From contig NZ_ML769312.1 in NCBI RefSeq assembly GCF_009720365.1, forward strand, positions 930,001 to 994,000: DNA of 64,000 nucleotides, written 5' to 3'. Below the pieces are notes generated by a model, which made no database searches, had not been told where the DNA came from, and was given only the letters and a program-made list of their open reading frames with translations. Made by a program: the position numbers and the translations under genes. The stretch is from Catellatospora paridis (GTDB lineage Bacteria > Actinomycetota > Actinomycetes > Mycobacteriales > Micromonosporaceae). Each line of letters starts with the position of its first letter. The stretch's first letter is position 1. Positions 1 to 64,000 of the stretch are shown here, one piece after another.

Positions 1-546
1 TACGTCGCGCTGGAGGTCGGCGCCGGCCTGTTCGCGTACCAGCTGCTCACCGAGGGCCGGGGCATGAGCGACGCGGTCGCGGGCGTCTGCGTGTCGCTGT
101 ACTGGGGCAGCCTGTTCGTGGGCCGGGTGCTGCAGGGCTTCGCGGCGCACCGGTTCCTGCCGGGCCAGACCGTCGTGTGGTCGATCGGCGGCATGGCGGC
201 CGGAGCGGTGCTGGTCGCGATCCCCGGTCCGGGCTGGCTGGCCGCGTTCGGGTTCATGGTGATCGGTTTCGCCGCGGCCGCGGTGTTCCCGCTGTTCACG
301 CTGTTGACGGCGGAGCGGGTCGGCGCCGCGCACGCCGACCGGACCATCGGCCTGCAGATGGCGGGCGCGGGGCTGGGCGGCTCGATCATCCCCGCGATAA
401 TCGGCGTGGTGCTGGGCACGTGGGGCGTCAACGCGCTCGGCCTCAGCCTCGTCGTGCTAGCCGCCGCCCTGATCGTCGCGTACCTGGCCGCGACCCGCAC
501 CCGGCATTCCCCGGCCGAACGGGTGACCGGCATCGCGGGGACGTGA
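1..546 (+). CDS. MFS transporter, C-terminal part (start outside window)
   Basis: The reading frame is open from the first base, so 181 C-terminal residues are visible and the start lies upstream. They form about five hydrophobic helices with Gly/Ala-rich packing and short charged loops, as in the second half of a major facilitator permease. A loop with 'GRVLQG' after the first complete helix resembles the conserved inter-helix loop of the family. The DUF1304 gene starts 9 bases after the stop, so the two may be co-transcribed. The substrate cannot be told from this part. Confidence 0.75.
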   Translation, partial: YVALEVGAGLFAYQLLTEGRGMSDAVAGVCVSLYWGSLFVGRVLQGFAAHRFLPGQTVVWSIGGMAAGAVLVAIPGPGWLAAFGFMVIGFAAAAVFPLFTLLTAERVGAAHADRTIGLQMAGAGLGGSIIPAIIGVVLGTWGVNALGLSLVVLAAALIVAYLAATRTRHSPAERVTGIAGT

Positions 547-555
547 CCGACAATC

Positions 556-942
556 ATGTCCATGAACGTGGTCGCTCAGGTGTTCGCCGTGCTCGCGGGT
601 CTGCTGCACGTGCTCATTTTCACGATGGAGAGCGTGCTGTTCCGGCGGCCGCAGGTGCACGGCCGGTTCCGGGTCAAGCCGCAGGACCTGGCGGCGGTCC
701 AGCCCTGGGCCTTCAACCAGGGCTTCTACAACCTGTTCCTGGCGTTGGGGGCGCTGGGCGGCGTGGTCGCCGTGCACACCGGACACGCGGCAGTCGGCGC
801 TGCCGTGGCGCTGTTCGGCTGCGCCAGCATGCTCGGCGCGGCCGTGGTGCTGGCCGCCACCGACCGCCGGATGGCCCGGGCCGCCGCCATCCAGGGTGTG
901 ACCCCGCTGGCCGCCCTGGTCGCGGCACTGTTCGCCGGCTGA
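556..942 (+). CDS. DUF1304 family small membrane protein
   Basis: A 128-residue, four-helix integral membrane protein. The features I recognise as DUF1304 are the N-terminal helix ending in 'HVLIFTMESVLF', the polar stretch 'WAFNQGFYNLFLA', and a C-terminal hydrophobic pair. The length matches the family (about 120 residues). Function is unknown; family members are small inner-membrane proteins. It follows the MFS gene with only 9 bases between, which suggests one transcript. Upstream sequence is the end of the MFS gene and no clear Shine-Dalgarno is visible, so translation may be coupled. Confidence 0.8.
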   Translation: MSMNVVAQVFAVLAGLLHVLIFTMESVLFRRPQVHGRFRVKPQDLAAVQPWAFNQGFYNLFLALGALGGVVAVHTGHAAVGAAVALFGCASMLGAAVVLAATDRRMARAAAIQGVTPLAALVAALFAG

Positions 943-1124
943 TCCGGGCCAGGTCAGCCGAGGTTGCGGCACCGGCGCGCCGCCGGACCGCGACACGACC
1001 GGCCGAGGCGGCGATCTGCGCAGCACACGCCCGCGAGGACGCGATCGCAGGGTACCGTCCAGGGTGGCAGTTCTGCCCGGGTAGCGTACTGATGACCCGG
1101 AATTGTCGAGCAGAAGGCGGAACA

Positions 1125-2849
1125 TTGAGCCAGGAGCCCTCAGCGGCCACGTCCGAAGAGACCGTCACCTTCGCCGACCTCGGCCTGCGGCCGGAGTTGA
1201 CGAAGGCGCTCTCGGCGCTGGGCTACGAGGAGCCGACGCCGATCCAGCGCGAGGCCATCGGCCCGCTGCTGGCAGGCCGGGACCTGCTCGGGCAGGCCGC
1301 CACCGGCACCGGCAAGACCGCCGCGTTCGCCCTGCCGGTGCTGCAGCACTGGGCCGACAGTGCCGACGGCCGCACCAGCGTCGACCCGACCGCACTGATC
1401 CTCGTGCCCACCCGCGAGCTGGCCGTGCAGGTCTCCGAGGCGGTCCATCGCTACGGCCGCGACCTCGGTGTGCGCGTGCTGCCGATCTACGGCGGGCAGC
1501 CCATCGGCCGCCAGCTGCAGACGCTGCGGCGCGGCGTCGACGTCGTGGTGGCCACGCCCGGCCGCGCGCTGGACCACATCGGCCGCGGCACGCTGCAGCT
1601 GGCCAGCCTGCGCACCGTCGTGCTCGACGAGGCCGACGAGATGCTCGACATGGGCTTCGCCGAAGACATCGAGGCGATCCTGCAGGAGACCCCGGACAGC
1701 CGGCAGACCGTGCTGTTCTCGGCGACCATGCCGTCGCGGGTGGAGGGCCTGGTCAAGCGCTACCTGCGCGACGCGGCACGGATCCAGATGGGTCGCGCCA
1801 CGCAGGCTCCGGGCGAGTCGCCCAAGGTCCGCCAGAGCGCATACGTGGTGGCCCGCGCGCACAAGCCGGCCGCGCTCGGCCGCGTCCTCGACGTGGAGGC
1901 GCCGACGGCCGCGATCGTCTTCTGCCGCACCCGCGAAGAGGTCGACCAGCTCACCGAGACCATGAACGGCCGCGGCTACCGGGCGGAGGCGCTGCACGGC
2001 GGCATGAGCCAGGAGCAGCGCGACCGGGTGATGGGACGGCTGCGCGCCGGCACGGCCGACCTGCTGGTCGCCACCGACGTGGCCGCCCGCGGCCTGGACA
2101 TCGAGCAGCTCACCCACGTGATCAACTACGACGTGCCGTCCGCCCCCGAGGCGTACGTGCACCGGATCGGCCGCGTCGGCCGGGCCGGCCGCGAAGGCGT
2201 CGCGGTGACGCTGGCCGAGCCGCGTGAGCACCGCATGCTCAAGGCGATCGAGCGGGTCACCCGGCAGCGCATCACCATGGAGAAGATCCCCAGCGTCGCC
2301 GACCTGCACGCCCGCCGGCTGGAGATGACCCGGGCCGCGATCCACGAGAGCCTGCTCGAGGACGAACTCGACCGGTTCCGGGTCGTCGTGGAGAGCCTGG
2401 CCGACGAGTACGACATCGTCGAGGTCGCCCTCGCTGCGGTGAAGGTCGCGCACGAGGCGATGGGCAACGCCCCCGACGACGAGGTCATCCCCGACATCGC
2501 CGAGCCCGTCGAGCGGCGCGAGCGGCCCGGCCAGGGTGACGGGCGTGCCCGAGGCGGTTCGCGCGGCCCCGCGGCAGGCGCGGTCAAGCTCTTCATCGGA
2601 CTCGGCCGACGCAACGGCATCCGCCCACAGGACCTGGTCGGCGCGATCGCCGGCGAGGCGGGTCTGCCCGGGCGCGACATCGGCGCGATCGAGATCGCCG
2701 ACCGGTTCTCGCTGGTCGAGGTTCCTGCTGAGGCCGCCGACGACGTGATCGAGGCGCTGCGGACCGCGACCATCAAGGGCAAGCGGGTCAGCGCCCGCCG
2801 CGACCGCGACCGTGACCGCGAGGCGGCCCCGCGCCGCCAGCGCTGGTAA
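1125..2849 (+). CDS. DEAD/DEAH-box ATP-dependent RNA helicase with DbpA-type RNA-binding domain
   Basis: 574 residues. The N-terminal Q-motif region (FADLGL...PTPIQ) leads to Walker A 'ATGTGKTAAF', the DEAD box in 'VLDEADEMLD', motif III 'SAT', and a second RecA domain with 'VATDVAARGLDIEQ' and 'HRIGRVGRAGR'. The last about 75 residues form a DbpA/CsdA-like RNA-binding domain ('LFIGLGRRNGI') and a basic Arg/Asp tail. It probably unwinds RNA in ribosome assembly or cold adaptation. The TTG at 1125 is chosen because the Q-motif starts soon after and an AGAAGGCGG purine run precedes it; an in-frame ATG at 1092 is the alternative. The frame stays open far upstream, but that part is low complexity and overlaps DUF1304. 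Confidence 0.9.
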   Translation: MSQEPSAATSEETVTFADLGLRPELTKALSALGYEEPTPIQREAIGPLLAGRDLLGQAATGTGKTAAFALPVLQHWADSADGRTSVDPTALILVPTRELAVQVSEAVHRYGRDLGVRVLPIYGGQPIGRQLQTLRRGVDVVVATPGRALDHIGRGTLQLASLRTVVLDEADEMLDMGFAEDIEAILQETPDSRQTVLFSATMPSRVEGLVKRYLRDAARIQMGRATQAPGESPKVRQSAYVVARAHKPAALGRVLDVEAPTAAIVFCRTREEVDQLTETMNGRGYRAEALHGGMSQEQRDRVMGRLRAGTADLLVATDVAARGLDIEQLTHVINYDVPSAPEAYVHRIGRVGRAGREGVAVTLAEPREHRMLKAIERVTRQRITMEKIPSVADLHARRLEMTRAAIHESLLEDELDRFRVVVESLADEYDIVEVALAAVKVAHEAMGNAPDDEVIPDIAEPVERRERPGQGDGRARGGSRGPAAGAVKLFIGLGRRNGIRPQDLVGAIAGEAGLPGRDIGAIEIADRFSLVEVPAEAADDVIEALRTATIKGKRVSARRDRDRDREAAPRRQRW

Positions 2850-2862
2850 GCGCCACTGACAT

Positions 2863-2910
2863 CAGGTAGAGGGCCGTTCCTGCTCGCGGGCAGGAACGGC
2901 CCTCTACCTG
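2863..2910 (+). terminator. Strong intrinsic terminator hairpin after the helicase gene
   Basis: A perfect 21-bp stem (2863-2883 with 2890-2910) closed by a 6-base loop lies 13 bases after the helicase stop. No T-run follows, as is common in high-GC actinomycetes. It separates the helicase from the ssu promoter. Confidence 0.85.
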
Positions 2911-2947
2911 TGTGAGCATGGATCTATGGCCGCATTCCAGGTCAGAC

Positions 2948-2979
2948 GCTATTCCCATAAATCCTATGGGGTTGATAGC
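2948..2979 (+). promoter_or_regulatory. Nested inverted repeat upstream of ssuA (sulfur motif site A)
   Basis: CCCATA (2954-2959) and TATGGG (2965-2970) form a perfect inverted repeat with a 5-base spacer. An outer pair, GCTAT (2948-2952) and ATAGC (2975-2979), surrounds it. The block is AT-rich in a GC-rich context and lies about 100 bases before the ssuA start. The core TCCCATA recurs near 10985 (minus strand) and at 26141, in both cases upstream of other sulfur-scavenging genes. A regulator site or conserved promoter element is inferred. Confidence 0.6.
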
Positions 2980-3081
2980 CTTTCTCCACCGCGAGCGGGC
3001 TGCCACGGCATACCGCACGACCGGGCACGCTCCCCCGTCATCGGTGACGAGACTTCGCTCCGACCCCTCAGGAGATTCCTC

Positions 3082-4047
3082 ATGCAGGCCCAGCCTGGAC
3101 TTTCCCGCCGTACGCTACTGGCCGCGCTGGCGGCGGCACCCCTGTCCGCGACCCTCCTGTCGGCCTGCGGCGGCGAAGAACCGGCCGCCGCCGGGCAGCC
3201 GCTGCGCATCGGCTACCAGCGCTTCGGCGGGCTCAGTTTGGTCAAGGCGCGCAACGCCGCCGATCCCAAGGCCACCTGGTCGCTGTTCGAGAGCGGCCCC
3301 GCGCTCACCGAGGGCCTCAAGGGCAAGGCGATCGACATCGGACAGACCGGCGAGGCGCCGCCGATCTTCGCCGCCGCCGGGAAGATCGACTTCAAGATCA
3401 TCGGCACCTCCGCGCCGGTGCCCAAAGGCGAGGCCGTGCTCGTCAAGCAGGCCAAGGGGTTCAAGTCCTTCGCCGACCTCAAGGGCAAGAAGGTGGCGCT
3501 GAACAAGGGCTCCAACGTCAACTGGCTGCTGGTGAAGCTCCTGGAGAAGCACAACCTCAAGATCACTGATATCGACGTGAAGTACCTCAAGCCCGCCGAG
3601 GCGCGCCCTGCCTTCGACGGCGACCAGGTCGACGCCTGGATCATCTGGGATCCCTACTTCGCCCTGGCCGAGCAGCCGGGCGTGGTCGTGCTGGAGGACG
3701 CCACCGGCCTGGCCAGCAACCGCGAATACCTGCTCGTCGACCCGACCGCGCTGGAACAGAAGACCGACCAGCTCGGCGAGTTCCTGAAGCAGTACCGGAC
3801 GGTGACCGACTGGGGCATCGCCAACCCCGCCGAGCGCGCTGCGGTGCTCGCGCCCGAGCTCAAGATCCCGCTGGACGTCACCACCCGCGCGCTCTCGCGC
3901 AGCGCCCAGCCCCTCGCCCCGATCACCTCGGAGATCGGCGACGAGTTGCAGGCCATCGCCGATGGTTTCGCCGCGCTCCAGCTGATCCCCGAGAAGATCG
4001 ACATCAAGTCCCGCATCGACGGCCGCTTCAACGAGTCGCTGCGATGA
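3082..4047 (+). CDS. ssuA: ABC transporter substrate-binding lipoprotein, aliphatic sulfonate type (SsuA-like)
   Basis: 321 residues. The signal has a twin-arginine 'SRRTLLAAL' followed by a lipobox 'LLSAC', so this looks like a Tat-exported lipoprotein anchored outside the membrane. The mature part begins with 'LRIGYQRFGGL' and carries the bilobed binding-protein fold of the SsuA/NMT1 group, with 'QTGEAPPIFAAA' and 'DAWIIWDPYF' typical of sulfonate binders. AGGAGA lies 6 bases before the ATG, which fixes the start although the frame extends further upstream. The stop overlaps the start of the permease gene. The substrate class (sulfonates) follows from the family and from the nearby SsuD/SsuE genes; taurine or a related anion is possible. 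Confidence 0.85.
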   Translation: MQAQPGLSRRTLLAALAAAPLSATLLSACGGEEPAAAGQPLRIGYQRFGGLSLVKARNAADPKATWSLFESGPALTEGLKGKAIDIGQTGEAPPIFAAAGKIDFKIIGTSAPVPKGEAVLVKQAKGFKSFADLKGKKVALNKGSNVNWLLVKLLEKHNLKITDIDVKYLKPAEARPAFDGDQVDAWIIWDPYFALAEQPGVVVLEDATGLASNREYLLVDPTALEQKTDQLGEFLKQYRTVTDWGIANPAERAAVLAPELKIPLDVTTRALSRSAQPLAPITSEIGDELQAIADGFAALQLIPEKIDIKSRIDGRFNESLR

Positions 4048-4898
4048 CAGCAGCACCGCGGACGGCGGCTCCGGCCGCCGTCCGCGCCCCCTCCGTCGAC
4101 GCGGTGACCCCGGCACCGGGCAGGTCCGCCCGGCCGTGCCGCGGTCGGCGCGTGCTGCGCCTGGTCAGCCCGGTCGTGCTCCTGGCCGCCTGGGAGGCTG
4201 CCGCGCGGACCGGTCTGCTGCCGCCGGAGAAGCTGCCCGCGCCCAGCGAGGTGCTGCGCACCGGCTGGCGGCTGGCCGCCGACGGCACCCTCGTCGTGCA
4301 CCTGCTCGAATCGCTGCAACGCGCGGCGATCGGCCTGGCCGTCGGCGGCGGGCTGGCACTGCTGCTGGGCGCGGTCGCGGGCCTGCTGCGCATCGGCGAC
4401 GACCTGGTCGACCCGCCCGTGCAGATGGCCCGCATGCTGCCGCACCTGGGCCTGGTCCCGCTGCTGATCATCTGGGTCGGCATCGGCGAGGAGCTGAAGA
4501 TCACGCTGGTCGCGCTGGGCAGCTTCTTCCCGATCTACTTCAACACCTACGCCGGTATCCGCGACATCGACGAACGGCTCGTCGAGGCGGCCCGCACCTG
4601 CGGTCTCGGCCAGCTCGCCCGGCTGTGGCACGTGGTGCTGCCCGGCGCACTGCCCTCGCTGTTCCTCGGGCTGCGGCTGGCCATCGGCGCGGCCTGGCTC
4701 AGCCTCGTCGTCGGCGAGCAGGTCAACGCCCAGACCGGCATCGGCTTCCTGATGATGGAGGCACGCGAGTTCGCCCAGACCGACGTGGTGCTGCTCGGGC
4801 TGCTGGTGTACGCGCTGCTGGGCCTGCTGTCGGATCTGCTGCTGCGCATCGCTGAGAGGAGGACGCTGTCGTGGCGACGCGGACTGAAGGCGACCTGA
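4044..4898 (+). CDS. ssuC: ABC transporter permease, sulfonate type (SsuC-like)
   Basis: 284 residues with about six membrane helices. The permease EAA loop is present as 'EAARTCGLGQLARLWHVVLP', where the ATPase docks. The N-terminal 40 residues are basic, Pro-rich and cytosolic, slightly longer than usual. The ATG overlaps the ssuA stop (ATGA, 4 bases), so translation is coupled. Together with ssuA and ssuB it forms a complete importer. The order A-C-B matches many actinobacterial and proteobacterial ssu/tau loci. Confidence 0.87.
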   Translation: MTAAPRTAAPAAVRAPSVDAVTPAPGRSARPCRGRRVLRLVSPVVLLAAWEAAARTGLLPPEKLPAPSEVLRTGWRLAADGTLVVHLLESLQRAAIGLAVGGGLALLLGAVAGLLRIGDDLVDPPVQMARMLPHLGLVPLLIIWVGIGEELKITLVALGSFFPIYFNTYAGIRDIDERLVEAARTCGLGQLARLWHVVLPGALPSLFLGLRLAIGAAWLSLVVGEQVNAQTGIGFLMMEAREFAQTDVVLLGLLVYALLGLLSDLLLRIAERRTLSWRRGLKAT

Positions 4899-5590
4899 GT
4901 TCGGTGCTGACCGCCGGCGGCGTACGCCGCTCGTTCGGCGCGGCCGTCGTGCTCGACGGCGTCGACCTGACCATCGCGCCCGGAGAGGTGGTCGCGCTGC
5001 TCGGCGGCAGCGGCTCAGGCAAGAGCACACTCCTGCGCATCCTCGCCGGGCTCGACCCGGACGCCGCCGGAACCGTGCACCGGCCGCCCCACCAGGCCGT
5101 GGTGTTCCAGGAGCACCGGCTGCTGCCGTGGAAGCGCGTCATCGACAACGTCGCGCTCGGGCTGACCGGACCGGACGTACGCGCACGGGCGCGGGCGGCG
5201 CTGGCAGAGGTCGGCCTGCCGGATCGCGACTCAGCGTGGCCCGCGGAGCTGTCCGGCGGGCAGGCGCAGCGGGTCGCGGTCGCCCGTGCGCTGGTACGCG
5301 AGCCGGAACTGCTGCTGCTCGACGAGCCGTTCGGGGCGCTGGACGCGCTGACCCGGCTGCGGATGCAGCAGTTGTTCATCCGGTTGCGCGCACAACACGG
5401 CTTCGCGGCGCTGCTGGTCACGCACGACGTGGACGAGGCGCTACTGCTTGCCGACCGCACCCTGGTCCTGGAGGGCGGCCGACTCGTCGAGGACGCCCCC
5501 GTGCCGCTGACACATCCACGTACACCGGACGACCCTGGCTTCGGCGCGCTGCGGCGGCGCCTGCTGGACAGGCTGGGCGTGGCGGCGTGA
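4871..5590 (+). CDS. ssuB: ABC transporter ATP-binding protein, sulfonate type (SsuB-like)
   Basis: 239 residues. Walker A 'GGSGSGKST', Q-loop 'VVFQEHRLLPW', signature 'LSGGQAQR', Walker B 'LLLLDEPFGALD' and H-loop 'LLVTHDVDEAL' are all in order. The 'EHRLLPW' Q-loop is typical of nitrate/sulfonate/taurine ATPases. The GTG start follows GAGAGGAGG and overlaps ssuC by 28 bases. It energises SsuC. The gene ends at the border of the accessory island, and a small hairpin follows. Confidence 0.88.
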   Translation: MATRTEGDLSSVLTAGGVRRSFGAAVVLDGVDLTIAPGEVVALLGGSGSGKSTLLRILAGLDPDAAGTVHRPPHQAVVFQEHRLLPWKRVIDNVALGLTGPDVRARARAALAEVGLPDRDSAWPAELSGGQAQRVAVARALVREPELLLLDEPFGALDALTRLRMQQLFIRLRAQHGFAALLVTHDVDEALLLADRTLVLEGGRLVEDAPVPLTHPRTPDDPGFGALRRRLLDRLGVAA

Positions 5591-5600
5591 ACCATTCGTC

Positions 5601-5630
5601 CCCGGTGGCAATGAGCAGGGTGCCACCCGG
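5601..5630 (+). terminator. Possible terminator hairpin after ssuB
   Basis: GGTGGCA (5604-5610) pairs with TGCCACC (5621-5627) around a 10-base loop, with two further C-G pairs outside one mismatch. It begins 11 bases after the ssuB stop. Confidence 0.5.
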
Positions 5631-5683
5631 CGCACGGAGCCGAGGCGGCCCGGATCGCACCCGCGCACCTCTCGGGAAACGCA

Positions 5684-5730
5684 TCCGCCTTACAAGCGGA
5701 GGGTCGCAGGTTTGAACCCTGCCACGCCCA
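5684..5730 (+). tRNA. tRNA-Val(TAC)-like 3' portion, 5' half missing
   Basis: The anticodon stem TCCGC/GCGGA encloses loop CTTACAA (anticodon TAC). A 5-base variable loop, T-arm GCAGG-TTTGAAC-CCTGC, acceptor strand CACGCCC and discriminator A follow. The bases where the 5' acceptor and D-arm should be do not pair. Such an intact 3' half is what remains when an integrative element recombines into a tRNA gene, so this may be an attachment-site scar marking the island edge. A GGGCGTG that could pair with the acceptor lies in the end of ssuB, about 75 bases too far upstream, and is probably coincidental. Confidence 0.55.
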
Positions 5731-6307
5731 CAGTCCAGGTGCAGGCATTTCGCCTGCCCCTGCTGTGTTTCATGGGATCTTCGGACCGGGCGGTCTTTCA
5801 CCGCCGTTGTCCGCTGCGAACCATAGTTTGCCGACGCTTATCGCACGGATATCGCACGCAAGATCGGCCCCTAGCCTGGGTGCGTCTGGTCGGCCGCCCA
5901 GTATCCGGCGTACAGGCCAACTCGTCCGTCGTCCTCATGGTCACGCCGTCGGCGTGCCCTCTGGGCTGCTGTTCCGCTTCGCGTTGTCAGCCGATGCCGG
6001 TCGTTGTCGGTCGCCGTTTGACGGCCTGGAGACGGCCTGGAGCCATGCTCCACGGCCTGGAGACGGCCTGAAGTCGACCATCAACCTACCGACAACGAGA
6101 AATGACCAGAAAGCAAGCCGACCCCGTGACCCTGAACCTACGGATTACCGGCGGCAAGGTCAGTAGGGTCCAGTGACGAGGTCCGCAGCCCTGACGACGG
6201 TCGTGCACCGCCGGGTGCGGGCAACGGCGTTGCTGTACGTCGCTGCCGTACCGGGAGGTCCAGGTTGAAGCGCCGTGCTTGAAGTGCAGTCAAGCCTTGG
6301 AAGCTTA
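5731..6307. other. Intergenic island DNA without a credible gene
   Basis: Open frames here are short, lack ribosome binding sites and show no recognisable motifs. GC content is visibly lower than in the flanking genes. The only structure I can point to is the ACGGCCTGGAG repeat block at 6021-6073. Confidence 0.5.
6021..6073. repeat. Four direct copies of ACGGCCTGGAG
   Basis: Copies start at 6021, 6032, 6052 and 6063, as two back-to-back pairs 11 bases apart separated by a 9-base CCATGCTCC segment. The last copy has one change (GAAG). It lies in non-coding island DNA. Iterons of a lost replicon, recombinase arm sites or simple duplication are all possible. Confidence 0.7.
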
Positions 6308-6390
6308 CGGTCCCGGCCCGGCTCGAACGGGCAGCCTCCCTCTCCAACAGCGGACGCGCCCTTACCGGGTAGGCGCGCCTAGGGCGGGTC
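6308..6390 (-). other. Degenerate tRNA-like sequence
   Basis: On the minus strand there is a clean T-arm (GCCCG-TTCGAGC-CGGGC, at 6316-6332) and a GCGC/GCGC D-stem around a loop containing CCGGTAA. The region between is imperfect, the anticodon stem has mismatches and the acceptor strands do not pair. It looks like a decayed tRNA; the identity cannot be read. Confidence 0.35.
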
Positions 6391-6527
6391 GCTGGAACTG
6401 TAGATCGGACGAGGCAGAGGGGCAACGGAGATCGGCCGAAGAGTGGTTCTCGCTACTCGAAGGAACGGTGCCGGGCTGTAAATCCGTCACGAAAGCTACA
6501 GAGGTTCGAATCCTCTACCCGCCACCA
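6383..6527 (+). pseudogene. tRNA-Tyr(GTA)-like sequence, interrupted or rearranged in the 5' half
   Basis: The 3' part is tRNA-Tyr-like: anticodon loop CTGTAAA (6476-6482), T-arm AGAGG-TTCGAAT-CCTCT, acceptor ACCCGCC and an encoded ACCA end (6524-6527). A matching 5' acceptor GGCGGGT occurs at 6383-6389, but about 60 extra bases separate it from the D-arm region, and the variable arm has lost pairing. Either the gene carries an insertion or only the 3' half is original and the 5' match is chance. A functional tRNA is unlikely. Confidence 0.5.
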
Positions 6528-6659
6528 GCAGCAAGAACGCGGCTCTGACCGACAAGAACGGTCGGGGCCGCGTTTCGCCTTGAGTCCGACTGTGTCCAGC
6601 TGAGGCCAGCCGTATACGGCCGTCCTGGGGAACATGCGGGGAACGCGTGAACGGCGGTG

Positions 6660-7210
6660 TCACCATGGCTGCTCCATGATCACGCTAGCGATCTCGATGA
6701 GTGAAGCGGTGGCCGCGCTTCTCGGGCGAAACAGGCGACGTACCTGCTGGGCCGCATCAGCAGGAGCGTCGGCCAGGATTGGCAGAAGTAGCAGGAAGCG
6801 TTCGACTGGTTCGATGACACCAGGCTCACTTGGGATGTTTGTTGCGAACTCAAGTAGCTCGTCCCATTCGAGCACCCGGGCTGGCCAGTCGCCCTCGATG
6901 GCGGCAAGCTGCGCTATCGCACCACCGGCGTGTGTTGGCGCTCGAAGTCGATACCGGCATCGTCTTCAAAGTTGCGGTAGATGATCACTAGCTTGTTTCC
7001 GTCGTCCGTTGGAACCCTGAAGACCGGCCACTGTTCGGGGGCGTTCAGCTGCTCCGCCAGTACGTCCATGTCGCCGCCGTCGACATCGAGTCGGGACATG
7101 AGGTTGGACATGTCGTGTGCCCAGTGCAGGTACAGCGGCCAAAATGCTGGATTCTGCAACAGCGCCTCGGCGTTGATCACCGGATAGTCGGCGCGGGTCG
7201 GGAACTCCAT
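6660..7210 (-). pseudogene. Hypothetical protein gene with a one-base frameshift
   Basis: Starting at ATG 7210 the protein reads about 98 residues and ends at a TAG at 6914-6916 just after 'HTPVV'. One base slipped there, the frame continues without interruption as 'IAQLAAIEGDW' through 'EPVERFLLLLPILADAPADAA' to the stop at 6660. The whole product would be about 183 residues, acidic and soluble. The two halves abut exactly, so a single-base deletion near 6918 (or a sequencing error) is the simplest reading. I do not recognise the family. It lies in the accessory island, on the same strand as the next hypothetical gene. Confidence 0.6.
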
Positions 7211-7337
7211 GACTGGAGATTGCCATTTACAAGGCGTTTCGCCTAGCTCCCCGTCTGCCGTCGGCCCGCACCCCGTGGTCATGATCTCCGGCCGTGGTCA
7301 AGACGGAGCTCCCCACCGTAAGAGTCTCAATGTCATG

Positions 7338-7808
7338 TCAAGACGCTGAGTTGGTTCGGCTCGATGCTCGTGGCCATGCGACGTTCGGGTGGGATGGTTC
7401 AGCGGTGGCGCCGCAGTCGGGTTGATCAGACTGTTGGTGCCATCGCTCGTAGGCGGCGTAGATGCGTCGTAGACCATCGCGTTCTTGGCGCAACTCGAGG
7501 AACTCGTCCAGAAGGTCGAACAGCGTTTCGACGGCGCGAGTGTCGAGGGCAGGCTCCATCTGGTGAAAGTTCTTCGGGCCGGCTGGCTCGGTCAGGTGGG
7601 CGACGAGGGACCACCAGACGTGGTTGTCGCCGGAACCGACCTGGGTGACGAGCCATTCGCGGAATCCGGTGAGCAGGCTTGCATTCGCCTCGTCGCACCC
7701 GGTCACGAACGCGACGACACTCGCGAAGTCCGGTCGTATGAGCCACATACCGGGCCGCTTGCGGACTTCGGCGATCAGGTTCCGGTGGTTCTCGACTCCG
7801 ATTCTCAC
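7338..7808 (-). CDS. Hypothetical protein
   Basis: 156 residues, soluble, with aromatic-rich segments ('RKRPGMWLIRPDF', 'NHVWWSLVAHL') and a polar Ser/Pro-rich tail. No transmembrane segment or signal is visible. I do not recognise the family. The compact size and island position are reminiscent of small immunity or accessory proteins, but no toxin is next to it, so I assign no function. GC content is lower than in the core genes. It could be co-transcribed with the frameshifted gene downstream. Confidence 0.5.
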   Translation of the reverse strand: MRIGVENHRNLIAEVRKRPGMWLIRPDFASVVAFVTGCDEANASLLTGFREWLVTQVGSGDNHVWWSLVAHLTEPAGPKNFHQMEPALDTRAVETLFDLLDEFLELRQERDGLRRIYAAYERWHQQSDQPDCGATAEPSHPNVAWPRASSRTNSAS

Positions 7809-8054
7809 CTCGTGATTGTGCCCGCGGTGGTGTGGTCGTGGCGGCCGCTGGCTGTGCTCTCCTCGGCTGGGCAGGCTTCAGCCCGTCCCGAGGTTCTCGG
7901 TCGGGTCAAGGCTCGCCGAAGGCGACCGCGTAGCGGCTTGGCCTTGACCCGACCGGGGTTCTCGGGTCGCCCTTGTGGTGCGCAGTCGAGGAGAGCCCGC
8001 GCGTGCTCTCTGAGGAGGGTCGGGGTGCGGGGCGGAGCCCCCGCGGTGTTGGGC
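7809..8054. other. Non-coding segment beyond the IS110-family remnant, with a long stem-loop
   Basis: CGGTCGGGTCAAGGC (7898-7912) is perfectly complementary to 7941-7955. Inside the 28-base loop, TCGCC/GGCGA forms a second hairpin (7913-7925). The segment adjoins the 3' end of the truncated transposase. IS110-family elements carry a structured non-coding end, so this may be the element's terminal region; that is inference. Confidence 0.4.
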
Positions 8055-8653
8055 TCAGCCGCTCTGGGCTGCTGCTGGCGGGTGGGGTTGGTAGGTCCGG
8101 TTGTCGCGCAGCAGCGCCCACAGCACGTTGACGCGTCGGCGGGCCAGGGCGATCAGCGCCTGTTGGTGCTTGCGGCCCTCGGCGCGTTTGCGCTGGTAGT
8201 AGGTCCGGCTGGGGCCGTCGGGCTTGATGCTGGTGAGCGCTGCCATGTAGAACACGTGCCGCAGTCGGCGGTTGTAGCGCTGCGGCCGGCGGTGGTTGCC
8301 GGTGCGCTTGCCGGAGTCGTGTGGGACCGGGGCGAGTCCCGCGTAGGCGGCGAGGTGGTCGGGGCTGGCGAAGGCCGACAGGTCACCGACCGCGACAGCG
8401 AACTCCGCGCCGACGTGGGTGCCGATGCCGGGCAGGCTGCGGATGATCTCAGCCTGCGGGTGGGTGTCGAACGCGGCGGCTATGGCCTTGTCGGTGTTCC
8501 TCATTCTGATGCGCAACTGGAGCAGGTGAGCGGCCAGCAGCCCGGCCAGCGTGGCGGCGGTGTCTTGCGCGGGTAGGGCGATGTGCTGCTGGTCGGCGGC
8601 TGCCAGGGCGGCATCGGCGACCTTGTCCGTCTTGTATGCCAGTGCGTTCCTCC
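8055..8653 (-). pseudogene. IS110-family transposase, 5'-truncated remnant
   Basis: About 200 C-terminal residues are in one frame. They start near 'NALAYKTDKVADAALAAA' and include the Transposase_20 domain: 'IIRSLPGIGTHVGAEFAVAVGD' style helix-hairpin-helix, 'HLAAYAGLAPVPHDSGKR', 'RRLRHVFYMAAL' and 'ALARRRVNVLWALLRD'. The N-terminal RuvC-like DEDD domain that carries most catalytic acidic residues is absent, so the copy is dead. The start shown is where similarity begins, not a real start codon. It is the clearest mobile-element trace in the island. Confidence 0.75.
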
Positions 8654-8819
8654 CAGCTCGCCGTCGGCAAGCGGCTGGTCAAGGTGGAGCGCCGTACTGC
8701 GCCGGACGACCGCTTTCGGCGCGCTGAGGTCGGGCGTCGCGGCATGAACTGTCCGCCGCCGATCGATCATGGTCGGCCCCCTGCCTGTCGTCCCGGTCGG
8801 TGGGGCCTACGCTGGCGCG

Positions 8820-9257
8820 ATGCCTCATGTGTCTGATGGCCGTCTCGGCTCGACCCGAGCGGTCTATCCCGGGACCTTCGATCCCTTCACACCGGGTCAC
8901 TTCGACATCGTCGACCGGGCACGCCACATGTTCGATCACGTCACGGTCGTGGTCGCCGTCAACAACGACAAACGACCGTCCCAGACGACTGCGGCGCGGG
9001 CGGCTGAGATCGAGCGCCTGAGTCCGGCAGGCTGGCAGAACGTCTCGGTGGCCACCTGGCATGGGTTGACCGTGGAGTACTGCCGACACCATGGATCCAG
9101 TGTGATCGTCCGTGACGTCAGAAACGCCACCGATTGCCAGCACGAGTGCGACCTCGCAGCGACGAACGACGCGCTGGGGGTGACGACGATGCTCGTGCCC
9201 ACCCGGCCGGAGCTGGCAACGGTGTCGTCCACCGCGGTACGGGCTCTGCGAACCTGA
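8820..9257 (+). CDS. CoaD-like adenylyltransferase (phosphopantetheine adenylyltransferase paralogue)
   Basis: 145 residues of the nucleotidyltransferase fold. 'YPGTFDPFTPGHFDIVDRA' holds the T-x-G-H form of the HIGH motif, 'VRDVRNATDCQHECDLAATND' parallels the 'RGLR..DFEYE..M...N' segment of CoaD, and 'VSSTAVRAL' matches the ISSTxVR motif. Family members transfer AMP from ATP to 4'-phosphopantetheine or related substrates. It is slightly shorter than housekeeping CoaD (about 160) and lies among mobile remnants rather than next to the usual rsmD, so it is probably a paralogue with an altered acceptor. A start at 8769 would add 17 residues. Confidence 0.7.
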   Translation: MPHVSDGRLGSTRAVYPGTFDPFTPGHFDIVDRARHMFDHVTVVVAVNNDKRPSQTTAARAAEIERLSPAGWQNVSVATWHGLTVEYCRHHGSSVIVRDVRNATDCQHECDLAATNDALGVTTMLVPTRPELATVSSTAVRALRT

Positions 9258-9286
9258 GCACTCACCTCGCCCTGTGCCCGGGCCTC

Positions 9287-9706
9287 TCAGGTCTTCCGCG
9301 GATCGTTTCGAGGGTCGACGTACTCCAAGGAGATCGGACCGATCGCGGTCACCTGCGTCACGTACTGGCCGGATTTCGCCCAGTGGAAGTGGGAGGTTCC
9401 GCCGGGCAGCACGATGACGGCCCCGGGCGGGTACGCCTCCAGCTTGCTCTCGTCGAACTCGTCGCCGCGGCCGATGTAGAAGACACCGGAGATGACCGTG
9501 TAGACGCGGTCCTCGTGGTGTCGGTGCGGCATCAGCCTCTCGCCGGCGGGCAGGTTGACCCGTACCACATAGGGCTCGGGCTCCGACGGGTCGCCCACCA
9601 TGACGGCGAGGCGGGCCGCAGGCGGGAACCCGGGAAACGGCCGCCAGTCGATGTCCTCCTGCAGAACCGACTTGAAGACTTCCTGGTCAACGTGGTGGGT
9701 GCTCAT
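9287..9706 (-). CDS. Cupin-domain protein
   Basis: 139 residues with a single cupin barrel. Motif 1 is recognisable in 'GERLMPHRHHEDRVYTVISG', with metal-ligand histidines and glutamate, and motif 2 in 'PPGAVIVLPGGTSHFHWA'. Similar small cupins bind a metal and act as quercetinase-like, ChrR-like or sugar-binding proteins, so the activity is open. The start at 9706 is chosen over upstream codons because the conserved region begins soon after and AGCAGGG precedes it. It converges with the CoaD-like gene. Confidence 0.75.
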   Translation of the reverse strand: MSTHHVDQEVFKSVLQEDIDWRPFPGFPPAARLAVMVGDPSEPEPYVVRVNLPAGERLMPHRHHEDRVYTVISGVFYIGRGDEFDESKLEAYPPGAVIVLPGGTSHFHWAKSGQYVTQVTAIGPISLEYVDPRNDPRKT

Positions 9707-9873
9707 CCCTGCTGACCCCCTGTCGGTGGCGGAACCTATACAAACCGTTTCAAATGCGAATCCTACCGCTGGGCCGACGCCGGTGACCCGCTCCTGCCGG
9801 TGGTCGTCCCGGTGAGGTACCCGCAACGACGTACGCAACAGCGCATGGGCACGTTCGCACTACCTTGACCCGT

Positions 9874-10134
9874 ATGGAAGCAGACGGTCCACCCGGTCCG
9901 GCGGACGTCGTCGTCACGATCGGCCATCCGTTCGGTGACCTCGACGTGCCGCTGCTGGAGTGGATCAGCCGTGGGCCTGGTCCGCGGCCGCTGGTGAGGC
10001 CGATCAGGGCGAGGCGGGCCGACACCGGCAAGCCGCTCCCGCTGACGGTCGTCCCACTGCGATACCGCAACGACGCCGAGTCGCGCGCGCTGATCGCCGC
10101 CGGGTTGCTCGAGCCGCCGCCGTGGCACGCATAG
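9874..10134 (+). CDS. Small hypothetical protein
   Basis: 86 residues, basic and Pro-rich, with 'DVPLLEWISRGPGPRPLVRPI' and a C-terminal 'LLEPPPWHA'. There is no membrane segment. Codon use is GC3-rich and consistent with a real gene. No ribosome binding site is obvious; an ACTACCTTGACC stretch just upstream could be a -10-like element, which would make the message nearly leaderless. I do not recognise the family. Confidence 0.45.
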   Translation: MEADGPPGPADVVVTIGHPFGDLDVPLLEWISRGPGPRPLVRPIRARRADTGKPLPLTVVPLRYRNDAESRALIAAGLLEPPPWHA

Positions 10135-10196
10135 GCCTCGGCGCACGCGTGCCGGCTGCCGGTGTTCCACTGCGGCGTGTCCGCGCGCCGGAGGTG

Positions 10197-10269
10197 TGGG
10201 GCCGGCCGGATTTGCACCGGCGTCCTCCCGCTGTGCAGGCGGGCGCGACGACTTCTGCGCTACGGCCCC
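10197..10269 (-). tRNA. Unusual tRNA-Cys(GCA)-like gene
   Basis: A full cloverleaf folds on the minus strand: acceptor GGGGCCG/CGGCCCC, D-stem GCG/CGC, anticodon stem CCCGC/GCGGG with loop CTGCACA (anticodon GCA), 5-base variable loop, T-stem GCCGG/CCGGC with loop TGCAAAT, and discriminator A73. Departures from a normal tRNA-Cys are that the D-loop lacks GG, position 37 is C, T-loop position 55 is G, and the discriminator is A instead of the usual U. It may be a specialised or decaying tRNA. It lies 60 bases downstream of the flavin reductase gene on the same strand. Confidence 0.55.
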
Positions 10270-10329
10270 GTTCTCGGGCGAGCTTAGGCCCCTGCCGCGT
10301 CCACCCGCGACAGGGGCCGGTCGTGCCGG

Positions 10330-10872
10330 TCAGCGGGCCAGGCCGGCGTAGCCGCCCATGTGGTAGAGCAGCGGCTCGCCGTCGCGGTGCTCGGCGCTGA
10401 CCGGGCGGCCGAGCACGATCGCGTGGTCACCGGCCGGGATGCGCTGCACGACCTCGCAGGTCAGCACGGCGAGCGCCCCGTGCAGCAGCGGCAGCCCGTA
10501 TGGCCCCTGCCGCCACAGGCTCGTGTCGGCGAAGCGGTCGACGCCGCGGGTGGCGAAGATCCGGGCCACCTCCTGCTGCTCCTCGGCCAGCAGGTGGATG
10601 GCGACGTGCCGGGCCCGCGCGACGGCCGGCCAGCTCGTCGAGTCGCGGTCGAGGCAGAACGAGACGAGTTGCGGCCGCAGCGACACCGAGGTGAACGAGG
10701 TCGCGGTGAACCCGACGGGCGGGCCGCCGGCCTGACCCGGCGCGGTCACCACAGTGACCGTGGTGGCGTGCCGGCGCAGCAGGCCGAGATGGCGGTGCAG
10801 TTCGATGCCGGTGACAGCGTGGCCGGGCAGGTCGTCGGCGGAGGCGGTGGGCGGCAGGGCGGTGAGCGTCAT
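10330..10872 (-). CDS. Flavin reductase (DIM6/NTAB family FMN-binding)
   Basis: 180 residues of the flavin-reductase-like split-barrel fold: 'ATTVTVVTAPG', 'PVGFTATSFTSVSLRPQLVSFCLDR', 'IHLLAEEQQEVARIFA' and the C-terminal 'PLLYHMGGYAGL' are typical. It reduces FMN with NAD(P)H to feed FMNH2-dependent monooxygenases, several of which are encoded nearby. The start at 10872 is preferred because GAGAGG precedes it and because a hairpin (10897-10921) and a short leader frame lie just upstream; an in-frame start at 10926 would place the hairpin inside the gene. The TCCCATA motif lies about 110 bases upstream, which ties the gene to the sulfur genes. Confidence 0.85.
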   Translation of the reverse strand: MTLTALPPTASADDLPGHAVTGIELHRHLGLLRRHATTVTVVTAPGQAGGPPVGFTATSFTSVSLRPQLVSFCLDRDSTSWPAVARARHVAIHLLAEEQQEVARIFATRGVDRFADTSLWRQGPYGLPLLHGALAVLTCEVVQRIPAGDHAIVLGRPVSAEHRDGEPLLYHMGGYAGLAR

Positions 10873-10896
10873 GGGGGTGCCTCTCGGGGCGCAGGT

Positions 10897-10921
10897 GACG
10901 GTGACGGGGGGCGTCACCGTC
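10897..10921 (-). promoter_or_regulatory. Leader hairpin before the flavin reductase, overlapping a tiny Cys-containing ORF
   Basis: GACGGTGACG and its complement form a perfect 10-bp stem with a 5-base loop. An 8-codon ORF (MSAMRCRR, minus strand 10940 to 10914) ends inside the stem. A short ORF with a Cys codon overlapping a hairpin suggests attenuation or translational control, but the peptide is very short and lacks the RRHVD signature. Confidence 0.35.
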
Positions 10922-10973
10922 GACATCGCATTGCGCTCATGCCCCGACGCTAGCAGCGCGAAGCCGTAAAGTC

Positions 10974-10999
10974 ACTATCTCCTATGGGAATTATAGACT
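10974..10999 (-). promoter_or_regulatory. Sulfur motif site B upstream of the flavin reductase
   Basis: On the minus strand the block reads CTATAATTCCCATAGGAGATAG. It shares TCCCATAGGA with sites A and C, and has CTAT/ATAG at its ends. TATAAT could serve as a -10 element. It is an AT-rich patch between the end of the ABC exporter gene and the reductase. Confidence 0.55.
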
Positions 11000-11004
11000 T
11001 TATC

Positions 11005-12954
11005 TCAGTGATGCCGTGACCAGGTCGCGAACATGTCCGCGTAACGGCCCTCGGCGGCCAGCAGCTCGGCGTGCGATCCGATCTCGACGACGCCCGACTC
11101 GTCCAGCACCACGATCCGGTCGGCCCGCATCGCCGTGGACAGCCGGTGCGCGATGAGCAGCGCGGTGCGCCCCTCCAGCAGCCGGTCCAGGGCCTGCTCC
11201 ACGCGCAGTTCCGAGCGCAGGTCCAGGTTCGAGGTCGCCTCGTCGAGCACCACCACCCGCGGCTGGGCCAGGAACGCCCGGGCCAACGCCAGCAGCTGCC
11301 GCTGCCCCGACGACACCGACTGCCCGCGCTCGTGCAGCATCGCGTCCAGCCCGGCGTCGGTGCGCTCGACCAGGTCACGCAGCCCGACCGCGTCGATCGC
11401 CGCCCAGATCTCGGCCTCGCTCGCCGCCGGCCGCGCGAACGCGACGTTGTCGCGGATCGAACCGGCGAACATGAACGGCTCCTGCGGCACCACCCCGATC
11501 TGGCGGCGCAGCGATACCAGGCTGACCTCGCGCAGGTCGTGGCCGTCGATCAGGACCCGGCCCGCGTCCGGGTCGTGCAGCCGCGTCACCAGCTTGGCCA
11601 GTGTCGACTTGCCCGCCCCGGTCGGCCCGACGCAGGCGATCGTCTCCCCCGGCTCGATGCGCAGGTCCACCCCGCGCAGCACCGGCCGCGCCGGGTCGTA
11701 GCCGAACACCACCCGCTCGAACACGATCCCGCCCGCCACCGGCGGCAGCTCGACGGGGTCGGCGCGTTCGGGCACCGTGGGGGCCTGCGCGAGCAGCGTA
11801 CGCAGCTTGGCCACCGCGGCCCGGCTCTGCTGGTAGTTCGTGTACAGCTGCACCAGCTGCTGCATCGGGGCGAAGAACGCGTTGAGGTAGAGCACGAACG
11901 CGGTCAGCTCGCCGATGCTCAGCTCGCCGCGCAGCACCATGCGCCCGCCGATCAACAGCAGCACGGCCATGCCCACCAGGCCGATGACCGAGGTGCCGGG
12001 GCCGTAGATCGCGCTGATGTGGCCGGTGAAGTCGTTCGCGTCGCGGTAGCGGCCGACGACCGTGCGGTGCTGGGCGATGTTGCGGTCCGCGCGGTGGTAC
12101 GCGGTGACCACGCGCACGCCGTGCAGGCTCTCCGCCAGGTCGGTGAACATCGCCGCGATGGCGTCGCGCTGGCGGGCGTACCCGACGTCGGAGGCCCGCC
12201 GGAACCATACCGACGCCGCGAACAGCAGCGGGACCACCAGCAGCAGCGTTATCGCGGCGAGCCCGGCGTCGTAGTGGAACAGCACCGCGGTCACCACGAC
12301 CATGGTCAGCCCCTGCACCGCGAACTGGGCCAGGCCCTCCTGCAGTAGCTGCTGCAGCGACTCGATGTCCGACGACATCCGGGTCATGATGACCCCGGCC
12401 TTCTCCTCGGTGTAGTAGTCCATGGACAGCCGCTGCAGGTGCGCGAAGACGCGTACCCGCAGGTCGCGCATGGCGTCGGCGGCGAGCGAGCCGGTCTGGC
12501 GCATACGCGCGGTCGTGGTGGCCCAGCCGGCCAGCACCGCGGCGGTGAACGCACCCGCCGACCACAGCAGCACGGGCAGGTCGCGCGCGACGATGCCGTG
12601 GTCGATGCCGACCTGCACCAGGAACGGGCCCGCCTGCAGCAGCAGCGTCTCGACCAGGATCGTCACGCACGCCGCCAGGAAGACCCCGCGGCGACGGGTC
12701 AGCAGCGACAGCAGGCTCAACTCGGCTCCACCCGCGCGGCGGTGGGTGAACCGGTCCGCGGGGACTCCGTGGTCCGGCTCGGCTTCCTCCAGCCGGCGCA
12801 CCCCCGCGGCCAGCTCGTCCGGCACCCCGGCGAACGGCAGCGTGTCACCGGTGCGCCGGGCGCCGCGGCCCGCGCCGACGGCGCTGAGCCCGCCCATCGG
12901 GCCGCTGCCCGGCCCCCCGCCCGGCCCGCCGAACCCGCCCCCGAACATGCTCAT
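11005..12954 (-). CDS. ABC exporter half-transporter, ATPase-permease fusion (second of a pair)
   Basis: 649 residues. The N-terminus is Gly-rich, followed by a linker, a six-helix type-IV exporter domain (about 95-370, with 'VIMTRMSSDIESLQQLLQEG') and an ATPase domain with Walker A 'GPTGAGKST', signature 'VSSGQRQLLALARAF' and Walker B 'VVVLDEATSNLD'. It lies 100 bases downstream of the other half-transporter on the same strand, so they probably form a heterodimer of the BmrCD/TM287-288 type. Drug, lipid or peptide export is possible. A terminator separates both from the sulfur operon, so I see no functional tie to it. Confidence 0.87.
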   Translation of the reverse strand: MSMFGGGFGGPGGGPGSGPMGGLSAVGAGRGARRTGDTLPFAGVPDELAAGVRRLEEAEPDHGVPADRFTHRRAGGAELSLLSLLTRRRGVFLAACVTILVETLLLQAGPFLVQVGIDHGIVARDLPVLLWSAGAFTAAVLAGWATTTARMRQTGSLAADAMRDLRVRVFAHLQRLSMDYYTEEKAGVIMTRMSSDIESLQQLLQEGLAQFAVQGLTMVVVTAVLFHYDAGLAAITLLLVVPLLFAASVWFRRASDVGYARQRDAIAAMFTDLAESLHGVRVVTAYHRADRNIAQHRTVVGRYRDANDFTGHISAIYGPGTSVIGLVGMAVLLLIGGRMVLRGELSIGELTAFVLYLNAFFAPMQQLVQLYTNYQQSRAAVAKLRTLLAQAPTVPERADPVELPPVAGGIVFERVVFGYDPARPVLRGVDLRIEPGETIACVGPTGAGKSTLAKLVTRLHDPDAGRVLIDGHDLREVSLVSLRRQIGVVPQEPFMFAGSIRDNVAFARPAASEAEIWAAIDAVGLRDLVERTDAGLDAMLHERGQSVSSGQRQLLALARAFLAQPRVVVLDEATSNLDLRSELRVEQALDRLLEGRTALLIAHRLSTAMRADRIVVLDESGVVEIGSHAELLAAEGRYADMFATWSRHH

Positions 12955-13054
12955 GCCGGCTCCTGCCCTCGTTCGTCGACCGCACCGCTGCCGACGGCCA
13001 CCTCACGGCACCGGTCAGCCCGCAGCATCGCTTCGGCTCGTCGTGTCCGCCAGG

Positions 13055-14851
13055 TCATGCGGCCACCTGCTCGTCCACGTCCGACCCGGCCGTCAAGGCG
13101 GCCAGCACGTCTCGGTAGCGCGGCTCCCCGGCCAGCAGTTCCTCATGCGTGCCCTGGGCGGCCACGCGCCCGTCGTCGACCAGCACGACCGTGTCGGCCA
13201 GCGCGATGGTGGAGAGCCGGTGCGCGACGATGATCGTGGTGCGGTTCTGGAGCAGGTCGCGCAGCGCGGCGTGGATACGCTGCTCCACATGCACGTCGAC
13301 GGCGCTGGTCGCGTCGTCCAGCACCAGCACCGGCGGATTGACCAGCAGCGCGCGGGCGATGGCGACGCGCTGGCGCTGCCCGCCCGACAGCGTGTACCCG
13401 CGCTCGCCGATCACCGTGTCGTAACCCTCGGGCAGCGCCCGGACGAAGCCGTCGGCCCCGGCCGCCTGCGCCGCGGCGACGACGTCGGCAAGGTCGGCGT
13501 CCGGCCGGCCGAAGGCGATGTTGTCGCGGATGGACACCGAGAACAGGAACGGCTCGTCCGGCACGATGCCGATCTGGTCCCGCAGGCTGTCCAGGGCGTA
13601 CTCGCGCACGTCGCGGCCGTCGACGCGGACGCTGCCCGCCGTGGTGTCGTAGTAGCGGGCCAGCAGCCGTCCCATCGTGGACTTGCCCGAGCCGGTCCGG
13701 CCGACCACGGCGACCGTGGTCCCGGCGGGGACACGCAGGTCCAGACTGCGCAGCGCGACCGTGCCGTCGGGGTATGCGAACTCGACTGCCACGAACTCGA
13801 CCTCGCCGCGGATTCGCGCGCGCACCGGGTCGGCCCGCTCGGTGATCTCGCTGCGAGTGTCGAGCACCTCGTAGATGCGCTGCGCCGAGGCGGCGGCCCG
13901 CTGGCCCATCATGATCATCATGCCGAGCATGCGGAACGGCGGCTGGAGCATCAGCACGTACGAGTTGAACGCGACGATCGCGCCGACCGTGGCCCGGCCC
14001 TCGATCACCATCCAGCCGCCGCACAGCAGCACCAGCGCCAGACCCAGCCGCGGCAGATTCTCCAGCGTCGGCGACCAGCGGCTGCGGATGTACGCGTCGC
14101 GCCGGTACGCCCAGCGCACCCGGTCGGCGGCCGACGCCAGCAGGGTCACCTGGCGCTGCTCGCCCGCGAACGCCTTGACGATGCGCACGCCGTTGATGTT
14201 CTCGTCCACGACCGTGGCCACCTGCGCCAGCCGGGACTGGATCAGCCAGGACACCGGGAAGATCGCCTTGCGCATCCACACGCCCAGCAGCGCGATCACC
14301 GGCATGGTGGCCATCGCGACCACCGCCAGCAGCGGGTCGATCGACACCATCAGCGCGAACGCGAACACCGCGATCAGGCACTGCACCAGGATCGACGGCC
14401 CGAACGCCAGATACATCTGCACCGCGCGGATGTCCGAACTGGACCGCGACATCAGCTCGCCGGTCTGCACCCGGTCGTAGAAACCGTACGGCATGCGGAT
14501 CAGGTGCGCATACATGATGTTGCGCAGGTCGTACTCGATCTCGTACGCGGTCCGCAGCAGGTAGCGCCGGGCCAGATAGTTGACCAGACCTGACACCACG
14601 GCGAGCCCGGCCAGCCACCATACGTAGCCGGTGAGGCTGTCGGTGCGCGCGACCAGGGCGTGGTCGATGCCCAGCCGCATCACGTTGGGGATCTGCACCT
14701 GCACCAGCAGGCCGACCAGGGACAGGCCCAGCGAGGTGAGCAGCAGCCCGCGGTGTGCCAGCACGATCGGCAGCGCGCGCCGCAGCCAGGACCGGCTCTG
14801 GTCGGGATCGATCGTCGACTTCGGGGCCGGATACGGCGACGGCGCTGACAT
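13055..14851 (-). CDS. ABC exporter half-transporter, ATPase-permease fusion (first of a pair)
   Basis: 598 residues. Six-helix exporter domain (about 30-320, 'YDLRNIMYAHLIRMPYGFYD', 'GELMSRSSSDIRAVQ'), then an ATPase domain with Walker A 'GRTGSGKST', signature '[15 protein letters not shown]' and a Walker B ending 'VLDDATSAVD'. Walker B ends in Asp where most exporters have the catalytic Glu, the usual sign of a degenerate site in a heterodimeric exporter; the partner has 'LDEATS'. The start at 14851 begins the recognisable domain, and the frame upstream is spurious. It forms an operon with the following half-transporter. Confidence 0.88.
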   Translation of the reverse strand: MSAPSPYPAPKSTIDPDQSRSWLRRALPIVLAHRGLLLTSLGLSLVGLLVQVQIPNVMRLGIDHALVARTDSLTGYVWWLAGLAVVSGLVNYLARRYLLRTAYEIEYDLRNIMYAHLIRMPYGFYDRVQTGELMSRSSSDIRAVQMYLAFGPSILVQCLIAVFAFALMVSIDPLLAVVAMATMPVIALLGVWMRKAIFPVSWLIQSRLAQVATVVDENINGVRIVKAFAGEQRQVTLLASAADRVRWAYRRDAYIRSRWSPTLENLPRLGLALVLLCGGWMVIEGRATVGAIVAFNSYVLMLQPPFRMLGMMIMMGQRAAASAQRIYEVLDTRSEITERADPVRARIRGEVEFVAVEFAYPDGTVALRSLDLRVPAGTTVAVVGRTGSGKSTMGRLLARYYDTTAGSVRVDGRDVREYALDSLRDQIGIVPDEPFLFSVSIRDNIAFGRPDADLADVVAAAQAAGADGFVRALPEGYDTVIGERGYTLSGGQRQRVAIARALLVNPPVLVLDDATSAVDVHVEQRIHAALRDLLQNRTTIIVAHRLSTIALADTVVLVDDGRVAAQGTHEELLAGEPRYRDVLAALTAGSDVDEQVAA

Positions 14852-14877
14852 CACGCTCCAGGGGGTGGTGGCGGGTG

Positions 14878-14911
14878 ATGGTGGGGAGCGGGAGGGCCCG
14901 CTCCCCACCAT
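14878..14911 (-). terminator. Terminator at the end of the 11-kb sulfur operon
   Basis: A perfect 15-bp stem (14878-14892 with 14897-14911) has a 4-base loop. It lies 30 bases after the aldo/keto reductase stop and 27 bases before the first ABC exporter gene. Confidence 0.85.
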
Positions 14912-14940
14912 GGCACGACGGTCGTCGTCGGCGCGACGGA

Positions 14941-15990
14941 TTACCGCGCCGGGGTGACGCCCTGGCGGCGGCGCTGTGCCGGGTCGGTGATCGAGGGCGG
15001 CTGGTAGCCGGCGTCGGCCTGGTTGAGGATCGTGCCGGGCGGCACGATCTCGTCGATGCGGTCCAGCACGTCCTGCGACAGGGTCAGCTTCTCCGCGCCG
15101 AGCTGCGACTCCAGGTGCTCCAGGGTGCGCGGGCCGATGATCGCCGAGGTGACCGCCGGGTGCTCCAGCACGAACGCGAGCGCCAGGTGGATCAGCGACA
15201 ACCCCGCCTCGGCGGCGAGTTCGGTCAGCTGCTCCACCGCCGCCAGCTTCACCTGGTTGGCGGGCAGTGCCGGGTCGAAGCGGCCCGGCTGGCGGGCGGC
15301 ACGCAGCGAGATCGGCTCGGTCAGGTCGCGGTGGTAGCGGCCGGACAGCCAGCCGCCCGCGAGCGGGCTCCACGGGATGACCGCCAGGCCGTGCTGCTGC
15401 GCCACCGGCAGCACCTCACGCTCGATGCCGCGGTTGAGGATCGAGTACGGCGGCTGCTCGCTCACGACCCGCTCCCGCCCGCGGCGCTGCGCGATCCACT
15501 GGCCCTCCACGATCGCCGACGGCGGGAAGCACGAGGTGCCGATGTAGCGGATCTTGCCCTGCCGCACCAGGTCGGTCAGCGCGCCCAGGGTCTCGTCGAA
15601 GTCGGTGTCGGTCTCCGGCCGGTGCACCTGGTACAGGTCGATGTGGTCGGTCTGCAGGCGGCGCAGGCTGTGCTCCACCTCCCGGACGATCCAGCGCCGG
15701 GAGTTGCCGAAGTGGTTGACGTCGTCGCCCATCCGGTGGTGCACCTTGCTGGCCAGGAACACGTCGTCGCGACGGCCGCCCGCCAGCGCCTTGCCGACGA
15801 CGATCTCCGACTCGCCCTGCGAGTAGGTGTCGGCGGTGTCGACGACGTTGATGCCCGCGTCCAGCGCCCGGTGGATGATCCGGATGCCGTCCTCGTGGTC
15901 GGGGTTGGCGCGCGCGCCGAAGTTCATCGCGCCCAGGGTCAGCGGGCTGACCTTCACACCGGTGCGACCGAAGGGCCGGTACTGCGTCAT
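14941..15990 (-). CDS. Aldo/keto reductase (last gene of the sulfur operon)
   Basis: 349 residues of an (alpha/beta)8 NADPH-dependent reductase. 'NVVDTADTYSQGESE' has the catalytic Asp/Tyr of the family, 'FLASKVHHRMGDD' the Lys-containing strand, 'IDLYQVHRPE' the His strand, and 'SAIIGPRTLEHLESQL' the cofactor-binding end. It reduces aldehydes or ketones. It follows the monooxygenase gene by 15 bases with a weak GAGAAGAG site and precedes the terminator. As desulfonating monooxygenases release an aldehyde, it may reduce that product; this is inference from position. Confidence 0.88.
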   Translation of the reverse strand: MTQYRPFGRTGVKVSPLTLGAMNFGARANPDHEDGIRIIHRALDAGINVVDTADTYSQGESEIVVGKALAGGRRDDVFLASKVHHRMGDDVNHFGNSRRWIVREVEHSLRRLQTDHIDLYQVHRPETDTDFDETLGALTDLVRQGKIRYIGTSCFPPSAIVEGQWIAQRRGRERVVSEQPPYSILNRGIEREVLPVAQQHGLAVIPWSPLAGGWLSGRYHRDLTEPISLRAARQPGRFDPALPANQVKLAAVEQLTELAAEAGLSLIHLALAFVLEHPAVTSAIIGPRTLEHLESQLGAEKLTLSQDVLDRIDEIVPPGTILNQADAGYQPPSITDPAQRRRQGVTPAR

Positions 15991-16005
15991 GTGCTGCTCT
16001 TCTCG

Positions 16006-17355
16006 TCAGACCGCGGCAGGCTCGGCCGCGGTGGCGTACTGGCTGGCCGGGCGGGTCAGGCCCAGGTGGTCGCGCAGGGTGGTGCCGGTGTACTCGGTCC
16101 GGAACAGGCCGCGGCGGCGCAGTTCCGGCACGACGTGGTCGACGAAGACCTCCGCGCCGGACGGGAACATGTCCGGCATGATGTTGAAGCCGTCGGCGGC
16201 GCCGCCGAGGAACCACTCCTCGAGGGTGTCGGCGATCTGCTCCGGCGATCCGGCGACCAGGCGGTGTCCGGATCGGATGCGCCCGGCCAGCTGGCGGACC
16301 GTGAGCCGCTCCCGGCGCGCCAGGTTGATCTGGGCGTCGAAGAAGCCCCGCGAGCCGTTCTCGATCCGGCCGGCGTCGCCGATGAGGTGCCACGGCAGCT
16401 CTTCGTCGAGCTTGAGGTGCTTGCGGTCCAGCTGCAGCCGCTGCGCGACCTGGCCGAGCTGCGCGTCGAGGCCCTGGATCTCGTCGAGTTCGGCCTGGCG
16501 GGCCAGCGCCTCGGCCTCGGTGCTGCCGATGACCGTCGACAGCCCTGGCATGATCTTAATCGAGTCTGGGTCGCGCCCGCTGCCCGCGGCACGGGCCTTC
16601 ATCTCCGCGTAGAAGGCCTGCCCGTCTTCGAGGGTGGTCTGCGCCGTGAACACCGCGTCGGCGCGGCGGGCGGCCAGGGCCTTGCCGTGTTCGGAGGACC
16701 CGGCCTGCACGAGCACCGGGCGGCCCTGCGGCGAGCGGGGGATGTTCAGCGGTCCGCGTACCGCGAAGTGGGGGCCTTCGTGGTCGATGGTGTGCACCTT
16801 GGTCCGGTCGGCGAACACGCCGCGGGCCCGGTCCGCGATGATCGCGTCGTCCTCCCAGCTGTCCCAGAGCTTGACGGCGATGTCGACGAACTCCTCGGCG
16901 CGGCCGTAGCGGTCGTCGTGCACGGGCGCGCCGGTGAGCCCGAAGTTGCGGGCCGCGGCGTCGCCGGCGGTGGTGACGATGTTCCAGGCGGCCCGCCCGC
17001 CGGACAGGTGGTCCAGCGAGGCCAGCCGCCGGGCCAGGTTGTACGGGTCGTTGTAGCTGGTCGACGCGGTGGCGATGACTCCGATCCGCTCGGTGGCCAG
17101 CGCGATCGCGGTCAGCACGAGGGTCGGTTCCAGCCGCCCGCTCGGGCCGCCGCCGGGGTCTCCGGCCAGGGCGGGCCCGTCGGCGAGGAAGATCGCGTCG
17201 AGGGCGCCGCGTTCGGAGATCCGGGCGATGTGCTGGTAGTAGCCGATGTCGAGGTAGGACAGCGGGTCGACCTCGCCGTGACGCCAGGCCGAGCTGTGCC
17301 CGCCCAGCCCGAGGATGTTCATGCCGATGCTCATCTGCCGTGGCTTCGTGCCCAT
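16006..17355 (-). CDS. FMN-dependent LLM-class monooxygenase, NtaA/SnaA/DszA family
   Basis: 449 residues. The bacterial luciferase-like barrel is recognisable from 'YYQHIARISERGALDAIFLADGPAL', 'LATERIGVIATASTSYNDPYNLARRLASLDHLSGGRAAWNIVTT' and 'VLVQAGSSEHGKALAARRADAVF'. Family members use FMNH2 and O2 to cleave C-S or C-N bonds (DszA, DmoA, NtaA, B. subtilis YxeK and YtnJ). The start at 17355 has AAGGAG 7 bases upstream; the frame extends further but without family similarity. FMNH2 could come from the SsuE-type reductase two genes upstream. The substrate is unknown. Confidence 0.87.
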   Translation of the reverse strand: MGTKPRQMSIGMNILGLGGHSSAWRHGEVDPLSYLDIGYYQHIARISERGALDAIFLADGPALAGDPGGGPSGRLEPTLVLTAIALATERIGVIATASTSYNDPYNLARRLASLDHLSGGRAAWNIVTTAGDAAARNFGLTGAPVHDDRYGRAEEFVDIAVKLWDSWEDDAIIADRARGVFADRTKVHTIDHEGPHFAVRGPLNIPRSPQGRPVLVQAGSSEHGKALAARRADAVFTAQTTLEDGQAFYAEMKARAAGSGRDPDSIKIMPGLSTVIGSTEAEALARQAELDEIQGLDAQLGQVAQRLQLDRKHLKLDEELPWHLIGDAGRIENGSRGFFDAQINLARRERLTVRQLAGRIRSGHRLVAGSPEQIADTLEEWFLGGAADGFNIMPDMFPSGAEVFVDHVVPELRRRGLFRTEYTGTTLRDHLGLTRPASQYATAAEPAAV

Positions 17356-17491
17356 GGCGTGCTCCTTGCTGCTGAATGAGGTAGCCCTGGTGGGCACGGA
17401 ATCGGACGACGCCGCGTCGGCTCCGTCGCTCGCCCGCGGACGGGCGAGGGCCTCGGTCGCATCGCCTGCGACCGTCACCGGCGGGCGGCGG

Positions 17492-18700
17492 TCAGAACAG
17501 CCCGCTCAGCGGGGGCTGCTCACCGGTGAGGTGGTAGGCGCCCGCCGCTGCGGCCTTCCACAGGCGCGGGTTGTGGTTGGCGACCGTGCGGGCGTTGCGC
17601 CAGTGCCGGTCGAGGTTGTGCTCCCGGGCGACAGCCGAGCCGCCACCTACGTCGAACACGAGTTCCCCGGCCCGCAAGGCGGCGTCGGCGGCGACGTACT
17701 GCGCCTGGGCGACCTCGACCGAGGCCCGGACCAGCGCGTCCTCGGCGAGGTCGGCTGCCCAGGCGTCGTCGATCGCCTGCGCGGCGGCGAGCACGACCGC
17801 CTCGGCGGCGTACGCCCGCGCGGCGATCTCCCCCACCGCGAGCCGCACGTACGGGTCGTCCACGGCCCGCGCGGCGGTGCTGTGCTTGATCGGCCGGGCT
17901 CGGTCCCGGGCGAACGCGGTCGCGTCGCTCAGCGCGTCACGGGCGATGCCGGCCAGCACCGCGCCGAGGTAGAGCTGCAGGAACGCGGTCACCGGCGAGC
18001 GCCGGTCGCGGAAGCCGCGCCGGTCGCGCAGTTCGTGCGGGTGCACCACCAGATCGTCGAGGTCGGTGGTGCCGCTGGCGGTCAGCCGCTGGCCGATGGC
18101 GTCGAAGTCGTCGTGCAGCCGCAGCCCGGCGCGGTCGCGGGGCACGATGAACGAGACGGGCTGCCCGTCGTCGTCCAGCGCGGTGGCGCTGACCCAGTCC
18201 GCGAACAGGGATCCGGTGCTGTAGTACTTGCTGCCCGTGGCCCGGTAGTGCGCACCCTCGCGGGTGATCCGGGCGCTGATCGCCCCGTTCGCGCCGCCGA
18301 TCTCCCAGCCCGCGTTACCGACGACCTGGCCTGCCATCAGGCGGCAGAACCAGGTCTTGCGCTCGGCGTCGGAGCCCTGCGCGACCAGCCCTTCCACGAA
18401 CGAGAAGTCGGGCCGCAGCGCCTGGGCGACGTTGGAGTCGGCCGCGGCCAGGTCGACGACGAAGCGGATGGTGTCGCGCACGCTCGCACCCGCGCCGCCG
18501 TACGCCTCGGGGATCCGGAAGGCGAACAGCTGCTCCTTCGCCACCGCCCGGACCTGGTCGTACGGCAGCTCGCGCAGCCGTTCGCGGTCGGCCGCACCGG
18601 CCCGGATCTGCGCGAGCACCGGCGCGGCCCGCTCATGCAGCACCCGTGCGGTCAAAGCCGCGGTCGTCGGTTCGACGAGGTCCGGTTCTGTGGTCGGCAC
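17492..18700 (-). CDS. Acyl-CoA-dehydrogenase-fold monooxygenase (SfnC/DszC-like)
   Basis: 402 residues with the three-part acyl-CoA dehydrogenase fold: N-terminal helices ('IPEAYGGAGASVRDTIRF'), a beta domain ('GSKYYSTGSLFADWVSATALDDDG', 'GQRLTASGTTDLDDLVV') and a C-terminal four-helix bundle ending 'DRHWRNARTVANHNPRLWK'. That C-terminal motif is typical of DszC/SfnC-type flavin monooxygenases rather than true dehydrogenases. It would oxygenate sulfur with FMNH2. The GTG start is one base after the SsuE-type gene's stop. A homologue starts the divergent operon at 26213. Confidence 0.83.
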   Translation of the reverse strand: MPTTEPDLVEPTTAALTARVLHERAAPVLAQIRAGAADRERLRELPYDQVRAVAKEQLFAFRIPEAYGGAGASVRDTIRFVVDLAAADSNVAQALRPDFSFVEGLVAQGSDAERKTWFCRLMAGQVVGNAGWEIGGANGAISARITREGAHYRATGSKYYSTGSLFADWVSATALDDDGQPVSFIVPRDRAGLRLHDDFDAIGQRLTASGTTDLDDLVVHPHELRDRRGFRDRRSPVTAFLQLYLGAVLAGIARDALSDATAFARDRARPIKHSTAARAVDDPYVRLAVGEIAARAYAAEAVVLAAAQAIDDAWAADLAEDALVRASVEVAQAQYVAADAALRAGELVFDVGGGSAVAREHNLDRHWRNARTVANHNPRLWKAAAAGAYHLTGEQPPLSGLF

Positions 18701-18701
18701 G

Positions 18702-19253
18702 CTAGGCCGCCTGCAGGGAGCGCGCGACGAGGGCGTCGGTGAAACCGGTGACGACGGCGTCCAGGAACGCCTGCCCGGTGGCGTCGAGCAGGATGCCGCC
18801 GCCGTCGGTGTCGACGATGGTCTTGTCGTGGATGAAGCACCCGGCCACGATGTGCGTCGCACCCATGCTGGACAGCACCGGCCGCAGCGCGTAGTCGATG
18901 GCCAGCACGTGGGCCGGGGTGCCGCCGGTGGCCAGCGGCAGCACCACCTTGCCGGCCAGCGCGTACTGCGGCAGCAGGTCGAGCAGCGACTTCAGGACGC
19001 CGCTGTAGGCGGCCTTGTACACGGGCGTCGCGACGATGACGCCGTCGGCGGCCGCGATCGCCGCGCCGACGGACAGAATCGCCGGGTGGTGCACGTCCGC
19101 GCCGAGCAGCGCCTCGGCGGGCAGGTCCCGGACCGCGAGGTGGCGCACCTCGTATGAGCCGGACCCGGGCAGGTTGTCGGCGACGTGCCGCAGCACGCGC
19201 GCGGTCTTCGAGGTGGGTGACGGCGATCCGGAGATCGCGAGGATCGAGGGCAT
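18702..19253 (-). CDS. ssuE: NAD(P)H-dependent FMN reductase, SsuE-type
   Basis: 183 residues of the flavodoxin-like FMN reductase family: 'ILAISGSPSPTSKTARVL' phosphate loop, 'DGVIVATPVYKAAYSGVLKSLLDLLP' flavin-binding loop, and 'PLATGGTPAHVLAIDYALRPVL', a stretch typical of SsuE. It supplies FMNH2 to the monooxygenases in the operon. AGGAGG lies just before the ATG, 12 bases after the upstream monooxygenase stop. Placement between two oxygenase genes supports partnership with both. Confidence 0.9.
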   Translation of the reverse strand: MPSILAISGSPSPTSKTARVLRHVADNLPGSGSYEVRHLAVRDLPAEALLGADVHHPAILSVGAAIAAADGVIVATPVYKAAYSGVLKSLLDLLPQYALAGKVVLPLATGGTPAHVLAIDYALRPVLSSMGATHIVAGCFIHDKTIVDTDGGGILLDATGQAFLDAVVTGFTDALVARSLQAA

Positions 19254-19264
19254 GGGGTTCCTCC

Positions 19265-20668
19265 TCAGCCGACGGGCACGGGTTCGGGCGTGGCCGCCGC
19301 GAGCGCGGCGGGATCGCGGTAGCGGGCCCCGGGGTGCACGTCGGGCAGCCGGGGCCGCCCGGCCCCGAACAGCCGCTCGCGCAGGGTCTCGCCGTCGTCG
19401 TAGGACGCCCGGTAGCGGCCGCGTCGCCGCAGCTCCGGGACGATCAGCTCGATGAAGTCCGCGGCGGTGCCGGGGGTCAGGAACTGGCGCAGGTTGATCC
19501 CGTCGATGCCGCCGTGGTCGACCCAGCGCTCCAGCTCGTCGGCGACGACCTTGGGCGTGCCCGCGACGAAGAACGGCCCGCGGTCGAACCCGCCGATCCG
19601 CTCGAGCACTTCGCCGACGGTCTGCTCGGGCCGGAACCGGCTGCCCAGGCGCTGGTGGCCGGGGTCCTGCCGGGCGATGATGTCGGCGACGCGCTCGTCG
19701 GGGCGGTAGCGGGTCCAGTCCAGCCCGGCTCCGGCGTGCGCGAGGTGGCCTTCCACGCTGCGCAGGCGCCGGAACTCGGCGACCTTGCGGTCCACCTCGG
19801 CGTCGGTGCGGCCGACGATGACCGCCGCGCCCGCGAGGAACTTGATGTCGTCGCGACCGCGGCCGTACGCGACCGCCCGGTCCTTGGTGTCCTCGATGTT
19901 CGCGCGCACGTCGTCGAGGGAGAACCCGCCGACGAACACCGCCTCGGCGTGCCTGGCCGCGAAGCCGCGGCCCGCGTCCGACGCCCCGGCCTGGTAGATC
20001 ACCGGCGTACGCTGCCGGGACGGCTCGCTCAGGTGCGGCCCGGCGACCCGGTAGTGCTCGCCGACGTGGTTGATGTAGCGGACCTTCGCCGGGTCGGTGT
20101 AGACCCGGTTGTCGCGGTCGCGGATCACCGCGTCGTCGTCCCAGGACCCTTCCCACAGCTTGTAGAGCACGTCGAGGTACTCGTCGGCGATGGCGTATCG
20201 CTGGTCGTGCTCGACCTCGTCGGCCAGGCCGAAGTTGCGGGCCGCGTTGGGCAGGTAGGAGGTGACCACGTTCCACGCCACCCGGCCCTTGGTCAGGTGG
20301 TCCAGCGTGGACATGCGCCGCGCGAACGCGAACGGCGGCTCGTAGGTGGTGGAGAACGTGGCGGCGAAGCCCAGGTTGCGGGTCACCGCCGCCATGGCCG
20401 GGATGAGCAGCAGCGGATCGTTGTTCGGGATCTGCACGGCCTCGCGCAGCGCGGTCTGCGGCCCGCCCCGGAATCCGTCGTACGCGCCGATGACGTCGGC
20501 CAGGAACACCGCGTCGAAGGTCCCGTACTCCAGCAGCTGGGCCAGCTCGGTCCAGAACTCGAGGTCGTTGAAGCGGTGCCGGTTGTTGTCGGGGTGCACC
20601 CACAGGCCGTGGGAGATGTGCCCGACGCAGTTCATCTCGAACAGGTTGACGTGGATCTGCTTAGGCAC
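19265..20668 (-). CDS. FMN-dependent LLM-class monooxygenase, NtaA/DszA/DmoA family (second)
   Basis: 467 residues. The luciferase-like barrel shows 'LLEYGTFDAVFLADVIGAYD', 'FAATFSTTYEPPFAFARRMSTLDHLTKGRVAWNVVTSY', 'NFGLADEVEHDQRYAIADEYLDVLYKLWEGSW' and 'IYQAGASDAGRGFAARHAEAVF'. The subfamily holds DszA (dibenzothiophene sulfone) and DmoA (dimethyl sulfide) enzymes. The GTG start overlaps the ATPase gene by 8 bases. It is clearly diverged from the other LLM enzyme in the operon, so the two probably act on different substrates or in successive steps. Confidence 0.87.
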   Translation of the reverse strand: MPKQIHVNLFEMNCVGHISHGLWVHPDNNRHRFNDLEFWTELAQLLEYGTFDAVFLADVIGAYDGFRGGPQTALREAVQIPNNDPLLLIPAMAAVTRNLGFAATFSTTYEPPFAFARRMSTLDHLTKGRVAWNVVTSYLPNAARNFGLADEVEHDQRYAIADEYLDVLYKLWEGSWDDDAVIRDRDNRVYTDPAKVRYINHVGEHYRVAGPHLSEPSRQRTPVIYQAGASDAGRGFAARHAEAVFVGGFSLDDVRANIEDTKDRAVAYGRGRDDIKFLAGAAVIVGRTDAEVDRKVAEFRRLRSVEGHLAHAGAGLDWTRYRPDERVADIIARQDPGHQRLGSRFRPEQTVGEVLERIGGFDRGPFFVAGTPKVVADELERWVDHGGIDGINLRQFLTPGTAADFIELIVPELRRRGRYRASYDDGETLRERLFGAGRPRLPDVHPGARYRDPAALAAATPEPVPVG

Positions 20669-22361
20669 GCGGGCCTCCCTGGGTTGCGGGGGTGAGCACG
20701 GCCGACAGCAGCGTGCGGGTGTACTCGTGCGCGGGCGCGGTGAAGATCTGGCGTACGTCGCCGGACTCGACGACCTCGCCGTCCTTCATCACCAGCACCC
20801 GGTCGCTGACGTGGTGGATCACGCCCAGGTCGTGCGAGATGAACAGGTACGCGATGCCGAGCCGTTCCTGCAGGTCGGCGAGCAGGTCCAGGATCTGCGC
20901 CTGGACCGAGACGTCCAGCGCCGACACCGGCTCGTCGCAGACGATCAGCTCCGGCTCCGGGGCCAGCGCGCGGGCGATCGCCACCCGCTGCCGCTGGCCG
21001 CCGGAAAGCTCCAGCGGCCGCCGCTTGAGGTGCTCCGCGCCGAGGCTGACCTGTTCGAGCAGCTCGACGGCGCGGTCGCGGCGCTGCCCGGCCCGCAGGC
21101 CGGTGACGCCGATCGCCTCGCCGAGCACCCGCTCGACGGTATAGCGGGGGTCGAACGAGCTGAGCGGGTCCTGGTAGACGATCTGCAGCCGGCGGCGCTC
21201 GGCGCGCTTGTCCGCCGGGGTGAGGCTGTCCCAGCGGCGGCCGCGCACGCTGACGTGCCCGCCGTCGGCCCGTTCCAGGCCCAGGATCAGCCGGGCGGTC
21301 GTCGTCTTGCCCGATCCGGACTCCCCGACGATGCCGAGCGTCTCCCCCGGGTGCACCGCGAAGGACACTTCACGGACCACGGTCCGGTTGACCTTGTCCG
21401 GTCCGGCGTACGCCTTGACCAGTCCTTCGGCGGCGACGATCGGGGTGGTGCGGTCGAACTCGCGTGGGGTGGCCCGGATGACGGCGGCGGGCGCGGACGA
21501 CAGCCGGGTGCCCTTGGCGTGCGTGGCGGGCACTGCCGCCAGCAGCGCCTTCGTGTATCGGTCGCGCGGATCCTCCAGCACCTGCCGGGTCGGGCCCTGC
21601 TCGACGATGCGCCCGGCGCGCATCACCGCGACCCGGTCGGCCAGCCGCGCGACCACGGACAGGTCATGGCTGACCACGAGCATGCCCGCGTCGCCGCGCT
21701 TGAGTTCGCCGAGCAGTTCCAGGATCTGCGCCTGTACGGTGGCGTCCAGGGCGGTGGTGGGCTCGTCGGCGATGACCAGCCGCGGTTCACAGGCGATCGC
21801 GGAGGCGATCAGCGCCCGCTGCCGCAGGCCGCCGGAGAGCTGGTGCGGATACTGCTGCGCGCGCAGTTCCGGCTCGGGGACCCCGACGGCCCGCAGCAGC
21901 TCGATCACCTTCTCACCGCGGGCCGCTTTGGCCAGCGTGGTGTGCAGGGCGAGCGGTTCGGCGATCTCCCGGCCGACCGGGCGCAGCGCGTCGAGCGAGC
22001 TGAGCGCGTCCTGCAGCACGAAGCCGACCTGTGCGCCGCGGATGCCGCGCCAGTGGCGTTCGGTGTTGCGGGAGACGTCCCGGCCGTCGAACTCCAGCGT
22101 CGCGGCACGCACCCGGGCGCCGTACCCGGTGAGCCCGACCAGGGTGCGGGCCGTGACGCTCTTGCCCGACCCGGACTCGCCGACCAGCGCCAGGCACTCC
22201 CCCGGCGCGATCGTGAACGAGACCCCGTCGACGACGTCCACGCCGTGCCTGCCGAACGACACCCGCAGGTCGTCGACGTTCACCAGCGGCGCGGCCGTCG
22301 TTTCCGCGGCCGGTACGGCCGATGCGCCGATGTGCCCCGGCGCGGTGCTGCGGGCGCTCAT
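20661..22361 (-). CDS. Opp/Dpp-type ABC transporter, fused double ATPase
   Basis: 566 residues containing two complete ATPase domains. The first has Walker A 'GESGSGKSVTAR', signature 'LSGGLRQRALIA' and 'VIADEPTTALD'; the second has 'GESGSGKTTTAR', '[12 protein letters not shown]' and 'VCDEPVSALD'. This is a natural OppD-OppF fusion. ATG overlaps the permease stop by 4 bases. It energises import of peptide-like or nickel-like ligands together with the two permeases and the binding protein upstream. Setting and co-operonic oxygenases suggest an organosulfur ligand. Confidence 0.9.
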   Translation of the reverse strand: MSARSTAPGHIGASAVPAAETTAAPLVNVDDLRVSFGRHGVDVVDGVSFTIAPGECLALVGESGSGKSVTARTLVGLTGYGARVRAATLEFDGRDVSRNTERHWRGIRGAQVGFVLQDALSSLDALRPVGREIAEPLALHTTLAKAARGEKVIELLRAVGVPEPELRAQQYPHQLSGGLRQRALIASAIACEPRLVIADEPTTALDATVQAQILELLGELKRGDAGMLVVSHDLSVVARLADRVAVMRAGRIVEQGPTRQVLEDPRDRYTKALLAAVPATHAKGTRLSSAPAAVIRATPREFDRTTPIVAAEGLVKAYAGPDKVNRTVVREVSFAVHPGETLGIVGESGSGKTTTARLILGLERADGGHVSVRGRRWDSLTPADKRAERRRLQIVYQDPLSSFDPRYTVERVLGEAIGVTGLRAGQRRDRAVELLEQVSLGAEHLKRRPLELSGGQRQRVAIARALAPEPELIVCDEPVSALDVSVQAQILDLLADLQERLGIAYLFISHDLGVIHHVSDRVLVMKDGEVVESGDVRQIFTAPAHEYTRTLLSAVLTPATQGGPRA

Positions 22362-23224
22362 GACCGGCCCTCCGTGCGGCGGCGCAGGTCGCGGCCGACG
22401 ACGGTGACCGACAGCACGGTCAGGGTGATCGCCAGGCCGGGCACGATGACCATGAACGGGTCGTTGGAGATGTACTGGATGCCCAGCGAGAGCATGTTGC
22501 CCCACTCCGGCGCGGGCGGCTTGGTGCCCAGGCCGAGGAAGCTGAGCGACGCGCCCGCGCCGATGGCGTTGCCGACGCCGATCGTGGCCAGCACGACCAG
22601 CGGCTTGAACGCGTTGGGCAGGACGTGCCGGCGGATCACCGCCGACCGGCGCAGCCCCAGCGCGGTGGCCGCCTCGACGTAGGTCGCGTCGCGGACCACG
22701 TGCGTCTGCGCGCGGATCATCCGGGCGTAGTACGGCACGCTGGCGAACGCGACCGCGAACAGCGCGTTGACCGTGCCGGTGCCCAACAGCGTGATGACGA
22801 CCAGCGCCAGCAGCAGGTCCGGGATGGACAGGGCCACGTCGATCAGCCGCATCACCGCGCCTTCGACGTACCGGTTGGCCAGGCCCGCGAGCAGGCCGAT
22901 CGCGGAGCCGAGGGCGACCGCGATCCCGGTCGCGCCCAGGCCCATCACCAGCGACGAGCGCGCCCCGTAGACCATCCGGGCCAGGGTGTCCCGGCCAGAC
23001 TGGTCGGTGCCGAGCAGGTGCTCGGCACCCGGCGGGACGAACGCGCCCGCGGTGCTGATCTCCAGTGGATCGTGGGAGGTGAGCAGGCCCGGCGCGACGG
23101 CGGCGACGGCGAGCAGGCCGAGGAAGGCCAGCCCCAGCGCGACACCGGGCCGGAAGGCGCGCCGCCGGCTCGCGGCATGGCCACGCCGCTCGGGCAGGAC
23201 GGCGGGGACGGTGATGGCGGTCAT
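22358..23224 (-). CDS. Opp/Dpp-type ABC transporter permease (DppC-like)
   Basis: 288 residues with an N-terminal helix, the periplasmic 'HLLGTDQSGRDTLARMVYGARSSL' motif that is diagnostic of DppC/OppC, and the docking loop 'EAATALGLRRSAVIRRHVLPNAFKPL'. It has about six helices. It overlaps both neighbours by the ATGA arrangement and pairs with the DppB-like permease. Confidence 0.9.
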   Translation of the reverse strand: MTAITVPAVLPERRGHAASRRRAFRPGVALGLAFLGLLAVAAVAPGLLTSHDPLEISTAGAFVPPGAEHLLGTDQSGRDTLARMVYGARSSLVMGLGATGIAVALGSAIGLLAGLANRYVEGAVMRLIDVALSIPDLLLALVVITLLGTGTVNALFAVAFASVPYYARMIRAQTHVVRDATYVEAATALGLRRSAVIRRHVLPNAFKPLVVLATIGVGNAIGAGASLSFLGLGTKPPAPEWGNMLSLGIQYISNDPFMVIVPGLAITLTVLSVTVVGRDLRRRTEGRS

Positions 23225-24153
23225 GCGGTCACCACTCTCGGGTCGATGAGGCCGTAGACGATGTCGACGACGAGGTTGACGACCACGTACACCGCGGCCG
23301 CGAACAGCACCACGCCGAGCACCAGCGGGATGTCCTTGGTGGTGGTGGCGGTGAGCATGAGCTGCCCGACGCCGCGGCGCACGAACAGCGTCTCGGTGAT
23401 GACCGCGCCGCCGAGCAGGCCGCCGATGACGAACCCGGACATGGTCACGATCTGGATGAGCGCGTGCCGCAGGGCGTGCCGCAGCCGCACCGCCGCGTCG
23501 CGCATTCCGCGGCTGCGGGCGGTGAGGATGAACGGCTGTTCGAGGACCTCCTCCAGCTCGGTACGCAGCACCTGCGACAGCGTCGCCGCGATCGGCAGCG
23601 CGAGCGTGAACGTCGGCAGGACCAGCGCGGACACCCCGTCGTTGCCCGACACCGGGAACCAGCCGGCCTGGAACGAGAACACGATGAGCAGCACCAGGCC
23701 CAGCACGAACGTCGGGAACGAGGTGAGCACCAGTTCGGTGCCCGAGGCCGCGGAGCGGATCCACGGCCGCCTCCTGGCGGTGAGGACCGCGGTCCCCACC
23801 GCCAGGACGACCGCGACCAGCGCGGCTGACAGCGCCAGCTGAACCGTCTCGCCCAGTTGCTCCCCGATCGCCGACGCCACGGGTACGCGCTGCTGGTAGC
23901 TCTCGCCCAGGTCCCCTTGCAGCAGCCGGCCCAGATAGCCGAGATACTGCTGCCACAGGGGCTGGTCGAGGCCGTAGTCGGCGCGGACCCGGTCGAGCAC
24001 GGCCTGGGTCGGGTTGGCCCCGTCCCCGGCCACCGTCGCCAGGGCCGCGTCGCCGGCGGTGACGTGCAGCGCGACGAACGACAGCGTCGCCGCGCCCCAC
24101 AGCACCCCGAGACCGGCGGCGAACCGGGTGGCGATGCGTTTCAGCTGGCGCAT
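23221..24153 (-). CDS. Opp/Dpp-type ABC transporter permease (DppB-like)
   Basis: 310 residues: an N-terminal helix, a periplasmic segment with 'RVRADYGLDQPLWQQYLGYLGRLLQGDLGESY' typical of DppB/OppB, then the membrane core with 'TARSRGMRDAAVRLRHALRHALIQIV'. It starts 2 bases after the stop of the binding-protein gene. With the DppC-like partner it forms the channel. Confidence 0.9.
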   Translation of the reverse strand: MRQLKRIATRFAAGLGVLWGAATLSFVALHVTAGDAALATVAGDGANPTQAVLDRVRADYGLDQPLWQQYLGYLGRLLQGDLGESYQQRVPVASAIGEQLGETVQLALSAALVAVVLAVGTAVLTARRRPWIRSAASGTELVLTSFPTFVLGLVLLIVFSFQAGWFPVSGNDGVSALVLPTFTLALPIAATLSQVLRTELEEVLEQPFILTARSRGMRDAAVRLRHALRHALIQIVTMSGFVIGGLLGGAVITETLFVRRGVGQLMLTATTTKDIPLVLGVVLFAAAVYVVVNLVVDIVYGLIDPRVVTA

Positions 24154-24155
24154 GT

Positions 24156-25829
24156 CTACTTCTCCAGCCAGGAGTAGGCGAAGTACGGCGTGCCGTGGGA
24201 GGTGTCGACGACGACGTCGTGCAGCTTGGCGCTGAACGCCCACAGCACGGAGTTGTCGTAGACGGGGAAGCCGGGCACGAGCTCGGCCAGGCGCTGCTGG
24301 GACTTGCCGTACAGCTCGGCCAGCTTGGCCTTGTCGCCGGTGCGGCGGGCCTCCTCCAGCCAGCCGTCGAGCTGGGCGTCGCTGATCCGGGAGGTGTTCT
24401 GGCCCAGCCGCTTCTCGTTGGGGATGCTGAACGTGGCGTACTTGATGTAGAGCACGTCCGGGGTGTTGGTGTGCCAGACGCCCGCGGACAGGTCGTAGTC
24501 GCCGTTGTAGCGCCGGGTGGTCAGCTGCGCGCTGGGCAGCAGCTCGACGTTGACCTTGATGCCGACGGCCTTCACCTGCGCCTGGACCAGGTCGAAGATC
24601 GGGCTGATGGTCGCGGTCTGAGCCACCGGCCACTGCACCAGCAGGGTCTTGCCGTCCTTGGTGCGGTAGCCCTCGGCGTCCCGACCCGTCCAGCCGGCCT
24701 TGTCCAGCAGCTCGTTGGCCTGCTTCAGGTCGTGCCCGCGCAGTTTCACCTCGGGGTCGTAGTACTTGGTGACCCGGTCGACGAAGCTGGTCGCGAGCTG
24801 CCGCTCACCGAACCCGACGGTCTTGACCAGCGCCTCCCGGTCGACCGCGGAGACGAACGCCTGCCGGATCGCGAGGTCGTCGAATGGGGCGCGGGAGGTG
24901 TTGAACTCGATGGTGTACGGCAGCCCGATCCGGTTGACGTTGGAGTACACCAGGTTCGGGTCCGTCTTCACCGCCGCCGCGTTCTGCGCCGGCACGTACC
25001 CGGTGGCCTGGTACTGGTTGCTGACCAGCGAGTTGAACCGCACGGCGTCCTGCCCGACCCAGGACACGTTGATCCCGTCCAGGTGCGCCGCGCCGGAGTA
25101 GCCGAGCTGCGGCGGCCCCCAGTCGTAGCCCGCCCGCTTGGCGAACGTCGCGCCCTGCGTCTTGGTGTACCCGGTCAGCACGAACGGGCCGGAGCCCACC
25201 GGCTTCTCGCACAGCTGCGCCGGGGTGCTCTCCTTGATCGCCTTGGGCGACAGCAGGCCCAGCCAGCCCTGCGCCAGCACGTCCAGGAACGGCGTGTACG
25301 GCTGCTTGAGCGTCACCTCCAGCGTGTACGGGTCGACGATGCGGCTGCTCTCGTAGGGCGCGATGTACGGCCCGGCCAGCGGGGAGCGGGTGTCCGGGTC
25401 GAGCATGTGCTCGAAGTTCGCGACCACGGCGGCCGCGTCGAACACCGCCCCGTCGCTGAACGTGACGCCCTGGCGCAGGTGGAAGGTGTAGACCTTGCCG
25501 TCTGCGGAGATCTCCCATTTCTCCGCCAGCCATGGACCCGGGTTGCCGTCGGTGTCGAGGTAGACGAGGTTGTCGGTCAGGATGCGCCCGAAGATCTGCT
25601 CCACGTCGGAGGAGATGGCGTGCGGGTCGAGGCACAGCGGGTCGGCCGACATCGACAGGTTCAGGATGCCCCCGGCGACCGGGGAGCCCTTGCCGTTGAG
25701 CACGTCCCCGGCGGTACGCGACGACGCGTCGGCACTGGCCGGGGTGGTGCCGCCGCTGGAGCCGCAGGCGGCCAGGGCGCCGATCGCGACGGTCGCGGCG
25801 AGCAGGCGGGTGGACAGGAGGAAACGCAC
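24156..25829 (-). CDS. Opp/Dpp-type ABC transporter substrate-binding lipoprotein
   Basis: 557 residues. The signal ends in lipobox 'ALAAC'. The mature part is an SBP_bac_5 protein, with 'GRILTDNLVYLD', 'YTFHLRQGVTFSDGAVFDAAAVVANFEHMLD' and 'FNTSRAPFDDLAIRQAFVSAVDREALV'. GTG at 25829 is chosen because the basic n-region and hydrophobic core begin there and GAAGGG precedes it. It is the first large gene of the operon and lies 164 bases behind the Cys leader peptide. The ligand is unknown; gene order with FMN-dependent C-S lyases suggests an organosulfur compound such as an S-substituted cysteine, sulfone or sulfonate. Confidence 0.88.
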   Translation of the reverse strand: MRFLLSTRLLAATVAIGALAACGSSGGTTPASADASSRTAGDVLNGKGSPVAGGILNLSMSADPLCLDPHAISSDVEQIFGRILTDNLVYLDTDGNPGPWLAEKWEISADGKVYTFHLRQGVTFSDGAVFDAAAVVANFEHMLDPDTRSPLAGPYIAPYESSRIVDPYTLEVTLKQPYTPFLDVLAQGWLGLLSPKAIKESTPAQLCEKPVGSGPFVLTGYTKTQGATFAKRAGYDWGPPQLGYSGAAHLDGINVSWVGQDAVRFNSLVSNQYQATGYVPAQNAAAVKTDPNLVYSNVNRIGLPYTIEFNTSRAPFDDLAIRQAFVSAVDREALVKTVGFGERQLATSFVDRVTKYYDPEVKLRGHDLKQANELLDKAGWTGRDAEGYRTKDGKTLLVQWPVAQTATISPIFDLVQAQVKAVGIKVNVELLPSAQLTTRRYNGDYDLSAGVWHTNTPDVLYIKYATFSIPNEKRLGQNTSRISDAQLDGWLEEARRTGDKAKLAELYGKSQQRLAELVPGFPVYDNSVLWAFSAKLHDVVVDTSHGTPYFAYSWLEK

Positions 25830-25860
25830 GGTGAAGCCCTTCGCAAGGGGTAGGGGTGTG

Positions 25861-25982
25861 CCGAGACGGCCGCCCTCGTGTCGTCGGGGGCGGCTCGGAG
25901 ATCGGAGTCGAGGAGCGGCGCGGGCCACGGCTGCGATGCCGTCCGGCGCGAAGCCGCGAGAAGGTCAGGCCTGAGGCAGGCC
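25861..25982 (-). promoter_or_regulatory. Leader-region hairpins, candidate attenuator
   Basis: Between the leader peptide and the binding-protein gene there are two hairpins on the minus strand. GGCCTG-CCT-CAGGCC (25968-25982) begins 11 bases after the leader stop. A longer GC-rich stem (GCCGCCC at 25869-25875 with GGGCGGC at 25888-25894, extended by CCGAG/CTCGG) lies next. This is the layout expected for ribosome-mediated attenuation. No T-run is visible, so Rho- or translation-dependent control is equally possible. Confidence 0.5.
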
Positions 25983-25993
25983 GGTGCGCGGCG

Positions 25994-26065
25994 TCAACAG
26001 CCGCTGCTGCACACCCGTTGGAAGTCCACATGGCGCCGTTGGGTCAGGCGCAGGCTTCGCTTCAT
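25994..26065 (-). CDS. Cysteine-containing leader peptide (RRHVD type)
   Basis: A 23-residue peptide, MKRSLRLTQRRHVDFQRVCS then SGC. The 'TQRRHVDFQRVCS' core matches the small 'putative leader peptide' class that precedes sulfur and cysteine genes in actinobacteria, usually written RRHVDLxRV with Cys near the end. Cys codons are at positions 19 and 23, the last just before TGA. It lies upstream of the Opp-type importer and its oxygenases. By analogy, ribosome stalling at Cys codons under cysteine shortage would allow expression of the operon. Confidence 0.8.
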   Translation of the reverse strand: MKRSLRLTQRRHVDFQRVCSSGC

Positions 26066-26109
26066 GGCTAGGGACGGTAGGAGCGCGCAGGCAAGATCGT
26101 CCAGGCTTT

Positions 26110-26125
26110 TGTGACCTGGATCACA
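26110..26125. promoter_or_regulatory. Perfect CRP/GlxR-type palindrome
   Basis: TGTGACCTGGATCACA fits TGTGA-N6-TCACA exactly. It lies in the divergent promoter region, 45 bases upstream of the leader-peptide start and 88 before the plus-strand oxygenase start. A cAMP-receptor-type regulator could link sulfur scavenging to carbon state. Confidence 0.65.
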
Positions 26126-26135
26126 CAGTTCTCCG

Positions 26136-26156
26136 GTATATCCCATAGAATTAATA
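26136..26156. promoter_or_regulatory. Sulfur motif site C in the divergent promoter
   Basis: GGTATATCCCATAGAATTAAT shares TATnTCCCATAGRA with sites A and B. It is AT-rich and lies between the two divergent sulfur operons, so it could serve either direction. Confidence 0.55.
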
Positions 26157-26212
26157 TGAATTATCTGCTCGATGGATTGTGCTGGCCCACCTGCGCGTGC
26201 CAGCATCCGTTC

Positions 26213-27457
26213 ATGGTCAGCTCCACACCGGACCTCGTTTCGGCACCGCTCGATGCCCCGTCCACTCCCGACATCGCCCACGCGCACGTCATCGCCGACG
26301 ACGCCGAGGCGCTGCGGGTCGCGGCGGCGCTCGCCGCCGAGTTCGCCGCCGACGCGGCCGCCCGCGACGCCGGCCGCCGCCTGCCCCGCGCCGAGCTCGA
26401 CCGGCTGAGCGCGAGCGGGCTGCTGGCCATCACGGTGCCCGCCGAACACGGCGGCGCCGACGCGAGCACGGCCACCGTCACCGAGGTGTTCCGGCTGCTG
26501 GCCGCCGCCGACCCGAACATCGCCCAGATCCCGCACAGCCACTTCGTCTACGTCAACGTGCTGCGCCACAACGGCGCCGCGGAGCAGCGCAAGTTCTTCT
26601 TCGCCGAGGTGCTCGCCGGAAAGCGGATCGGCAACGCCCAGTCCGAGACCGGCACCAGGCACCTGATGGACTACCGCACCCGGCTCACCCCCGCCGGCGA
26701 CGGCTACCGGCTCGACGGCACGAAGTTCTACACCACCGGCGCGCTGTTCGCCGACTGGCTGGCCGTGCTGGCCCGCGCCGATGACGAGAAGCTGCACGTC
26801 GCGTACACCCCCGCCGACTCCCCCGGCGTCAGCGTCGTCGACGACTGGAACGGCATGGGCCAGCGCACCACCGCCAGCGGCACCGTGCACCTCGACGGCG
26901 TCGCGATCCCCGCCGACAGGGTCGTGCCACACCACCTGACCTTCACCGGCCCGCAGCTCTACGGCGCGTTCGCGCAGATCGTGCACGCCGCGATCGACGT
27001 CGGCATCGCCGAGGGCGCGCTGGCCGACGCCGCCGAGTTCGTGCGTACCAGGACCCGACCATGGTTCGAGGCCGGTGTCGAGACCGCCGCCGAGGACCCG
27101 CTGCTCGTGCAGCGCTTCGGTGAGCTGGACCTGCAACTGCGGGCCGCCCGCGCGCTGCTGGCCCATGCCGCCGCCGAGATCGACCGCGCCGCCGTCGACC
27201 TGACCGACGACACCGCCGCCACCGCGTCGCTGGCCGTCGCCGCCGCGAAGGCGTACGCCGACCGCGCCGCCAACGAGATCAGCAGCGCCCTGTTCGAGGT
27301 CAGCGGCACCCGCTCCAGCCTCGACGACTACAACCTGCACCGGCACTGGCGCAACGCCCGCACGCACACCCTGCACGACCCCGTCCGCTGGAAGATCCAG
27401 CACCTCGGCCGGGCCGCCCTCACCGGCACCGCCCCACCACGCCACGGCCTGCTCTGA
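26213..27457 (+). CDS. Acyl-CoA-dehydrogenase-fold monooxygenase (SfnC/DszC-like), divergent operon
   Basis: 414 residues: N-terminal helices with 'LLAITVPAEHGGADASTATVTEVFRLLAAADPNIAQIPHS'-type DszC signature, beta domain 'LDGTKFYTTGALFADWLAV' and 'GMGQRTTASGTVHLDGV', helical end 'NLHRHWRNARTHTLHDPVRWK'. FMNH2-dependent oxygenation of an organosulfur compound is expected. It is a clear homologue of the gene at 17492. No good ribosome site precedes 26213; an in-frame ATG at 26156 would add 19 residues including three Cys and may act as a leader (see findings). Start choice is therefore uncertain. Confidence 0.82.
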   Translation: MVSSTPDLVSAPLDAPSTPDIAHAHVIADDAEALRVAAALAAEFAADAAARDAGRRLPRAELDRLSASGLLAITVPAEHGGADASTATVTEVFRLLAAADPNIAQIPHSHFVYVNVLRHNGAAEQRKFFFAEVLAGKRIGNAQSETGTRHLMDYRTRLTPAGDGYRLDGTKFYTTGALFADWLAVLARADDEKLHVAYTPADSPGVSVVDDWNGMGQRTTASGTVHLDGVAIPADRVVPHHLTFTGPQLYGAFAQIVHAAIDVGIAEGALADAAEFVRTRTRPWFEAGVETAAEDPLLVQRFGELDLQLRAARALLAHAAAEIDRAAVDLTDDTAATASLAVAAAKAYADRAANEISSALFEVSGTRSSLDDYNLHRHWRNARTHTLHDPVRWKIQHLGRAALTGTAPPRHGLL

Positions 27458-27472
27458 CCCGCCCACCAACGT

Positions 27473-27529
27473 CGGTCCGGGGCCGCGACGCCGCGAGTTC
27501 GGCGACAACAGCGTCACGGCCCCGGACCG
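27473..27529 (+). other. Long stem-loop between the SfnC-like gene and ssuD
   Basis: CGGTCCGGGGCCG (27473-27485) pairs perfectly with 27517-27529. The 31-base loop contains a smaller CGCCG/CGGCG hairpin. It lies inside the 102-base spacer of this operon. It may terminate part of the transcripts or protect the upstream message. Confidence 0.6.
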
Positions 27530-27559
27530 CGACCAACCCGAACAGCACGGAGACCGCAC

Positions 27560-28714
27560 ATGAGCCTCACCTTCCACTGGTTCCTGCCCACCTACGGCGA
27601 CAGCCGGTTCATCGTCGGCGGCGGCCACGGCCTGCCCGCGGGCGTGGCCGGCGGCGCGCGCCCGGCGACCCTGGCCTACCTCGGCCAGATCGCCCGCACC
27701 GCCGAGCAGCTGGGCTTCGTCGGTGCGCTCACGCCGACCGGCGCGTGGTGCGAGGACGCCTGGCTGTCCACCGCCATGCTCACCGAGGTCACCGAGCGGC
27801 TGAAGTTCCTCGTCGCGTTCCGTCCCGGCCTGCTGTCACCGACCCTGGCCGCGCAGATGGCCGCCACCTTCCAGCGCCACTCCAACGGACGCCTGCTGCT
27901 CAACGTCGTCGTCGGCGGCGAGACCCACGAGCAGCGGGCGTACGGCGACTGGCTCGACAAGGACGCCCGCTACGCCCGCGCCGACGAGTTCCTGCACGTC
28001 ACGCGTTCGCTGTGGCGCGGCGGCAGCGTCGACTTCACCGGCGAGCACCACCGCATCGAGGGCGCGACCATCCCGCGGGTGCCCGACCCGGTGCCGCCGA
28101 TCTACTTCGGGGGCTCGTCGAAGGCCGCCGGCCCGGTCGCGGCAAAGCACGCCGACGTCTACCTCACCTGGGGCGAGCCGCCCGCGCAGGTCGCCGGCAA
28201 GCTCGACTGGATCCGCAAGCTCGCCGCCGAGGAGGGCCGGGAGCTGCGTTACGGCATCCGGTTGCACGTCATCGCCCGCGACACCGCCGACGAGGCCTGG
28301 GCGCAGGCCCGCAAACTGCTCGAAGGCATCAGCGACGACGACATCGCCGCGGTGCAGGCGGGCCTGGCCCGCAGCGAGTCCGAGGGGCAGAAGCGCATGC
28401 TGGCCCTGCACGGCGGCAAGCGGGACAGCCTGCAGATCGCGCCGAACCTGTGGGCGGGCGTCGGCCTGGTCCGCGGCGGCGCGGGCACCGCGCTGGTCGG
28501 CAGCCACACCGAGATCGCCGACCGCATCGCCGAGTACGCCGACCTCGGCATCAGCGAGTTCATCCTCTCCGGACACCCGCACGTCGAGGAGGCGTACTGG
28601 TTCGGCGAGGGGGTGCTGCCGATCCTGCGCGACCGCGGCCTGTGGACGCACCCGGCCGGCGACCCGGCGCGCGAGCTACCGAAGATCCCCTTCGCCGGCG
28701 CACAGTCCCGTTAG
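27560..28714 (+). CDS. ssuD: FMNH2-dependent alkanesulfonate monooxygenase (SsuD-like)
   Basis: 384 residues, the SsuD length. 'LTFHWFLPTYGDSR' start, 'GFVGALTPTGAWCEDAWLS' with the conserved active-site Cys region, 'FLVAFRPGLLSPTLAAQMAATFQRHSNGRLLLNVVVGG', 'YFGGSSKAAGPVAAKHADVYLTWGEPP' and 'GTALVGSHTEIADRIAEYADLG' are all SsuD signatures. It splits alkanesulfonates into aldehyde and sulfite. It is unlinked to the ssuACB transporter at 3 kb but shares the sulfur motif. FMNH2 would come from SsuE at 18702 or the reductase at 10330. Confidence 0.92.
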   Translation: MSLTFHWFLPTYGDSRFIVGGGHGLPAGVAGGARPATLAYLGQIARTAEQLGFVGALTPTGAWCEDAWLSTAMLTEVTERLKFLVAFRPGLLSPTLAAQMAATFQRHSNGRLLLNVVVGGETHEQRAYGDWLDKDARYARADEFLHVTRSLWRGGSVDFTGEHHRIEGATIPRVPDPVPPIYFGGSSKAAGPVAAKHADVYLTWGEPPAQVAGKLDWIRKLAAEEGRELRYGIRLHVIARDTADEAWAQARKLLEGISDDDIAAVQAGLARSESEGQKRMLALHGGKRDSLQIAPNLWAGVGLVRGGAGTALVGSHTEIADRIAEYADLGISEFILSGHPHVEEAYWFGEGVLPILRDRGLWTHPAGDPARELPKIPFAGAQSR

Positions 28715-28725
28715 GCGGTGTCCTC

Positions 28726-29478
28726 ATGACCGGATCGACGAACCAGCTGACCAGTGAAAGTGGTGCCCACCGCTGCCCGCCGGTGTCGTCGACGGGCCCG
28801 CTGGGTGGGCTGATCCCCCACGCCGTGCGGCCTGACCGCTGGTGCTGGGCGCCGGACCGGGGATTCCATCCCCGGTCGGCCCCGCACCAGCGGGTCCAGC
28901 TCACCCCGGCCGCCGGGCTGCTGACCCGCGGGCGGACCATCGGCGTACGGCAGGCGGTGGCGCTCGGCGCGGCCGGGGCGCACGCCGACCTCGCGCACGC
29001 GTTCAGCGAGCTCGACTCGTGGGTGCCGTTCCCGGACGCCGAGGTGTTCGCCCGGCTCGGCTGGGCCGCCCGGCACCTGGACGAGGCAGATGACGACACG
29101 CTGCGCGACATCGTGGCGGGGGCGCTTCGCGCGATCGACGAGGAGCTGCTGCCTGCCTCGTGGCGGCGGCCGCTGGCCATCGCGGCCGCCGGTGGGGCGG
29201 TGTCGGCGGCCGAGCAGGCGCGGCTGCGCAGCGCGGGCGATGCCGCATACCGGCGGCTGACCAGGTTGGAGACCGGCTGGCCGCAGCCGCCTGCCGACCG
29301 GCAGGCCTGGTGGGACTATGCGGCCGCGCGGGCCTGCACCACGCTGCGCGACGGCGACTGGGTCCCGGCCGCCCGCGCGGTGACCGACCTGTACGGACTG
29401 ACCGCCCCGGACCCGCGCCAGGCCGCACAGTGGCTGACCGCGATCGCCGACCGGTCCACCGCCGGACTCCCCCACTGA
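28726..29478 (+). CDS. Hypothetical protein downstream of ssuD
   Basis: 250 residues, soluble, Ala/Arg/Trp-rich, mostly helical from residue 65 on. A short 'DRWCWAPDRGFHPRSAPHQR' segment near residue 40 has several aromatics and one Cys. The start is 11 bases after the ssuD stop, so it may share the transcript, though the weak ribosome site (no clear purine run) and different composition leave this open. I do not recognise a family. It converges with the methyltransferase gene, 12 bases away. Confidence 0.6.
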   Translation: MTGSTNQLTSESGAHRCPPVSSTGPLGGLIPHAVRPDRWCWAPDRGFHPRSAPHQRVQLTPAAGLLTRGRTIGVRQAVALGAAGAHADLAHAFSELDSWVPFPDAEVFARLGWAARHLDEADDDTLRDIVAGALRAIDEELLPASWRRPLAIAAAGGAVSAAEQARLRSAGDAAYRRLTRLETGWPQPPADRQAWWDYAAARACTTLRDGDWVPAARAVTDLYGLTAPDPRQAAQWLTAIADRSTAGLPH

Positions 29479-29490
29479 CGGCTCGCAGCC

Positions 29491-30399
29491 TCAGGCACAC
29501 CGAGGAAGCTCGAGGTCCCAGACGATGACCGCGGGCACCGCCCACGCGGCCCGGACCGCCTCGGGCAGCAGCGCGATCAGCGACCACGGCCAACCGGCCC
29601 AGTCGCCGGGAGACGCCTCTGCCAGCGGTACCGGCGGAGGCGGTGGCGGCTGGTCACCGTCCGAGCCGCGCGGCTCCTCGCACGCCCGAATCTGGAGTCC
29701 GGCGGCCAGCGCGGCGCGCACGAAGTCGCCGGTGGTGTGCCGGTACGTGGCGACGAGGCCGGGTTCGCCGCCCGGACCGAGTGCGTGCGGGATCGAGCCG
29801 CGGAAGCCGATCTCGCAGTGGGCGTCGGAGATCACCGCATGCCCGCCGGGGCGCAGCACGCGGGCGAACTCGGCCAGCACCGGCTCCAGCGAGGGCGAGT
29901 GGGACAGCGCGAGGCCGGAGACGACGAGGTCGACGCTGTCGTCGGGCAGCGGCAGCTCGCGCAGATCGCCCAGGCGGAATTCCCCGGACGGCACCCGGAC
30001 GCGGGCCCGTTCCAGCATCTCCGGTGAACTGTCCACGCCGATCACCGTGAACCCCTGCCCGGCAAGGTGCTCCGCGTGCCTTCCCGTGCCGCACGCCGCG
30101 TCGAGGGCATTGCCGACCGGCAGCGCCTCGATGAGCCGGTGCATGACCGGCTCGTCGATGTCGAACAGGCTGTTGCGCGGCTCGTCGTAGGTCGCCGCCC
30201 ACTGCCGGTACCCGGTGACCGTGTCGCCCCACCCGACCTGCACGCCCGAGTGCCCGGTGAGCGCCGGGTTGGCCAGCAGCGCCCGCACCTCGGCCAGCCG
30301 CCGCTGCGTGAACTCCTCGTCGTACTCCCCGCCCCATCCGTGCAGGAGCGCGAGGCCCTCGATCCCGAGCAGGTATGCCAACGGATGCTGGTAGATCAT
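29491..30399 (-). CDS. SAM-dependent methyltransferase, class I
   Basis: 302 residues. The Rossmann methyltransferase core occupies the middle: motif I 'ALDAACGTGRHAEHL', then 'VIGVDSSPEMLERAR', 'LRELPLPDDSVDLVVSGLALSH' and 'EFARVLRPGGHAVISDAH', the Methyltransf_11/25 pattern. An N-terminal extension of about 100 residues ('IYQHPLAYLLGIEGLALLHGW', 'DEEFTQRRLAEVRALLA') belongs to an actinobacterial subgroup. The substrate is unknown. The start at 30399 is preferred because similarity begins at once; a start at 30453 adds a Cys-rich stretch of low quality. Confidence 0.85.
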   Translation of the reverse strand: MIYQHPLAYLLGIEGLALLHGWGGEYDEEFTQRRLAEVRALLANPALTGHSGVQVGWGDTVTGYRQWAATYDEPRNSLFDIDEPVMHRLIEALPVGNALDAACGTGRHAEHLAGQGFTVIGVDSSPEMLERARVRVPSGEFRLGDLRELPLPDDSVDLVVSGLALSHSPSLEPVLAEFARVLRPGGHAVISDAHCEIGFRGSIPHALGPGGEPGLVATYRHTTGDFVRAALAAGLQIRACEEPRGSDGDQPPPPPPVPLAEASPGDWAGWPWSLIALLPEAVRAAWAVPAVIVWDLELPRCA

Positions 30400-30592
30400 G
30401 CCGCGACCGTAGCCCGCCGGCCCGCATCGATCCACGCAATTTCGAGCCGACACCCTCCAATGTGCTGACCAGGCGGGTCAGAGCCCGGAGCCTTTCGCGG
30501 CGACGCCGGACCGGGATGTAGGCGTTGAAATCCATTAAGCCGAATGGTTCGATAGGTGACGACTGGCAGCTACGTCCAGAACGGGGAGTTTC

Positions 30593-31855
30593 ATGACATG
30601 GTGTACGGTCCTGCGCGTCGTCGTTTCCGCGGTCGTCGTGCTCACGTCAACGGTGGTGATCAGGTCGCCGAGCGCCCAGGCTGCCGCCGCCAACCCGGTC
30701 GTCACCTGGGACGCCAATGCCCAGCAGGCCATCTGGGATGTCGCGCAGCAGCAGCCGAACGAGCAGGCCCGCAGCTTCGCGATGGTGCATGGGGCGGTCT
30801 ACGACGCGGTGAACGCGATCGCGGGCAAGCCGTACCGGCCGTATCTGGGCGCACCGGCCGCCGACGGAACGGAGTCGGCCGAGGCGGCCGTCGCGACGGC
30901 CGCGCACCAGGTGCTCGCGTTCTTGTTCCCGGCTCAGCTGGCACGGCTTCAGGCCCAGTACGACGCGGCGCTGGCCGCGGTCCCCGACAGCCCGCACAAG
31001 CAGCGCGGCGTGTCGGTGGGCGCGCAGGCGGCTGCCGCGATGATCGCGGCACGTCGCAACGATGGCGCATTCGGGTCGCAGACCTGGCGGGAGGGCACCC
31101 AGCCCGGTCAGTGGCGCCCGACGCCGCCGACGTTCGCATCGGCAGGAGCGTGGACGGGGCACGTCAAACCGTTCCTCATTCCCAGCGCGTCCATGTTCCG
31201 CACCTCAGGACCGCCCGAGCTCACCAGCCGCGCCTACGCCCGGGACTACGACGAGGTGAAGCGGCTCGGAGCGGTCGACAGTTCGGTACGCACCGCCGAC
31301 CAGACGTCGGCCGCCATCTGGTGGCACGACAGGCGCCTGACCGAGTGGGAGATCAAACGGCAGGTCGCGATCGGTCAAGGGCTGGACACGCTGCAAGCCG
31401 CTCGCATGTTCGCCATGGTGGACATGACCGAGGCAGACGCCCTCATCGCGTGCTACGCCGAGAAGGAGCACTGGAGCTTCTGGCGGCCGGTGACGGCGGT
31501 CCAACTCGGCGAAACCGACGGCAACCGGGCCACCGTGGGCGATCCGAGCTGGATGCCGCTGCTCGTGACACCGGGGTTCCCCGAATACACCTCCGGCCAC
31601 ACCTGCTTCACCTCCGCGTCGATGGCGACGCTGGCGTTCTTCTACCGCAGGGACAACATCTCCTTCAGTGCGTACAGTCCCGCCGCGAACGCGACACGGC
31701 ACTTCGCGAGCTTCTCGAAGGCGCTGGCCGAGGTCGTCGAAGCGCGCATCTGGGGTGGCGTCCACTTCCGATCCGCTGACAACCAGGGCGTGCGGATCGG
31801 GCTGTCCGTCTTCGCCTACATGGCGGCCGGGGACTACTTCAAGCCGACGAGGTAG
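30593..31855 (+). CDS. Secreted vanadium-dependent haloperoxidase-like / PAP2 superfamily protein
   Basis: 420 residues with a Sec signal ending near 'SAQAAAA'. The C-terminal half holds the vanadate/phosphate-binding motifs: 'KEHWSFWRP' (K-x6-RP), 'TSGHTCFTS' (SGH) and 'ARIWGGVHFRSADNQG' (R-x5-H). These are shared by vanadium chloroperoxidases and acid phosphatases; the helical N-terminal half resembles actinobacterial haloperoxidase-like proteins. It acts outside the cell. Halide specificity or phosphatase activity cannot be told from motifs alone. It is a single gene with its own terminator. Confidence 0.82.
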   Translation: MTWCTVLRVVVSAVVVLTSTVVIRSPSAQAAAANPVVTWDANAQQAIWDVAQQQPNEQARSFAMVHGAVYDAVNAIAGKPYRPYLGAPAADGTESAEAAVATAAHQVLAFLFPAQLARLQAQYDAALAAVPDSPHKQRGVSVGAQAAAAMIAARRNDGAFGSQTWREGTQPGQWRPTPPTFASAGAWTGHVKPFLIPSASMFRTSGPPELTSRAYARDYDEVKRLGAVDSSVRTADQTSAAIWWHDRRLTEWEIKRQVAIGQGLDTLQAARMFAMVDMTEADALIACYAEKEHWSFWRPVTAVQLGETDGNRATVGDPSWMPLLVTPGFPEYTSGHTCFTSASMATLAFFYRRDNISFSAYSPAANATRHFASFSKALAEVVEARIWGGVHFRSADNQGVRIGLSVFAYMAAGDYFKPTR

Positions 31856-31864
31856 CACGAGCAT

Positions 31865-31892
31865 GCGGCGCCCGCCGGCCGGCGGGCGCCGC
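31865..31892. terminator. Palindromic terminator between convergent genes
   Basis: A perfect 28-base GC palindrome (14-bp arms) lies 9 bases after the haloperoxidase-like stop, before the convergent hydrolase. It can serve both directions. Confidence 0.8.
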
Positions 31893-31956
31893 CTGGGTGA
31901 GTGCCCGGTCAGGCCGCGGGGAGCCCGCCGCTCGGGCTCCACCGACGGCGCAGTGC

Positions 31957-32799
31957 CTACACCGCGGCTTCGGTGATCGCCTGGATCTCGTCAACCAGCG
32001 TGGTGAACAGGTCGCTCGGGATGTCGTGGCCCATCGCGGGGTAGATCACCAGGCGGGAGCCGGGGATCGCCGCGGCGATGTCGCGGCTGGCCACCGGCCG
32101 GATCAGCGGATCGTCCCGTCCGTGCACCACGAGGACCGGCATGGTCAGCTGCCGCAGCCGCCTGGTCAGGTTGCCGGTCGTGCGTCCGGCGGCGAACTGG
32201 CGCTGGGTCGAGGCGTTGTCCAGACCGCCGCGCTCCGCGCCGACGGTCGCGATCCGGCGAATCCGCTCCTCCTCGAACGGGCGGTTCGGCGACGACATCG
32301 CCCGGATGACGTCGACCTGTGCCTGGGTCCGGCCCTCGAGGTCGGGCGAATAGCACTTACCCATGAGCTTGAACAGCGCGCCGAGCTTGAGCACGCGCAT
32401 GGTGTTCCAGTTGCCGCCGACGCCGCCGCTCATGATGCAGGTCAGGCTCCGGACCCGCGGTGGCGCCTCGATCGCGACGAGCTGCGCGATCGCGGAGCCC
32501 AGGGACGCACCGGCGACGTGGGCCGAGTCCCAGCCCAGCTCGTCCATGACCGCCAGGGCGTCGGCGGCCAGGTCCCGCGCGGTGTACTTCGTGCCGGGGC
32601 AGCGTGAGGACAGGCCGCTGTCGCGGTTGTCGAACCGGACCACGTGGAAGCCCCGCCCGGCGAGCTGCTCGCAGAACTCGTCCGGCCACCAGATCATCTG
32701 GAACGACAGGCCCATGATGAGCAGCAGCGGTTCGCCGCCGGGCAGCCCGAACTCCTCGTATGCGATGTCGACGTCGCCCCTGCGCACAGTCTTGATCAT
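31957..32799 (-). CDS. Alpha/beta hydrolase
   Basis: 280 residues. Nucleophile elbow 'AGASLGSAI', oxyanion region 'LLLIMGLSFQMIWW', acid strand 'PVLVVHGRDDPLIRP' and catalytic His in 'YPAMGHDIPS' are present. It resembles actinobacterial esterases near aclacinomycin-methylesterase-like hydrolases. The start at 32799 has GGAAGG 6 bases upstream. It is divergent from a TetR regulator with a palindrome between them, so this regulator probably controls it. Confidence 0.87.
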   Translation of the reverse strand: MIKTVRRGDVDIAYEEFGLPGGEPLLLIMGLSFQMIWWPDEFCEQLAGRGFHVVRFDNRDSGLSSRCPGTKYTARDLAADALAVMDELGWDSAHVAGASLGSAIAQLVAIEAPPRVRSLTCIMSGGVGGNWNTMRVLKLGALFKLMGKCYSPDLEGRTQAQVDVIRAMSSPNRPFEEERIRRIATVGAERGGLDNASTQRQFAAGRTTGNLTRRLRQLTMPVLVVHGRDDPLIRPVASRDIAAAIPGSRLVIYPAMGHDIPSDLFTTLVDEIQAITEAAV

Positions 32800-32843
32800 G
32801 TGCTGCCTTCCGTTTTGCAATACACTCGACATGCTAAACGCCG

Positions 32844-32858
32844 GTGAAAACATTTCAC
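32844..32858. promoter_or_regulatory. Probable TetR operator
   Basis: GTGAAA-ACA-TTTCAC is a perfect inverted repeat in the 90-base space between the divergent hydrolase and TetR genes. Wider half-sites TTTTGCAATAC and GTATTGTCAAA flank it. Confidence 0.65.
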
Positions 32859-32889
32859 AATGCAGTCGTATTGTCAAAGGGGTCGCAGC

Positions 32890-33450
32890 TTGCCGAAGAA
32901 GGTGGACGCCGACGAGCGGCGCCGGACCATCGCCGAGGCCGTGTTCCGCGTCATCGAGACGACCGGCAGCGAGGCAGTGAGCCTGCGCGACGTCGCCGCC
33001 GAGGCCGGCGTCTCGATGGGCATGGTGCAGCACTATTTCAGCACCAAGGACGAGATGCTCATGTTCGCCCTGGATCACATGGGCGAGCGGGTCGGCCGCC
33101 GCCTCCAGGCCCGCCTCGCGGCCCTGCCCGATCCCACGCCGAAGCAGGTCACCAGGGCGATGCTCACCGAGATGCTGCCCTCGACCAAGGAATCCCGCCA
33201 GGAAGCCGCGGTGTCGATCGCGTTCTTCAACCGCGCCGTCGCGACCCCGGCATACGCCGCCGCACTACGCGACGGCTACCGTCGCCTGCTCACCCTGCTG
33301 GCCGCCCAACTCCCGCCCCACCGGCAGCACGAGGCTGACACGTTGTTCTTCCTGACCCAGGGCCTGCTCGGACCGGTGCTGCTCGGCCACTTCACCGCCG
33401 AGCAGGCGACCGCACTGCTCGACACCCAACTGGACCGGGCGTTCGCCTGA
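32890..33450 (+). CDS. TetR/AcrR-family transcriptional regulator
   Basis: 186 residues. The N-terminal helix-turn-helix is 'VSLRDVAAEAGVSMGMVQHYFSTKDEMLMFAL', and the rest is a helical ligand domain ('TetR_C'). The TTG at 32890 is preferred over ATG 32860 because AAAGGGG lies just upstream. It probably represses itself and the divergent hydrolase through the palindrome at 32844. The effector is unknown. Confidence 0.9.
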   Translation: MPKKVDADERRRTIAEAVFRVIETTGSEAVSLRDVAAEAGVSMGMVQHYFSTKDEMLMFALDHMGERVGRRLQARLAALPDPTPKQVTRAMLTEMLPSTKESRQEAAVSIAFFNRAVATPAYAAALRDGYRRLLTLLAAQLPPHRQHEADTLFFLTQGLLGPVLLGHFTAEQATALLDTQLDRAFA

Positions 33451-33463
33451 CCCGTCCCTCCTG

Positions 33464-33494
33464 GCAGGGGATGACCGATGCCCGGCATCCCTGC
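33464..33494. terminator. Terminator between convergent TetR and LOG-family genes
   Basis: GCAGGGGATG pairs with GCATCCCTGC (one offset base), with an 11-base loop. It lies 13 bases from each of the two convergent stop codons. Confidence 0.55.
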
Positions 33495-33507
33495 ACATGT
33501 CGGCCAC

Positions 33508-34101
33508 TCAGGCGGCAGGCCTTGCCGTAGCGGCCGGGTCCTCGGCTGACACCGCCTTCTCCAGGTGGGCGAGCGCGTCAGCGGCGTTGTCGGCGATGAA
33601 GACCAGCTCTGCGAGGGGCACCGGCAGAAAGCCTTCGGCGTCCATCCGCCGCAGCTGGAGGATCAGCCCGTCGTAAAAGCCCGCGGTGTTGAGCAGCACC
33701 ACGGGCTTGTCGAACAGTCCGTGCTTGCGCAGCTCCAAGGCCTCGGTCGCCTCGTCGAGCGTGCCCAGGCCACCGGCCAGCACCACCACCGCGTCGGCCG
33801 CGGCGAGCAGCAGCGCCTTACGCTCGGCGAGGTCCTTGGCGTAGGTCATCTCGTCGGCGTCGTGCCTGGCGAACTGCCGGAGGAAGTCGACGGAGAACCC
33901 GGTGAGCCGCCCGCCACCCGCCCGTACGCCGTCGGCGACGACCTTCATCAGCCCGGCGTCGGAACCGCCCCACACCAGGGTGTGGCCGCCCCGGCCGACG
34001 AGCTCCGCGAACTCCCGGGTCGGCCCGGTGTAGCGCTCGTCGAGGTCGTTGGCGGAGAGGAAGACACAGATCTTCAGGGAGGTGGGCGCGGCTGCCGTCA
34101 T
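33508..34101 (-). CDS. LOG-family protein (cytokinin-type nucleoside 5'-monophosphate phosphoribohydrolase)
   Basis: 197 residues, the usual LOG length. 'VWGGSDAGLMKVVADGV' and 'VVLAGGLGTLDEATEALELRKHGLFDKPVVLLN' contain the (P)GGxGTxxE signature; the first Pro is Ala here. Members hydrolyse nucleoside monophosphates to base and ribose 5-phosphate. The frame extends upstream into the antisense of the next gene, so the start at 34101 is used. It is adjacent to, but not overlapping, the DUF2332 gene on the same strand. Confidence 0.87.
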   Translation of the reverse strand: MTAAAPTSLKICVFLSANDLDERYTGPTREFAELVGRGGHTLVWGGSDAGLMKVVADGVRAGGGRLTGFSVDFLRQFARHDADEMTYAKDLAERKALLLAAADAVVVLAGGLGTLDEATEALELRKHGLFDKPVVLLNTAGFYDGLILQLRRMDAEGFLPVPLAELVFIADNAADALAHLEKAVSAEDPAATARPAA

Positions 34102-34150
34102 GCTCCCACCGTATGCGCACACCCGATCACCGCGACGGTCCAGTGCGTGA

Positions 34151-35086
34151 TCAGGTGAGCCAGGCCATCGCCTGACCGTGGCCACGGGTCCAGGCCAGCG
34201 GTGTCCCGTCCAGCGCGAGCACGTTGTGCAGTGCCCCGTCCGGGGCGGGCGGCAGTCCCCGGTAGCCCATGACCTCGGGGGCCTCGACCGAGATCCAGTG
34301 GCCGGGCAGGTCGCGCACCAGGTCGGTGAACGCGGCGCGGCGGTCGGCGGGCACCTGATACAGCACGGAGGTGTGGAACACCACGAGCGTCGCGCCGGCC
34401 GGCGCCTGGGCGGCCAGCGCGGGCAGGTCGTCGACAAGGTCACCGCGGATCAGCGTCGGCGGGTCCGCTGCGGCGACGGCGGCCGCGGCCCGCAGCCGGT
34501 CCCTGCGGTGCTGGTGTTCGGGCCAGATCAGCGCCTCCAGCCAGGCGACGTCGTCCGGATCGGTGACCTGCAGCGGGTTGAGGTCCAGGCCGGCCCGCCA
34601 CACCACGTCGGGCAGCCGGGTCGGCGGCGTCGTGCCGGTGAGCGCGCAGTCGAGGACCGGCCCGCCGGATCCGATCTCGTGGTCGCCGTACCGGTAGGTG
34701 TAGCGGTCGGGGTAGAGGCCGAGCCCGGCCGCCGCGCCGACCTCCAGCAGCGCCAGCGGCTGCGGCAGCGCCGACAGCACGGGCAGCAGCAGCGCGCACC
34801 GGCCGGACTCGTTGGTCTGGGTGGCCCGGGTGCGGAGTTCGGCCTCGATCACGGGCCAGTGCGCCAGCGTGAAGTCATGGAAGGCCGCCGGGTCGTCCAC
34901 CGGGCCGCCGAGCAGGCGCACGACGCCGAGCAGCAGGTTCGGCTGCCGCTTCGGCTTCGGGACGGTCGCCAGCAGTGCCAGGATCTGCTCGTCCGCCGCG
35001 ATCGCGAGCGACAGCCGCTCATACGTCGGCGACACCCCCCGAGCCTCGCGCAAGGCGAAGTCCGTATACCTCGATGCGTCGATCAC
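34151..35086 (-). CDS. DUF2332 family protein
   Basis: 311 residues. The family signature is clear: 'GVSPTYERLSLAIAADEQILALLA', 'RATQTNESGRCALLLPVL' and 'PLALLEVGAAAGLGLYPDRYTYRYG', then a methyltransferase-like half with 'LVVFHTSVLYQVP'. The 'EVGAAAGLGL' motif suggests a Rossmann-type nucleotide or SAM site. Function is not established. It precedes the LOG gene by 49 bases, possibly one transcript. Confidence 0.85.
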   Translation of the reverse strand: MIDASRYTDFALREARGVSPTYERLSLAIAADEQILALLATVPKPKRQPNLLLGVVRLLGGPVDDPAAFHDFTLAHWPVIEAELRTRATQTNESGRCALLLPVLSALPQPLALLEVGAAAGLGLYPDRYTYRYGDHEIGSGGPVLDCALTGTTPPTRLPDVVWRAGLDLNPLQVTDPDDVAWLEALIWPEHQHRRDRLRAAAAVAAADPPTLIRGDLVDDLPALAAQAPAGATLVVFHTSVLYQVPADRRAAFTDLVRDLPGHWISVEAPEVMGYRGLPPAPDGALHNVLALDGTPLAWTRGHGQAMAWLT

Positions 35087-35260
35087 CGACCGATGGTCCC
35101 ACGACGACCGTGGACCAGGTCGCCCCGCAGGACGTCACCCGCGAAACGCGGGACGCGAATTCCGGACCCCGGGCACCAACGACTGAGCACCCGTGCCGAA
35201 CGGCGGCACCATGGATCGCTGCCATGATGCCGCCGCTACGGGCTGGGGACGTTCGCGGGT

Positions 35261-36079
35261 TCAGTCCTGGTGGTCGACGAACGCCAGGGTGGTCGCGGCG
35301 AACAGCGGCGAGTCGACCAGGTTGTAGTGGGTCAGGCCGGGCAGGATCGCCAGCGCGTGGCCGCCCTTGGGCCGCCCGTCGCCCATCCAGCCGCCGTCGC
35401 GCAGGCCACCGTCGAGCAGGTTGAAGATCTCCACGAAGTGGCTCGGCGGGGCCATGTCGGCGTCGGCGGCGACGATCAGCGTCGGCACCTGCATGCCGCG
35501 TACCTCGTCGGTGTAGTCGAAGTCCTTGACCATCGCCTCACCGATCTTGTCGAGCAGCCGCGGGAAGTCCTCCGGGCGCGGGGCGACCCGCTGGTACAGC
35601 TCGTACATCGGGGTGTCCTTCATGAACTCGGCCGCGGCCGCGTTCACCTGGCCCTGCTGCCCGAGCATCTCGGGGTAGATCGCGCTGCGGCGGATGTTCG
35701 CCGAGGCGGAGACCACCCGGCCGACCTTGTCCGGGTGCCGGATCCCGGTCAGCAGGGCGACCCCGCCGCCGAAGGAGAAACCGACCACGTCCGGGCGGTC
35801 GAGCCCGAGGTGCTCGATGAGCGCCCCGATGTCGTCGGCCATCAGCGGCACTTCGAGCGGCCGGTCGATGTCGGCGGTGCGGCCGTGGCCCTGCAGGTCG
35901 ACGGCGATCACCTGGTGGTGGTCGGCGAGGGCGGGCAGGATCGCCCCGAACATCTCCCCCGAGCCGAGCCCGCCGTGCAGGAGGATCATCGGGCGGCCCG
36001 AGCCGTGGGTCTCGTAGTACAGGTTGATGCCGTTGACCTCGGCGTATCGGCCTTCTCCGGTCGATGCGGTCGCGCTCAT
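35261..36079 (-). CDS. Alpha/beta hydrolase
   Basis: 272 residues. 'YETHGSGRPMILLHGGLGSG' oxyanion loop, 'VVGFSFGGGVALLTG' nucleophile elbow, 'PTLIVAADADMAPP' acid strand and 'LPGLTHYNLVDSP' His. It is close to actinobacterial haloperoxidase-like or epoxide-hydrolase-like enzymes, and the substrate is unknown. GAGGAGATCACC lies just before the ATG. The 174 bases downstream to the DUF2332 gene hold nothing I recognise. Confidence 0.87.
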   Translation of the reverse strand: MSATASTGEGRYAEVNGINLYYETHGSGRPMILLHGGLGSGEMFGAILPALADHHQVIAVDLQGHGRTADIDRPLEVPLMADDIGALIEHLGLDRPDVVGFSFGGGVALLTGIRHPDKVGRVVSASANIRRSAIYPEMLGQQGQVNAAAAEFMKDTPMYELYQRVAPRPEDFPRLLDKIGEAMVKDFDYTDEVRGMQVPTLIVAADADMAPPSHFVEIFNLLDGGLRDGGWMGDGRPKGGHALAILPGLTHYNLVDSPLFAATTLAFVDHQD

Positions 36080-36179
36080 GGTGATCTCCTCGTGTCTTTC
36101 GGATGTGTCTACATCTGCTCTGACGACCCGGCTTCGCCGAACTCATCGGTGCGCCGAGGAAAACTTTGAGCAGACACGG

Positions 36180-37007
36180 TCAGTCTCCGTAGTCACCGAA
36201 CGAGACGTCGATGAGGAATCTGTCCCAGTAGCCGTCGGGCGTCAGCGTGCCGTGGTCCAGCTCCTCGAACTTCTTCCGCATGGTGTCGGCGGCGAGTCTG
36301 GGGTCCTCCATCTCCTCCTCGTCGTCATCGAAGTCATTCAGGCAGTACGGATACGCGTTCTCGCAGATGTTGAGGTATCCGATGAACGCCGCCAGGCTAC
36401 TGTTGATCTTTGACACGCACTCGTGCGAGCCGGCTTCGAGTTCCCTGATCGACAGGTCGTCAAGCGCGAGGCAGATCAGGTCTTGTTCCCGGGTGACGCC
36501 GAACCGCACCAGGCGCGCACCGGACGAATCCACCAGGGGTTCGGGCACGGCGTCGGCGGTGAAGATGCCCAGGACCTCGCGCGGCAGGTCATGCTCGGCG
36601 AGCACCCGTCGCGCCGCGGGCTCGATGCCGTCCAGCGCCGCCGCGTCGTAGTGCATCAGGCCCGATCGCCAGCGCACGGTGGCGTTCTCGATCTGATCCG
36701 GGCGCACCCGGAACTCGTCGCGTCGCCGCAGCGTGTCCACGCTCTCAACCGCGAACGTGACGATCAGGACCTCGCGGCCCTGCTCGTCACGTTCGGTGCG
36801 GCGCACCCGGCACCGCAGGTGTGCCGGTGCCGGGAACGACCGCGGCACCGGCACGTCGCCCCCGACGAGATTCGTCGCCCGGTCCACGAACCTCCACGAG
36901 GTGCCGTCGGCGTCCACCAGCGACGCCCTCAACCAGCCGGGAAAGCCGTCGTCGACGCCGACGGCTTCGACCTTGAGCAGCAGCCACGCCTGTCCGGCCT
37001 GATCCAT
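36180..37007 (-). CDS. SUKH-4-type immunity protein
   Basis: 275 residues. The first about 90 form a small beta-rich domain ('SWRFVDRATNLVGGDVPVP', 'HLRCRVRRTERDEQGREVLIVTFAVESVDT'). The rest is SUKH-4-like: 'ADAVPEPLVDSSGARLVRFGVT', 'ICLALDDLSIRELEAGSHECVSKINSSLAAFIGYLNICENAYPY' and an acidic end. SUKH proteins neutralise nuclease and other toxins of polymorphic toxin systems. No toxin or secretion gene is next to it. Starts at 37007 and 37025 are both possible. Confidence 0.72.
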   Translation of the reverse strand: MDQAGQAWLLLKVEAVGVDDGFPGWLRASLVDADGTSWRFVDRATNLVGGDVPVPRSFPAPAHLRCRVRRTERDEQGREVLIVTFAVESVDTLRRRDEFRVRPDQIENATVRWRSGLMHYDAAALDGIEPAARRVLAEHDLPREVLGIFTADAVPEPLVDSSGARLVRFGVTREQDLICLALDDLSIRELEAGSHECVSKINSSLAAFIGYLNICENAYPYCLNDFDDDEEEMEDPRLAADTMRKKFEELDHGTLTPDGYWDRFLIDVSFGDYGD

Positions 37008-37449
37008 CCCCGCATGATGCCGCACCGTCGCGCCGTCGGCAGCCCTGGTGGTCAGGGAAGGTCAGACACGGAGGGCGATGGCGGCTGGCACCGGGAAGCC
37101 CGCTCCGCGCCGTTGCCTTCGTCACGCTGGGTAGCCGGCGAGGCGGTAGTCGTCCTAGGCTCTGCGGCATGTCCACGTCTTCGCGGTTCTTCGCGCGCCC
37201 GGCCCTGATGGCCGCCGGCGCCCCGCGTCGTACGTGTCGAATGTGTCTCTGACGAGGGCCATCGTCCGCTCGCGCCCCGAAGCGAGCACTTTCGCGACCG
37301 CAACTGTCGCGACCGCACCCACCTCGTGAGTCTCGACTCGCCTCCCGCGTCCACGCCTGTCCGGCGTCGGCCTGCGGTCGCCTCCGGCCGTCCCGCCACG
37401 GCCTACGTTCACCCTGAGTAATCAGTTCCGGGAAGAGTCGTACCCAGCG
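37008..37449. other. Intergenic region before the methionine importer
   Basis: No credible gene: the minus-strand frame at 37052-37399 is Arg/Gly/Thr-rich low complexity. It contains a direct repeat of TCGCGACCGCA at 37292 and 37307. I looked for a SAM riboswitch pattern before metN and did not recognise one. Confidence 0.5.
37292..37317. repeat. Direct repeat TCGCGACCGCA, 15-base period
   Basis: Two exact 11-base copies with 4 bases between, about 135 bases upstream of the importer. A regulator binding two tandem sites is possible. Confidence 0.5.
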
Positions 37450-38175
37450 ATGATCGAATTGCACCGTTTGCGAAAAACGTACCCAGGCGGCGTCGCCGCC
37501 CTCGACGGCGTCGACCTGCACGTCGCCCCGGGCGAGATCTACGGCGTCGTCGGCCGCAGCGGCGCGGGCAAGAGCACCCTGCTGCGCGCCGTCAACCTGC
37601 TCGAACGCCCCGACAGCGGCACCGTGCGCGTCGCCGGGCAGGAGCTGACCGCACTCGGCTCCGCCGAGCTGCGCGCCGCCCGCCGCCGCATCGGCATGAT
37701 CTTCCAGCAGTTCCACCTGCTGTCCGCGCGCACCGTCGCGGGCAACGTCGCGCTGCCGCTGGAACTGGCCGGGGTGGCCCGTTCGCAGCGGGGCGGGCGG
37801 GTCCGGGAGCTGCTGGACCTGGTCGGTCTGTCCGACAAGGCGGGCGAGCACCCGGCGCGGCTGTCCGGCGGGCAGCGCCAGCGGGTCGCCATCGCGCGGG
37901 CGCTGGCCACCGACCCGGCGGTGCTGCTGTGCGACGAGGCGACCAGCGCGCTGGACCCGTACACCACGGTCGAGATCCTGCACCTGCTGCGCGACCTCAA
38001 CCGGCGGCTCGGCCTGACCATCCTGCTCATCACGCACGACCTGGGTGTCGTCGAGCGGATCTGCGACCGGGCCGGCGTGCTCGACGCCGGTCGTCTCGTC
38101 GAGTCGGGACCGGTGGGCGGGCTGCTCGGTGAGCCCGGTTCGGCACTGTCGGCGCTGGCCCAGGCGGTGCGGTGA
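37450..38175 (+). CDS. metN: Methionine-type ABC transporter ATP-binding protein (MetN-like, no NIL domain)
   Basis: 241 residues. It starts '[14 protein letters not shown]', with Walker A 'GRSGAGKST', Q-loop '[14 protein letters not shown]' (typical of MetN), signature '[15 protein letters not shown]' and Walker B '[16 protein letters not shown]'. MetN usually has about 340 residues with a C-terminal NIL domain that senses methionine; that domain is absent here, so feedback inhibition of this type should be lost. First gene of metN-metI-metQ. Confidence 0.87.
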
Positions 38176-38795
38176 TGATCGACCTGCTGCTGCCGGCCAC
38201 CGGCGAGACCCTGCACATGGTCGGCCTGGCCACGCTGTTCACCGTGCTGGTCGGGCTGCCGCTGGGGGTGCTGCTCGGATACGGGCCCGCGCCCGTGCGG
38301 CCCGTGCTCGGCGCGGTCGTCAACGTCGGGCGGTCGGTGCCGTTCGTCATCCTGATGATCGCGGTCATCCCGCTCACCCGCGCCCTGCTGGGCACCTCGA
38401 TCGGCACGGCCGCCGCGGTGGTGCCGCTGACCGTGGGCGCGATCCCGTTCTTCGCCCGTCTCGTCGAAGGCGCGCTGCGCGACGTCGACCCGGGCCTGAC
38501 CGAGGCCGGGCACGCGTTCGGGGCCACGCGGGTGCAGATCGTCGCCCGGATCCTGCTGCCGGAGGCGCTGCCCGCCCTGGTCCGCGGCCTGACCGTCACG
38601 GCGGTCGCGCTCGTCGGCTACTCGGCCATGGCCGGGGTGATCGGCGGCGGCGGTCTCGGCTACCTCGCCATCCGCTACGGCTATCAGCGCTTCGAGACCG
38701 ACGTCATGCTCGCCACCGTCGCCGTGCTCGTCGCCCTGGTGCAGCTCGTCCAGTTCACCGGCGACCGGCTGGCCCGACGGCTCGACCGCCGCTGA
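38172..38795 (+). CDS. metI: Methionine-type ABC transporter permease (MetI-like)
   Basis: 207 residues, five helices. '[25 protein letters not shown]', '[18 protein letters not shown]', '[29 protein letters not shown]' and '[10 protein letters not shown]'-like segment '[29 protein letters not shown]' match MetI. The GTG overlaps the metN stop by 4 bases; ATG at 38175 is equally possible. Confidence 0.88.
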
Positions 38796-38851
38796 CCCAC
38801 CCGGCTTCCCACCGCTCGAACCCGCAGATCCACACCCCAAGGAGAATCACC

Positions 38852-39658
38852 ATGAACCGCCGTGCCCTCGTGGCCGCACCGCTCGCATTGCTCGCCGGAC
38901 TCGCCCTCGCGGCGTGCGGCACCCCGGCCGCCGACAAGCCGACCGACGTCCTGGTCGTCGGAGCCAGCTCCGCGCCGCACGCGCAGATCCTGGCCGAGGC
39001 CGCCAAGCTCGTCCCCGACCTGAAGCTGCAGGTCAAGGAGTTCGACGACTACGTACAGCCGAATCTGGCCACCGAGAGCGGCGAGCTGGACGCCAACTAC
39101 TTCCAGCACCAGGCCTACCTGGACGACTTCGCCGCCAGCAATCCGGTGCACCTGACCGCGGTCGCGCCGGTGCACATCGAGCCGCTGGGTGCGTACTCGA
39201 AGAAGGTGAAGTCGATCGCGGAGGTGCCGCAGGGCGCCGACGTGGCGATCCCGGCCGACGCCACCAACGGCGGGCGGGCGCTCGCGCTGCTGGCCGTGCA
39301 GGGCCTGATCACGCTCAAGGAGGGCGCGGGCGTCAAGGCCACCGAGCGCGACATCGCCGCCAACCCGAAGCAGCTGAAGATCACCGCGCTGGAGGCGGCG
39401 CAGCTGCCGCGCTCCCTGGACGACGTCGACCTGGCCGTGATCAACGGCAACTTCGCGCTGCAGGCCGGTCTCAAGCCCGCCGTGGACGCGCTGGCGCTGG
39501 AGGCGGCGAAGGACAACCCGTACGCGAATCTGCTGGTGGTCAAGCAGGGCCACGAGAACGACCCGCGCATCCAGCGACTCGCCCAGGTGCTGGCCTCACC
39601 CGAGATCAAGAAGTTCATCGAGTCCACCTACGACGGCGCGGTCATCCCCGCCTCCTGA
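38852..39658 (+). CDS. metQ: Methionine-type substrate-binding lipoprotein (MetQ/NlpA family)
   Basis: 268 residues. Signal with lipobox 'ALAAC'; mature part with 'QVKEFDDYVQPNLATESGELDANYFQHQAYLDDFA', 'VAIPADATNGGRALALL' and 'LAVINGNFALQAGL', all NlpA/MetQ signatures. AAGGAGA lies 7 bases before the ATG. It captures methionine or a derivative for MetNI. A bidirectional terminator follows. Confidence 0.9.
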   Translation: MNRRALVAAPLALLAGLALAACGTPAADKPTDVLVVGASSAPHAQILAEAAKLVPDLKLQVKEFDDYVQPNLATESGELDANYFQHQAYLDDFAASNPVHLTAVAPVHIEPLGAYSKKVKSIAEVPQGADVAIPADATNGGRALALLAVQGLITLKEGAGVKATERDIAANPKQLKITALEAAQLPRSLDDVDLAVINGNFALQAGLKPAVDALALEAAKDNPYANLLVVKQGHENDPRIQRLAQVLASPEIKKFIESTYDGAVIPAS

Positions 39659-39664
39659 GCTGCT

Positions 39665-39699
39665 CGGCGGCACGGTTGTCCACCGAGACCGTGCCGCCG
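39665..39699. terminator. Terminator between convergent metQ and LLM genes
   Basis: A perfect 12-bp stem (39665-39676 with 39688-39699) with an 11-base loop fills the 43-base gap. Confidence 0.8.
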
Positions 39700-39701
39700 G
39701 T

Positions 39702-40577
39702 TCAGGCGGTTAGTTCGCGCACCCGCGGCACGACCTCCTGCGCGAACCGCTGGAGCTGGTCGCGCTCGTCCATCACCGGCCAGAAGACGAACGTGTCGAA
39801 GCGCAGGCCGTGCACCCATCCGGCGAGGGTCTGCGCCCATGTCTCGGCGGAGCCGAACAGGCCCTTGCCGCGGTGCGCGCCGCCGATCATGCCGAGCACG
39901 TTGTAGAGGCGGCGCACCTGCGCCGGGTCACGTCCGGCCCGCCGCGCCGCGTCGTCGATCAGGTCCTGTTTGGCGGGGACCTCGCCGGGCGGCACGTACA
40001 CGTTCAGCGGGCTGATCCAGCCGTCGGCCAGCTCGCCGATGAGGCGGAGCATGCGCGGGCCCTGCGCGCCCAGCCACACCGGCACCCGGTGCGCCGGGAC
40101 GGGCCCGGGTTCGTAGCCGCCGATCCGGTGGTGGCGGCCGTCCATCGCGATCGGGCCGTCGGCGTCGAGCGCCGCCCGCAGCAGCCGCAGCGCTTCGGCG
40201 GTGAACTCGACGGCCGCGCCGCCACGTACCGCGTTGCCGCCCATCGCCGCGACCGCGTCGGGGAACCCGCCCGAGCCGACGCCCAGTTCGAACCGGCCGC
40301 CGGTCAGCACGTCCAGGGACGCGGCGGCCTTGGCCAGCATCGGCACGGGCCGCAGGGCCATGTCGGCGACGTCGGTGAGCAGCCGCACCCGGGTGGTGAG
40401 CGGGCCGAGGTGCGCCAGCGCGGTGAGGGTGTCCAGGTGGCCCGGCTGGTATGGATGGTCCTGCACCGCGATCAGGTCCAGCCCCGCCTCGTCCGCGGCG
40501 CGGGCCAGCGCGGTCATCCCGGCCACGTCGTCTGCCGACGGGGTGACCGCCAGCCCGAACTGCACCTTGTCAGCCAT
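39702..40577 (-). CDS. LLM-class flavin/F420-dependent oxidoreductase
   Basis: 291 residues of the luciferase-like barrel: 'LARAADEAGLDLIAVQDHPYQPGHLD', 'RVRLLTDVADMALRPVPMLAKAAASLDVLTGGRFELGVGSG', 'PVWLGAQGPRMLRLIGELADGW'. The 'VQDHPYQPG' start resembles actinobacterial F420-dependent members, so the cofactor could be F420 or FMN. It overlaps the hemerythrin gene by 8 bases, so the two are translated together. Confidence 0.87.
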   Translation of the reverse strand: MADKVQFGLAVTPSADDVAGMTALARAADEAGLDLIAVQDHPYQPGHLDTLTALAHLGPLTTRVRLLTDVADMALRPVPMLAKAAASLDVLTGGRFELGVGSGGFPDAVAAMGGNAVRGGAAVEFTAEALRLLRAALDADGPIAMDGRHHRIGGYEPGPVPAHRVPVWLGAQGPRMLRLIGELADGWISPLNVYVPPGEVPAKQDLIDDAARRAGRDPAQVRRLYNVLGMIGGAHRGKGLFGSAETWAQTLAGWVHGLRFDTFVFWPVMDERDQLQRFAQEVVPRVRELTA

Positions 40578-41079
40578 GGAACGGCCACCTCTTCCAGGTC
40601 TTCAGCACGGGCCCCAGTGCTCCCTCCTCGAACTCCAGGTGTTCGAGGAGCCGATCGGAGAGCGTGCGCAGGGCCACTACCAGCTTCGCGCGGATCTCCG
40701 CGTCGTCGCCGCCCAACGCCCTAGCCGCACCCTCGACTTGGTCGAGCAGGTCCGACACCACCCTGTGGTCGGCCTCCAGCCGGTCGACGGTCGCCCGCAG
40801 GTGCGGCGCCGACCGGCGCACCGCCGGGAACAGCATGGCGTCCTCGGACTGGTGATGGTGGTGCACGAACTGGCAGTAGCTCAGGCAGTTGATTTTCAGC
40901 TGGAACAGCGGGCCGTTGCTCTGCAGTTTGCGCAGGCCCTGTTGGAGTTCACGGGCCGGCGCGCCGCCGGCGGCCTCGTCGGCGAGCCTGCGCACGGTCG
41001 CCAGGTCGCGCCGCAGCATGCCGTGCACCCATTGCAGTTCGGCCAGCAGGGGGTTGTCGTCCACTCGTTGTCTCGTCAT
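40570..41079 (-). CDS. Hemerythrin-domain protein
   Basis: 169 residues, an all-helical bundle with putative di-iron ligands in 'LQWVHGMLRRDL', 'FVHHHHQSEDAMLFP', 'LEADHRVVSDLL' and 'LLEHLEFEEGALGP'. Such proteins bind O2, NO or iron. The start at 41079 is chosen because upstream residues are low-complexity. Overlap with the LLM oxidoreductase gene suggests a joint role, perhaps oxygen handling or sensing. Confidence 0.85.
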   Translation of the reverse strand: MTRQRVDDNPLLAELQWVHGMLRRDLATVRRLADEAAGGAPARELQQGLRKLQSNGPLFQLKINCLSYCQFVHHHHQSEDAMLFPAVRRSAPHLRATVDRLEADHRVVSDLLDQVEGAARALGGDDAEIRAKLVVALRTLSDRLLEHLEFEEGALGPVLKTWKRWPFHG

Positions 41080-41207
41080 CGCCACGTCTCGTTCGCCAGG
41101 GCCTGAGCCACTTCCTTGCGCGCCGCACCGATCACGGCGCTCCCCCAGCTTGGTCGCGGCGACCACTCGACCGCAAACCGTCGGTTAGTCGCTAACCATA
41201 AGTAAGT

Positions 41208-42167
41208 TCATCCGGCCGCCCGCCGATACCGGTCGGCGAGCCGGCGCAGCGCGGCCGACAGTTCCGGGGCGTCCTGCACGGTGAAGTCGGCGTCGAGCAG
41301 GCCGATCCACATGGCCATGGACTCGGCCGTGTCCGCGCCGGTGGTCACCGCGCACATCTGCTCGTCGATCACCTCGATGGAACCGGCCGTGGCGGGCAGC
41401 CGCTGCGCGATGACGTCGGCGGGCGCGTGCACCACGATCCGCGCCCGGTAGTGCCAGGTGGCGGTGGACACACCGCGGGACACGTACGCCGCGAGGTCCT
41501 CGGCCGGCAGCGGGCGCGGCGCGAAGCGGGGCCCGCCCGGCGTGCGCGGCTCGATCCGGTCGACGCGGAACGTGCGCCAGTCGCCGCGCTGCACGTCGTA
41601 GGCGACGAGATACCACTTGCGACCCCAGTTGACCAGCCGGTACGGCTCGGCGTCGCGCCTGGTCGCGGTGCCGTCGTGGGCGCGGTAGTCGAACCGGATG
41701 CGCTCGTGGTCGCGGCACGCCGCCGCGAGCGTGGTCAGCACCTGCGGGTCGACCTCCGGGCCGCGCCGCTGGGCCGGGACCGCCACCGTGTACGTCTGCA
41801 GCGCGTTCACCCGCCGCCGCAGCCGCACCGGCAGCACCTGCTCCACTTTGGCCAGCGCCCGCAGCGAGGTGTCCTCGACCCCGGCGATCGACCCGGCCGC
41901 GGCCGTGCGCAGCCCGACCGCGACGGCGACGGCCTCCTCGTCGTCGAGCAGCAGCGGCGGCAGGTTCGCCCCCGCGCCCAGCCGGTAGCCGCCGACCGCG
42001 CCCCGGGTCGCGTGCACCGGATAGCCGAGGTTGCGCAGCCGCTCCACGTCGTTGCGCACGGTCCGGGTGCTGACTTCGAGGCGGCCCGCCAGTTCGGTGC
42101 CGCTCCACTCCCGCGGGGATTGCAGGAGGGAGAGCAGTTTCAGCAGTCGCGCGGATGTCTCCAACAT
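41208..42167 (-). CDS. WYL-domain transcriptional regulator (YafY type)
   Basis: 319 residues. N-terminal winged helix 'RLLKLLSLLQSPREWSGTELAGRLEVSTRTVRNDVERLRNLGYPVH', WYL domain with 'RIRFDYRAHDGTATRRDAEPYRLVNWGRKWYLVAYDVQRGDWRTFRVDRI' and a C-terminal WCX region. It is divergent from the DHA2 exporter with a long palindrome between them, which suggests that it controls the exporter and itself. Confidence 0.92.
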   Translation of the reverse strand: MLETSARLLKLLSLLQSPREWSGTELAGRLEVSTRTVRNDVERLRNLGYPVHATRGAVGGYRLGAGANLPPLLLDDEEAVAVAVGLRTAAAGSIAGVEDTSLRALAKVEQVLPVRLRRRVNALQTYTVAVPAQRRGPEVDPQVLTTLAAACRDHERIRFDYRAHDGTATRRDAEPYRLVNWGRKWYLVAYDVQRGDWRTFRVDRIEPRTPGGPRFAPRPLPAEDLAAYVSRGVSTATWHYRARIVVHAPADVIAQRLPATAGSIEVIDEQMCAVTTGADTAESMAMWIGLLDADFTVQDAPELSAALRRLADRYRRAAG

Positions 42168-42177
42168 GATTCCGATT

Positions 42178-42220
42178 CTGCCAGGCCATTAGGAACGAAC
42201 TGTTCCTAATGGCCTGGCAG
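42178..42220. promoter_or_regulatory. Large perfect inverted repeat between WYL regulator and MFS exporter
   Basis: CTGCCAGGCCATTAGGAAC (42178-42196) and its exact complement (42202-42220) are separated by 5 bases, giving 19-bp arms in a 63-base divergent spacer. The centre is AGGAAC/GTTCCT. It covers almost the whole promoter region, so it is most likely an operator. Confidence 0.8.
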
Positions 42221-42230
42221 GGTCATCGGC

Positions 42231-43709
42231 ATGGAGAACATCAGCAACGGCCGCCGCTGGCTCGGCCTCATGGCGATCCTCGCCGCGACCCTCATGAACC
42301 TGCTCGACTCGACCGTGGTCAACGTGGCCGCCCCGTCGATCCTGGCCGACCTGCACGGCACCTACGGCGACCTGCAGTGGATCGCCGCCGGATACACCCT
42401 GGCGCTGGCCGTCGGCCTGCTGGTCGGCGGGCGGCTCGGCGACATGTTCGGCCGCCGCCGGGTGCTGCTGATCGGCGTGGTCGGCTTCGTCGCCGCCTCG
42501 GCGCTGTGCGCGGCAGCCTGGTCCCCGGAGTCGCTGATCGGCTCGCGGGTGGTGCAGGGCCTGTTCGGCGCGGTCATGATCCCGCAGGGCTTCGGCCTGA
42601 TCCGCGACCTGTTCGGACCCGCCGACATCGGCAAGGCGTTCGGGGTGTTCGGCCCGGCCATCGGCCTGTCCACCATCCTCGGGCCGGTGGTGTCCGGTGT
42701 GCTCGTCGACGCCGACCTGTTCGGCACGGGCTGGCGCATGGTGTTCGCGATCAACCTGCCGCTCGGACTGTTCGCGCTGATCGCGGGTCTGCGTACGCTG
42801 CCGGCGGGGATCAGCCCGGCACGGGCCCGGCGGCTGGACACCATCGGCGCGCTGCTCGCCGCCGCGGGCATGTTCCTGCTCGTCTTCCCGCTGATGCAGG
42901 GCCGTGAGCACGGCTGGCCCGCGTGGACCTGGGCCATGCTGGCCGCCTCGGTCGTCCTGCTCGGCGTGTTCGCCGCCTACCAGCGCCGCCGCCAGGCCTC
43001 CGGACGCACGCCGCTGGTCGAGCTGAGCGTGTTCGCGAAGCGCTCGTACACCTCGGGCACGCTGTTCGTGCTGGTGTTCTTCGGCGGGCTCGTCGGGTTC
43101 TCGCTCGCCGTCGGGTTGTTCCTGCAGCTCGGCCTCCACTACAGCCCGGTGCGGGCGAGCGTGACCATGGCGGCGTGGGCGGTCGGCGCCTTCCTCGGCT
43201 CGGGCTTCAGCGCCGGCGCGATGGCGAAGCTCGGCCGGCGCATCCTGCACCTCGGCCTGGCCCTGATGACCGTCGGCCTGGTCCTGCTCTACGCCATGTT
43301 CTCCGCGTACGGCACCGGCATCGGCGGCTGGAGCCTGGCGCTGCCGCTGTTCGCGTACGGCCTGGGCATGGGCATGATCTTCGTGCCGCTGTTCGATGTG
43401 ATCATGGGTGACATCGCCGACCACGAGGTGGGTTCGGCCTCGGGCATCCTGGAGTCGATCCAGCAGCTCGGGTCGTCGCTGGGTGTGGCCGCGCTCGGCA
43501 CGGTGTTCTTCACCGCGGCCGGAGTCACCGGGCAGGCGGCCGGTTTCCTGCACGCCTCGCAGCGGGTCACCCTGGTGACGATCGCGCTGACCGCGGTCGC
43601 GTTCGGACTGGCGTTCCTGCTGCCCCGCAAGGTCCGCGGGCACGCCGGGCCGCAGCAGGAGCCGGCTCCCGCCGCCGTGACTCCCGAGCCCGAGCCCGCG
43701 CTGGTGTAG
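42231..43709 (+). CDS. DHA2-family MFS drug/efflux transporter
   Basis: 492 residues, 14 helices. Motif A 'GGRLGDMFGRRRVLL', motif C in 'GPAIGLSTILGPVVSGVLVD' and the N-terminal 'LDSTVVNVAAPSI' are diagnostic of the DHA2 drug:H+ antiporter group (EmrB/QacA). The C-terminus is a short Pro/Glu-rich tail. Control by the divergent WYL regulator is likely. Confidence 0.9.
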   Translation: MENISNGRRWLGLMAILAATLMNLLDSTVVNVAAPSILADLHGTYGDLQWIAAGYTLALAVGLLVGGRLGDMFGRRRVLLIGVVGFVAASALCAAAWSPESLIGSRVVQGLFGAVMIPQGFGLIRDLFGPADIGKAFGVFGPAIGLSTILGPVVSGVLVDADLFGTGWRMVFAINLPLGLFALIAGLRTLPAGISPARARRLDTIGALLAAAGMFLLVFPLMQGREHGWPAWTWAMLAASVVLLGVFAAYQRRRQASGRTPLVELSVFAKRSYTSGTLFVLVFFGGLVGFSLAVGLFLQLGLHYSPVRASVTMAAWAVGAFLGSGFSAGAMAKLGRRILHLGLALMTVGLVLLYAMFSAYGTGIGGWSLALPLFAYGLGMGMIFVPLFDVIMGDIADHEVGSASGILESIQQLGSSLGVAALGTVFFTAAGVTGQAAGFLHASQRVTLVTIALTAVAFGLAFLLPRKVRGHAGPQQEPAPAAVTPEPEPALV

Positions 43710-43725
43710 GCATCGCACACCGTTC

Positions 43726-43765
43726 GCCAGGTCCTGCGTCTCGTCATCGGGGCGCAGGACCTGGC
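43726..43765 (+). terminator. Terminator after the MFS exporter
   Basis: A perfect 13-bp stem (43726-43738 with 43753-43765), 14-base loop, followed by TTGTCCT. Confidence 0.8.
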
Positions 43766-43913
43766 TTGTCCTCAGCCGAACCGGCCCTGGCCTCCCCGCT
43801 GATTTGGTGGTATGCGGTTAGTGAAGTACCTTGGCGCGAACAATTCTCACGGCCAGAGCCGACGCGCGCGACGGGGACGCACGCCGGCGGCGTCAGGCAT
43901 GGAGGCCGCACGC

Positions 43914-44759
43914 ATGACCACATATACCGTCACCATCACGCCTGACGACCCCGCGCAGGCCGTCACGACCATCCGGTTGAGCCTGGACGGCGCGACGACG
44001 ACCGTGCGCGAGCTGCGCCTGTCGCCCGGCTCCGGCGGCAGCCTCGTCCCCGGCGACCTGCCCGTGCTCGACCTGAACCAGCTCGTCGCCGCCGTGCTCG
44101 CGGCGACGGCGGGACCGGCGCCGGCAGCCGCACCGGCCAAGCCGTCCCGGCGCACCCCGGCCGTGCCCGCGCCGGCACCGGGCGAGCTGGAGATGCAGGC
44201 CCCGGCTGCCACCGAGGCCGTCGCGCCGAAGACGTCTACCCGCAAGCGCACCTCGGCCCAGCCGGCCGCGACCCAGGCCGCCGCGCCGGCGGATGCGGTC
44301 AAGCCCGTTGCGGCGAGGACGGCTGCGGCCGGTGCCGTCGAGGCCAGTACGGGCAAGGCCGGCACGGGCAAGCCGAGTGCAGGCAAGCCGAGTGCAGGCA
44401 AGACCGACACTGCCAAGGCGGGTGCGTCGAAGGCCGAACCCGCCAAGACGGATGCGGCCAAGGCAGGTACGCCGAAGGCCGTGCGCGCCAAGGCGTCAGC
44501 GCGAGCCGCGGCGGCCACGGTGCGGGAGAAGAAGGCCGCCCCGGCCAAGGCGACGGCGAGGAAGGCCGCCTCGTCCACCCCGGACACCGGCCGCCCGAGC
44601 GGGGCCAGCCGCAGTTACCGCAAGCTGCCGGAGGACTTCGAGCAGGTGCTGCGCCAGGCCGGGGACAGCGCGAGCGTCATCGCCGACCACTACGACGTGC
44701 CGCGGCACACCGCCTACGGCTGGATCCGCACGGCGCGCAAGAAGGCCACTACTGTCTGA
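43914..44759 (+). CDS. Histone H1-like Lys/Ala-rich protein with a C-terminal HTH
   Basis: 281 residues in three parts. Residues 1-60 are a compact beta-rich domain ('TTYTVTITPDDPAQAVTTIRL'); 65-230 are Lys/Ala/Pro-rich low complexity with repeats such as 'GKPSAGKPSAGK' and 'KASARAAAATVREKK', like eukaryotic H1 tails; the last about 45 residues form a helix-turn-helix-like end, 'SASVIADHYDVPRHTAYGWIR'. A nucleoid-associated, DNA-binding role is inferred. GGAGG 8 bases before ATG 43914 fixes the start. The repeated segment may vary in length between strains. Confidence 0.72.
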   Translation: MTTYTVTITPDDPAQAVTTIRLSLDGATTTVRELRLSPGSGGSLVPGDLPVLDLNQLVAAVLAATAGPAPAAAPAKPSRRTPAVPAPAPGELEMQAPAATEAVAPKTSTRKRTSAQPAATQAAAPADAVKPVAARTAAAGAVEASTGKAGTGKPSAGKPSAGKTDTAKAGASKAEPAKTDAAKAGTPKAVRAKASARAAAATVREKKAAPAKATARKAASSTPDTGRPSGASRSYRKLPEDFEQVLRQAGDSASVIADHYDVPRHTAYGWIRTARKKATTV

Positions 44760-44871
44760 CCTGGCGGCACGAGCCGCGACTCGACGGTGCGCGTGGGGCT
44801 GCCCCACGCGCACCGGCTGCTTTCCGGCGAGCACCGGGCGACCCGTGTCGGACTGTCGCCGGACCTATTGC

Positions 44872-44885
44872 CTGACTAAAGTCAG
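44872..44885 (+). promoter_or_regulatory. Probable MarR operator just before the MarR-GNAT start
   Basis: CTGACT-AA-AGTCAG is a perfect inverted repeat ending 4 bases before the ATG, flanked by TTGC and CAA. Binding here would block translation initiation or promoter clearance, consistent with autoregulation. Confidence 0.65.
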
Positions 44886-44889
44886 CAAT

Positions 44890-45795
44890 ATGAGCCAGGA
44901 GCAGTTGGTGGCGGCGGTGCGTCACTTCAACCGGAGCGTCACGCAGCGCGTCGGCGCACTCGACGACACCTACCTCACCCGGGGCAGACCGCTGGCCCAG
45001 GCGCGCCTGCTCTGGGAGATCGGCCCGGCGGGGGCCGAAGTCGCCACGTTGCGCACGCGGCTGAACCTGGATGCGGGATACCTGAGCCGCCTGCTGCGGG
45101 TCCTCGAAGGCGACGGTCTCGTCCTGGTGGGCTCCGCCGGCGGCGACGGCCGGGTGCGCACCGCCCGCCTGACCGCCACGGGCCGGGCCGAGTGGGATGT
45201 CCTCGACCGGATGTCGGACGAGCTGGCCTGGTCGATCCTGGAGCCGCTCAGCGACAGCCAGCGGGCCCGGCTGGCCGGCGCGATGGCCGAGGTCGAGCGG
45301 CTGCTCATGGCGTCGCTGGTGGACCTGCAGCCGCGCCACCCGGGCGACCCGGCGGCACGGGCGTGCCTGCGGGCGTACGCGCGCGAACTGGCCGGTCGCT
45401 TCGAGGGCGGATTCGACCCCGCGCGCAGCGGCGTGGACGAGGAGGCGCTGGTGCCTCCGAACGGCGTGTTCCTGGTCGCCACCCTGTCCGCCGAGCCGGT
45501 GGGCTGCGGCGCGCTGCGCCTGCACCCCGGCGAGCCCGCAGAGATCAAGCGGGTGTGGGTGTCGAAGTCCGTACGCGGCCTCGGCGTGGGCCGCCGGATC
45601 ATGGCTGAGCTGGAGCGGCGGGCGGCCGCCGCCGGGGCGGACACGGTGCGGCTGGACACGAACCGGACCCTCACCGAGGCGATCGGGCTCTACCGCGCCA
45701 CGGGCTATCACGAGATCCCCGCGTACAACGACAACCCGTACGCCCACCACTGGTTCACGAAGCCGCTCGACCCGGCGGCGGCCCCGTCCCGGTAG
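44890..45795 (+). CDS. MarR-family regulator fused to a GNAT acetyltransferase
   Basis: 301 residues. N-terminal MarR winged helix (1-145: 'LAQARLLWEIGPAGAEVATLRTRLNLDAGYLSRLLRVLEGDGLV', wing 'GGDGRVRTARLTATGRAEW'), then a GNAT domain (about 150-300: 'EIKRVWVSKSVRGLGVGRRIMAELE' acetyl-CoA loop, 'VRLDTNRTLTEAIGLYRATGYHEI'). This fusion is well known in actinobacteria. The effector and acetyl acceptor are unknown. Self-regulation by the palindrome at 44872 is likely. Confidence 0.92.
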   Translation: MSQEQLVAAVRHFNRSVTQRVGALDDTYLTRGRPLAQARLLWEIGPAGAEVATLRTRLNLDAGYLSRLLRVLEGDGLVLVGSAGGDGRVRTARLTATGRAEWDVLDRMSDELAWSILEPLSDSQRARLAGAMAEVERLLMASLVDLQPRHPGDPAARACLRAYARELAGRFEGGFDPARSGVDEEALVPPNGVFLVATLSAEPVGCGALRLHPGEPAEIKRVWVSKSVRGLGVGRRIMAELERRAAAAGADTVRLDTNRTLTEAIGLYRATGYHEIPAYNDNPYAHHWFTKPLDPAAAPSR

Positions 45796-45949
45796 CGGCC
45801 CCGGTGACCAGAATGGACATGGACGGAGAGTGTCGCTGCGACGTTCGGTTATCGGTCAATTACTCTGCGTGCAGGCTCGCCGATCGCGCGCTGGCCGAAC
45901 CACACCCGTCCATGCGCGTGGACGCCGCATGGGCTGAACGGAGCCCTCC

Positions 45950-48352
45950 ATGTCAATTGCGAAACCCCGCGCCATGTCGCGGGCGCCTCGCGCAGGAGAA
46001 CAACACAACGTGTTCGCGTTCCGGCGCAGGCTGCCCGTGGGCGTCTCGCTGGCGGTCCTGGCGGCGACGCTGGCGGCAGTGCCGGGCAGTCCGGCGTGGG
46101 CGGCCACGTACGACACCGTCCTGGTCAGCCGATCCGCCACCGGTGCGGCCGGAAACGGCGACTCCTCGACCCCGTCGGTCTCCGCCGACGGGCGCTATGT
46201 GGCCTTCGCCTCCGACGCCGACAACCTCAGCGATGCCGACGACAACGCCCACACCAACATCTTCGTCCGGGACCTGACGACCGGCACGACGACGTACGTC
46301 AGCCGCGCCACCGGAGCGAACGGAGCCGCCGCGACCGGCTCGTCCGCGGACCCGTCGATCTCCGCCGACGGGCGCTACGTCGCGTTCAGCTCGACCGCCC
46401 CGAACCTGAGCACGCAGGACGAGGACACCTGCATGTCGCTGTTCTGGGGCCTGCCCGAGCCGTGCTCGAACATCTTCGTCCGCGACCTCACGGCCGGCAC
46501 GACGACGTTCGTCAGCAGGGCGGACGGCACGCAGGGCGCCGCCTCCGACGGCAGCTCGTACACCCCGACCGTGTCCGCGGACGGGACCAAGGTGGCCTTC
46601 ACCTCGGGCGGGGCGAACCTCAGCGCCGATGACGAGGACGAGTGCTACATCGACGGCGGCGGCCCGCACCCCTGCACCGACTTCTTCGTGCGCGACCTCG
46701 AGGCCGGCACCACGGTGTACATCGGCAACGCGCCCATCTACCGGATCGGGCCCTGCGGTCCGGTGATCTCCGCCGACGGGCGCAAGGTCGCCTTCGAGAC
46801 CGACGGGATATCGCTCGATGACAACAACGGCTACCTCGACGTCGTCGTGGCCGACCTGCAGACCGGCACGGCGAGCTACGTGAGCAGGGCCGACGGCATC
46901 AACGGCCAGCTCGCTTTCGGTGGGCCCTCGTCCTGCCCGTCGATCTCCGCCGACGGCCGTCACATCGCGTTCATCTCGGACGCACACAACCTCAGCGCCG
47001 ACGACATCGACTCGTTCGACACCGAGAGCGTGTACGTACGCGACACGCAGGAGGGTCGGACCGTGCTCGTCAGCAGGGCGAGTGGGGCGACCGGAGCCGT
47101 GGCGGCGCTGCGCTCGTTCGAACCGTCGATCTCCGCCGACGGGCGGTACGTCGCTTTCATGTCGCGGGCGATGAACCTCAGCGCCGACGACCTCGACAAC
47201 TGCTACGAGCCGGGCCAGGGCGACAACCGCCCCTGTCCGGACGTGTTCGTCCGCGACCTGCAGTCCGCCACCACCACCTTCGTGAGCAGGGCGACCGGGG
47301 TCGCCGGGGCGGGTGGGGACGCACGGTCCACGAGCCCGTCGATCTCCGGCGACGGCAGGCTGGTCGCCTTCGAGTCCGCGGCGCGCAACCTCAGCGCGGA
47401 CGACTCCGACCCCCACCTCGACGTGTTCACCCGCGACTGGGGCGCAGGACTGCCCCCGCCGCAGTCGATCGACCTGTCGGTGACAGCGACCGGGTCGGCC
47501 GCCTCGGTGCCGGTCGGCTCCAACGTCACCTTCACGGTGCGGGTCGCCAACGCCGGACCGGCCGGGGCGACCGGCGTGGTCGTCACCGACCAGCTCCCGT
47601 CAGGCGTGACGTTCGTGTCCGCGAACCCGACGCAGGGGACGTACACGGCGGCCACCGGCGTGTGGTCGGTCGGCAGCCTGGCCGCCGGCGCCAGCGCCAC
47701 CGTCCAGATCGTCGGGAGGGTCGCGAGCACCGGGCAGAAGACGAACACCGCGCAGGTCACCGCCGCGGCCCCGGCCGACGTCGACTCGGCCCCCGGCAAC
47801 AACAATCCTGCCGAGGACGACCAGGCGTCGGTGACCGTCAACGGCACCGCGAGCTGCCCGGCGACGGCGACCCGGACCGCCGACTACGACTCGTGGATCA
47901 CGACGAGCTGGGCCACGACCAACTACGGCAAGGACACCATCCTCAAGGCCCGGAGCAAGGCCAACGCCGACGCGCGTACGCTCGTCCACTTCGCGTTGCC
48001 CACCCTGCCCGCCGGCTGCAAGGTCACCAGCGCGAAGCTGCGGATGCACGTGTCCTCGGCCGTCGGCAGCCGCACGCTGCGGGCGGTCCGGCTCGCCGGA
48101 GCCTGGACCGAGACCGGTGTCACCTGGCGCAACCAGCCTGCGGCGACCGGCGCCGCGGCCACCGTGCCCGCGGTCAAGGGCTGGGTGGAGTGGACCGTCA
48201 CCGCGCAGGTCGCCGGCCTGTACACCGACGGCAACCACGGGCTGCTGATCCGCGACGCCACCGAGGGCGCCGCCGGCGGCTACGAGCAGCGCCTGCACAG
48301 CAGGGAGAACACCGACAAGCCCACCCTGACCGTCACCTTCGGCGCGGCCTGA
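45950..48352 (+). CDS. Secreted seven-bladed TolB-like propeller with DUF11 and DNRLRE domains
   Basis: 800 residues. A long basic n-region leads to a signal ending 'SPAWA'. Seven PD40-type repeats follow, each with a version of 'SISADGRYVAF' and often 'FVRDL..GTTT.VSR' (about 60-500), so a complete seven-bladed propeller is likely. Then comes a DUF11 surface-repeat domain ('DLSVTATGSAASVPVGSNVTF', about 505-610) and a C-terminal DNRLRE carbohydrate-active-type domain ('WITTSWATTNYGKDTILKARS'). It is exported and possibly wall- or matrix-associated; the ligand is unknown. A later start at 45974 is possible. Confidence 0.82.
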   Translation: MSIAKPRAMSRAPRAGEQHNVFAFRRRLPVGVSLAVLAATLAAVPGSPAWAATYDTVLVSRSATGAAGNGDSSTPSVSADGRYVAFASDADNLSDADDNAHTNIFVRDLTTGTTTYVSRATGANGAAATGSSADPSISADGRYVAFSSTAPNLSTQDEDTCMSLFWGLPEPCSNIFVRDLTAGTTTFVSRADGTQGAASDGSSYTPTVSADGTKVAFTSGGANLSADDEDECYIDGGGPHPCTDFFVRDLEAGTTVYIGNAPIYRIGPCGPVISADGRKVAFETDGISLDDNNGYLDVVVADLQTGTASYVSRADGINGQLAFGGPSSCPSISADGRHIAFISDAHNLSADDIDSFDTESVYVRDTQEGRTVLVSRASGATGAVAALRSFEPSISADGRYVAFMSRAMNLSADDLDNCYEPGQGDNRPCPDVFVRDLQSATTTFVSRATGVAGAGGDARSTSPSISGDGRLVAFESAARNLSADDSDPHLDVFTRDWGAGLPPPQSIDLSVTATGSAASVPVGSNVTFTVRVANAGPAGATGVVVTDQLPSGVTFVSANPTQGTYTAATGVWSVGSLAAGASATVQIVGRVASTGQKTNTAQVTAAAPADVDSAPGNNNPAEDDQASVTVNGTASCPATATRTADYDSWITTSWATTNYGKDTILKARSKANADARTLVHFALPTLPAGCKVTSAKLRMHVSSAVGSRTLRAVRLAGAWTETGVTWRNQPAATGAAATVPAVKGWVEWTVTAQVAGLYTDGNHGLLIRDATEGAAGGYEQRLHSRENTDKPTLTVTFGAA

Positions 48353-48366
48353 TCCGCAACCGGTAC

Positions 48367-48402
48367 ACCGCCTGCCCGCTGATCGACCAGCGGGCAGGCG
48401 GT
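48367..48402 (+). terminator. Terminator after the secreted propeller protein
   Basis: A perfect 15-bp stem (48367-48381 with 48388-48402) with a 6-base loop, followed by TCTTCGGTT. Confidence 0.85.
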
Positions 48403-48542
48403 TCTTCGGTTCAGCACACGAACGATCGGCCCGAGTCCTCAGCCGACCCGGGCGATGAACGTGACTTCCACGACCTGGCCAGCTCAGTGTGCCGGTCGCG
48501 AGTTCCGGTCCGACTGCCTGGCGATGAGCACGCGCCCCTGCC

Positions 48543-49163
48543 TCATTCGAAGCGGGTGGGGTCGCCGGCGCCCACGCGGAGGATCACGGGTTCGTCTTCG
48601 GAGAAGTCGACGACGGTGGTGGGTTCGGTGCCGCAGTCGCCGGAGTCGATGACGGCGTCGACGAGGTGGTCGAGGCGTTCCTTGATCTCCCAGCCCTGCG
48701 TCATCGGCTCGGTGTCACCGGGCAGCAGCAGGGTGCTGGAGACCAGGGGTTCGCCGAGCTCCTCCAGGAGCGCCTGGACCACGGGGTGGTCGGGGATGCG
48801 TACGCCGACGGTGTGCTTCTTCGGGTGCAGCATGCGGCGCGGCACCTCGCGCAGCGCGGGGAGGATGAAGGTGTAGCTGCCCGGGGTCGCCGCCTTGATC
48901 AGGCGGAAGACCGAGTTGTCTATCTTCACGAATTGTCCGAGCTGGGCGAAGTCACGGCATACCAGCGTGAAGTGGTGCCGCTCGTCGAGCTTGCGGATGT
49001 CGCGGATGCGGTCCAACCCGTCCTTGTCGCCCAGCTTGCAGCCGAAGGCGAAGCACGAGTCGGTCGGGTAGGCGATCAGCCCGCCCTCCCGCACGATGTC
49101 GACGACCTGCCGGATGGAGCGGGGCTGCGGGTTGTCCGGATGCACGTCGAAATACCTGGCCAC
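48543..49163 (-). CDS. Sua5/YciO/YrdC family protein
   Basis: 206 residues. 'VVDIVREGGLIAYPTDSCFAFGCKLGDKDGLDRIRDIRKLDERHHFTLVCRD' is the YrdC-fold signature, with 'TPGSYTFILPA' and 'KKHTVGVRIPDHPV'. It is closest in style to YciO, a paralogue of the threonylcarbamoyl-AMP synthase (TsaC/Sua5) that modifies tRNA t6A. Whether it makes t6A precursor here is uncertain. It is divergent from the lytic transglycosylase gene. Confidence 0.87.
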   Translation of the reverse strand: MARYFDVHPDNPQPRSIRQVVDIVREGGLIAYPTDSCFAFGCKLGDKDGLDRIRDIRKLDERHHFTLVCRDFAQLGQFVKIDNSVFRLIKAATPGSYTFILPALREVPRRMLHPKKHTVGVRIPDHPVVQALLEELGEPLVSSTLLLPGDTEPMTQGWEIKERLDHLVDAVIDSGDCGTEPTTVVDFSEDEPVILRVGAGDPTRFE

Positions 49164-49281
49164 ACGCTGAGACTAGCCCTCCCCGGGCGGGCGTGCCCGG
49201 CGCACGGGCAGGCGGGGGCGCACGGACGACCGCAGGGTGCACTAGGCTCGGCCGCCTTGGGATCCCTGGGGAGGAAAACCA

Positions 49282-50202
49282 ATGCGCCTCACGCGTACGC
49301 ATGCCGTCGTCGGCACGTTCACTCTGGTCGCCGTCGTGCTGGCCGCCGTGGTGCTGGTCCTGGACCGCGGCGGTGACCCGGACACCACCGCCGAGCCCCG
49401 GCCGAGTGCGGTGTTCGAGACCGGCGCGCTGTCCGAGCCGAGCGAGTCGGCGGAGGCCTCGCCGAGCCCGTCGCCGTCGCCGTCGGTGAAGCCGTCGCCG
49501 TCGAAGTCGCCCAAACCGAAGCCGAAGCCCAAACCGAAGCCGAGCCCGACGAAGGTGACCCTGCCCGGCGCGCCGCCGCCCGCGCCCGTGGCTTCGCCGC
49601 CGGCGGGCCCCAAGTGCCCGTTCCACGCCGGCACGGACGCGCCGATGGCCGAGGTCGAGGCGGCGCTGGAGGCCGCGGCGGCCCGCAAGTTCTGGACGGT
49701 CTCCCAGGTCACCCTGCCGCCGAAGCTCATCAAGGCGGTCGCCATGCAGGAGAGCGGGTGGCAGTCGACCATCATGGCGTGCGACGGCGGCATCGGCACC
49801 ATGCAGGTCATGCCGAGCACCGCGAAGTGGCTCAACGACGACTCACCGTTCACCCTCGACGAGGACGTCGACACGCTCCGGGGCAACACGATGCTGGGCT
49901 CGGCCTACCTGCAGTGGCTGATCCGCTACTTCGGCATGAAGTACGGCTTCGGCTGCGAGGAGCCCGACCCGGCCGTCTCGCCCGCGCCGACCTGCACGCC
50001 CGACTACACGCTGCGCGACGACGACTGCCGGTTGGACCCCAATGTCGCCGACAGCAAGGAGTGGTGCCTGCTCAACGCGGTCGTCTCGGCGTACAACTTC
50101 GGACAGGGTGCCGTCGACAAGGAGATCAACGACGGCGACGACGTGTGGTACCCGAACGCGCTGTACGTGCAGAACGTCCGGGCACTGATGGAGAAGTACT
50201 GA
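49282..50202 (+). CDS. Lytic transglycosylase, SLT domain
   Basis: 306 residues. A membrane-anchor helix (8-28), then a Ser/Pro/Lys spacer (about 55-110, with 'SPSPSPSPSVKPSPSKSPKPK'-type repeats) that can cross the cell wall, then a goose-lysozyme-like SLT domain: 'LIKAVAMQESGWQSTIMACDGGIGTMQVMPSTAKWL' with the catalytic Glu, ending 'NAVVSAYNFGQGAV'. It cuts peptidoglycan. GGGGAGGAAAACC precedes the ATG. The stop abuts the stop of the convergent PMT gene (TGATCA). Confidence 0.87.
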   Translation: MRLTRTHAVVGTFTLVAVVLAAVVLVLDRGGDPDTTAEPRPSAVFETGALSEPSESAEASPSPSPSPSVKPSPSKSPKPKPKPKPKPSPTKVTLPGAPPPAPVASPPAGPKCPFHAGTDAPMAEVEAALEAAAARKFWTVSQVTLPPKLIKAVAMQESGWQSTIMACDGGIGTMQVMPSTAKWLNDDSPFTLDEDVDTLRGNTMLGSAYLQWLIRYFGMKYGFGCEEPDPAVSPAPTCTPDYTLRDDDCRLDPNVADSKEWCLLNAVVSAYNFGQGAVDKEINDGDDVWYPNALYVQNVRALMEKY

Positions 50203-51777
50203 TCAGGTCCACAGGTTGCCGAGCAGGATGCGCCGGCTCCAGTCCTCGTACGGCAGCGACTCGCCCGTGTACAGCGGGTGGTAGTACGCGAACACGACCG
50301 CGACCAGCAGCACGAACACGCCGGCCATGACGGCCCCGAACAGCTGCCGGTCGGGGTCGGCCGGCCGGCCGGGCGGCGGGTTCATCGCCGCGCCGAGCAC
50401 GAACACCACGGCCAGGATCAGGAACGGCTCGGCGGGCAGGGCGTAGAAGTAGAACATGGTGCGCGCCGGGAAGAAGAACCACGGCACCAGCGCCGCCGCG
50501 GTCATCGCCAGCACGGCTCCGGCGCGCCAGTCGCGGCGGGCGATGCCGAACCAGATCGCGGCGAGCAGCGCGGGAATGAACGCCCACCAGAGCAGGGGCG
50601 TGCCGAGCAGCAGCACGTCGGCGTTGCACTGGTCGGCGCCGCACAGCGGGTCGCCGTTGCGGTAGAACAGCACCGGGCGGCCCAGCAGCAGCCACTGGAT
50701 CGGGGCCCACTCACCCACCGACTGGTAGGCGTGCGCCTCGGTGATCGCCTGGTGGGAGCCGTACGCCAGCTCGTGGTAGTGGGCCAGGTTGCGCAGCGCG
50801 CCCCAGAACCCGGGCTCGTCCTGGCCGCTGTCGCGCAGGAAGTGCCGGGCGTAGCCGCCGTCGGTCGACAGCCAGCCGGTCCAGCTCGCCAGGTACACGC
50901 CCGCGGTGAGCGGCAGCCCGGCCAGCAGCCAGCCGGTCTCGTCGAGGATCGTGTCGCGGATCGGGTGGCGCACCCCGGCACTGCGCCGCGCGCCGACCTC
51001 CCACCACAGCACCAGCAGCACCAGCACCGGCGCGAACGCCAGCGCCGACCACTTCACCGCCAGCGCGCAGCCGAACAGCAGCGCCGCGGCCAGCCGCCAC
51101 CAGGGCACGGCCCGTGGCGGGCGGCTGCCGCGTCCGCGCGCCCGCGGGTCGCCGCCGTCGGCGAGAAAGCCCAGCCAGCGGGCCCGGCGCTGGTCGCGGT
51201 CGAGCACCAGCGCGCCGAACGCGGCCAGGATGAAGAACATCAGGAAGATGTCGAGCATGGCGACCCGCGACAGCACGAAGTGCATGCCGTCGAAGGCCAT
51301 CAGCAGGCCTGCGGCGCAGCCCAGCACCAGGGAGCCGAACATGCGCATGGCGATGCGGGTGAGCATCAGCACCGAGACCGTGCCGAACACGGCCGCGGAG
51401 ATCCGCCAGCCCAGCTCGTTGTAGCCGAAGACCTGCTCACCAAGTCCGATGATCCACTTGCCGAGCGGAGGGTGCACGACGTAACCGGTCGTGTTCTCCT
51501 TCTCGTTCCACTCGAACCCCTTCTCCCACAGCCAGTGGGCGTCGGTGGCGTAGTAGGTCTCGTCGAACATCTTGCCGGGCGGCTTCGCCAGGTTGCTCAG
51601 GCGCAGCAGGCCGGCCAGCAGGGTGATGAACAGGGCAGCCGGCCAGGCGTAGGGGTCCAGCGCGAGCGGCGACAGCCGGCGTCGCACGACGTCGGGAATC
51701 CCGGTGGCGGGTTCGGCCGACGGGGCGGGTTCGGCGAGCGCCCGCCGCGGGCGCGGCACTCGGGCCGTCTGCGTCAT
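50203..51777 (-). CDS. Protein O-mannosyltransferase (PMT family)
   Basis: 524 residues, about 10-11 helices. 'KMFDETYYATDAHWLWEKGFEW' contains the Asp-Glu of the first external loop, the catalytic region of PMT enzymes; 'GYVVHPPLGKWIIGLGEQVFGYNELGWR' and the C-terminal 'YTGESLPYEDWSRRILLGNLW' are typical of actinobacterial PMTs. It transfers mannose from polyprenyl-phosphate mannose to secreted proteins during Sec export. An ATG at 51786 adds three residues. Confidence 0.9.
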   Translation of the reverse strand: MTQTARVPRPRRALAEPAPSAEPATGIPDVVRRRLSPLALDPYAWPAALFITLLAGLLRLSNLAKPPGKMFDETYYATDAHWLWEKGFEWNEKENTTGYVVHPPLGKWIIGLGEQVFGYNELGWRISAAVFGTVSVLMLTRIAMRMFGSLVLGCAAGLLMAFDGMHFVLSRVAMLDIFLMFFILAAFGALVLDRDQRRARWLGFLADGGDPRARGRGSRPPRAVPWWRLAAALLFGCALAVKWSALAFAPVLVLLVLWWEVGARRSAGVRHPIRDTILDETGWLLAGLPLTAGVYLASWTGWLSTDGGYARHFLRDSGQDEPGFWGALRNLAHYHELAYGSHQAITEAHAYQSVGEWAPIQWLLLGRPVLFYRNGDPLCGADQCNADVLLLGTPLLWWAFIPALLAAIWFGIARRDWRAGAVLAMTAAALVPWFFFPARTMFYFYALPAEPFLILAVVFVLGAAMNPPPGRPADPDRQLFGAVMAGVFVLLVAVVFAYYHPLYTGESLPYEDWSRRILLGNLWT

Positions 51778-51923
51778 GCGGCGCATCGTATCCGGCCCGA
51801 TCGTCAGCCGATGACCGCCCGGACCCCCGACGGCCGGTGCGAACCGGCGGGCGCCGGACCCGCGACAGGCGTCAGACGTGGCAAGCTGTCCCCCGCCGTC
51901 CCCGACCGCGAAGGACCACGCGC

Positions 51924-53654
51924 ATGCCCACACCCCAGGACCTGCACGGCGCACTCCGCCCCGGCCGCGAGGGCTGGGCGGCGGCGATGGCACGGCTGGT
52001 CGCGCCCGCGACCGCGCTCGCGGCACGCGGACCCGCGCACCAGCCGGCCACACCGTCCAGCAACGACCCCGGGGCTACCTGGTTCGAGCTGGTCACCCGG
52101 CCGTTGTGGGGCCTGGCCGCGCACGCCGCCGGTGGGGGCCGTGCATCCCGGCAGTGGGACGAGGTCCGGGCCGCGCTCACGGCCGCGGTCGACCCAGCGC
52201 ATCGGTGGTACGTAGGCCCGCCGTTCGACCGCAACCAGCGGCTCGTCGAGTCGGCGGCGGTCGGCTACGCCCTCGCCGTCGCCCCGCACGAGGTATGGGA
52301 CCCGCTCACGCCGACCCAGCGCGACCACCTCATGACCTGGCTGTCCACGGCCGCGGCCGCCGAGCCGGTCGACAACAACTGGCACTTCTTCCCGGTGCTG
52401 GCCGCCACGGGGATGCGTGCGGTCGGCGTCGCCGTCGACGAGGCGGCGGTCGCGGCGCACCTGGACCGCCTGGAGGAGTTCGCCACCGCCGACGGCTGGC
52501 ACTTCGACGGCCACGGCCAGCAGCGCGACTACTACAACCCGTTCGGCTTCCACTACTACGGCCTGCAACTGCTGGGTCTCGGCGCGCTCGACGAGCAGCG
52601 CGCGCAGCGGGTACGCGAGCGCGCCACCGCCTTCGCGGCGCAGTTCCAGCACTGGTTCGCCGCCGACGGCTCCGCCCTGCCGTACGGCCGCAGCCTCGGC
52701 TACCGCTTCGCGCAGGGCGCGTTCTGGAGCACCCTGCCCGTCGCGGATCTCGCCGCCGTGCCCTGGGCGCACGCCCGCGGCCTGGCCGAACGACACCTGG
52801 CCTGGTGGTGGCAGCAGCCGATCCTCGACCGGGACGGGCTGCTCAGCGTCGGCTACCGCTACCCGAACACGGGTGTCGTCGAGCAGTACATCGGCGGCGG
52901 GTCGCCGTACTGGGGCACGAAGTTCTTCGCCGCCCTCGCCGTGCACGCCGAGCATCCCTTCTGGACTGCCGAGCCCGCGCCCGCCGACCGCCGCCCGCGG
53001 GTGGAGCTGCAGCCCGCGCCGTCGATGCTGGTCAGCCGCGACGCCGACGGAGACGTGACGGCGCTGTGCGGGCAGGAGGCCTACCCGTGGGCGCGCGGCG
53101 GCGCCGCGAAGGCGGCGAAGTTCGCGTACTCGACGCTGGCCGGGTTCAGCGTCCCGACCGGTGGCGCGGGCCTGGGACACGGGGCATATGACAGTGCGCT
53201 GGCGCTCAGCGAGGACGGGGTGCACTGGCGGGTCCGCGAGGGCGGCGACTGCGTGCTCGACGGCGACGCGCTGGTGCTCACCTGGCACCCGTGGCCGGAT
53301 GTCACGGTGCGGACCACCCTGCGGTTCACCGACGACGGGCACCGGCGCACCCACGAGGTCGTCACCGGCCGGACGCTGCACACGGCCGAGACCGGCTTCT
53401 GCGTGCCGTGGACTGCCGCCGGGCATACGCCCGCGGGCGCGGTCGAGGCGGCGGGACGGGCTGAGGTCGACTCGGACGGCCTCGCGTCGGCCGTCGCCGA
53501 CCAGGGCAGCAGCGTGCCCCGGGCCGGGCAGGTGCTGGTGCCGACGGCAGGCGGCAACGTGCTGTTCCCGCGCACCGCCCTGCCCATGCTGACCGCGGAG
53601 CTGGAACCCGGCGCGCACACCCTGACCTGCACCGCCGTGGTTCACCGCAGCTGA
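51924..53654 (+). CDS. DUF2264 domain-containing protein
   Basis: 576 residues. 'PLWGLAAHAAGGG', 'VDNNWHFFPVLAATGMRAVGV', 'DGHGQQRDYYNPFGFHYYGLQLLGL' and 'YIGGGSPYWGTKFFAALAV' are DUF2264 signatures; the first 330 residues should form an (alpha/alpha)6 barrel like polysaccharide lyases, the rest a beta sandwich. Uronic-acid or glycoside processing is suspected for the family, but not shown. AAGGAC precedes the ATG. No signal is visible, so it is cytosolic. Confidence 0.87.
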   Translation: MPTPQDLHGALRPGREGWAAAMARLVAPATALAARGPAHQPATPSSNDPGATWFELVTRPLWGLAAHAAGGGRASRQWDEVRAALTAAVDPAHRWYVGPPFDRNQRLVESAAVGYALAVAPHEVWDPLTPTQRDHLMTWLSTAAAAEPVDNNWHFFPVLAATGMRAVGVAVDEAAVAAHLDRLEEFATADGWHFDGHGQQRDYYNPFGFHYYGLQLLGLGALDEQRAQRVRERATAFAAQFQHWFAADGSALPYGRSLGYRFAQGAFWSTLPVADLAAVPWAHARGLAERHLAWWWQQPILDRDGLLSVGYRYPNTGVVEQYIGGGSPYWGTKFFAALAVHAEHPFWTAEPAPADRRPRVELQPAPSMLVSRDADGDVTALCGQEAYPWARGGAAKAAKFAYSTLAGFSVPTGGAGLGHGAYDSALALSEDGVHWRVREGGDCVLDGDALVLTWHPWPDVTVRTTLRFTDDGHRRTHEVVTGRTLHTAETGFCVPWTAAGHTPAGAVEAAGRAEVDSDGLASAVADQGSSVPRAGQVLVPTAGGNVLFPRTALPMLTAELEPGAHTLTCTAVVHRS

Positions 53655-53749
53655 GCGGAGGAGACGGGCACATCCCCGCCTCCTGACGCGCACACCCGCG
53701 ACAGACTCGATCGTCCGGGCGCGACGCCGGCCGCATAGGGTGGGCGACC

Positions 53750-54394
53750 ATGACCGAGCCGACCTTCCTTCAGCACACCCGCGCCGCGTACGACACCTTC
53801 GCCGCGGAGTATGACGAGACCTTCCGCGACGAGCTGGCGGGCATCCCGATCGAACGGGCGATGCTGGCCGCGTACGCCGATCTCGTGCTGGCCGGCGGCG
53901 GCGGGGCGACCCTGGACGTCGGCTGCGGCACCGGACCCGGCACGGCACACCTGGCCGGCCTGGGCCTGGACGTGCGCGGCCTCGACCTGTCCCCCGGCAT
54001 GCTCGCGCTGGCCCGCAGCCGGTACCCGCACCTGCGCTTCGACGAGGGCACGATGACGGCTCTCGACGTGGCCGACGGCTCGCTCGCCGGGATCAGCGCA
54101 CAGTACTCCGTGATCCACATCCCGGACGAGGAGCTGCCGGCGGTGCTCGCCGGGTTCCGGCGTGCGCTCGCCCCCGGCGGGCACCTGCTGCTGATCTTCC
54201 AGAACCTCGACGAGCACCGCCTGCGCACCGAGGCGTTCGGGCACACGTTCACGCTGAACTACCACTTCCGCCCGGTCGATCGCATGGCGGAGTTCGTCAC
54301 CGAGGCCGGTTTCGATGTGTTCGCCCAGGCCTCCCGCAAGGCGCAGACCGGTGAGCTGACGCCGCGCGGGATGCTGCTGGCACGGGCCTGCTAG
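53750..54394 (+). CDS. SAM-dependent methyltransferase, class I
   Basis: 214 residues. Motif I 'LDVGCGTGPGTAHLA', 'VRGLDLSPGMLALARSRYP', 'ISAQYSVIHIPDEELP' and 'FRRALAPGGHLLLIFQ' form a Methyltransf_25/11 domain. The substrate is unknown. The next gene starts 12 bases later on the same strand. Confidence 0.88.
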   Translation: MTEPTFLQHTRAAYDTFAAEYDETFRDELAGIPIERAMLAAYADLVLAGGGGATLDVGCGTGPGTAHLAGLGLDVRGLDLSPGMLALARSRYPHLRFDEGTMTALDVADGSLAGISAQYSVIHIPDEELPAVLAGFRRALAPGGHLLLIFQNLDEHRLRTEAFGHTFTLNYHFRPVDRMAEFVTEAGFDVFAQASRKAQTGELTPRGMLLARAC

Positions 54395-54406
54395 CGTCGC
54401 CCGCTG

Positions 54407-55003
54407 ATGAGCTCCTCGACCGACCGCCACGGCACCCTGCACACCCCCAGCCTGCACGTGCGCGTACCAGATGATCTTCCCGTGCTGCTCCGCAGCAACC
54501 GGCTCGCCTACGCCCTGCAGCTGACCCGGCGCAAGCTGCTGACCGTGCACCTGCCGGTCGCCGCCGTGCTGTCCCTGATCGCGATCCGGTCGTGGCGGCT
54601 GACGGTGATCCTGCTTGCCGCGGTCGCCTTGCACTACGTGGTGACGTGCTTCGACGAGGCTGCCAAAGCCCGTACGCCGCTGCTCGGCGCGGACGACCAC
54701 GGCCTGTTCCTGCGGCCCAACGGCATCGCCCGCCCGGCCCTGCACCTGCCCTGGCCACACGTGAAGGAGCTGGCCGTGCAGCGATCCGGCGGCGTGTGGA
54801 TGCTGTGTGTCACGCCACGCGACCCGGGCGAGGACAAGCGCGCCCAGGAGCGGGAGACGGCCGGGCGCTTCTACGGGTTCTGGCACATCGTGGGCTACCA
54901 GCGCACCGTACGCAGGCTGGGCACGAGCCTGTTCACGCCGATCGTGGGCAGCGACCCGGATCGGCTGCTCGCGGAGCTGAACGCCCTGCGCCCCAACAGG
55001 TAG
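54407..55003 (+). CDS. Hypothetical membrane protein, possible PH-like (YcxB-type) domain
   Basis: 198 residues. A soluble N-terminus, two adjacent helices (about 48-85, 'LLTVHLPVAAVLSLIAIRSWRLTVILLAAVALHYVV'), then a beta-rich domain with 'LLGADDHGLFLRPNGIARPALHLPWPHVKELAV', the pattern of YcxB/PH-like proteins. I cannot assign a function. It probably shares a transcript with the methyltransferase before it. Confidence 0.6.
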   Translation: MSSSTDRHGTLHTPSLHVRVPDDLPVLLRSNRLAYALQLTRRKLLTVHLPVAAVLSLIAIRSWRLTVILLAAVALHYVVTCFDEAAKARTPLLGADDHGLFLRPNGIARPALHLPWPHVKELAVQRSGGVWMLCVTPRDPGEDKRAQERETAGRFYGFWHIVGYQRTVRRLGTSLFTPIVGSDPDRLLAELNALRPNR

Positions 55004-55102
55004 CGGCTGTTCAACCCGCCGAGCCGGGGCTCACCCCATCGACGTGCGCGAAACCGCTACGGTGAGCGGGTCTCAAGGTCCGTCTTATCTGGAGGATGAG
55101 CG

Positions 55103-56212
55103 ATGAGCGTCGACCCGGCGGCGGTGCCCCGGCCACGCGATCCGCAGGACGACGTCGCGCTCGACCGCCGGCTGGCTGATGCCGGGCCGGGTCAGCGGGT
55201 GGCCGTCCTCGTCGAGCACCTGGCACCGCGGGTCGCCACGGCGTCGCTGGACTGGATCGGCGTGCTGTCGGCCGCGGCGGCGCGGCACGAACTGACCATG
55301 GCCGAGGTTCGTACAGCGGCGACGGATCTCGCGTGGCTGGCGCGTGAGCACGGGCAGCGCTTCCCGGGTGGCGCCGACTGGGATGCGCTGCAGGGCGGCG
55401 CGTATCTCGACCGGCTCGTGCTCGCCTACGTGCACGGCCAGCGGCTGCGCTTCGATTTCAAGTTCGAGTCGCTGCAGTCGCGGTCGCATCACTGGCTCGC
55501 CGAGTTCGGCGGTGACGCGCTCATCCTCGGGCTGGCCGCGTTCGGGGCGCTGGGCTCCCGTTCAGGGCGCGGTCTGGACCTCTACCGGGAGGCGATCGCG
55601 TCGCCGGACGCCGACAGCAAGACCCGGCACGTCTGCATGCACGGCCTGTGGTTCGCCGACCATCTGCCGGACCAGGCCGAGCTGATGCTGGAGCTGTCCA
55701 ACCAGTTGATGGCCACCGGCGCGCTGGACGCGAACGTGTTCTTCCGGCGCGCCTCCGCGCTGCGCAAGCTGGGCCGCTTCGAGCAGGCGCTGGACGAGGT
55801 GGACCGGGCCATCGCCATGCTCGGCCCGGGCCACAACGCGGTGCACCAGGACTACGTCCGCGAGCGCGAGCTGATCGTCCTCACCCGGCAGCTCCATGGA
55901 TACGCGCAGGAACTCACCCGCGAGGTCGGCGCCACCGCCGCCGAGCAGGCCGAACGGCGGGTAAAGGAGGCCTCGGCGGCGCTGACCGAGAAGGTCGAGT
56001 CGGCCCAGCGGGTGGTCACGGAGGGCACGCTGAAGGTCGTCGAGATCCTGGGCCTGTTCGTGACGCTGGCGGGCTTCGTGATCGGCTCGGGCGCGGTGGT
56101 GGTGAAGGCGGGCACCTTCGGCGAACGGGCCGCCGCGATGGGCTTGGTGCTCGTGGGCTGTCTGCTCTTCTTCGGCCTGCTGCGGTTCGTCACGAACTTC
56201 CGCCGCCGTTAG
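55103..56212 (+). CDS. Hypothetical protein with TPR-like helices and a C-terminal membrane hairpin
   Basis: 369 residues. The middle has helical repeats ('ANVFFRRASALRKLGRFEQALDEVDRAIAML', TPR-like at about 210-245), then a coiled-coil stretch (about 275-310, 'EQAERRVKEASAALTEKVESAQ') and two helices at the C-terminus. The N-terminal 150 residues are unrecognised, with 'ALQGGAYLDRLVLAYVHGQRLRFDFKF'. It looks like a membrane-tethered cytosolic scaffold with its body facing inwards. GGAGG lies 8 bases before the ATG. Confidence 0.6.
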   Translation: MSVDPAAVPRPRDPQDDVALDRRLADAGPGQRVAVLVEHLAPRVATASLDWIGVLSAAAARHELTMAEVRTAATDLAWLAREHGQRFPGGADWDALQGGAYLDRLVLAYVHGQRLRFDFKFESLQSRSHHWLAEFGGDALILGLAAFGALGSRSGRGLDLYREAIASPDADSKTRHVCMHGLWFADHLPDQAELMLELSNQLMATGALDANVFFRRASALRKLGRFEQALDEVDRAIAMLGPGHNAVHQDYVRERELIVLTRQLHGYAQELTREVGATAAEQAERRVKEASAALTEKVESAQRVVTEGTLKVVEILGLFVTLAGFVIGSGAVVVKAGTFGERAAAMGLVLVGCLLFFGLLRFVTNFRRR

Positions 56213-56213
56213 C

Positions 56214-56251
56214 CCGGCAGGTGGCCTGGCTCACGCCCTGCCACCTGCCGG
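56214..56251 (+). terminator. Terminator after the membrane-tethered hypothetical
   Basis: A perfect 12-bp stem (56214-56225 with 56240-56251) with a 14-base loop begins 1 base after the stop codon. Confidence 0.8.
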
Positions 56252-56283
56252 AATGCGGGAGCCGCCCCGCTCGGTTGAGTTAC

Positions 56284-56296
56284 TTGCACGATGCAA
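56284..56296 (+). promoter_or_regulatory. Probable HxlR operator before the aldo/keto reductase
   Basis: TTGCA-CGA-TGCAA, within ACTTGCACGATGCAAT, is a perfect inverted repeat 26 bases before the ATG. Its form fits sites used by HxlR regulators, and such a gene follows. Confidence 0.6.
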
Positions 56297-56322
56297 TCGA
56301 CTCGATCGGGAGAGAACCGCCC

Positions 56323-57378
56323 ATGCGTTACACCACCTTCGGCCGCAACAACGGCCTGCGCGTGTCCGAGTACGGACTCGGCACCGGCAACTTCGGCACC
56401 CGCTGGGGCGCGGGAGCCGAGCCCGCCGAGGCCCGCAAGATGTTCGACCGGTTCGCCGAGGCGGGCGGCACGCTGCTCGACACCGCCGACAACTACCAGG
56501 CGGGCCAGGCCGAGGAGCTGCTGGGCGAGTTCATGGGCGCCGAGCGCGACCGGTTCGTGGTGGCCGGCAAGTACGGCAACAACGGTGTCGGACCGCGCGA
56601 CGTGACCAACACCGGCAACAGCCGCAAGCACCTGTTCCAGGCGGTGGAGGCCAGCCTGAAGCGCCTCGGCACCGACTACCTGGACGTCCTCTGGGCACAC
56701 GCCCCGGACGACCTCACCCCGATCGAGGAGATCCTGCGCGGCTTCGACGACCTCGTCAGCGCCGGCAAGATCCGGTACGGCGCGCTGTCGAACTTCCCCG
56801 CCTGGCGGGTGTCGCGCGCGGTGACGCTGGCCGAACTGCGCGGCTGGTCCCCGGTCGTGGGCATCCAGGTCGAGTACAGCCTGGTCGACCGCACCGCCGA
56901 ACGCGAGCTGCTGCCGATGGCGCAGTCGCTCGGCCTGGGCGCGGCGCTCTGGGGCCCGCTCGGCGGCGGCCTGCTGACCGGCAAGTACCGCAAGGGCGAC
57001 GGCGGCCGGCTGTCCGACCTCAAGATCCTCGTGCACACCGAGGACAGCGCCCAGAAGACCGCCGTGGTCGACGCCGTCCTGGACGTCGCCACCGAACTGG
57101 GGGTGCCGGCCTCGCAGGTGGCCGTCGCCTGGATGCGGGAGAAGGGCGCCCGCGCCGCGACCGCGTACGTGCCGATCATCGGCCCGCGCAGCCTGGCGCA
57201 GCTCGACGACTACCTCGGCGCGCTGGAGGTGACCCTGACCCCGGCCCAGTTCGCCCGCCTGGAGGAGGTCAGCGCCGTCCGCCTGGGCACCCCGCACGAG
57301 CTGAACGCGTGGAACCTGGCCGGTATCCGCGGCGGTGACGCGAGCGCCGTCGACGCCCCGGCGATCCCGGTAGCGTGA
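56323..57378 (+). CDS. Aldo/keto reductase
   Basis: 351 residues. 'GTLLDTADNYQAGQAEELLG' carries the Asp/Tyr pair, 'VVAGKYGNNG' the Lys, 'LDVLWAHAPDDLTPIEE' the His, and 'VPIIGPRSLAQLDDYLGAL' the cofactor end. NADPH-dependent reduction of an aldehyde or ketone is expected. It is followed after 4 bases by an HxlR regulator, which probably controls it in response to a reactive electrophile. Confidence 0.9.
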   Translation: MRYTTFGRNNGLRVSEYGLGTGNFGTRWGAGAEPAEARKMFDRFAEAGGTLLDTADNYQAGQAEELLGEFMGAERDRFVVAGKYGNNGVGPRDVTNTGNSRKHLFQAVEASLKRLGTDYLDVLWAHAPDDLTPIEEILRGFDDLVSAGKIRYGALSNFPAWRVSRAVTLAELRGWSPVVGIQVEYSLVDRTAERELLPMAQSLGLGAALWGPLGGGLLTGKYRKGDGGRLSDLKILVHTEDSAQKTAVVDAVLDVATELGVPASQVAVAWMREKGARAATAYVPIIGPRSLAQLDDYLGALEVTLTPAQFARLEEVSAVRLGTPHELNAWNLAGIRGGDASAVDAPAIPVA

Positions 57379-57382
57379 TCTC

Positions 57383-57889
57383 ATGCGGCGGACCAGCTTC
57401 GAGGACCTGGAGTGCCCGATCGCGCGCAGCCTGGAGCACGTGGGCGAGTGGTGGAGCATTCTGATCATGCGCGACGCGTTCGACGGCTTCACCCGGTTCG
57501 ACGAGTTCGAGCGCAGCCTCGCGATCGCCCCGAACATGCTGACCCGCCGCCTGAAGTCCCTGGTCGACGCCGGCCTGCTGGAGCGCCGGCGCTACCACGA
57601 ACGCCCACCGCGCGACGAGTACGTGCTCACGGAGACCGGGCGCGCCCTGCGCCCGGTCATCCTGGCCCTCTACGCGTGGGGCAACCAGGACCTGGCTCCC
57701 GGCGACCGCAGCCTCGTCCTGGTGGACCGGGCCACCGGCCGCGAGGTGGAGCCGGTCCTGGTGGACCGGGCCACCGGCGTGCCGCTGTCCGACCTGGACA
57801 TCGGCTTCGTCGCCGGGCCCGCCGCGACGGAGCCGTTCCGGGACCGGCTCGCCGACGCGGCCACCGCAGCGGGCAGGCCGGCACCGTGA
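57383..57889 (+). CDS. HxlR-family transcriptional regulator
   Basis: 168 residues. The HxlR winged helix is 'CPIARSLEHVGEWWSILIMRDAFDGFTRFDEFERSLAIAPNMLTRRLKSLVDAGLLERRRY', with 'YVLTETGRALRPVILAL' and a C-terminal extension containing an internal duplication ('LVDRATG' twice). Cys at position 11 lies where redox- or aldehyde-sensing HxlR proteins have their reactive Cys. It is in an operon with the aldo/keto reductase and overlaps the SGNH hydrolase gene. Confidence 0.9.
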   Translation: MRRTSFEDLECPIARSLEHVGEWWSILIMRDAFDGFTRFDEFERSLAIAPNMLTRRLKSLVDAGLLERRRYHERPPRDEYVLTETGRALRPVILALYAWGNQDLAPGDRSLVLVDRATGREVEPVLVDRATGVPLSDLDIGFVAGPAATEPFRDRLADAATAAGRPAP

Positions 57890-58605
57890 AGGAGGTCGTG
57901 TGCGCCGGCGACAGCATCACCCGGGGGCTGGCCAGCGCCGACTACGTCAGTCTGCTGCGTGACCGGCTCGGGCCGGACGGGTACCGGTTCGTCAACGCCG
58001 GGGTCGACGGCAACCTCGCCTGGAACGTGCTCCAGCGCCTGGATGAGGTGATCGCGTGCCGGCCCGACGCGGTCACCCTGCTGGTCGGCACGAACGACGT
58101 CAACGCCACGTACGACGCGCGGTGGGCCCGGCATTACCGGCGACGGCAGCGCCTGCCGGCGACGCCGAGCCCGCAGTGGTATCGCCGGAACGTCGACGCG
58201 ATCCTGGACCGGCTGCAGAACGGCACCTCGGCCCGGCTGGCCGTGATCGAGCTGCCACCACTGGGCGAGGACCTGTCGAGCACGATGAACCAGCGGGTGC
58301 GGGAGTACAACGCGGTGCTGCGGGAGGTCGCGGACGGGCGCGGGGTGCCCTGCCTGCCGCTGCACGAGCGCCTGGTCGCGCTGCTGCCGCCAGGGCACCG
58401 GCCGCCGCCGTACGAGGGCAGGCTCGGTCTGGCACTGCGGACCACGTTCCAGCACCTGGTGCTGCGCCGGTCCTGGAACGAGATCTCGGCCGCGAACGGC
58501 CTGACGCTGCTCACCGACCACATCCACCTCAACGACACGGCCGCCGCCGTCATCGCCGACCTGATCGGCGAGTGGCTGCGGACCTCGCCCCCGCGCCGGA
58601 ATTAA
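57886..58605 (+). CDS. SGNH/GDSL-type hydrolase
   Basis: 239 residues. Block I 'CAGDSITRGL' with the nucleophile Ser, block II Gly in 'FVNAGVDGN', block III 'LLVGTNDVNA', and block V 'DHIHLND' (Asp-x-x-His). Such enzymes are esterases or lipases; no signal peptide is visible. The GTG overlaps the HxlR stop by 4 bases (GTGA), so it is the third gene of that operon. Confidence 0.88.
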   Translation: MKEVVCAGDSITRGLASADYVSLLRDRLGPDGYRFVNAGVDGNLAWNVLQRLDEVIACRPDAVTLLVGTNDVNATYDARWARHYRRRQRLPATPSPQWYRRNVDAILDRLQNGTSARLAVIELPPLGEDLSSTMNQRVREYNAVLREVADGRGVPCLPLHERLVALLPPGHRPPPYEGRLGLALRTTFQHLVLRRSWNEISAANGLTLLTDHIHLNDTAAAVIADLIGEWLRTSPPRRN

Positions 58606-58614
58606 TCCATCATT

Positions 58615-58634
58615 GTAGATAAATTTACATCTAC
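58615..58634 (+). promoter_or_regulatory. AT-rich inverted repeat upstream of the ribonuclease gene
   Basis: GTAGAT-AAATTTAC-ATCTAC lies in a short AT-rich patch, about 70 bases before the ribonuclease start. It may be an operator or weak terminator of the preceding operon. Confidence 0.45.
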
Positions 58635-58700
58635 TGACTTCCATGCATCGCCGAGTGGGCCCGACGATGGTCCGGTCGCCCCCGGCAATGGAGGTCCCCC

Positions 58701-59123
58701 GTGTCCATCGCTTCCCGCTCCGCGGCCCGGCTCGCGTGGCCGCTGCGCTGCGCTCTCGTCGTCGCCATGCTCGTCGGCGCGCTGTTCGTGCCCGCGGCCG
58801 CCGCCCCCGCCGAAGCCGCCGTCTACAACTCCTGCACCATGGCCCGCTGCGCCGACGCCCGCGCGGCACGCTCCGGCTGGTCCGCCAAGGGCTTTCCGAC
58901 CACCGCAGGCTGGTACGCCTGGAGCAACGGGCTCTACAACTACACCGGCGGCCGGTTCTACAACCGCGAGGCGCAGTTGCCGTCCGGCGCCACCTACTAC
59001 GAGTACGACGTGTACCCGCGCAACCGCGGCGCGGCCCGCGACGCCTACCGCATCGTGGTCAACCGCAGCACGGGCGTGACCTGGTTCTCGCCGAACCACT
59101 ACACCGACTTCTACCGCCTGTGA
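58701..59123 (+). CDS. Secreted guanyl-specific ribonuclease, barnase/RNase Sa type
   Basis: 140 residues with a Sec signal ending near 'APAEAA'. The mature nuclease shows 'GGRFYNREAQLP', the catalytic Glu in 'YYEYDVYP', Arg in 'DAYRIVV' and the His near the end in 'SPNHYTDFYRL', the full microbial RNase (N1/T1/Sa) set. It cuts RNA after G. GTG 58701 has GGAGG 6 bases upstream. The barstar-type gene overlaps its stop. Confidence 0.88.
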   Translation: MSIASRSAARLAWPLRCALVVAMLVGALFVPAAAAPAEAAVYNSCTMARCADARAARSGWSAKGFPTTAGWYAWSNGLYNYTGGRFYNREAQLPSGATYYEYDVYPRNRGAARDAYRIVVNRSTGVTWFSPNHYTDFYRL

Positions 59124-59554
59124 ACCCGCCGCAGGGGGCGGCGACGCCGCACCGCGACGCCGGCCCCCTGCCCCGGTGGCTGGCGGTCACCGCAGCTCCC
59201 CCACCCGACGACACCTCGGTGATCGACGGACGCGCCTGCCGCACCAGGTCCGGCCTGTTCGCCGAGTTCGCCCGCGCGCTGCGGTTCCCGGACCACTTCG
59301 GACACAACTGGGACGCGCTCGCCGACTGCCTGCGCGACGTCGCCGGCGGCCCCGGGCCGACAGTGAGCGTCGGCCACGCCGAAGATCTGCTGACCGACGC
59401 ACCCGAGCTGACGGCAATCCTGCTGGAGGTCCTCGGCGCCATCGCGGTCGACACCACGCCCGGCGTCGCGGTCACGCTCCATGTGCCCGGCGCGGACCTG
59501 GGCCGCTGCACCGCCGCCACAGCGGTGCTCCTGCCGGACGGTTCCCCCGCGTAG
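59120..59554 (+). CDS. Barstar-family ribonuclease inhibitor
   Basis: 144 residues. The centre, 'FAEFARALRFPDHFGHNWDALADCLRDV', is the barstar signature, including the acidic residue of the inhibitory helix; the N-terminal 35 residues are Pro-rich and unusual. It would sit in the cytosol and inhibit the nuclease before export. The GTG overlaps the ribonuclease stop (GTGA), so both are translated together. An in-frame start further on would shorten the extension. Confidence 0.83.
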   Translation: MNPPQGAATPHRDAGPLPRWLAVTAAPPPDDTSVIDGRACRTRSGLFAEFARALRFPDHFGHNWDALADCLRDVAGGPGPTVSVGHAEDLLTDAPELTAILLEVLGAIAVDTTPGVAVTLHVPGADLGRCTAATAVLLPDGSPA

Positions 59555-59659
59555 GGGCCGCGTATCAGGAGCCCCGCTGTCCGCTCTTCGGCGGCCCGGC
59601 AGCCTGCGAACTCGGTAAAATCGGGACGTTCACCCCCTCGTCAGGTGAGGAGAGGGCGC

Positions 59660-60583
59660 GTGAAGAAGAGCGTCACGTTCAAGAGCAACGGGCTCGACGT
59701 CAAGGGCGACCTCTACGTGCCCGACGACTACCAGGCGGGGCAGAAACTGCCGGCGATCGTGGTCAGCCACCCGTTCGGCGGGGTCAAGGAGCAGACCGCG
59801 GGCCTGTACGCGCAGAAGCTGTGCATGAAGGGCAACATCACGCTCGCCTTCGACGCCTCCTACCAGGGCGAGAGCGCGGGCGAGCCGCGTTTCCTGGAGG
59901 ACCCGTTCGCCCGTGCCGAGGACATCCGCAGCGCCGTCAGCTACCTGACCACCGTCGACGAGGTCGACCCGGCGCGCATCGGCGCGCTGGGCATCTGCGC
60001 GTCCGGCGGCTACGTGCCCTACACCGCGGCCACCGACCACCGCATCAAGGCGGTCGCCACGGTCAGCGCGGCCGACATGGGCTCGCTGTTCCGTGACGGG
60101 CTCGGCGGCAACGGCGACGCGGAGCTGCGCAAGGGGCTGCTGGAGGCCGCCGCGCAGGACCGCACCGACCAGGCCCACGGCAAACCGGCCCGCCTGGAGC
60201 ACATCGTCCCGGACACCCCGGCCGAGGTCACCGAGGACACCCCGACGCTGTACGCCGAGGGCACCGACTACTACCGCACGCCCCGCGCCCAGCACCCGAA
60301 CGCGAAGAACTGGTACGTCGTCTCCGGCATCGACCGGATCATGGCGTACGGCTCCTACGACCACGTGGACCTGATCTCGCCCCGGCCGCTGCTGATGATC
60401 GCCGGCACCAAGGCGGACACGAAGTACTTCAGCGAGCAGGCGTACGCCCAGGCCAAGGAGCCCAAGGAGCTATACCTGATCGACGGGGCGACGCACATCG
60501 ACCTCTACGACAAGCCCGAGTACGTGACCCCGGCCGTGGAGCGCCTCGACGCGTTCTTCGACAAGTACCTGGCGCCCGCCTAG
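59660..60583 (+). CDS. Alpha/beta hydrolase (dienelactone-hydrolase-like)
   Basis: 307 residues. 'LPAIVVSHPFGGVKEQTAGLYAQKL' and 'NITLAFDASYQGESAGEPRFLEDPFARAEDIRSAVSYL' are typical of the YcjY/X-Pro-like group; nucleophile 'GICASGGYVPYTA' here has Ser after Ala (C-A-S-G-G), Asp in 'LLMIAGTKADT' and His in 'IDGATHIDLYD'. The GTG follows GAGGAGAGG. The stop codon overlaps the convergent ArsR-SRPBCC stop. Confidence 0.87.
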   Translation: MKKSVTFKSNGLDVKGDLYVPDDYQAGQKLPAIVVSHPFGGVKEQTAGLYAQKLCMKGNITLAFDASYQGESAGEPRFLEDPFARAEDIRSAVSYLTTVDEVDPARIGALGICASGGYVPYTAATDHRIKAVATVSAADMGSLFRDGLGGNGDAELRKGLLEAAAQDRTDQAHGKPARLEHIVPDTPAEVTEDTPTLYAEGTDYYRTPRAQHPNAKNWYVVSGIDRIMAYGSYDHVDLISPRPLLMIAGTKADTKYFSEQAYAQAKEPKELYLIDGATHIDLYDKPEYVTPAVERLDAFFDKYLAPA

Positions 60584-61365
60584 GCCGCCTCGGCCATGGT
60601 GCGGCCGGTCTCCAGCAGGGTCTTCAGGTCCGACAGCAGGTGCGGCCAGCCCTGGCTGACCATGCCGGGCAGCGCGCTGCCGGGCGCGAACCCGTCGTGC
60701 ACGACGGTGAGCTTGACCAGGTCCCCGTCCTGCTCCAGATCGAAGGTCACCTTCGAGCGCTGCTCGGCCGCGAGCTGCTGCCGCAGGTCCTCGCCCAGGT
60801 CGACGGACTTCGCGAACTCGGGCGTGAAGGTGTGCCAGGTGTAGGCCAGCCGCCGGTAGGGCTCCGCCTCCAGCACGACCTGCGCCGGGTCGGCCATCAC
60901 CACGCCCAGCCGCTCCCAGGTCATGGCTGAGCCGACCTGCCAGTCGGTGTCGAAGGTGACCTGCCAGTACCGGCTGGTGAACGCCGGGTCGGTCAGCGCC
61001 TGCCACAGCTGCTGCGGCGTGGTCCGGATGTAGGTCGTGTAGACGAACTCGTCCATGTGCTGCTGCTCCAATGCCGTCTTGAGGTCCGCGAGGGCGTGCA
61101 CCCGCCCGCGGTGGTAGCGGTCGATCCAGCGGTCGGCGATGGCGTTGATCGGCTCGGCGTTGAGGTGGTGCAGCTTCTCCCTGCCCCGCCACACGGTGGT
61201 GACCAGGTTGGCCTCCTCCAGCACCGCGAGGTGCTTGCTCACCGACTGCCGGGCCATGTCCAGCCCCGCGCACAGCTCGCGCAGGGTCTGCCCGTTGCGG
61301 GCGTTGAGGCTGTCCAGCAGGGCGCGGCGGCTCGGGTCCGCCAGCGCCTTGAAAACGTCGTCCAT
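60580..61365 (-). CDS. ArsR-family regulator fused to a SRPBCC (AHSA1-like) domain
   Basis: 261 residues. N-terminal ArsR winged helix (1-105: 'ALADPSRRALLDSLNARNGQTLRELCAGLDMARQSVSKHLAVLEEANLV'), then an AHSA1-like SRPBCC ligand-binding barrel ('VYTTYIRTTPQQLWQALTDPAFTSRYW', 'GMVSQGWPHLLSDLKTLLE'). The fusion is common in actinobacteria; it has no metal-binding Cys set, so it likely senses a small hydrophobic ligand. Two inverted repeats just upstream suggest autoregulation. Its stop and the opposite gene's stop share CTAG. Confidence 0.9.
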   Translation of the reverse strand: MDDVFKALADPSRRALLDSLNARNGQTLRELCAGLDMARQSVSKHLAVLEEANLVTTVWRGREKLHHLNAEPINAIADRWIDRYHRGRVHALADLKTALEQQHMDEFVYTTYIRTTPQQLWQALTDPAFTSRYWQVTFDTDWQVGSAMTWERLGVVMADPAQVVLEAEPYRRLAYTWHTFTPEFAKSVDLGEDLRQQLAAEQRSKVTFDLEQDGDLVKLTVVHDGFAPGSALPGMVSQGWPHLLSDLKTLLETGRTMAEAA

Positions 61366-61376
61366 CGCCGTCCCTA

Positions 61377-61430
61377 CATGCAGCCGCTCGGCTGCATGTC
61401 CCACCATAGGCAGCCGAGCGGCTGCATGTC
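61377..61430 (-). promoter_or_regulatory. Paired operators upstream of ArsR-SRPBCC
   Basis: CATGCAGCC-GCTC-GGCTGCATG (61377-61398) is a perfect palindrome. A second copy, GCAGCC-GAGC-GGCTGC (61410-61425), lies 30 bases further and shares GGCTGCATGTC as a direct repeat. Spacing of about three helical turns fits co-operative binding. Confidence 0.75.
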
Positions 61431-61553
61431 AAACCCGCCACTTCGGCACACTCCGCCCGCGCGCTCGCTCTAGCGGCGGTCATGAATACGTGGTAGGAAT
61501 TCTCCACACATTGATGTCCATGTTGAGATTTCCTTCACACCCCGGAGGCTGGT

Positions 61554-63287
61554 TTGAGAAGGGTCATAGCAGGTGCAGCCGTGCTGGCGGCCGCGATATC
61601 CGTCGCGGTCGCCGGTTCGTCGCTGGTGACCGCGACGACATGGGCCAAGCCCGCCGACGCGGTCACCGAAGGCAGCCGGATCGTCGACTACCGCGGGTAT
61701 CGCGTGGCCGTGCCCGCCTCGTGGCAGGTCGTCGACCTGGGCGCCGAGCCCCGGGCGTGTGTCCGGTTCGACCGGCCGACGGTCTACCTGGGACACCCCG
61801 GCGACCAGTCCTCCTGCCCCGCCGATCTCGTCGGGCGCACCGCGGCGCTGGTCATCGAGCCGCTCGACGCCGTGTCCGCGAGCCGCCTCGCCCCGCAGAC
61901 CGCCGTCACCGCAACCGGCGCGGCGGTCGCGGCCGGGGCCGTGTCCCGCGACGACGCGATCCAGGTCGCCGTACGCGGCGCGGGCGTGCTGGTCACCGCG
62001 GCGCACACCCCCGACAACGAGTCCCTCGTCCGCCGGATCCTCGCCTCCGCGAGCCTGGGCCGCGACGCCAAGCCGTCGTCCGACAGCCTGCTCACCACCG
62101 CGACGGCGACCGGGGCCGCCACCGCCGCGGCGCCGCTGGCGGCGGCCGGGCCGCAGCCGGGCGTGTACACCGGCAAGGGCTTCGACACCTGCGCCGCCCC
62201 GTCCCAGTCGACCATGAACGCCTGGCGCAACAGCTCGCCATACCGGGCCGTCGGCATCTACATCAGCGGCGCGAGCCGGTCGTGCTCCCAGCCGAACCTG
62301 ACCGCAAACTGGGTGACCAACCAGACCAACAACGGCTGGCGGCTCATCTCCATCGAGCTGGGCCGGCAGGCCCCCTGCGGCACCCGGCTGCCGAAGATGT
62401 CCGCCGACCCCGCCACCGCGCGTTCCCAGGGCGTCACGGCCGCCAACAGTGCAGTGAGCGCCGCGCAGGCGCTGGGCATCCCCGCCGGCAGCGCGATCTA
62501 CAACGACATCGAGCAGTATCCGTCGAACGCCTCGTGCAAGGCTGCCGTCCTGTCGTTCCTGTCCGGCTGGACGGAGCAGCTGCACGTGCGCGGGTACCTG
62601 TCCGGCATGTACTCCAGCGGGTCCTCCGGCGTGACCGACGTCTGCAGCGCCTACCACGACTCCAACTACACCCGGCTCGACCACCTCTGGATCGCGTGGT
62701 GGAACGGCGTGGCCGACACCGACGCCGGCCCGTACTGCGACGCGTCCTACTACACCAACCACCGGCGGCTGCACCAGTACGTCGGCGAGGTGCTGGAGAC
62801 CTGGGGCGGGGTGCAGATCAACATCGACCGCAACTACCTCGACGTGTCGACGAGCGTCTCGGAGCCACCGCCGACGTCGTGGAGCGCCGTCGTGGACAAC
62901 ACGACCGCGGGCGGTTTCACCGCCAGCGCGAACTGGGGCTCCTCGGCGTTCTCCGCCCAGCGCTATGGCACCGACTACCGCTTCGCCGACCCGGTCGCGG
63001 CCAGCGACCCGGCCTGGTACCGGGTGACCATCCCGGAGACCGCGTCGTACGAGGTCGCGGTCTGGTATCCGGCGAACGCCGGCTACAACGACGCGACCCC
63101 GTTCATCGTGGCCACCACCGGTGGCAACCAGACGGTGACCGTGAACCAGCGCGTCAACGGCGGACAATGGATCTCGCTGGGCGTCTTCACCCTCGCCGCC
63201 GGCACCGGCGACAAGGTCGGCGTGAGCCGGTGGACCACCGGCACCGGCTACGTCATCGCCGACGCCGTGCGCTTCACCCGCGTCTAG
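61554..63287 (+). CDS. Secreted DUF1906 (glycoside-hydrolase-like) protein with golvesin-type C-terminus
   Basis: 577 residues with a Sec signal (1-32). After a 170-residue N-terminal domain comes the DUF1906 barrel ('GKGFDTCAAPSQSTMNAW', 'AVGIYISGASRSCSQPNLTANWV', 'GSAIYNDIEQYP', 'YLSGMYSSGSSG', 'HQYVGEVLETWGGVQINIDRNYLD'), with an Asp/Glu pair where Rv2525c-like proteins have acidic residues. The last about 130 residues are a golvesin-like beta domain ('YRVTIPETASYEVAVWYPANAGYN'). A cell-wall or glycan target is likely. TTG 61554 has GGAGG 5 bases upstream. Confidence 0.85.
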   Translation: MRRVIAGAAVLAAAISVAVAGSSLVTATTWAKPADAVTEGSRIVDYRGYRVAVPASWQVVDLGAEPRACVRFDRPTVYLGHPGDQSSCPADLVGRTAALVIEPLDAVSASRLAPQTAVTATGAAVAAGAVSRDDAIQVAVRGAGVLVTAAHTPDNESLVRRILASASLGRDAKPSSDSLLTTATATGAATAAAPLAAAGPQPGVYTGKGFDTCAAPSQSTMNAWRNSSPYRAVGIYISGASRSCSQPNLTANWVTNQTNNGWRLISIELGRQAPCGTRLPKMSADPATARSQGVTAANSAVSAAQALGIPAGSAIYNDIEQYPSNASCKAAVLSFLSGWTEQLHVRGYLSGMYSSGSSGVTDVCSAYHDSNYTRLDHLWIAWWNGVADTDAGPYCDASYYTNHRRLHQYVGEVLETWGGVQINIDRNYLDVSTSVSEPPPTSWSAVVDNTTAGGFTASANWGSSAFSAQRYGTDYRFADPVAASDPAWYRVTIPETASYEVAVWYPANAGYNDATPFIVATTGGNQTVTVNQRVNGGQWISLGVFTLAAGTGDKVGVSRWTTGTGYVIADAVRFTRV

Positions 63288-63296
63288 CAAGCCGTC

Positions 63297-63328
63297 CCGG
63301 GGACCCGGTTGCGCGCACGGGTCCCCGG
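63297..63328. terminator. Terminator between convergent DUF1906 and azoreductase genes
   Basis: A perfect 11-bp stem (63297-63307 with 63318-63328) and a 10-base loop lie between the stop codons. Confidence 0.78.
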
Positions 63329-63354
63329 AACGGCAGGTCGGGGCAGGCCGCGAC

Positions 63355-64000
63355 TCAGGCCGTCACGCCGACGGCGGGCGACAGGAAGCCCCTGCCCAGA
63401 TTGCGGGCCTGCGCGACGGCCCCGGTCAGGGCCGCCTCGCGCTGGTGCGGGGTGATGTCCATCGGCTGGGCGTGGATGAACCGCACGTCCGTTATGCCGA
63501 CAAACCCGAAGACCGTCCGCAGGTACGGCTCCTGGAAGTCGTACGAGTGCAGGTACGTCCCCGCGGAGTAGTCCGCGCCACGGGAGGTCACGCAGACCAT
63601 CCTCTTCCCGTTGACCATCGGCACGACCTGGCCGGTCTCGTCGTACCGGAACAGGTATCCGGGCTGCACGATGCAGTCGATGTAGTACTTCAGCGCGTAC
63701 GGCACGCCGAAGTTCCACATCGGTGCGGTGATCAGGTAGGCGTCGGCGGAGACGAAGTGCTCGATCAGAGACTCGACCTGCCGCCACGACTCGGCGTGGT
63801 CGCGGTCGATGGGCCTGCCCACCATCAGCGCGTACTTCGCCTCGATGTTGTCGCCCGCCATCGCGGGCAGGTCCTGGCGGTAGAGGTCGACGACGTCGAC
63901 GGTGACATCGCCGGACTGCTCTCGGACACCCTGCAGAAAGGACTCGGAAACACGAAGCGAATGGGATTCGGAACCACGGGGACTGGCGATGACGTGCAGA
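63355..64000 (-). CDS. FMN-dependent NADH-azoreductase (AzoR-like), N-terminus cut by window end
   Basis: About 214 residues are visible and the start lies a few residues beyond the window. 'LHVIASPRGSESHSLRVSESFLQ' is the flavodoxin-like N-terminus, 'YLITAPMWNFGVPYALKYYIDCIVQPGYLFRY' the FMN-binding loop, and 'VFGFVGITDVRFIHAQPMDI' the C-terminal strand. Such enzymes reduce azo dyes and quinones with NADH. An internal ATG at 63861 is not the start: similarity continues before it. Confidence 0.9.
   Translation of the reverse strand, partial: LHVIASPRGSESHSLRVSESFLQGVREQSGDVTVDVVDLYRQDLPAMAGDNIEAKYALMVGRPIDRDHAESWRQVESLIEHFVSADAYLITAPMWNFGVPYALKYYIDCIVQPGYLFRYDETGQVVPMVNGKRMVCVTSRGADYSAGTYLHSYDFQEPYLRTVFGFVGITDVRFIHAQPMDITPHQREAALTGAVAQARNLGRGFLSPAVGVTA

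Follow-up and report, generated by a model that had tools for sequence, protein, structure and literature searches.

A divergent Catellatospora paridis locus joining an Opp-type importer to flavin-dependent oxygenases: probable sulfur scavenging under a Cys-ended leader peptide

Introduction

Most soil sulfur is organic. What does an Opp-type importer take up when its genes are packed together with those of luciferase-like and acyl-CoA-dehydrogenase-fold oxygenases? The question is raised by a locus of the soil actinomycete Catellatospora paridis (contig NZ_ML769312.1), lying in an analysed stretch of 64,000 nucleotides (the window; positions 930,001 to 994,000). The analysis points, with a probability of roughly 0.7, to a locus for times of sulfur limitation: its importer would take up a polar organosulfur compound, from which FMNH2-dependent oxygenases would remove the sulfur. 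Most likely, this occurs when cysteine runs low.

Gene Content of the Locus

The locus is divergent, with families assigned by profile matches. The minus-strand series (25829-14941) encodes an Opp-type importer, two flavin monooxygenases of the LadA/DmoA and YtnJ/MoxC clades, SsuE, a divergent SfnB/DszC-like oxygenase and an aldo/keto reductase (AKR), while the opposing pair consists of the genes for SfnB and an SsuD-like enzyme. The features are:

14941..15990, minus: AKR (Pfam Aldo_ket_red, 260 bits; best PDB match 9wk1_D, a DON 3-epimerase chain)
16006..17355, minus (start 17355 or 17478): NtaA/DmoA-family monooxygenase, YtnJ/MoxC clade, here named CmoJ-like (TIGR03860, 533.1 bits; best PDB match YtnJ/MoxC, 357 bits)
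17492..18700, minus: divergent SfnB/DszC-like flavin oxygenase, acyl-CoA-dehydrogenase fold (TIGR04022, 320.8 bits, below the cut-off of 430.9)
18702..19253, minus: SsuE, NADPH-dependent FMN reductase (TIGR03567, 212.1 bits, above the cut-off of 164.05)
19265..20668, minus: NtaA/DmoA-family FMNH2-dependent monooxygenase, LadA/DmoA clade (TIGR03860, 507.2 bits; best PDB match 3b9n, 569 bits; 6ak1, 461 bits)
20661..22361, minus: importer ATPase, fused OppD and OppF halves (two ABC_tran stretches)
22358..23224, minus: importer permease C, Opp2C/NikC-like (Pfam/NCBIfam profiles)
23221..24153, minus: importer permease B, Opp2B/NikB-like (Pfam/NCBIfam profiles)
24156..25829, minus: solute-binding lipoprotein (SBP) of the Opp/Dpp/Nik class, lipobox LAAC (SBP_bac_5, Pfam 281 bits)
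25994..26065, minus: upstream ORF (uORF) of 23 codons for a Cys-ended leader peptide, MKRSLRLTQRRHVDFQRVCSSGC (NF042936, E 1e-8, 34.6 bits, cut-off 45)
26110..26125, no strand assigned: CRP-like palindrome TGTGACCTGGATCACA in the divergent promoter region (0.01 expected per window)
26204..27457, plus (start uncertain, the ORF opening at 26111): SfnB-family oxygenase (TIGR04022, 547 bits, above the cut-off of 430.9)
27560..28714, plus: SsuD-like alkanesulfonate monooxygenase (TIGR03565, 463.3 bits, below the cut-off of 518.2)

Likely starts in the minus-strand series are 25829 for the SBP, 24153 (gap 2) and 23224 (overlap 4) for permeases B and C, 22361 (overlap 4) for the ATPase, 20668 (overlap 8) for the LadA-like enzyme, 19253 (gap 11) for SsuE, 18700 (gap 1) for the SfnB-like protein, 17355 (gap 136) or 17478 (gap 13) for the CmoJ-like enzyme and 15990 (gap 15) for the AKR. 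An earlier sequence-only reading had named these genes and their families, and all are present by Pfam and NCBIfam profiles, in a locus slightly larger than first described. The tightly joined minus-strand series stands, although it holds nine genes, not eight. Both of the two different NtaA/DszA-family monooxygenases surpass the TIGR03860 cut-off (279.7 bits for this NtaA/DmoA family), and they fall into the separate clades given above. The oxygenases described as DszC/SfnC-like carry the NCBIfam name SfnB, the divergent-operon protein scoring above the cut-off and the minus-operon protein below it. SsuE is retained as named, whereas its claimed partner SsuD is called SsuD-like because its TIGR03565 score falls short. 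The SfnG model (TIGR04021, cut-off 382.95 bits) is not reached by the SsuD-like (173 bits), LadA-like (81.4 bits) or CmoJ-like (67.7 bits) enzymes. Among solved structures, the LadA-like protein is closest to the "alkane monooxygenase" 3b9n, presumably LadA, and then to the dimethyl-sulfide monooxygenase 6ak1. The minus-operon SfnB-like protein best matches 8cda, followed by DszC.

The Importer and Its Neighbors Elsewhere

The closest NCBIfam model to the SBP is TIGR04028, whose cut-off of 468.5 bits lies well above the 222.6 bits obtained; NikA comes second (196.6 bits), and the nickel and peptide model scores are far under their cut-offs. All 65 members of its set of relatives, A1, match TIGR04028 and also NikA (E up to 1e-20), and Cys22 is nearly invariant among them. 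Structure prediction of the binding protein, proposed in the sequence-only reading, yields a confident AlphaFold2 fold (mean pLDDT 90.5) but does not separate ligand classes: the best 50 fold matches listed all belong to the general Opp/Dpp/Nik-type class, and fold comparison does not discriminate among peptide, nickel, opine and glutathione binders.

In a hand-picked set of 14 plasmid regions across genera, drawn from 178 records found with the window SBP, the importer branch lies near luciferase-like monooxygenase (LLM/NtaA) genes in 11, as against one of six regions with a control SBP, the control set being small and the plasmid gene tables incomplete. The importer-monooxygenase pairing therefore recurs. 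The fused-size ATPase is not specific to this importer branch, since a long ATPase gene of that size also occurs in control loci. Viewed from the oxygenases, 70 of 80 loci with SfnB relatives contain an NtaA-family match (at least 200 bits) within 5 kb (none near in the other 10), and 66 contain a LadA-like match (at least 300 bits). Opp permease pairs occur in only seven of the 80 (L050 and L078 are the proteobacterial ones), and SfnB-type oxygenases thus usually go without such an importer. LadA-like relatives in other phyla adjoin SfnB, SsuD or flavin-reductase genes.

A Cysteine-Type Leader Peptide

The uORF lies 164 bases before the importer operon and is related to the Cys-rich leader peptides of mycobacteria (Ms4527A family, NF042936), scoring below the model cut-off. 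It is the top match to this family in a search of its own genome, where 150 of 281 candidates were scored and three, the uORF included, reached E <0.1. The other two lie before a nitrite/sulfite-reductase-type gene with cysH and before an arylsulfatase-like gene; these ORFs have a single Cys near the end, not at the end. Sub-cut-off matches to the model, as weak as E 10, also turn up in nine of 14 control genomes. The leader precedes the same importer, with matching position and motif, in five loci (the window, L013, L014, L140 and L142), which thus show the conserved short Cys-ended ORF upstream of sulfur genes that marks the cysteine-responsive leader class. The peptide is identical in the window, L013 and L014 despite one to five nucleotide differences per pair. 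No intrinsic terminator or unusually stable RNA fold was found in the leader region, and a scan of the L141 locus recognized no leader. The recurrence of the leader ahead of this importer in five loci, and the position of the other genomic matches ahead of sulfur genes, leave sulfur scavenging well supported as the role of the locus.

Conservation and Alternative Readings

The gene-neighborhood comparison suggested earlier shows that the order recurs, completely in Catellatospora vulcania (L013) and partially in L014, L015, L140, L141 and L142, and the locus is thus not a chance arrangement. The LadA-like gene follows the ATPase in six of seven importer loci (86-96% identity in the five relatives). 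C. methionotrophica retains the importer, SsuE and the SfnB-like and CmoJ-like genes; a search of its genome sequence turned up neither an intact LadA-like gene nor an intact SfnB gene, and the importer locus has no AKR. In the 16.5 kb examined of L141, the importer and LadA-like genes are present and neither the SfnB-like nor the CmoJ-like gene was found, while in L140 these two form a block in the opposite orientation. An AKR of over 50% identity occurs in two of the seven loci and the CmoJ-like gene in four. The enzymes are gained and lost as modules, and the most constant unit is importer, LadA-like enzyme and SfnB-type oxygenase.

Does the cluster then process one compound? The sequence-only reading had assigned importer, all oxygenases and reductase to a single dedicated substrate, a linear pathway that fits the tight packing and the complete set in L013. 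Because the enzymes come and go separately, as just described for C. methionotrophica, L140, L141 and the AKR, this claim is not supported, and a second NtaA and AKR pair beside a different importer elsewhere in the genome also speaks against it; we consider such a pathway unlikely. Somewhat less doubtful is salvage of S-substituted cysteine in the manner of Bacillus Cmo/Yxe, in which an imported S-alkylcysteine or its peptide would be sulfoxidized and dealkylated to cysteine rather than sulfite. The CmoJ-like enzyme is nearest to YtnJ/MoxC among solved structures (we take YtnJ to be CmoJ), the importer class suits amino-acid or peptide substrates, GNAT genes lie near related importers in three of the 11 LLM-linked regions, and an aldehyde product would be consistent with the AKR. 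Yet no N-acetyltransferase, deacetylase or CmoO-type gene is found among the 11 locus genes, and only four of the seven importer loci have the CmoJ-like gene.

Readings that take sulfur out of the picture fare worse. An ordinary peptide or nickel importer, joined to oxygenases by happenstance, could explain why NikA is the second-best model, why all 65 relatives match it alongside TIGR04028 and why the 50 listed folds are of that general class; it is very improbable given the low peptide and nickel scores, the LLM neighbors of this branch in 11 of the 14 loci and the leader directly before the importer genes. Least probable is breakdown of alkanes or xenobiotics by a LadA-like hydroxylase and an aldehyde/ketone reductase, with sulfur genes merely adjacent. 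Its attraction lies in the 569-bit match to 3b9n and in the closeness of the AKR to a DON 3-epimerase chain, but the LadA-like relatives of other phyla keep company with SfnB, SsuD or flavin-reductase genes, the leader is of Cys type and, to our knowledge, an SBP-dependent importer is not expected for alkanes.

Relation to Known Systems

Pairings of importer and luciferase-like monooxygenase are known in part. In the NCBIfam TIGR04027/TIGR04028 (KPN_01858/KPN_01854) clusters, an Opp-type SBP accompanies such an enzyme of no known function. The window shares a TIGR04028-related SBP, Opp permeases and ATPase, but its SBP stays far below the cut-off (222.6 against 468.5 bits) and a LadA-like enzyme takes the place of TIGR04027. 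Mycolicibacterium hodleri (L020) and Arthrobacter (L019) combine NtaA-family, SfnB-like and AKR genes with a TIGR04027-like gene; their TIGR04027-like proteins and the L020 SBP are also under the model cut-offs. An importer of the branch found in the window lies next to an annotated TIGR04028 cluster in Rhizobium NXC24. In Gordonia terrae C-6, similar-looking peptide-ABC and FMNH2-monooxygenase genes are induced by the sulfur source (PMC3868597). The exact combination seen here is absent from the literature searched, as the sequence-only reading had held, though its parts are known.

Proteobacterial sulfur clusters of the SfnB-SfnB-LadA-like type (Pseudomonas, Burkholderia, Rhizobium), which have group D oxygenases like Dms1/Dms2, likewise place SfnB-type beside LadA-like genes. 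The LadA-like enzyme shows 43-51% identity in 64 of the 80 loci, and more in Catellatospora L013 and Dactylosporangium L015. Leader pattern scans of the proteobacterial loci found none. In Rhizobium gallicum the cluster further contains msuE along with a related Opp importer but differs in a Met-type importer. Group D enzymes (acyl-CoA-dehydrogenase fold) Dms1-3 convert DMS to DMSO and the sulfone (PMC13352529); from their fold class, Dms1/2 would be homologous to the SfnB proteins of these loci. The DszABC/DszD 4S pathway shares an acyl-CoA-dehydrogenase-fold S-oxygenase, an NtaA-family C-S monooxygenase and a flavin reductase, but no DszB-type sulfinate desulfinase is among the 11 locus genes and similarity to DszC and DszA is only distant. 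With SsuEADCB the locus has SsuE and an SsuD-like enzyme (below cut-off) in common, its importer being of Opp type instead of SsuABC. Bacillus CmoO/CmoJ and YxeK likewise rely on an NtaA-family C-S monooxygenase, differing by the acetyltransferase, deacetylase and CmoO missing from the 11 genes. The Ms4527A leaders share the short Cys-ended ORF, the R-R-H-V-D motif and a position upstream of sulfur genes, whereas here the leader precedes an organosulfur importer/oxygenase operon.

Proposed Working of the Locus

Under sulfur scavenging, a drop in charged tRNA-Cys would slow ribosomes at the Cys codons of the uORF and thereby turn on the operon, as the leader family suggests. The Opp-type importer would then take up the organosulfur compound, for which our best guess is a polar, amino-acid-like or small-peptide thioether or sulfone; the Met-type importer genes of R. 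gallicum and the GNAT genes hint at an amine-type substrate. Judging from their families, SsuE would supply FMNH2, the SfnB-type oxygenases would oxidize the sulfur of the thioether, yielding a sulfoxide or sulfone, and the NtaA-family enzymes, mainly the LadA-like one with the CmoJ-like one in addition, would cleave C-S bonds. This cleavage would leave an aldehyde along with a sulfonate, sulfinate or sulfenate; from alkylcysteine sulfoxide, CmoJ releases sulfenate and aldehyde (PMC10863075). The SsuD-like enzyme may release sulfite from sulfonate to feed cysteine synthesis, and loci that have the AKR may use it to reduce the aldehyde. Importer, LadA-like and SfnB-type oxygenase would form the core of a set of exchangeable modules, with SfnB-like plus CmoJ-like, SfnB plus SsuD-like, and AKR as add-ons that probably broaden the substrate range.

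The earlier proposal of a sulfur-scavenging locus with an oxygenase-linked importer is supported by three independent lines: the enzyme families, the Cys-type leader and the LLM proximity recurring in other phyla. With odds a little short of even, this branch of importers is a widespread class with no described function, devoted to organosulfur compounds and coupled to luciferase-like C-S monooxygenases; the adjoining LadA-clade enzyme would then cleave C-S bonds rather than hydroxylate alkanes, and in Micromonosporaceae the module would be switched by its own cysteine-sensing leader. If so, LadA-clade genes should not be read as alkane genes by default, and naming this branch peptide/nickel transporters would mislead. 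Three features of the locus lend themselves to concrete tests: the single binding protein, the single leader and the genes that have been lost naturally among close species.

The sequence-only description included neither the uORF (25994-26065) nor the CRP-like palindrome (26110-26125). Four perfect copies of the palindrome exist in the genome, and it is also present in L013 and L014.

Operon layout and gene families

The operon lies in a genome of 9.0 Mb (the window being G000:C1:930001-994000), and its closest named relatives, among those found, belong to Catellatospora. It had been described as a tightly packed series of eight minus-strand genes. The packing holds, with gaps of 1-15 bases or overlaps of 4-8 (the exception being the 136 bases left by a start of the CmoJ-like gene at 17355), but the series from 25829 to 14941 comprises nine genes.

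Families of the operon genes (Pfam and NCBIfam profiles) and of the divergent pair (NCBIfam)
24156-25829, minus: SBP_bac_5 binding protein
minus: two BPD permeases
minus: ATPase, both Opp halves fused
19265-20668, minus: NtaA/DmoA-family monooxygenase (LadA-like)
minus: SsuE
17492-18700, minus: SfnB-like oxygenase
start at 17355 or 17478, minus: second NtaA/DmoA-family monooxygenase (CmoJ-like)
14941-15990, minus: aldo/keto reductase
26204-27457, plus, divergent: SfnB, score over the cut-off
27560-28714, plus, divergent: SsuD-like, score below the cut-off

The solved structures nearest to the LadA-like protein are 3b9n, an "alkane monooxygenase" that we take to be LadA (569 bits), and 6ak1, a dimethyl-sulfide monooxygenase and presumably DmoA (461 bits). 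For the CmoJ-like protein the nearest is YtnJ/MoxC (357 bits), an entry to which we assume the name CmoJ applies, and for the SfnB-like protein of the operon 8cda and DszC. CmoJ chemistry has been described (PMC10863075). The sequence itself shows these families, the operon structure, the conservation of a leader peptide and the proximity of the genes in relatives; the organosulfur-scavenging locus proposed by the sequence-only reading is genuine. We infer uptake of the substrate by the importer, the order of reactions among the oxygenases and the role of the aldo/keto reductase.

About 4 kb past the end of the operon, a tRNA-Cys gene (10196-10269) adjoins a Flavin_Reduct-domain protein (10333-10926). 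On the other side, the best NCBIfam model for an alpha/beta hydrolase (31960-33078, minus) is a macrolide esterase, at 178 bits against a cut-off of 420.

A probable set of sulfur modules

The SfnB-like protein retrieved 370 relatives, and the best 80 loci were counted, 70 of which extend 5 kb or more in each direction. Within 5 kb of the SfnB-like relative, an NtaA-family match of at least 200 bits was found in 70 of the 80 and a LadA-like match of at least 300 bits in 66. Opp permease pairs occur in only seven (L013, L014, L018, L019, L020, L050 and L078), so most SfnB-like relatives do without an Opp-type importer. One SfnB-like gene 62% identical to that of the window stands on a contig labelled as a Chitinophaga pinensis MAG (L058), which is possibly mis-binned.

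Comparison across Micromonosporaceae bore out recurrence of the locus but not a fixed gene set. The binding protein (E <=1e-100) was found in 4 of 61 genomes searched, C. paridis included, and in neither of two other genomes drawn from the same genus; its distribution is therefore patchy. Seven importer loci were compared over the stretches covered: the window, L013 (Catellatospora vulcania), L014 (C. methionotrophica), L015 (Dactylosporangium, beginning inside a permease), L140, L141 and L142. The LadA-like gene follows the ATPase in six of them, and its product ranks with the most constant enzymes, at 86-96% identity across the five relatives. The SfnB-like gene is present in six, SsuE and the CmoJ-like gene in four each, and the aldo/keto reductase (>50% identity) in two. 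Since the enzymes come and go separately across these loci, the proposal that all the genes form one pathway for a single compound is not upheld. Elsewhere in the C. paridis genome (L105, 4837-10021, G000:C1), a second NtaA and aldo/keto reductase pair, 58% and 82% identical to those of the operon, adjoins an NMT1-type importer (binding protein plus permease). Because the genes vary between loci and this second pair stands by a different importer, we read the locus as several sulfur modules that have SsuE in common, not as one pathway.

Are SfnB and the LadA-like enzyme lost together? No intact gene for either was found in the C. methionotrophica genome searched, as the best matches there are its own CmoJ-like (36%, to LadA-like) and SfnB-like (37%, to SfnB) proteins. 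The aldo/keto reductase was not found in the locus of that species either, the rest of the cluster being kept. Codons 1-41 of the SfnB ORF, a stretch that overlaps the promoter region, still have a match in the locus. With one species, a further absent gene and this residual match, strict paired loss is a hint only.

The importer branch on plasmids

A plasmid search with the binding protein gave 178 records, every one below 60% identity, and 14 regions were hand-chosen across genera from the match lists. Luciferase-like monooxygenase (LLM) or NtaA genes lie within 8-11 kb of the binding protein in 11 of these regions; they were not seen near it in the Caballeronia, Sinorhizobium meliloti and Deinococcus regions, absences that are soft because the gene tables available for the plasmids have gaps. 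A control search starting from the Deinococcus binding protein gave LLM genes in one of six plasmid regions, apparently the same cluster as the Streptomyces one already inspected; fused-length ATPase genes occur in the control loci too. This importer branch is thus oxygenase-linked. Of the 11 regions with LLM or NtaA genes, three also contain GNAT genes, which hints weakly at an amino-bearing substrate.

The plasmid region closest in content to the operon is that of Rhizobium gallicum, with the order Met-type ABC genes, SfnB, SfnB, LLM (LadA-like, 48%), MetQNI, msuE, binding protein (36%), permeases and ATPase. In the Komagataeibacter region, ssuD and a flavin reductase accompany an ACAD-family gene and a LadA-like gene (62%). 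A TIGR04027-like gene is found in Mycolicibacterium hodleri (L020) and Arthrobacter (L019), at 229 and 247 bits against 413; both loci also carry SfnB-like, NtaA-family and aldo/keto reductase genes, and the M. hodleri binding protein comes near TIGR04028 (397 bits, cut-off 468.5).

Leader peptide and control of the locus

A short minus-strand ORF (26065-25994), 164 bases ahead of the binding-protein start, encodes MKRSLRLTQRRHVDFQRVCSSGC and matches NF042936, the Ms4527A Cys-rich leader family, at E 1e-8 and 34.6 bits, under the cut-off of 45. The same peptide precedes the same operon in C. vulcania and C. methionotrophica, although, compared two by two, the three ORFs differ at 1-5 nucleotides, with no more than one difference in any pair outside third codon positions. 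Variants are found in L140 (MKRSLRLVQRRYVDFLRVCSCGC) and L142 (MNRSLRLVRRRFVDFLRVCSAGC); the ORF was not recognised in L141, and the L015 stretch ends before its position.

A search of the C. paridis genome for this leader family, in which 150 of 281 candidates were scored, gave five matches, three of them at E <0.1, with the window leader best. The second (E 3.3e-4; L104, G000:C13, stop at 5909) and third (E 0.02; L103, G000:C11, stop at 5702) are both of the HVD/HID type. The former stands before a gene of the nitrite/sulfite-reductase type, which scores below its cut-off, and cysH, which exceeds its own; the latter stands before arylsulfatase-like and GldK/SenA-like genes (both below cut-off). 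Weak matches call for caution, because 9 of 14 control genomes also gave matches at E up to 10, none over the cut-off. On a Pseudonocardia plasmid (L096, ~15734-15817), an HVD-type leader ORF follows a sulfonate ABC importer and lies upstream of ROK-family and TauD/TfdA genes.

The locus is most likely cysteine-controlled. An attenuator structure at the leader was considered and dropped: folding of the leader region gave z-scores of -0.15, -0.05, 1.13 and 1.10, no exceptional fold, and no terminator-like site was found there. The mode of action is for this reason inferred, the leader presumably sensing cysteine. In Mycobacterium smegmatis, cysteine biosynthetic genes are under translation attenuation (PMC13236596). 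GAAGCC in the leader ORF (26053-26058, minus) can pair with GGCTTC (25833-25838, also minus) just before the binding-protein start codon; the pairing is short and possibly due to chance, and of a type usable by a translation attenuator.

Between the leader ORF and the divergent SfnB lies a perfect CRP-like palindrome, TGTGACCTGGATCACA (26110-26125), expected 0.01 times per window; the whole genome of 9.0 Mb has four such sites, this one included. The pattern recurs at the same place in C. vulcania and C. methionotrophica, and with one change in L140.

Binding protein and ligand

Structure prediction, suggested earlier as a ligand check, yielded a good model (mean pLDDT 90.5) but no ligand: among the PDB matches listed, peptide, glutathione, nickel, opine and heme binders stand together, and because these classes are mixed the ligand is left uninferred. 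A peptide-binding Asp sought in a HMMER alignment with GsiB and others gave nothing firm. Volatiles such as DMS need no importer, so the presence of one argues that the imported compound is polar.

Relation to described systems

In line with the sequence-only reading, a literature search found no paper on this exact gene combination. The Opp importer is unusual yet recurrent and the leader peptide unexpected, within organosulfur scavenging of a known kind; this is not a categorically new system. A search on KPN_01854, KPN_01858, TIGR04027 and TIGR04028 gave iron-limitation proteomics work. In the portions available, peptide ABC transporter is absent among the terms of PMC7661421, and PMC12581299 and PMC12757645 hold nothing bearing on the argument. 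ACAD-fold Dms1-3 convert DMS to DMSO and sulfone (PMC13352529). Dibenzothiophene raises an SfnB and also an acyl-CoA dehydrogenase, the latter along with the NtaA/DmoA protein numbered directly after it (PMC11852219), and NtaA-type proteins are among the changed proteins tabulated for Rhodococcus qingshengii on this compound (PMC8557817). Gordonia terrae C-6 has a putative FMNH2-dependent monooxygenase, GTC6_13080, numbered consecutively with ABC genes 13085-13100; one of the latter is annotated as a peptide ABC substrate-binding protein, and all these genes are set beside the window genes by annotation (PMC3868597). By RT-qPCR, GTC6_13080-13100 are up about 10 to 37 fold on benzothiophene versus sulfate (PMC3868597).
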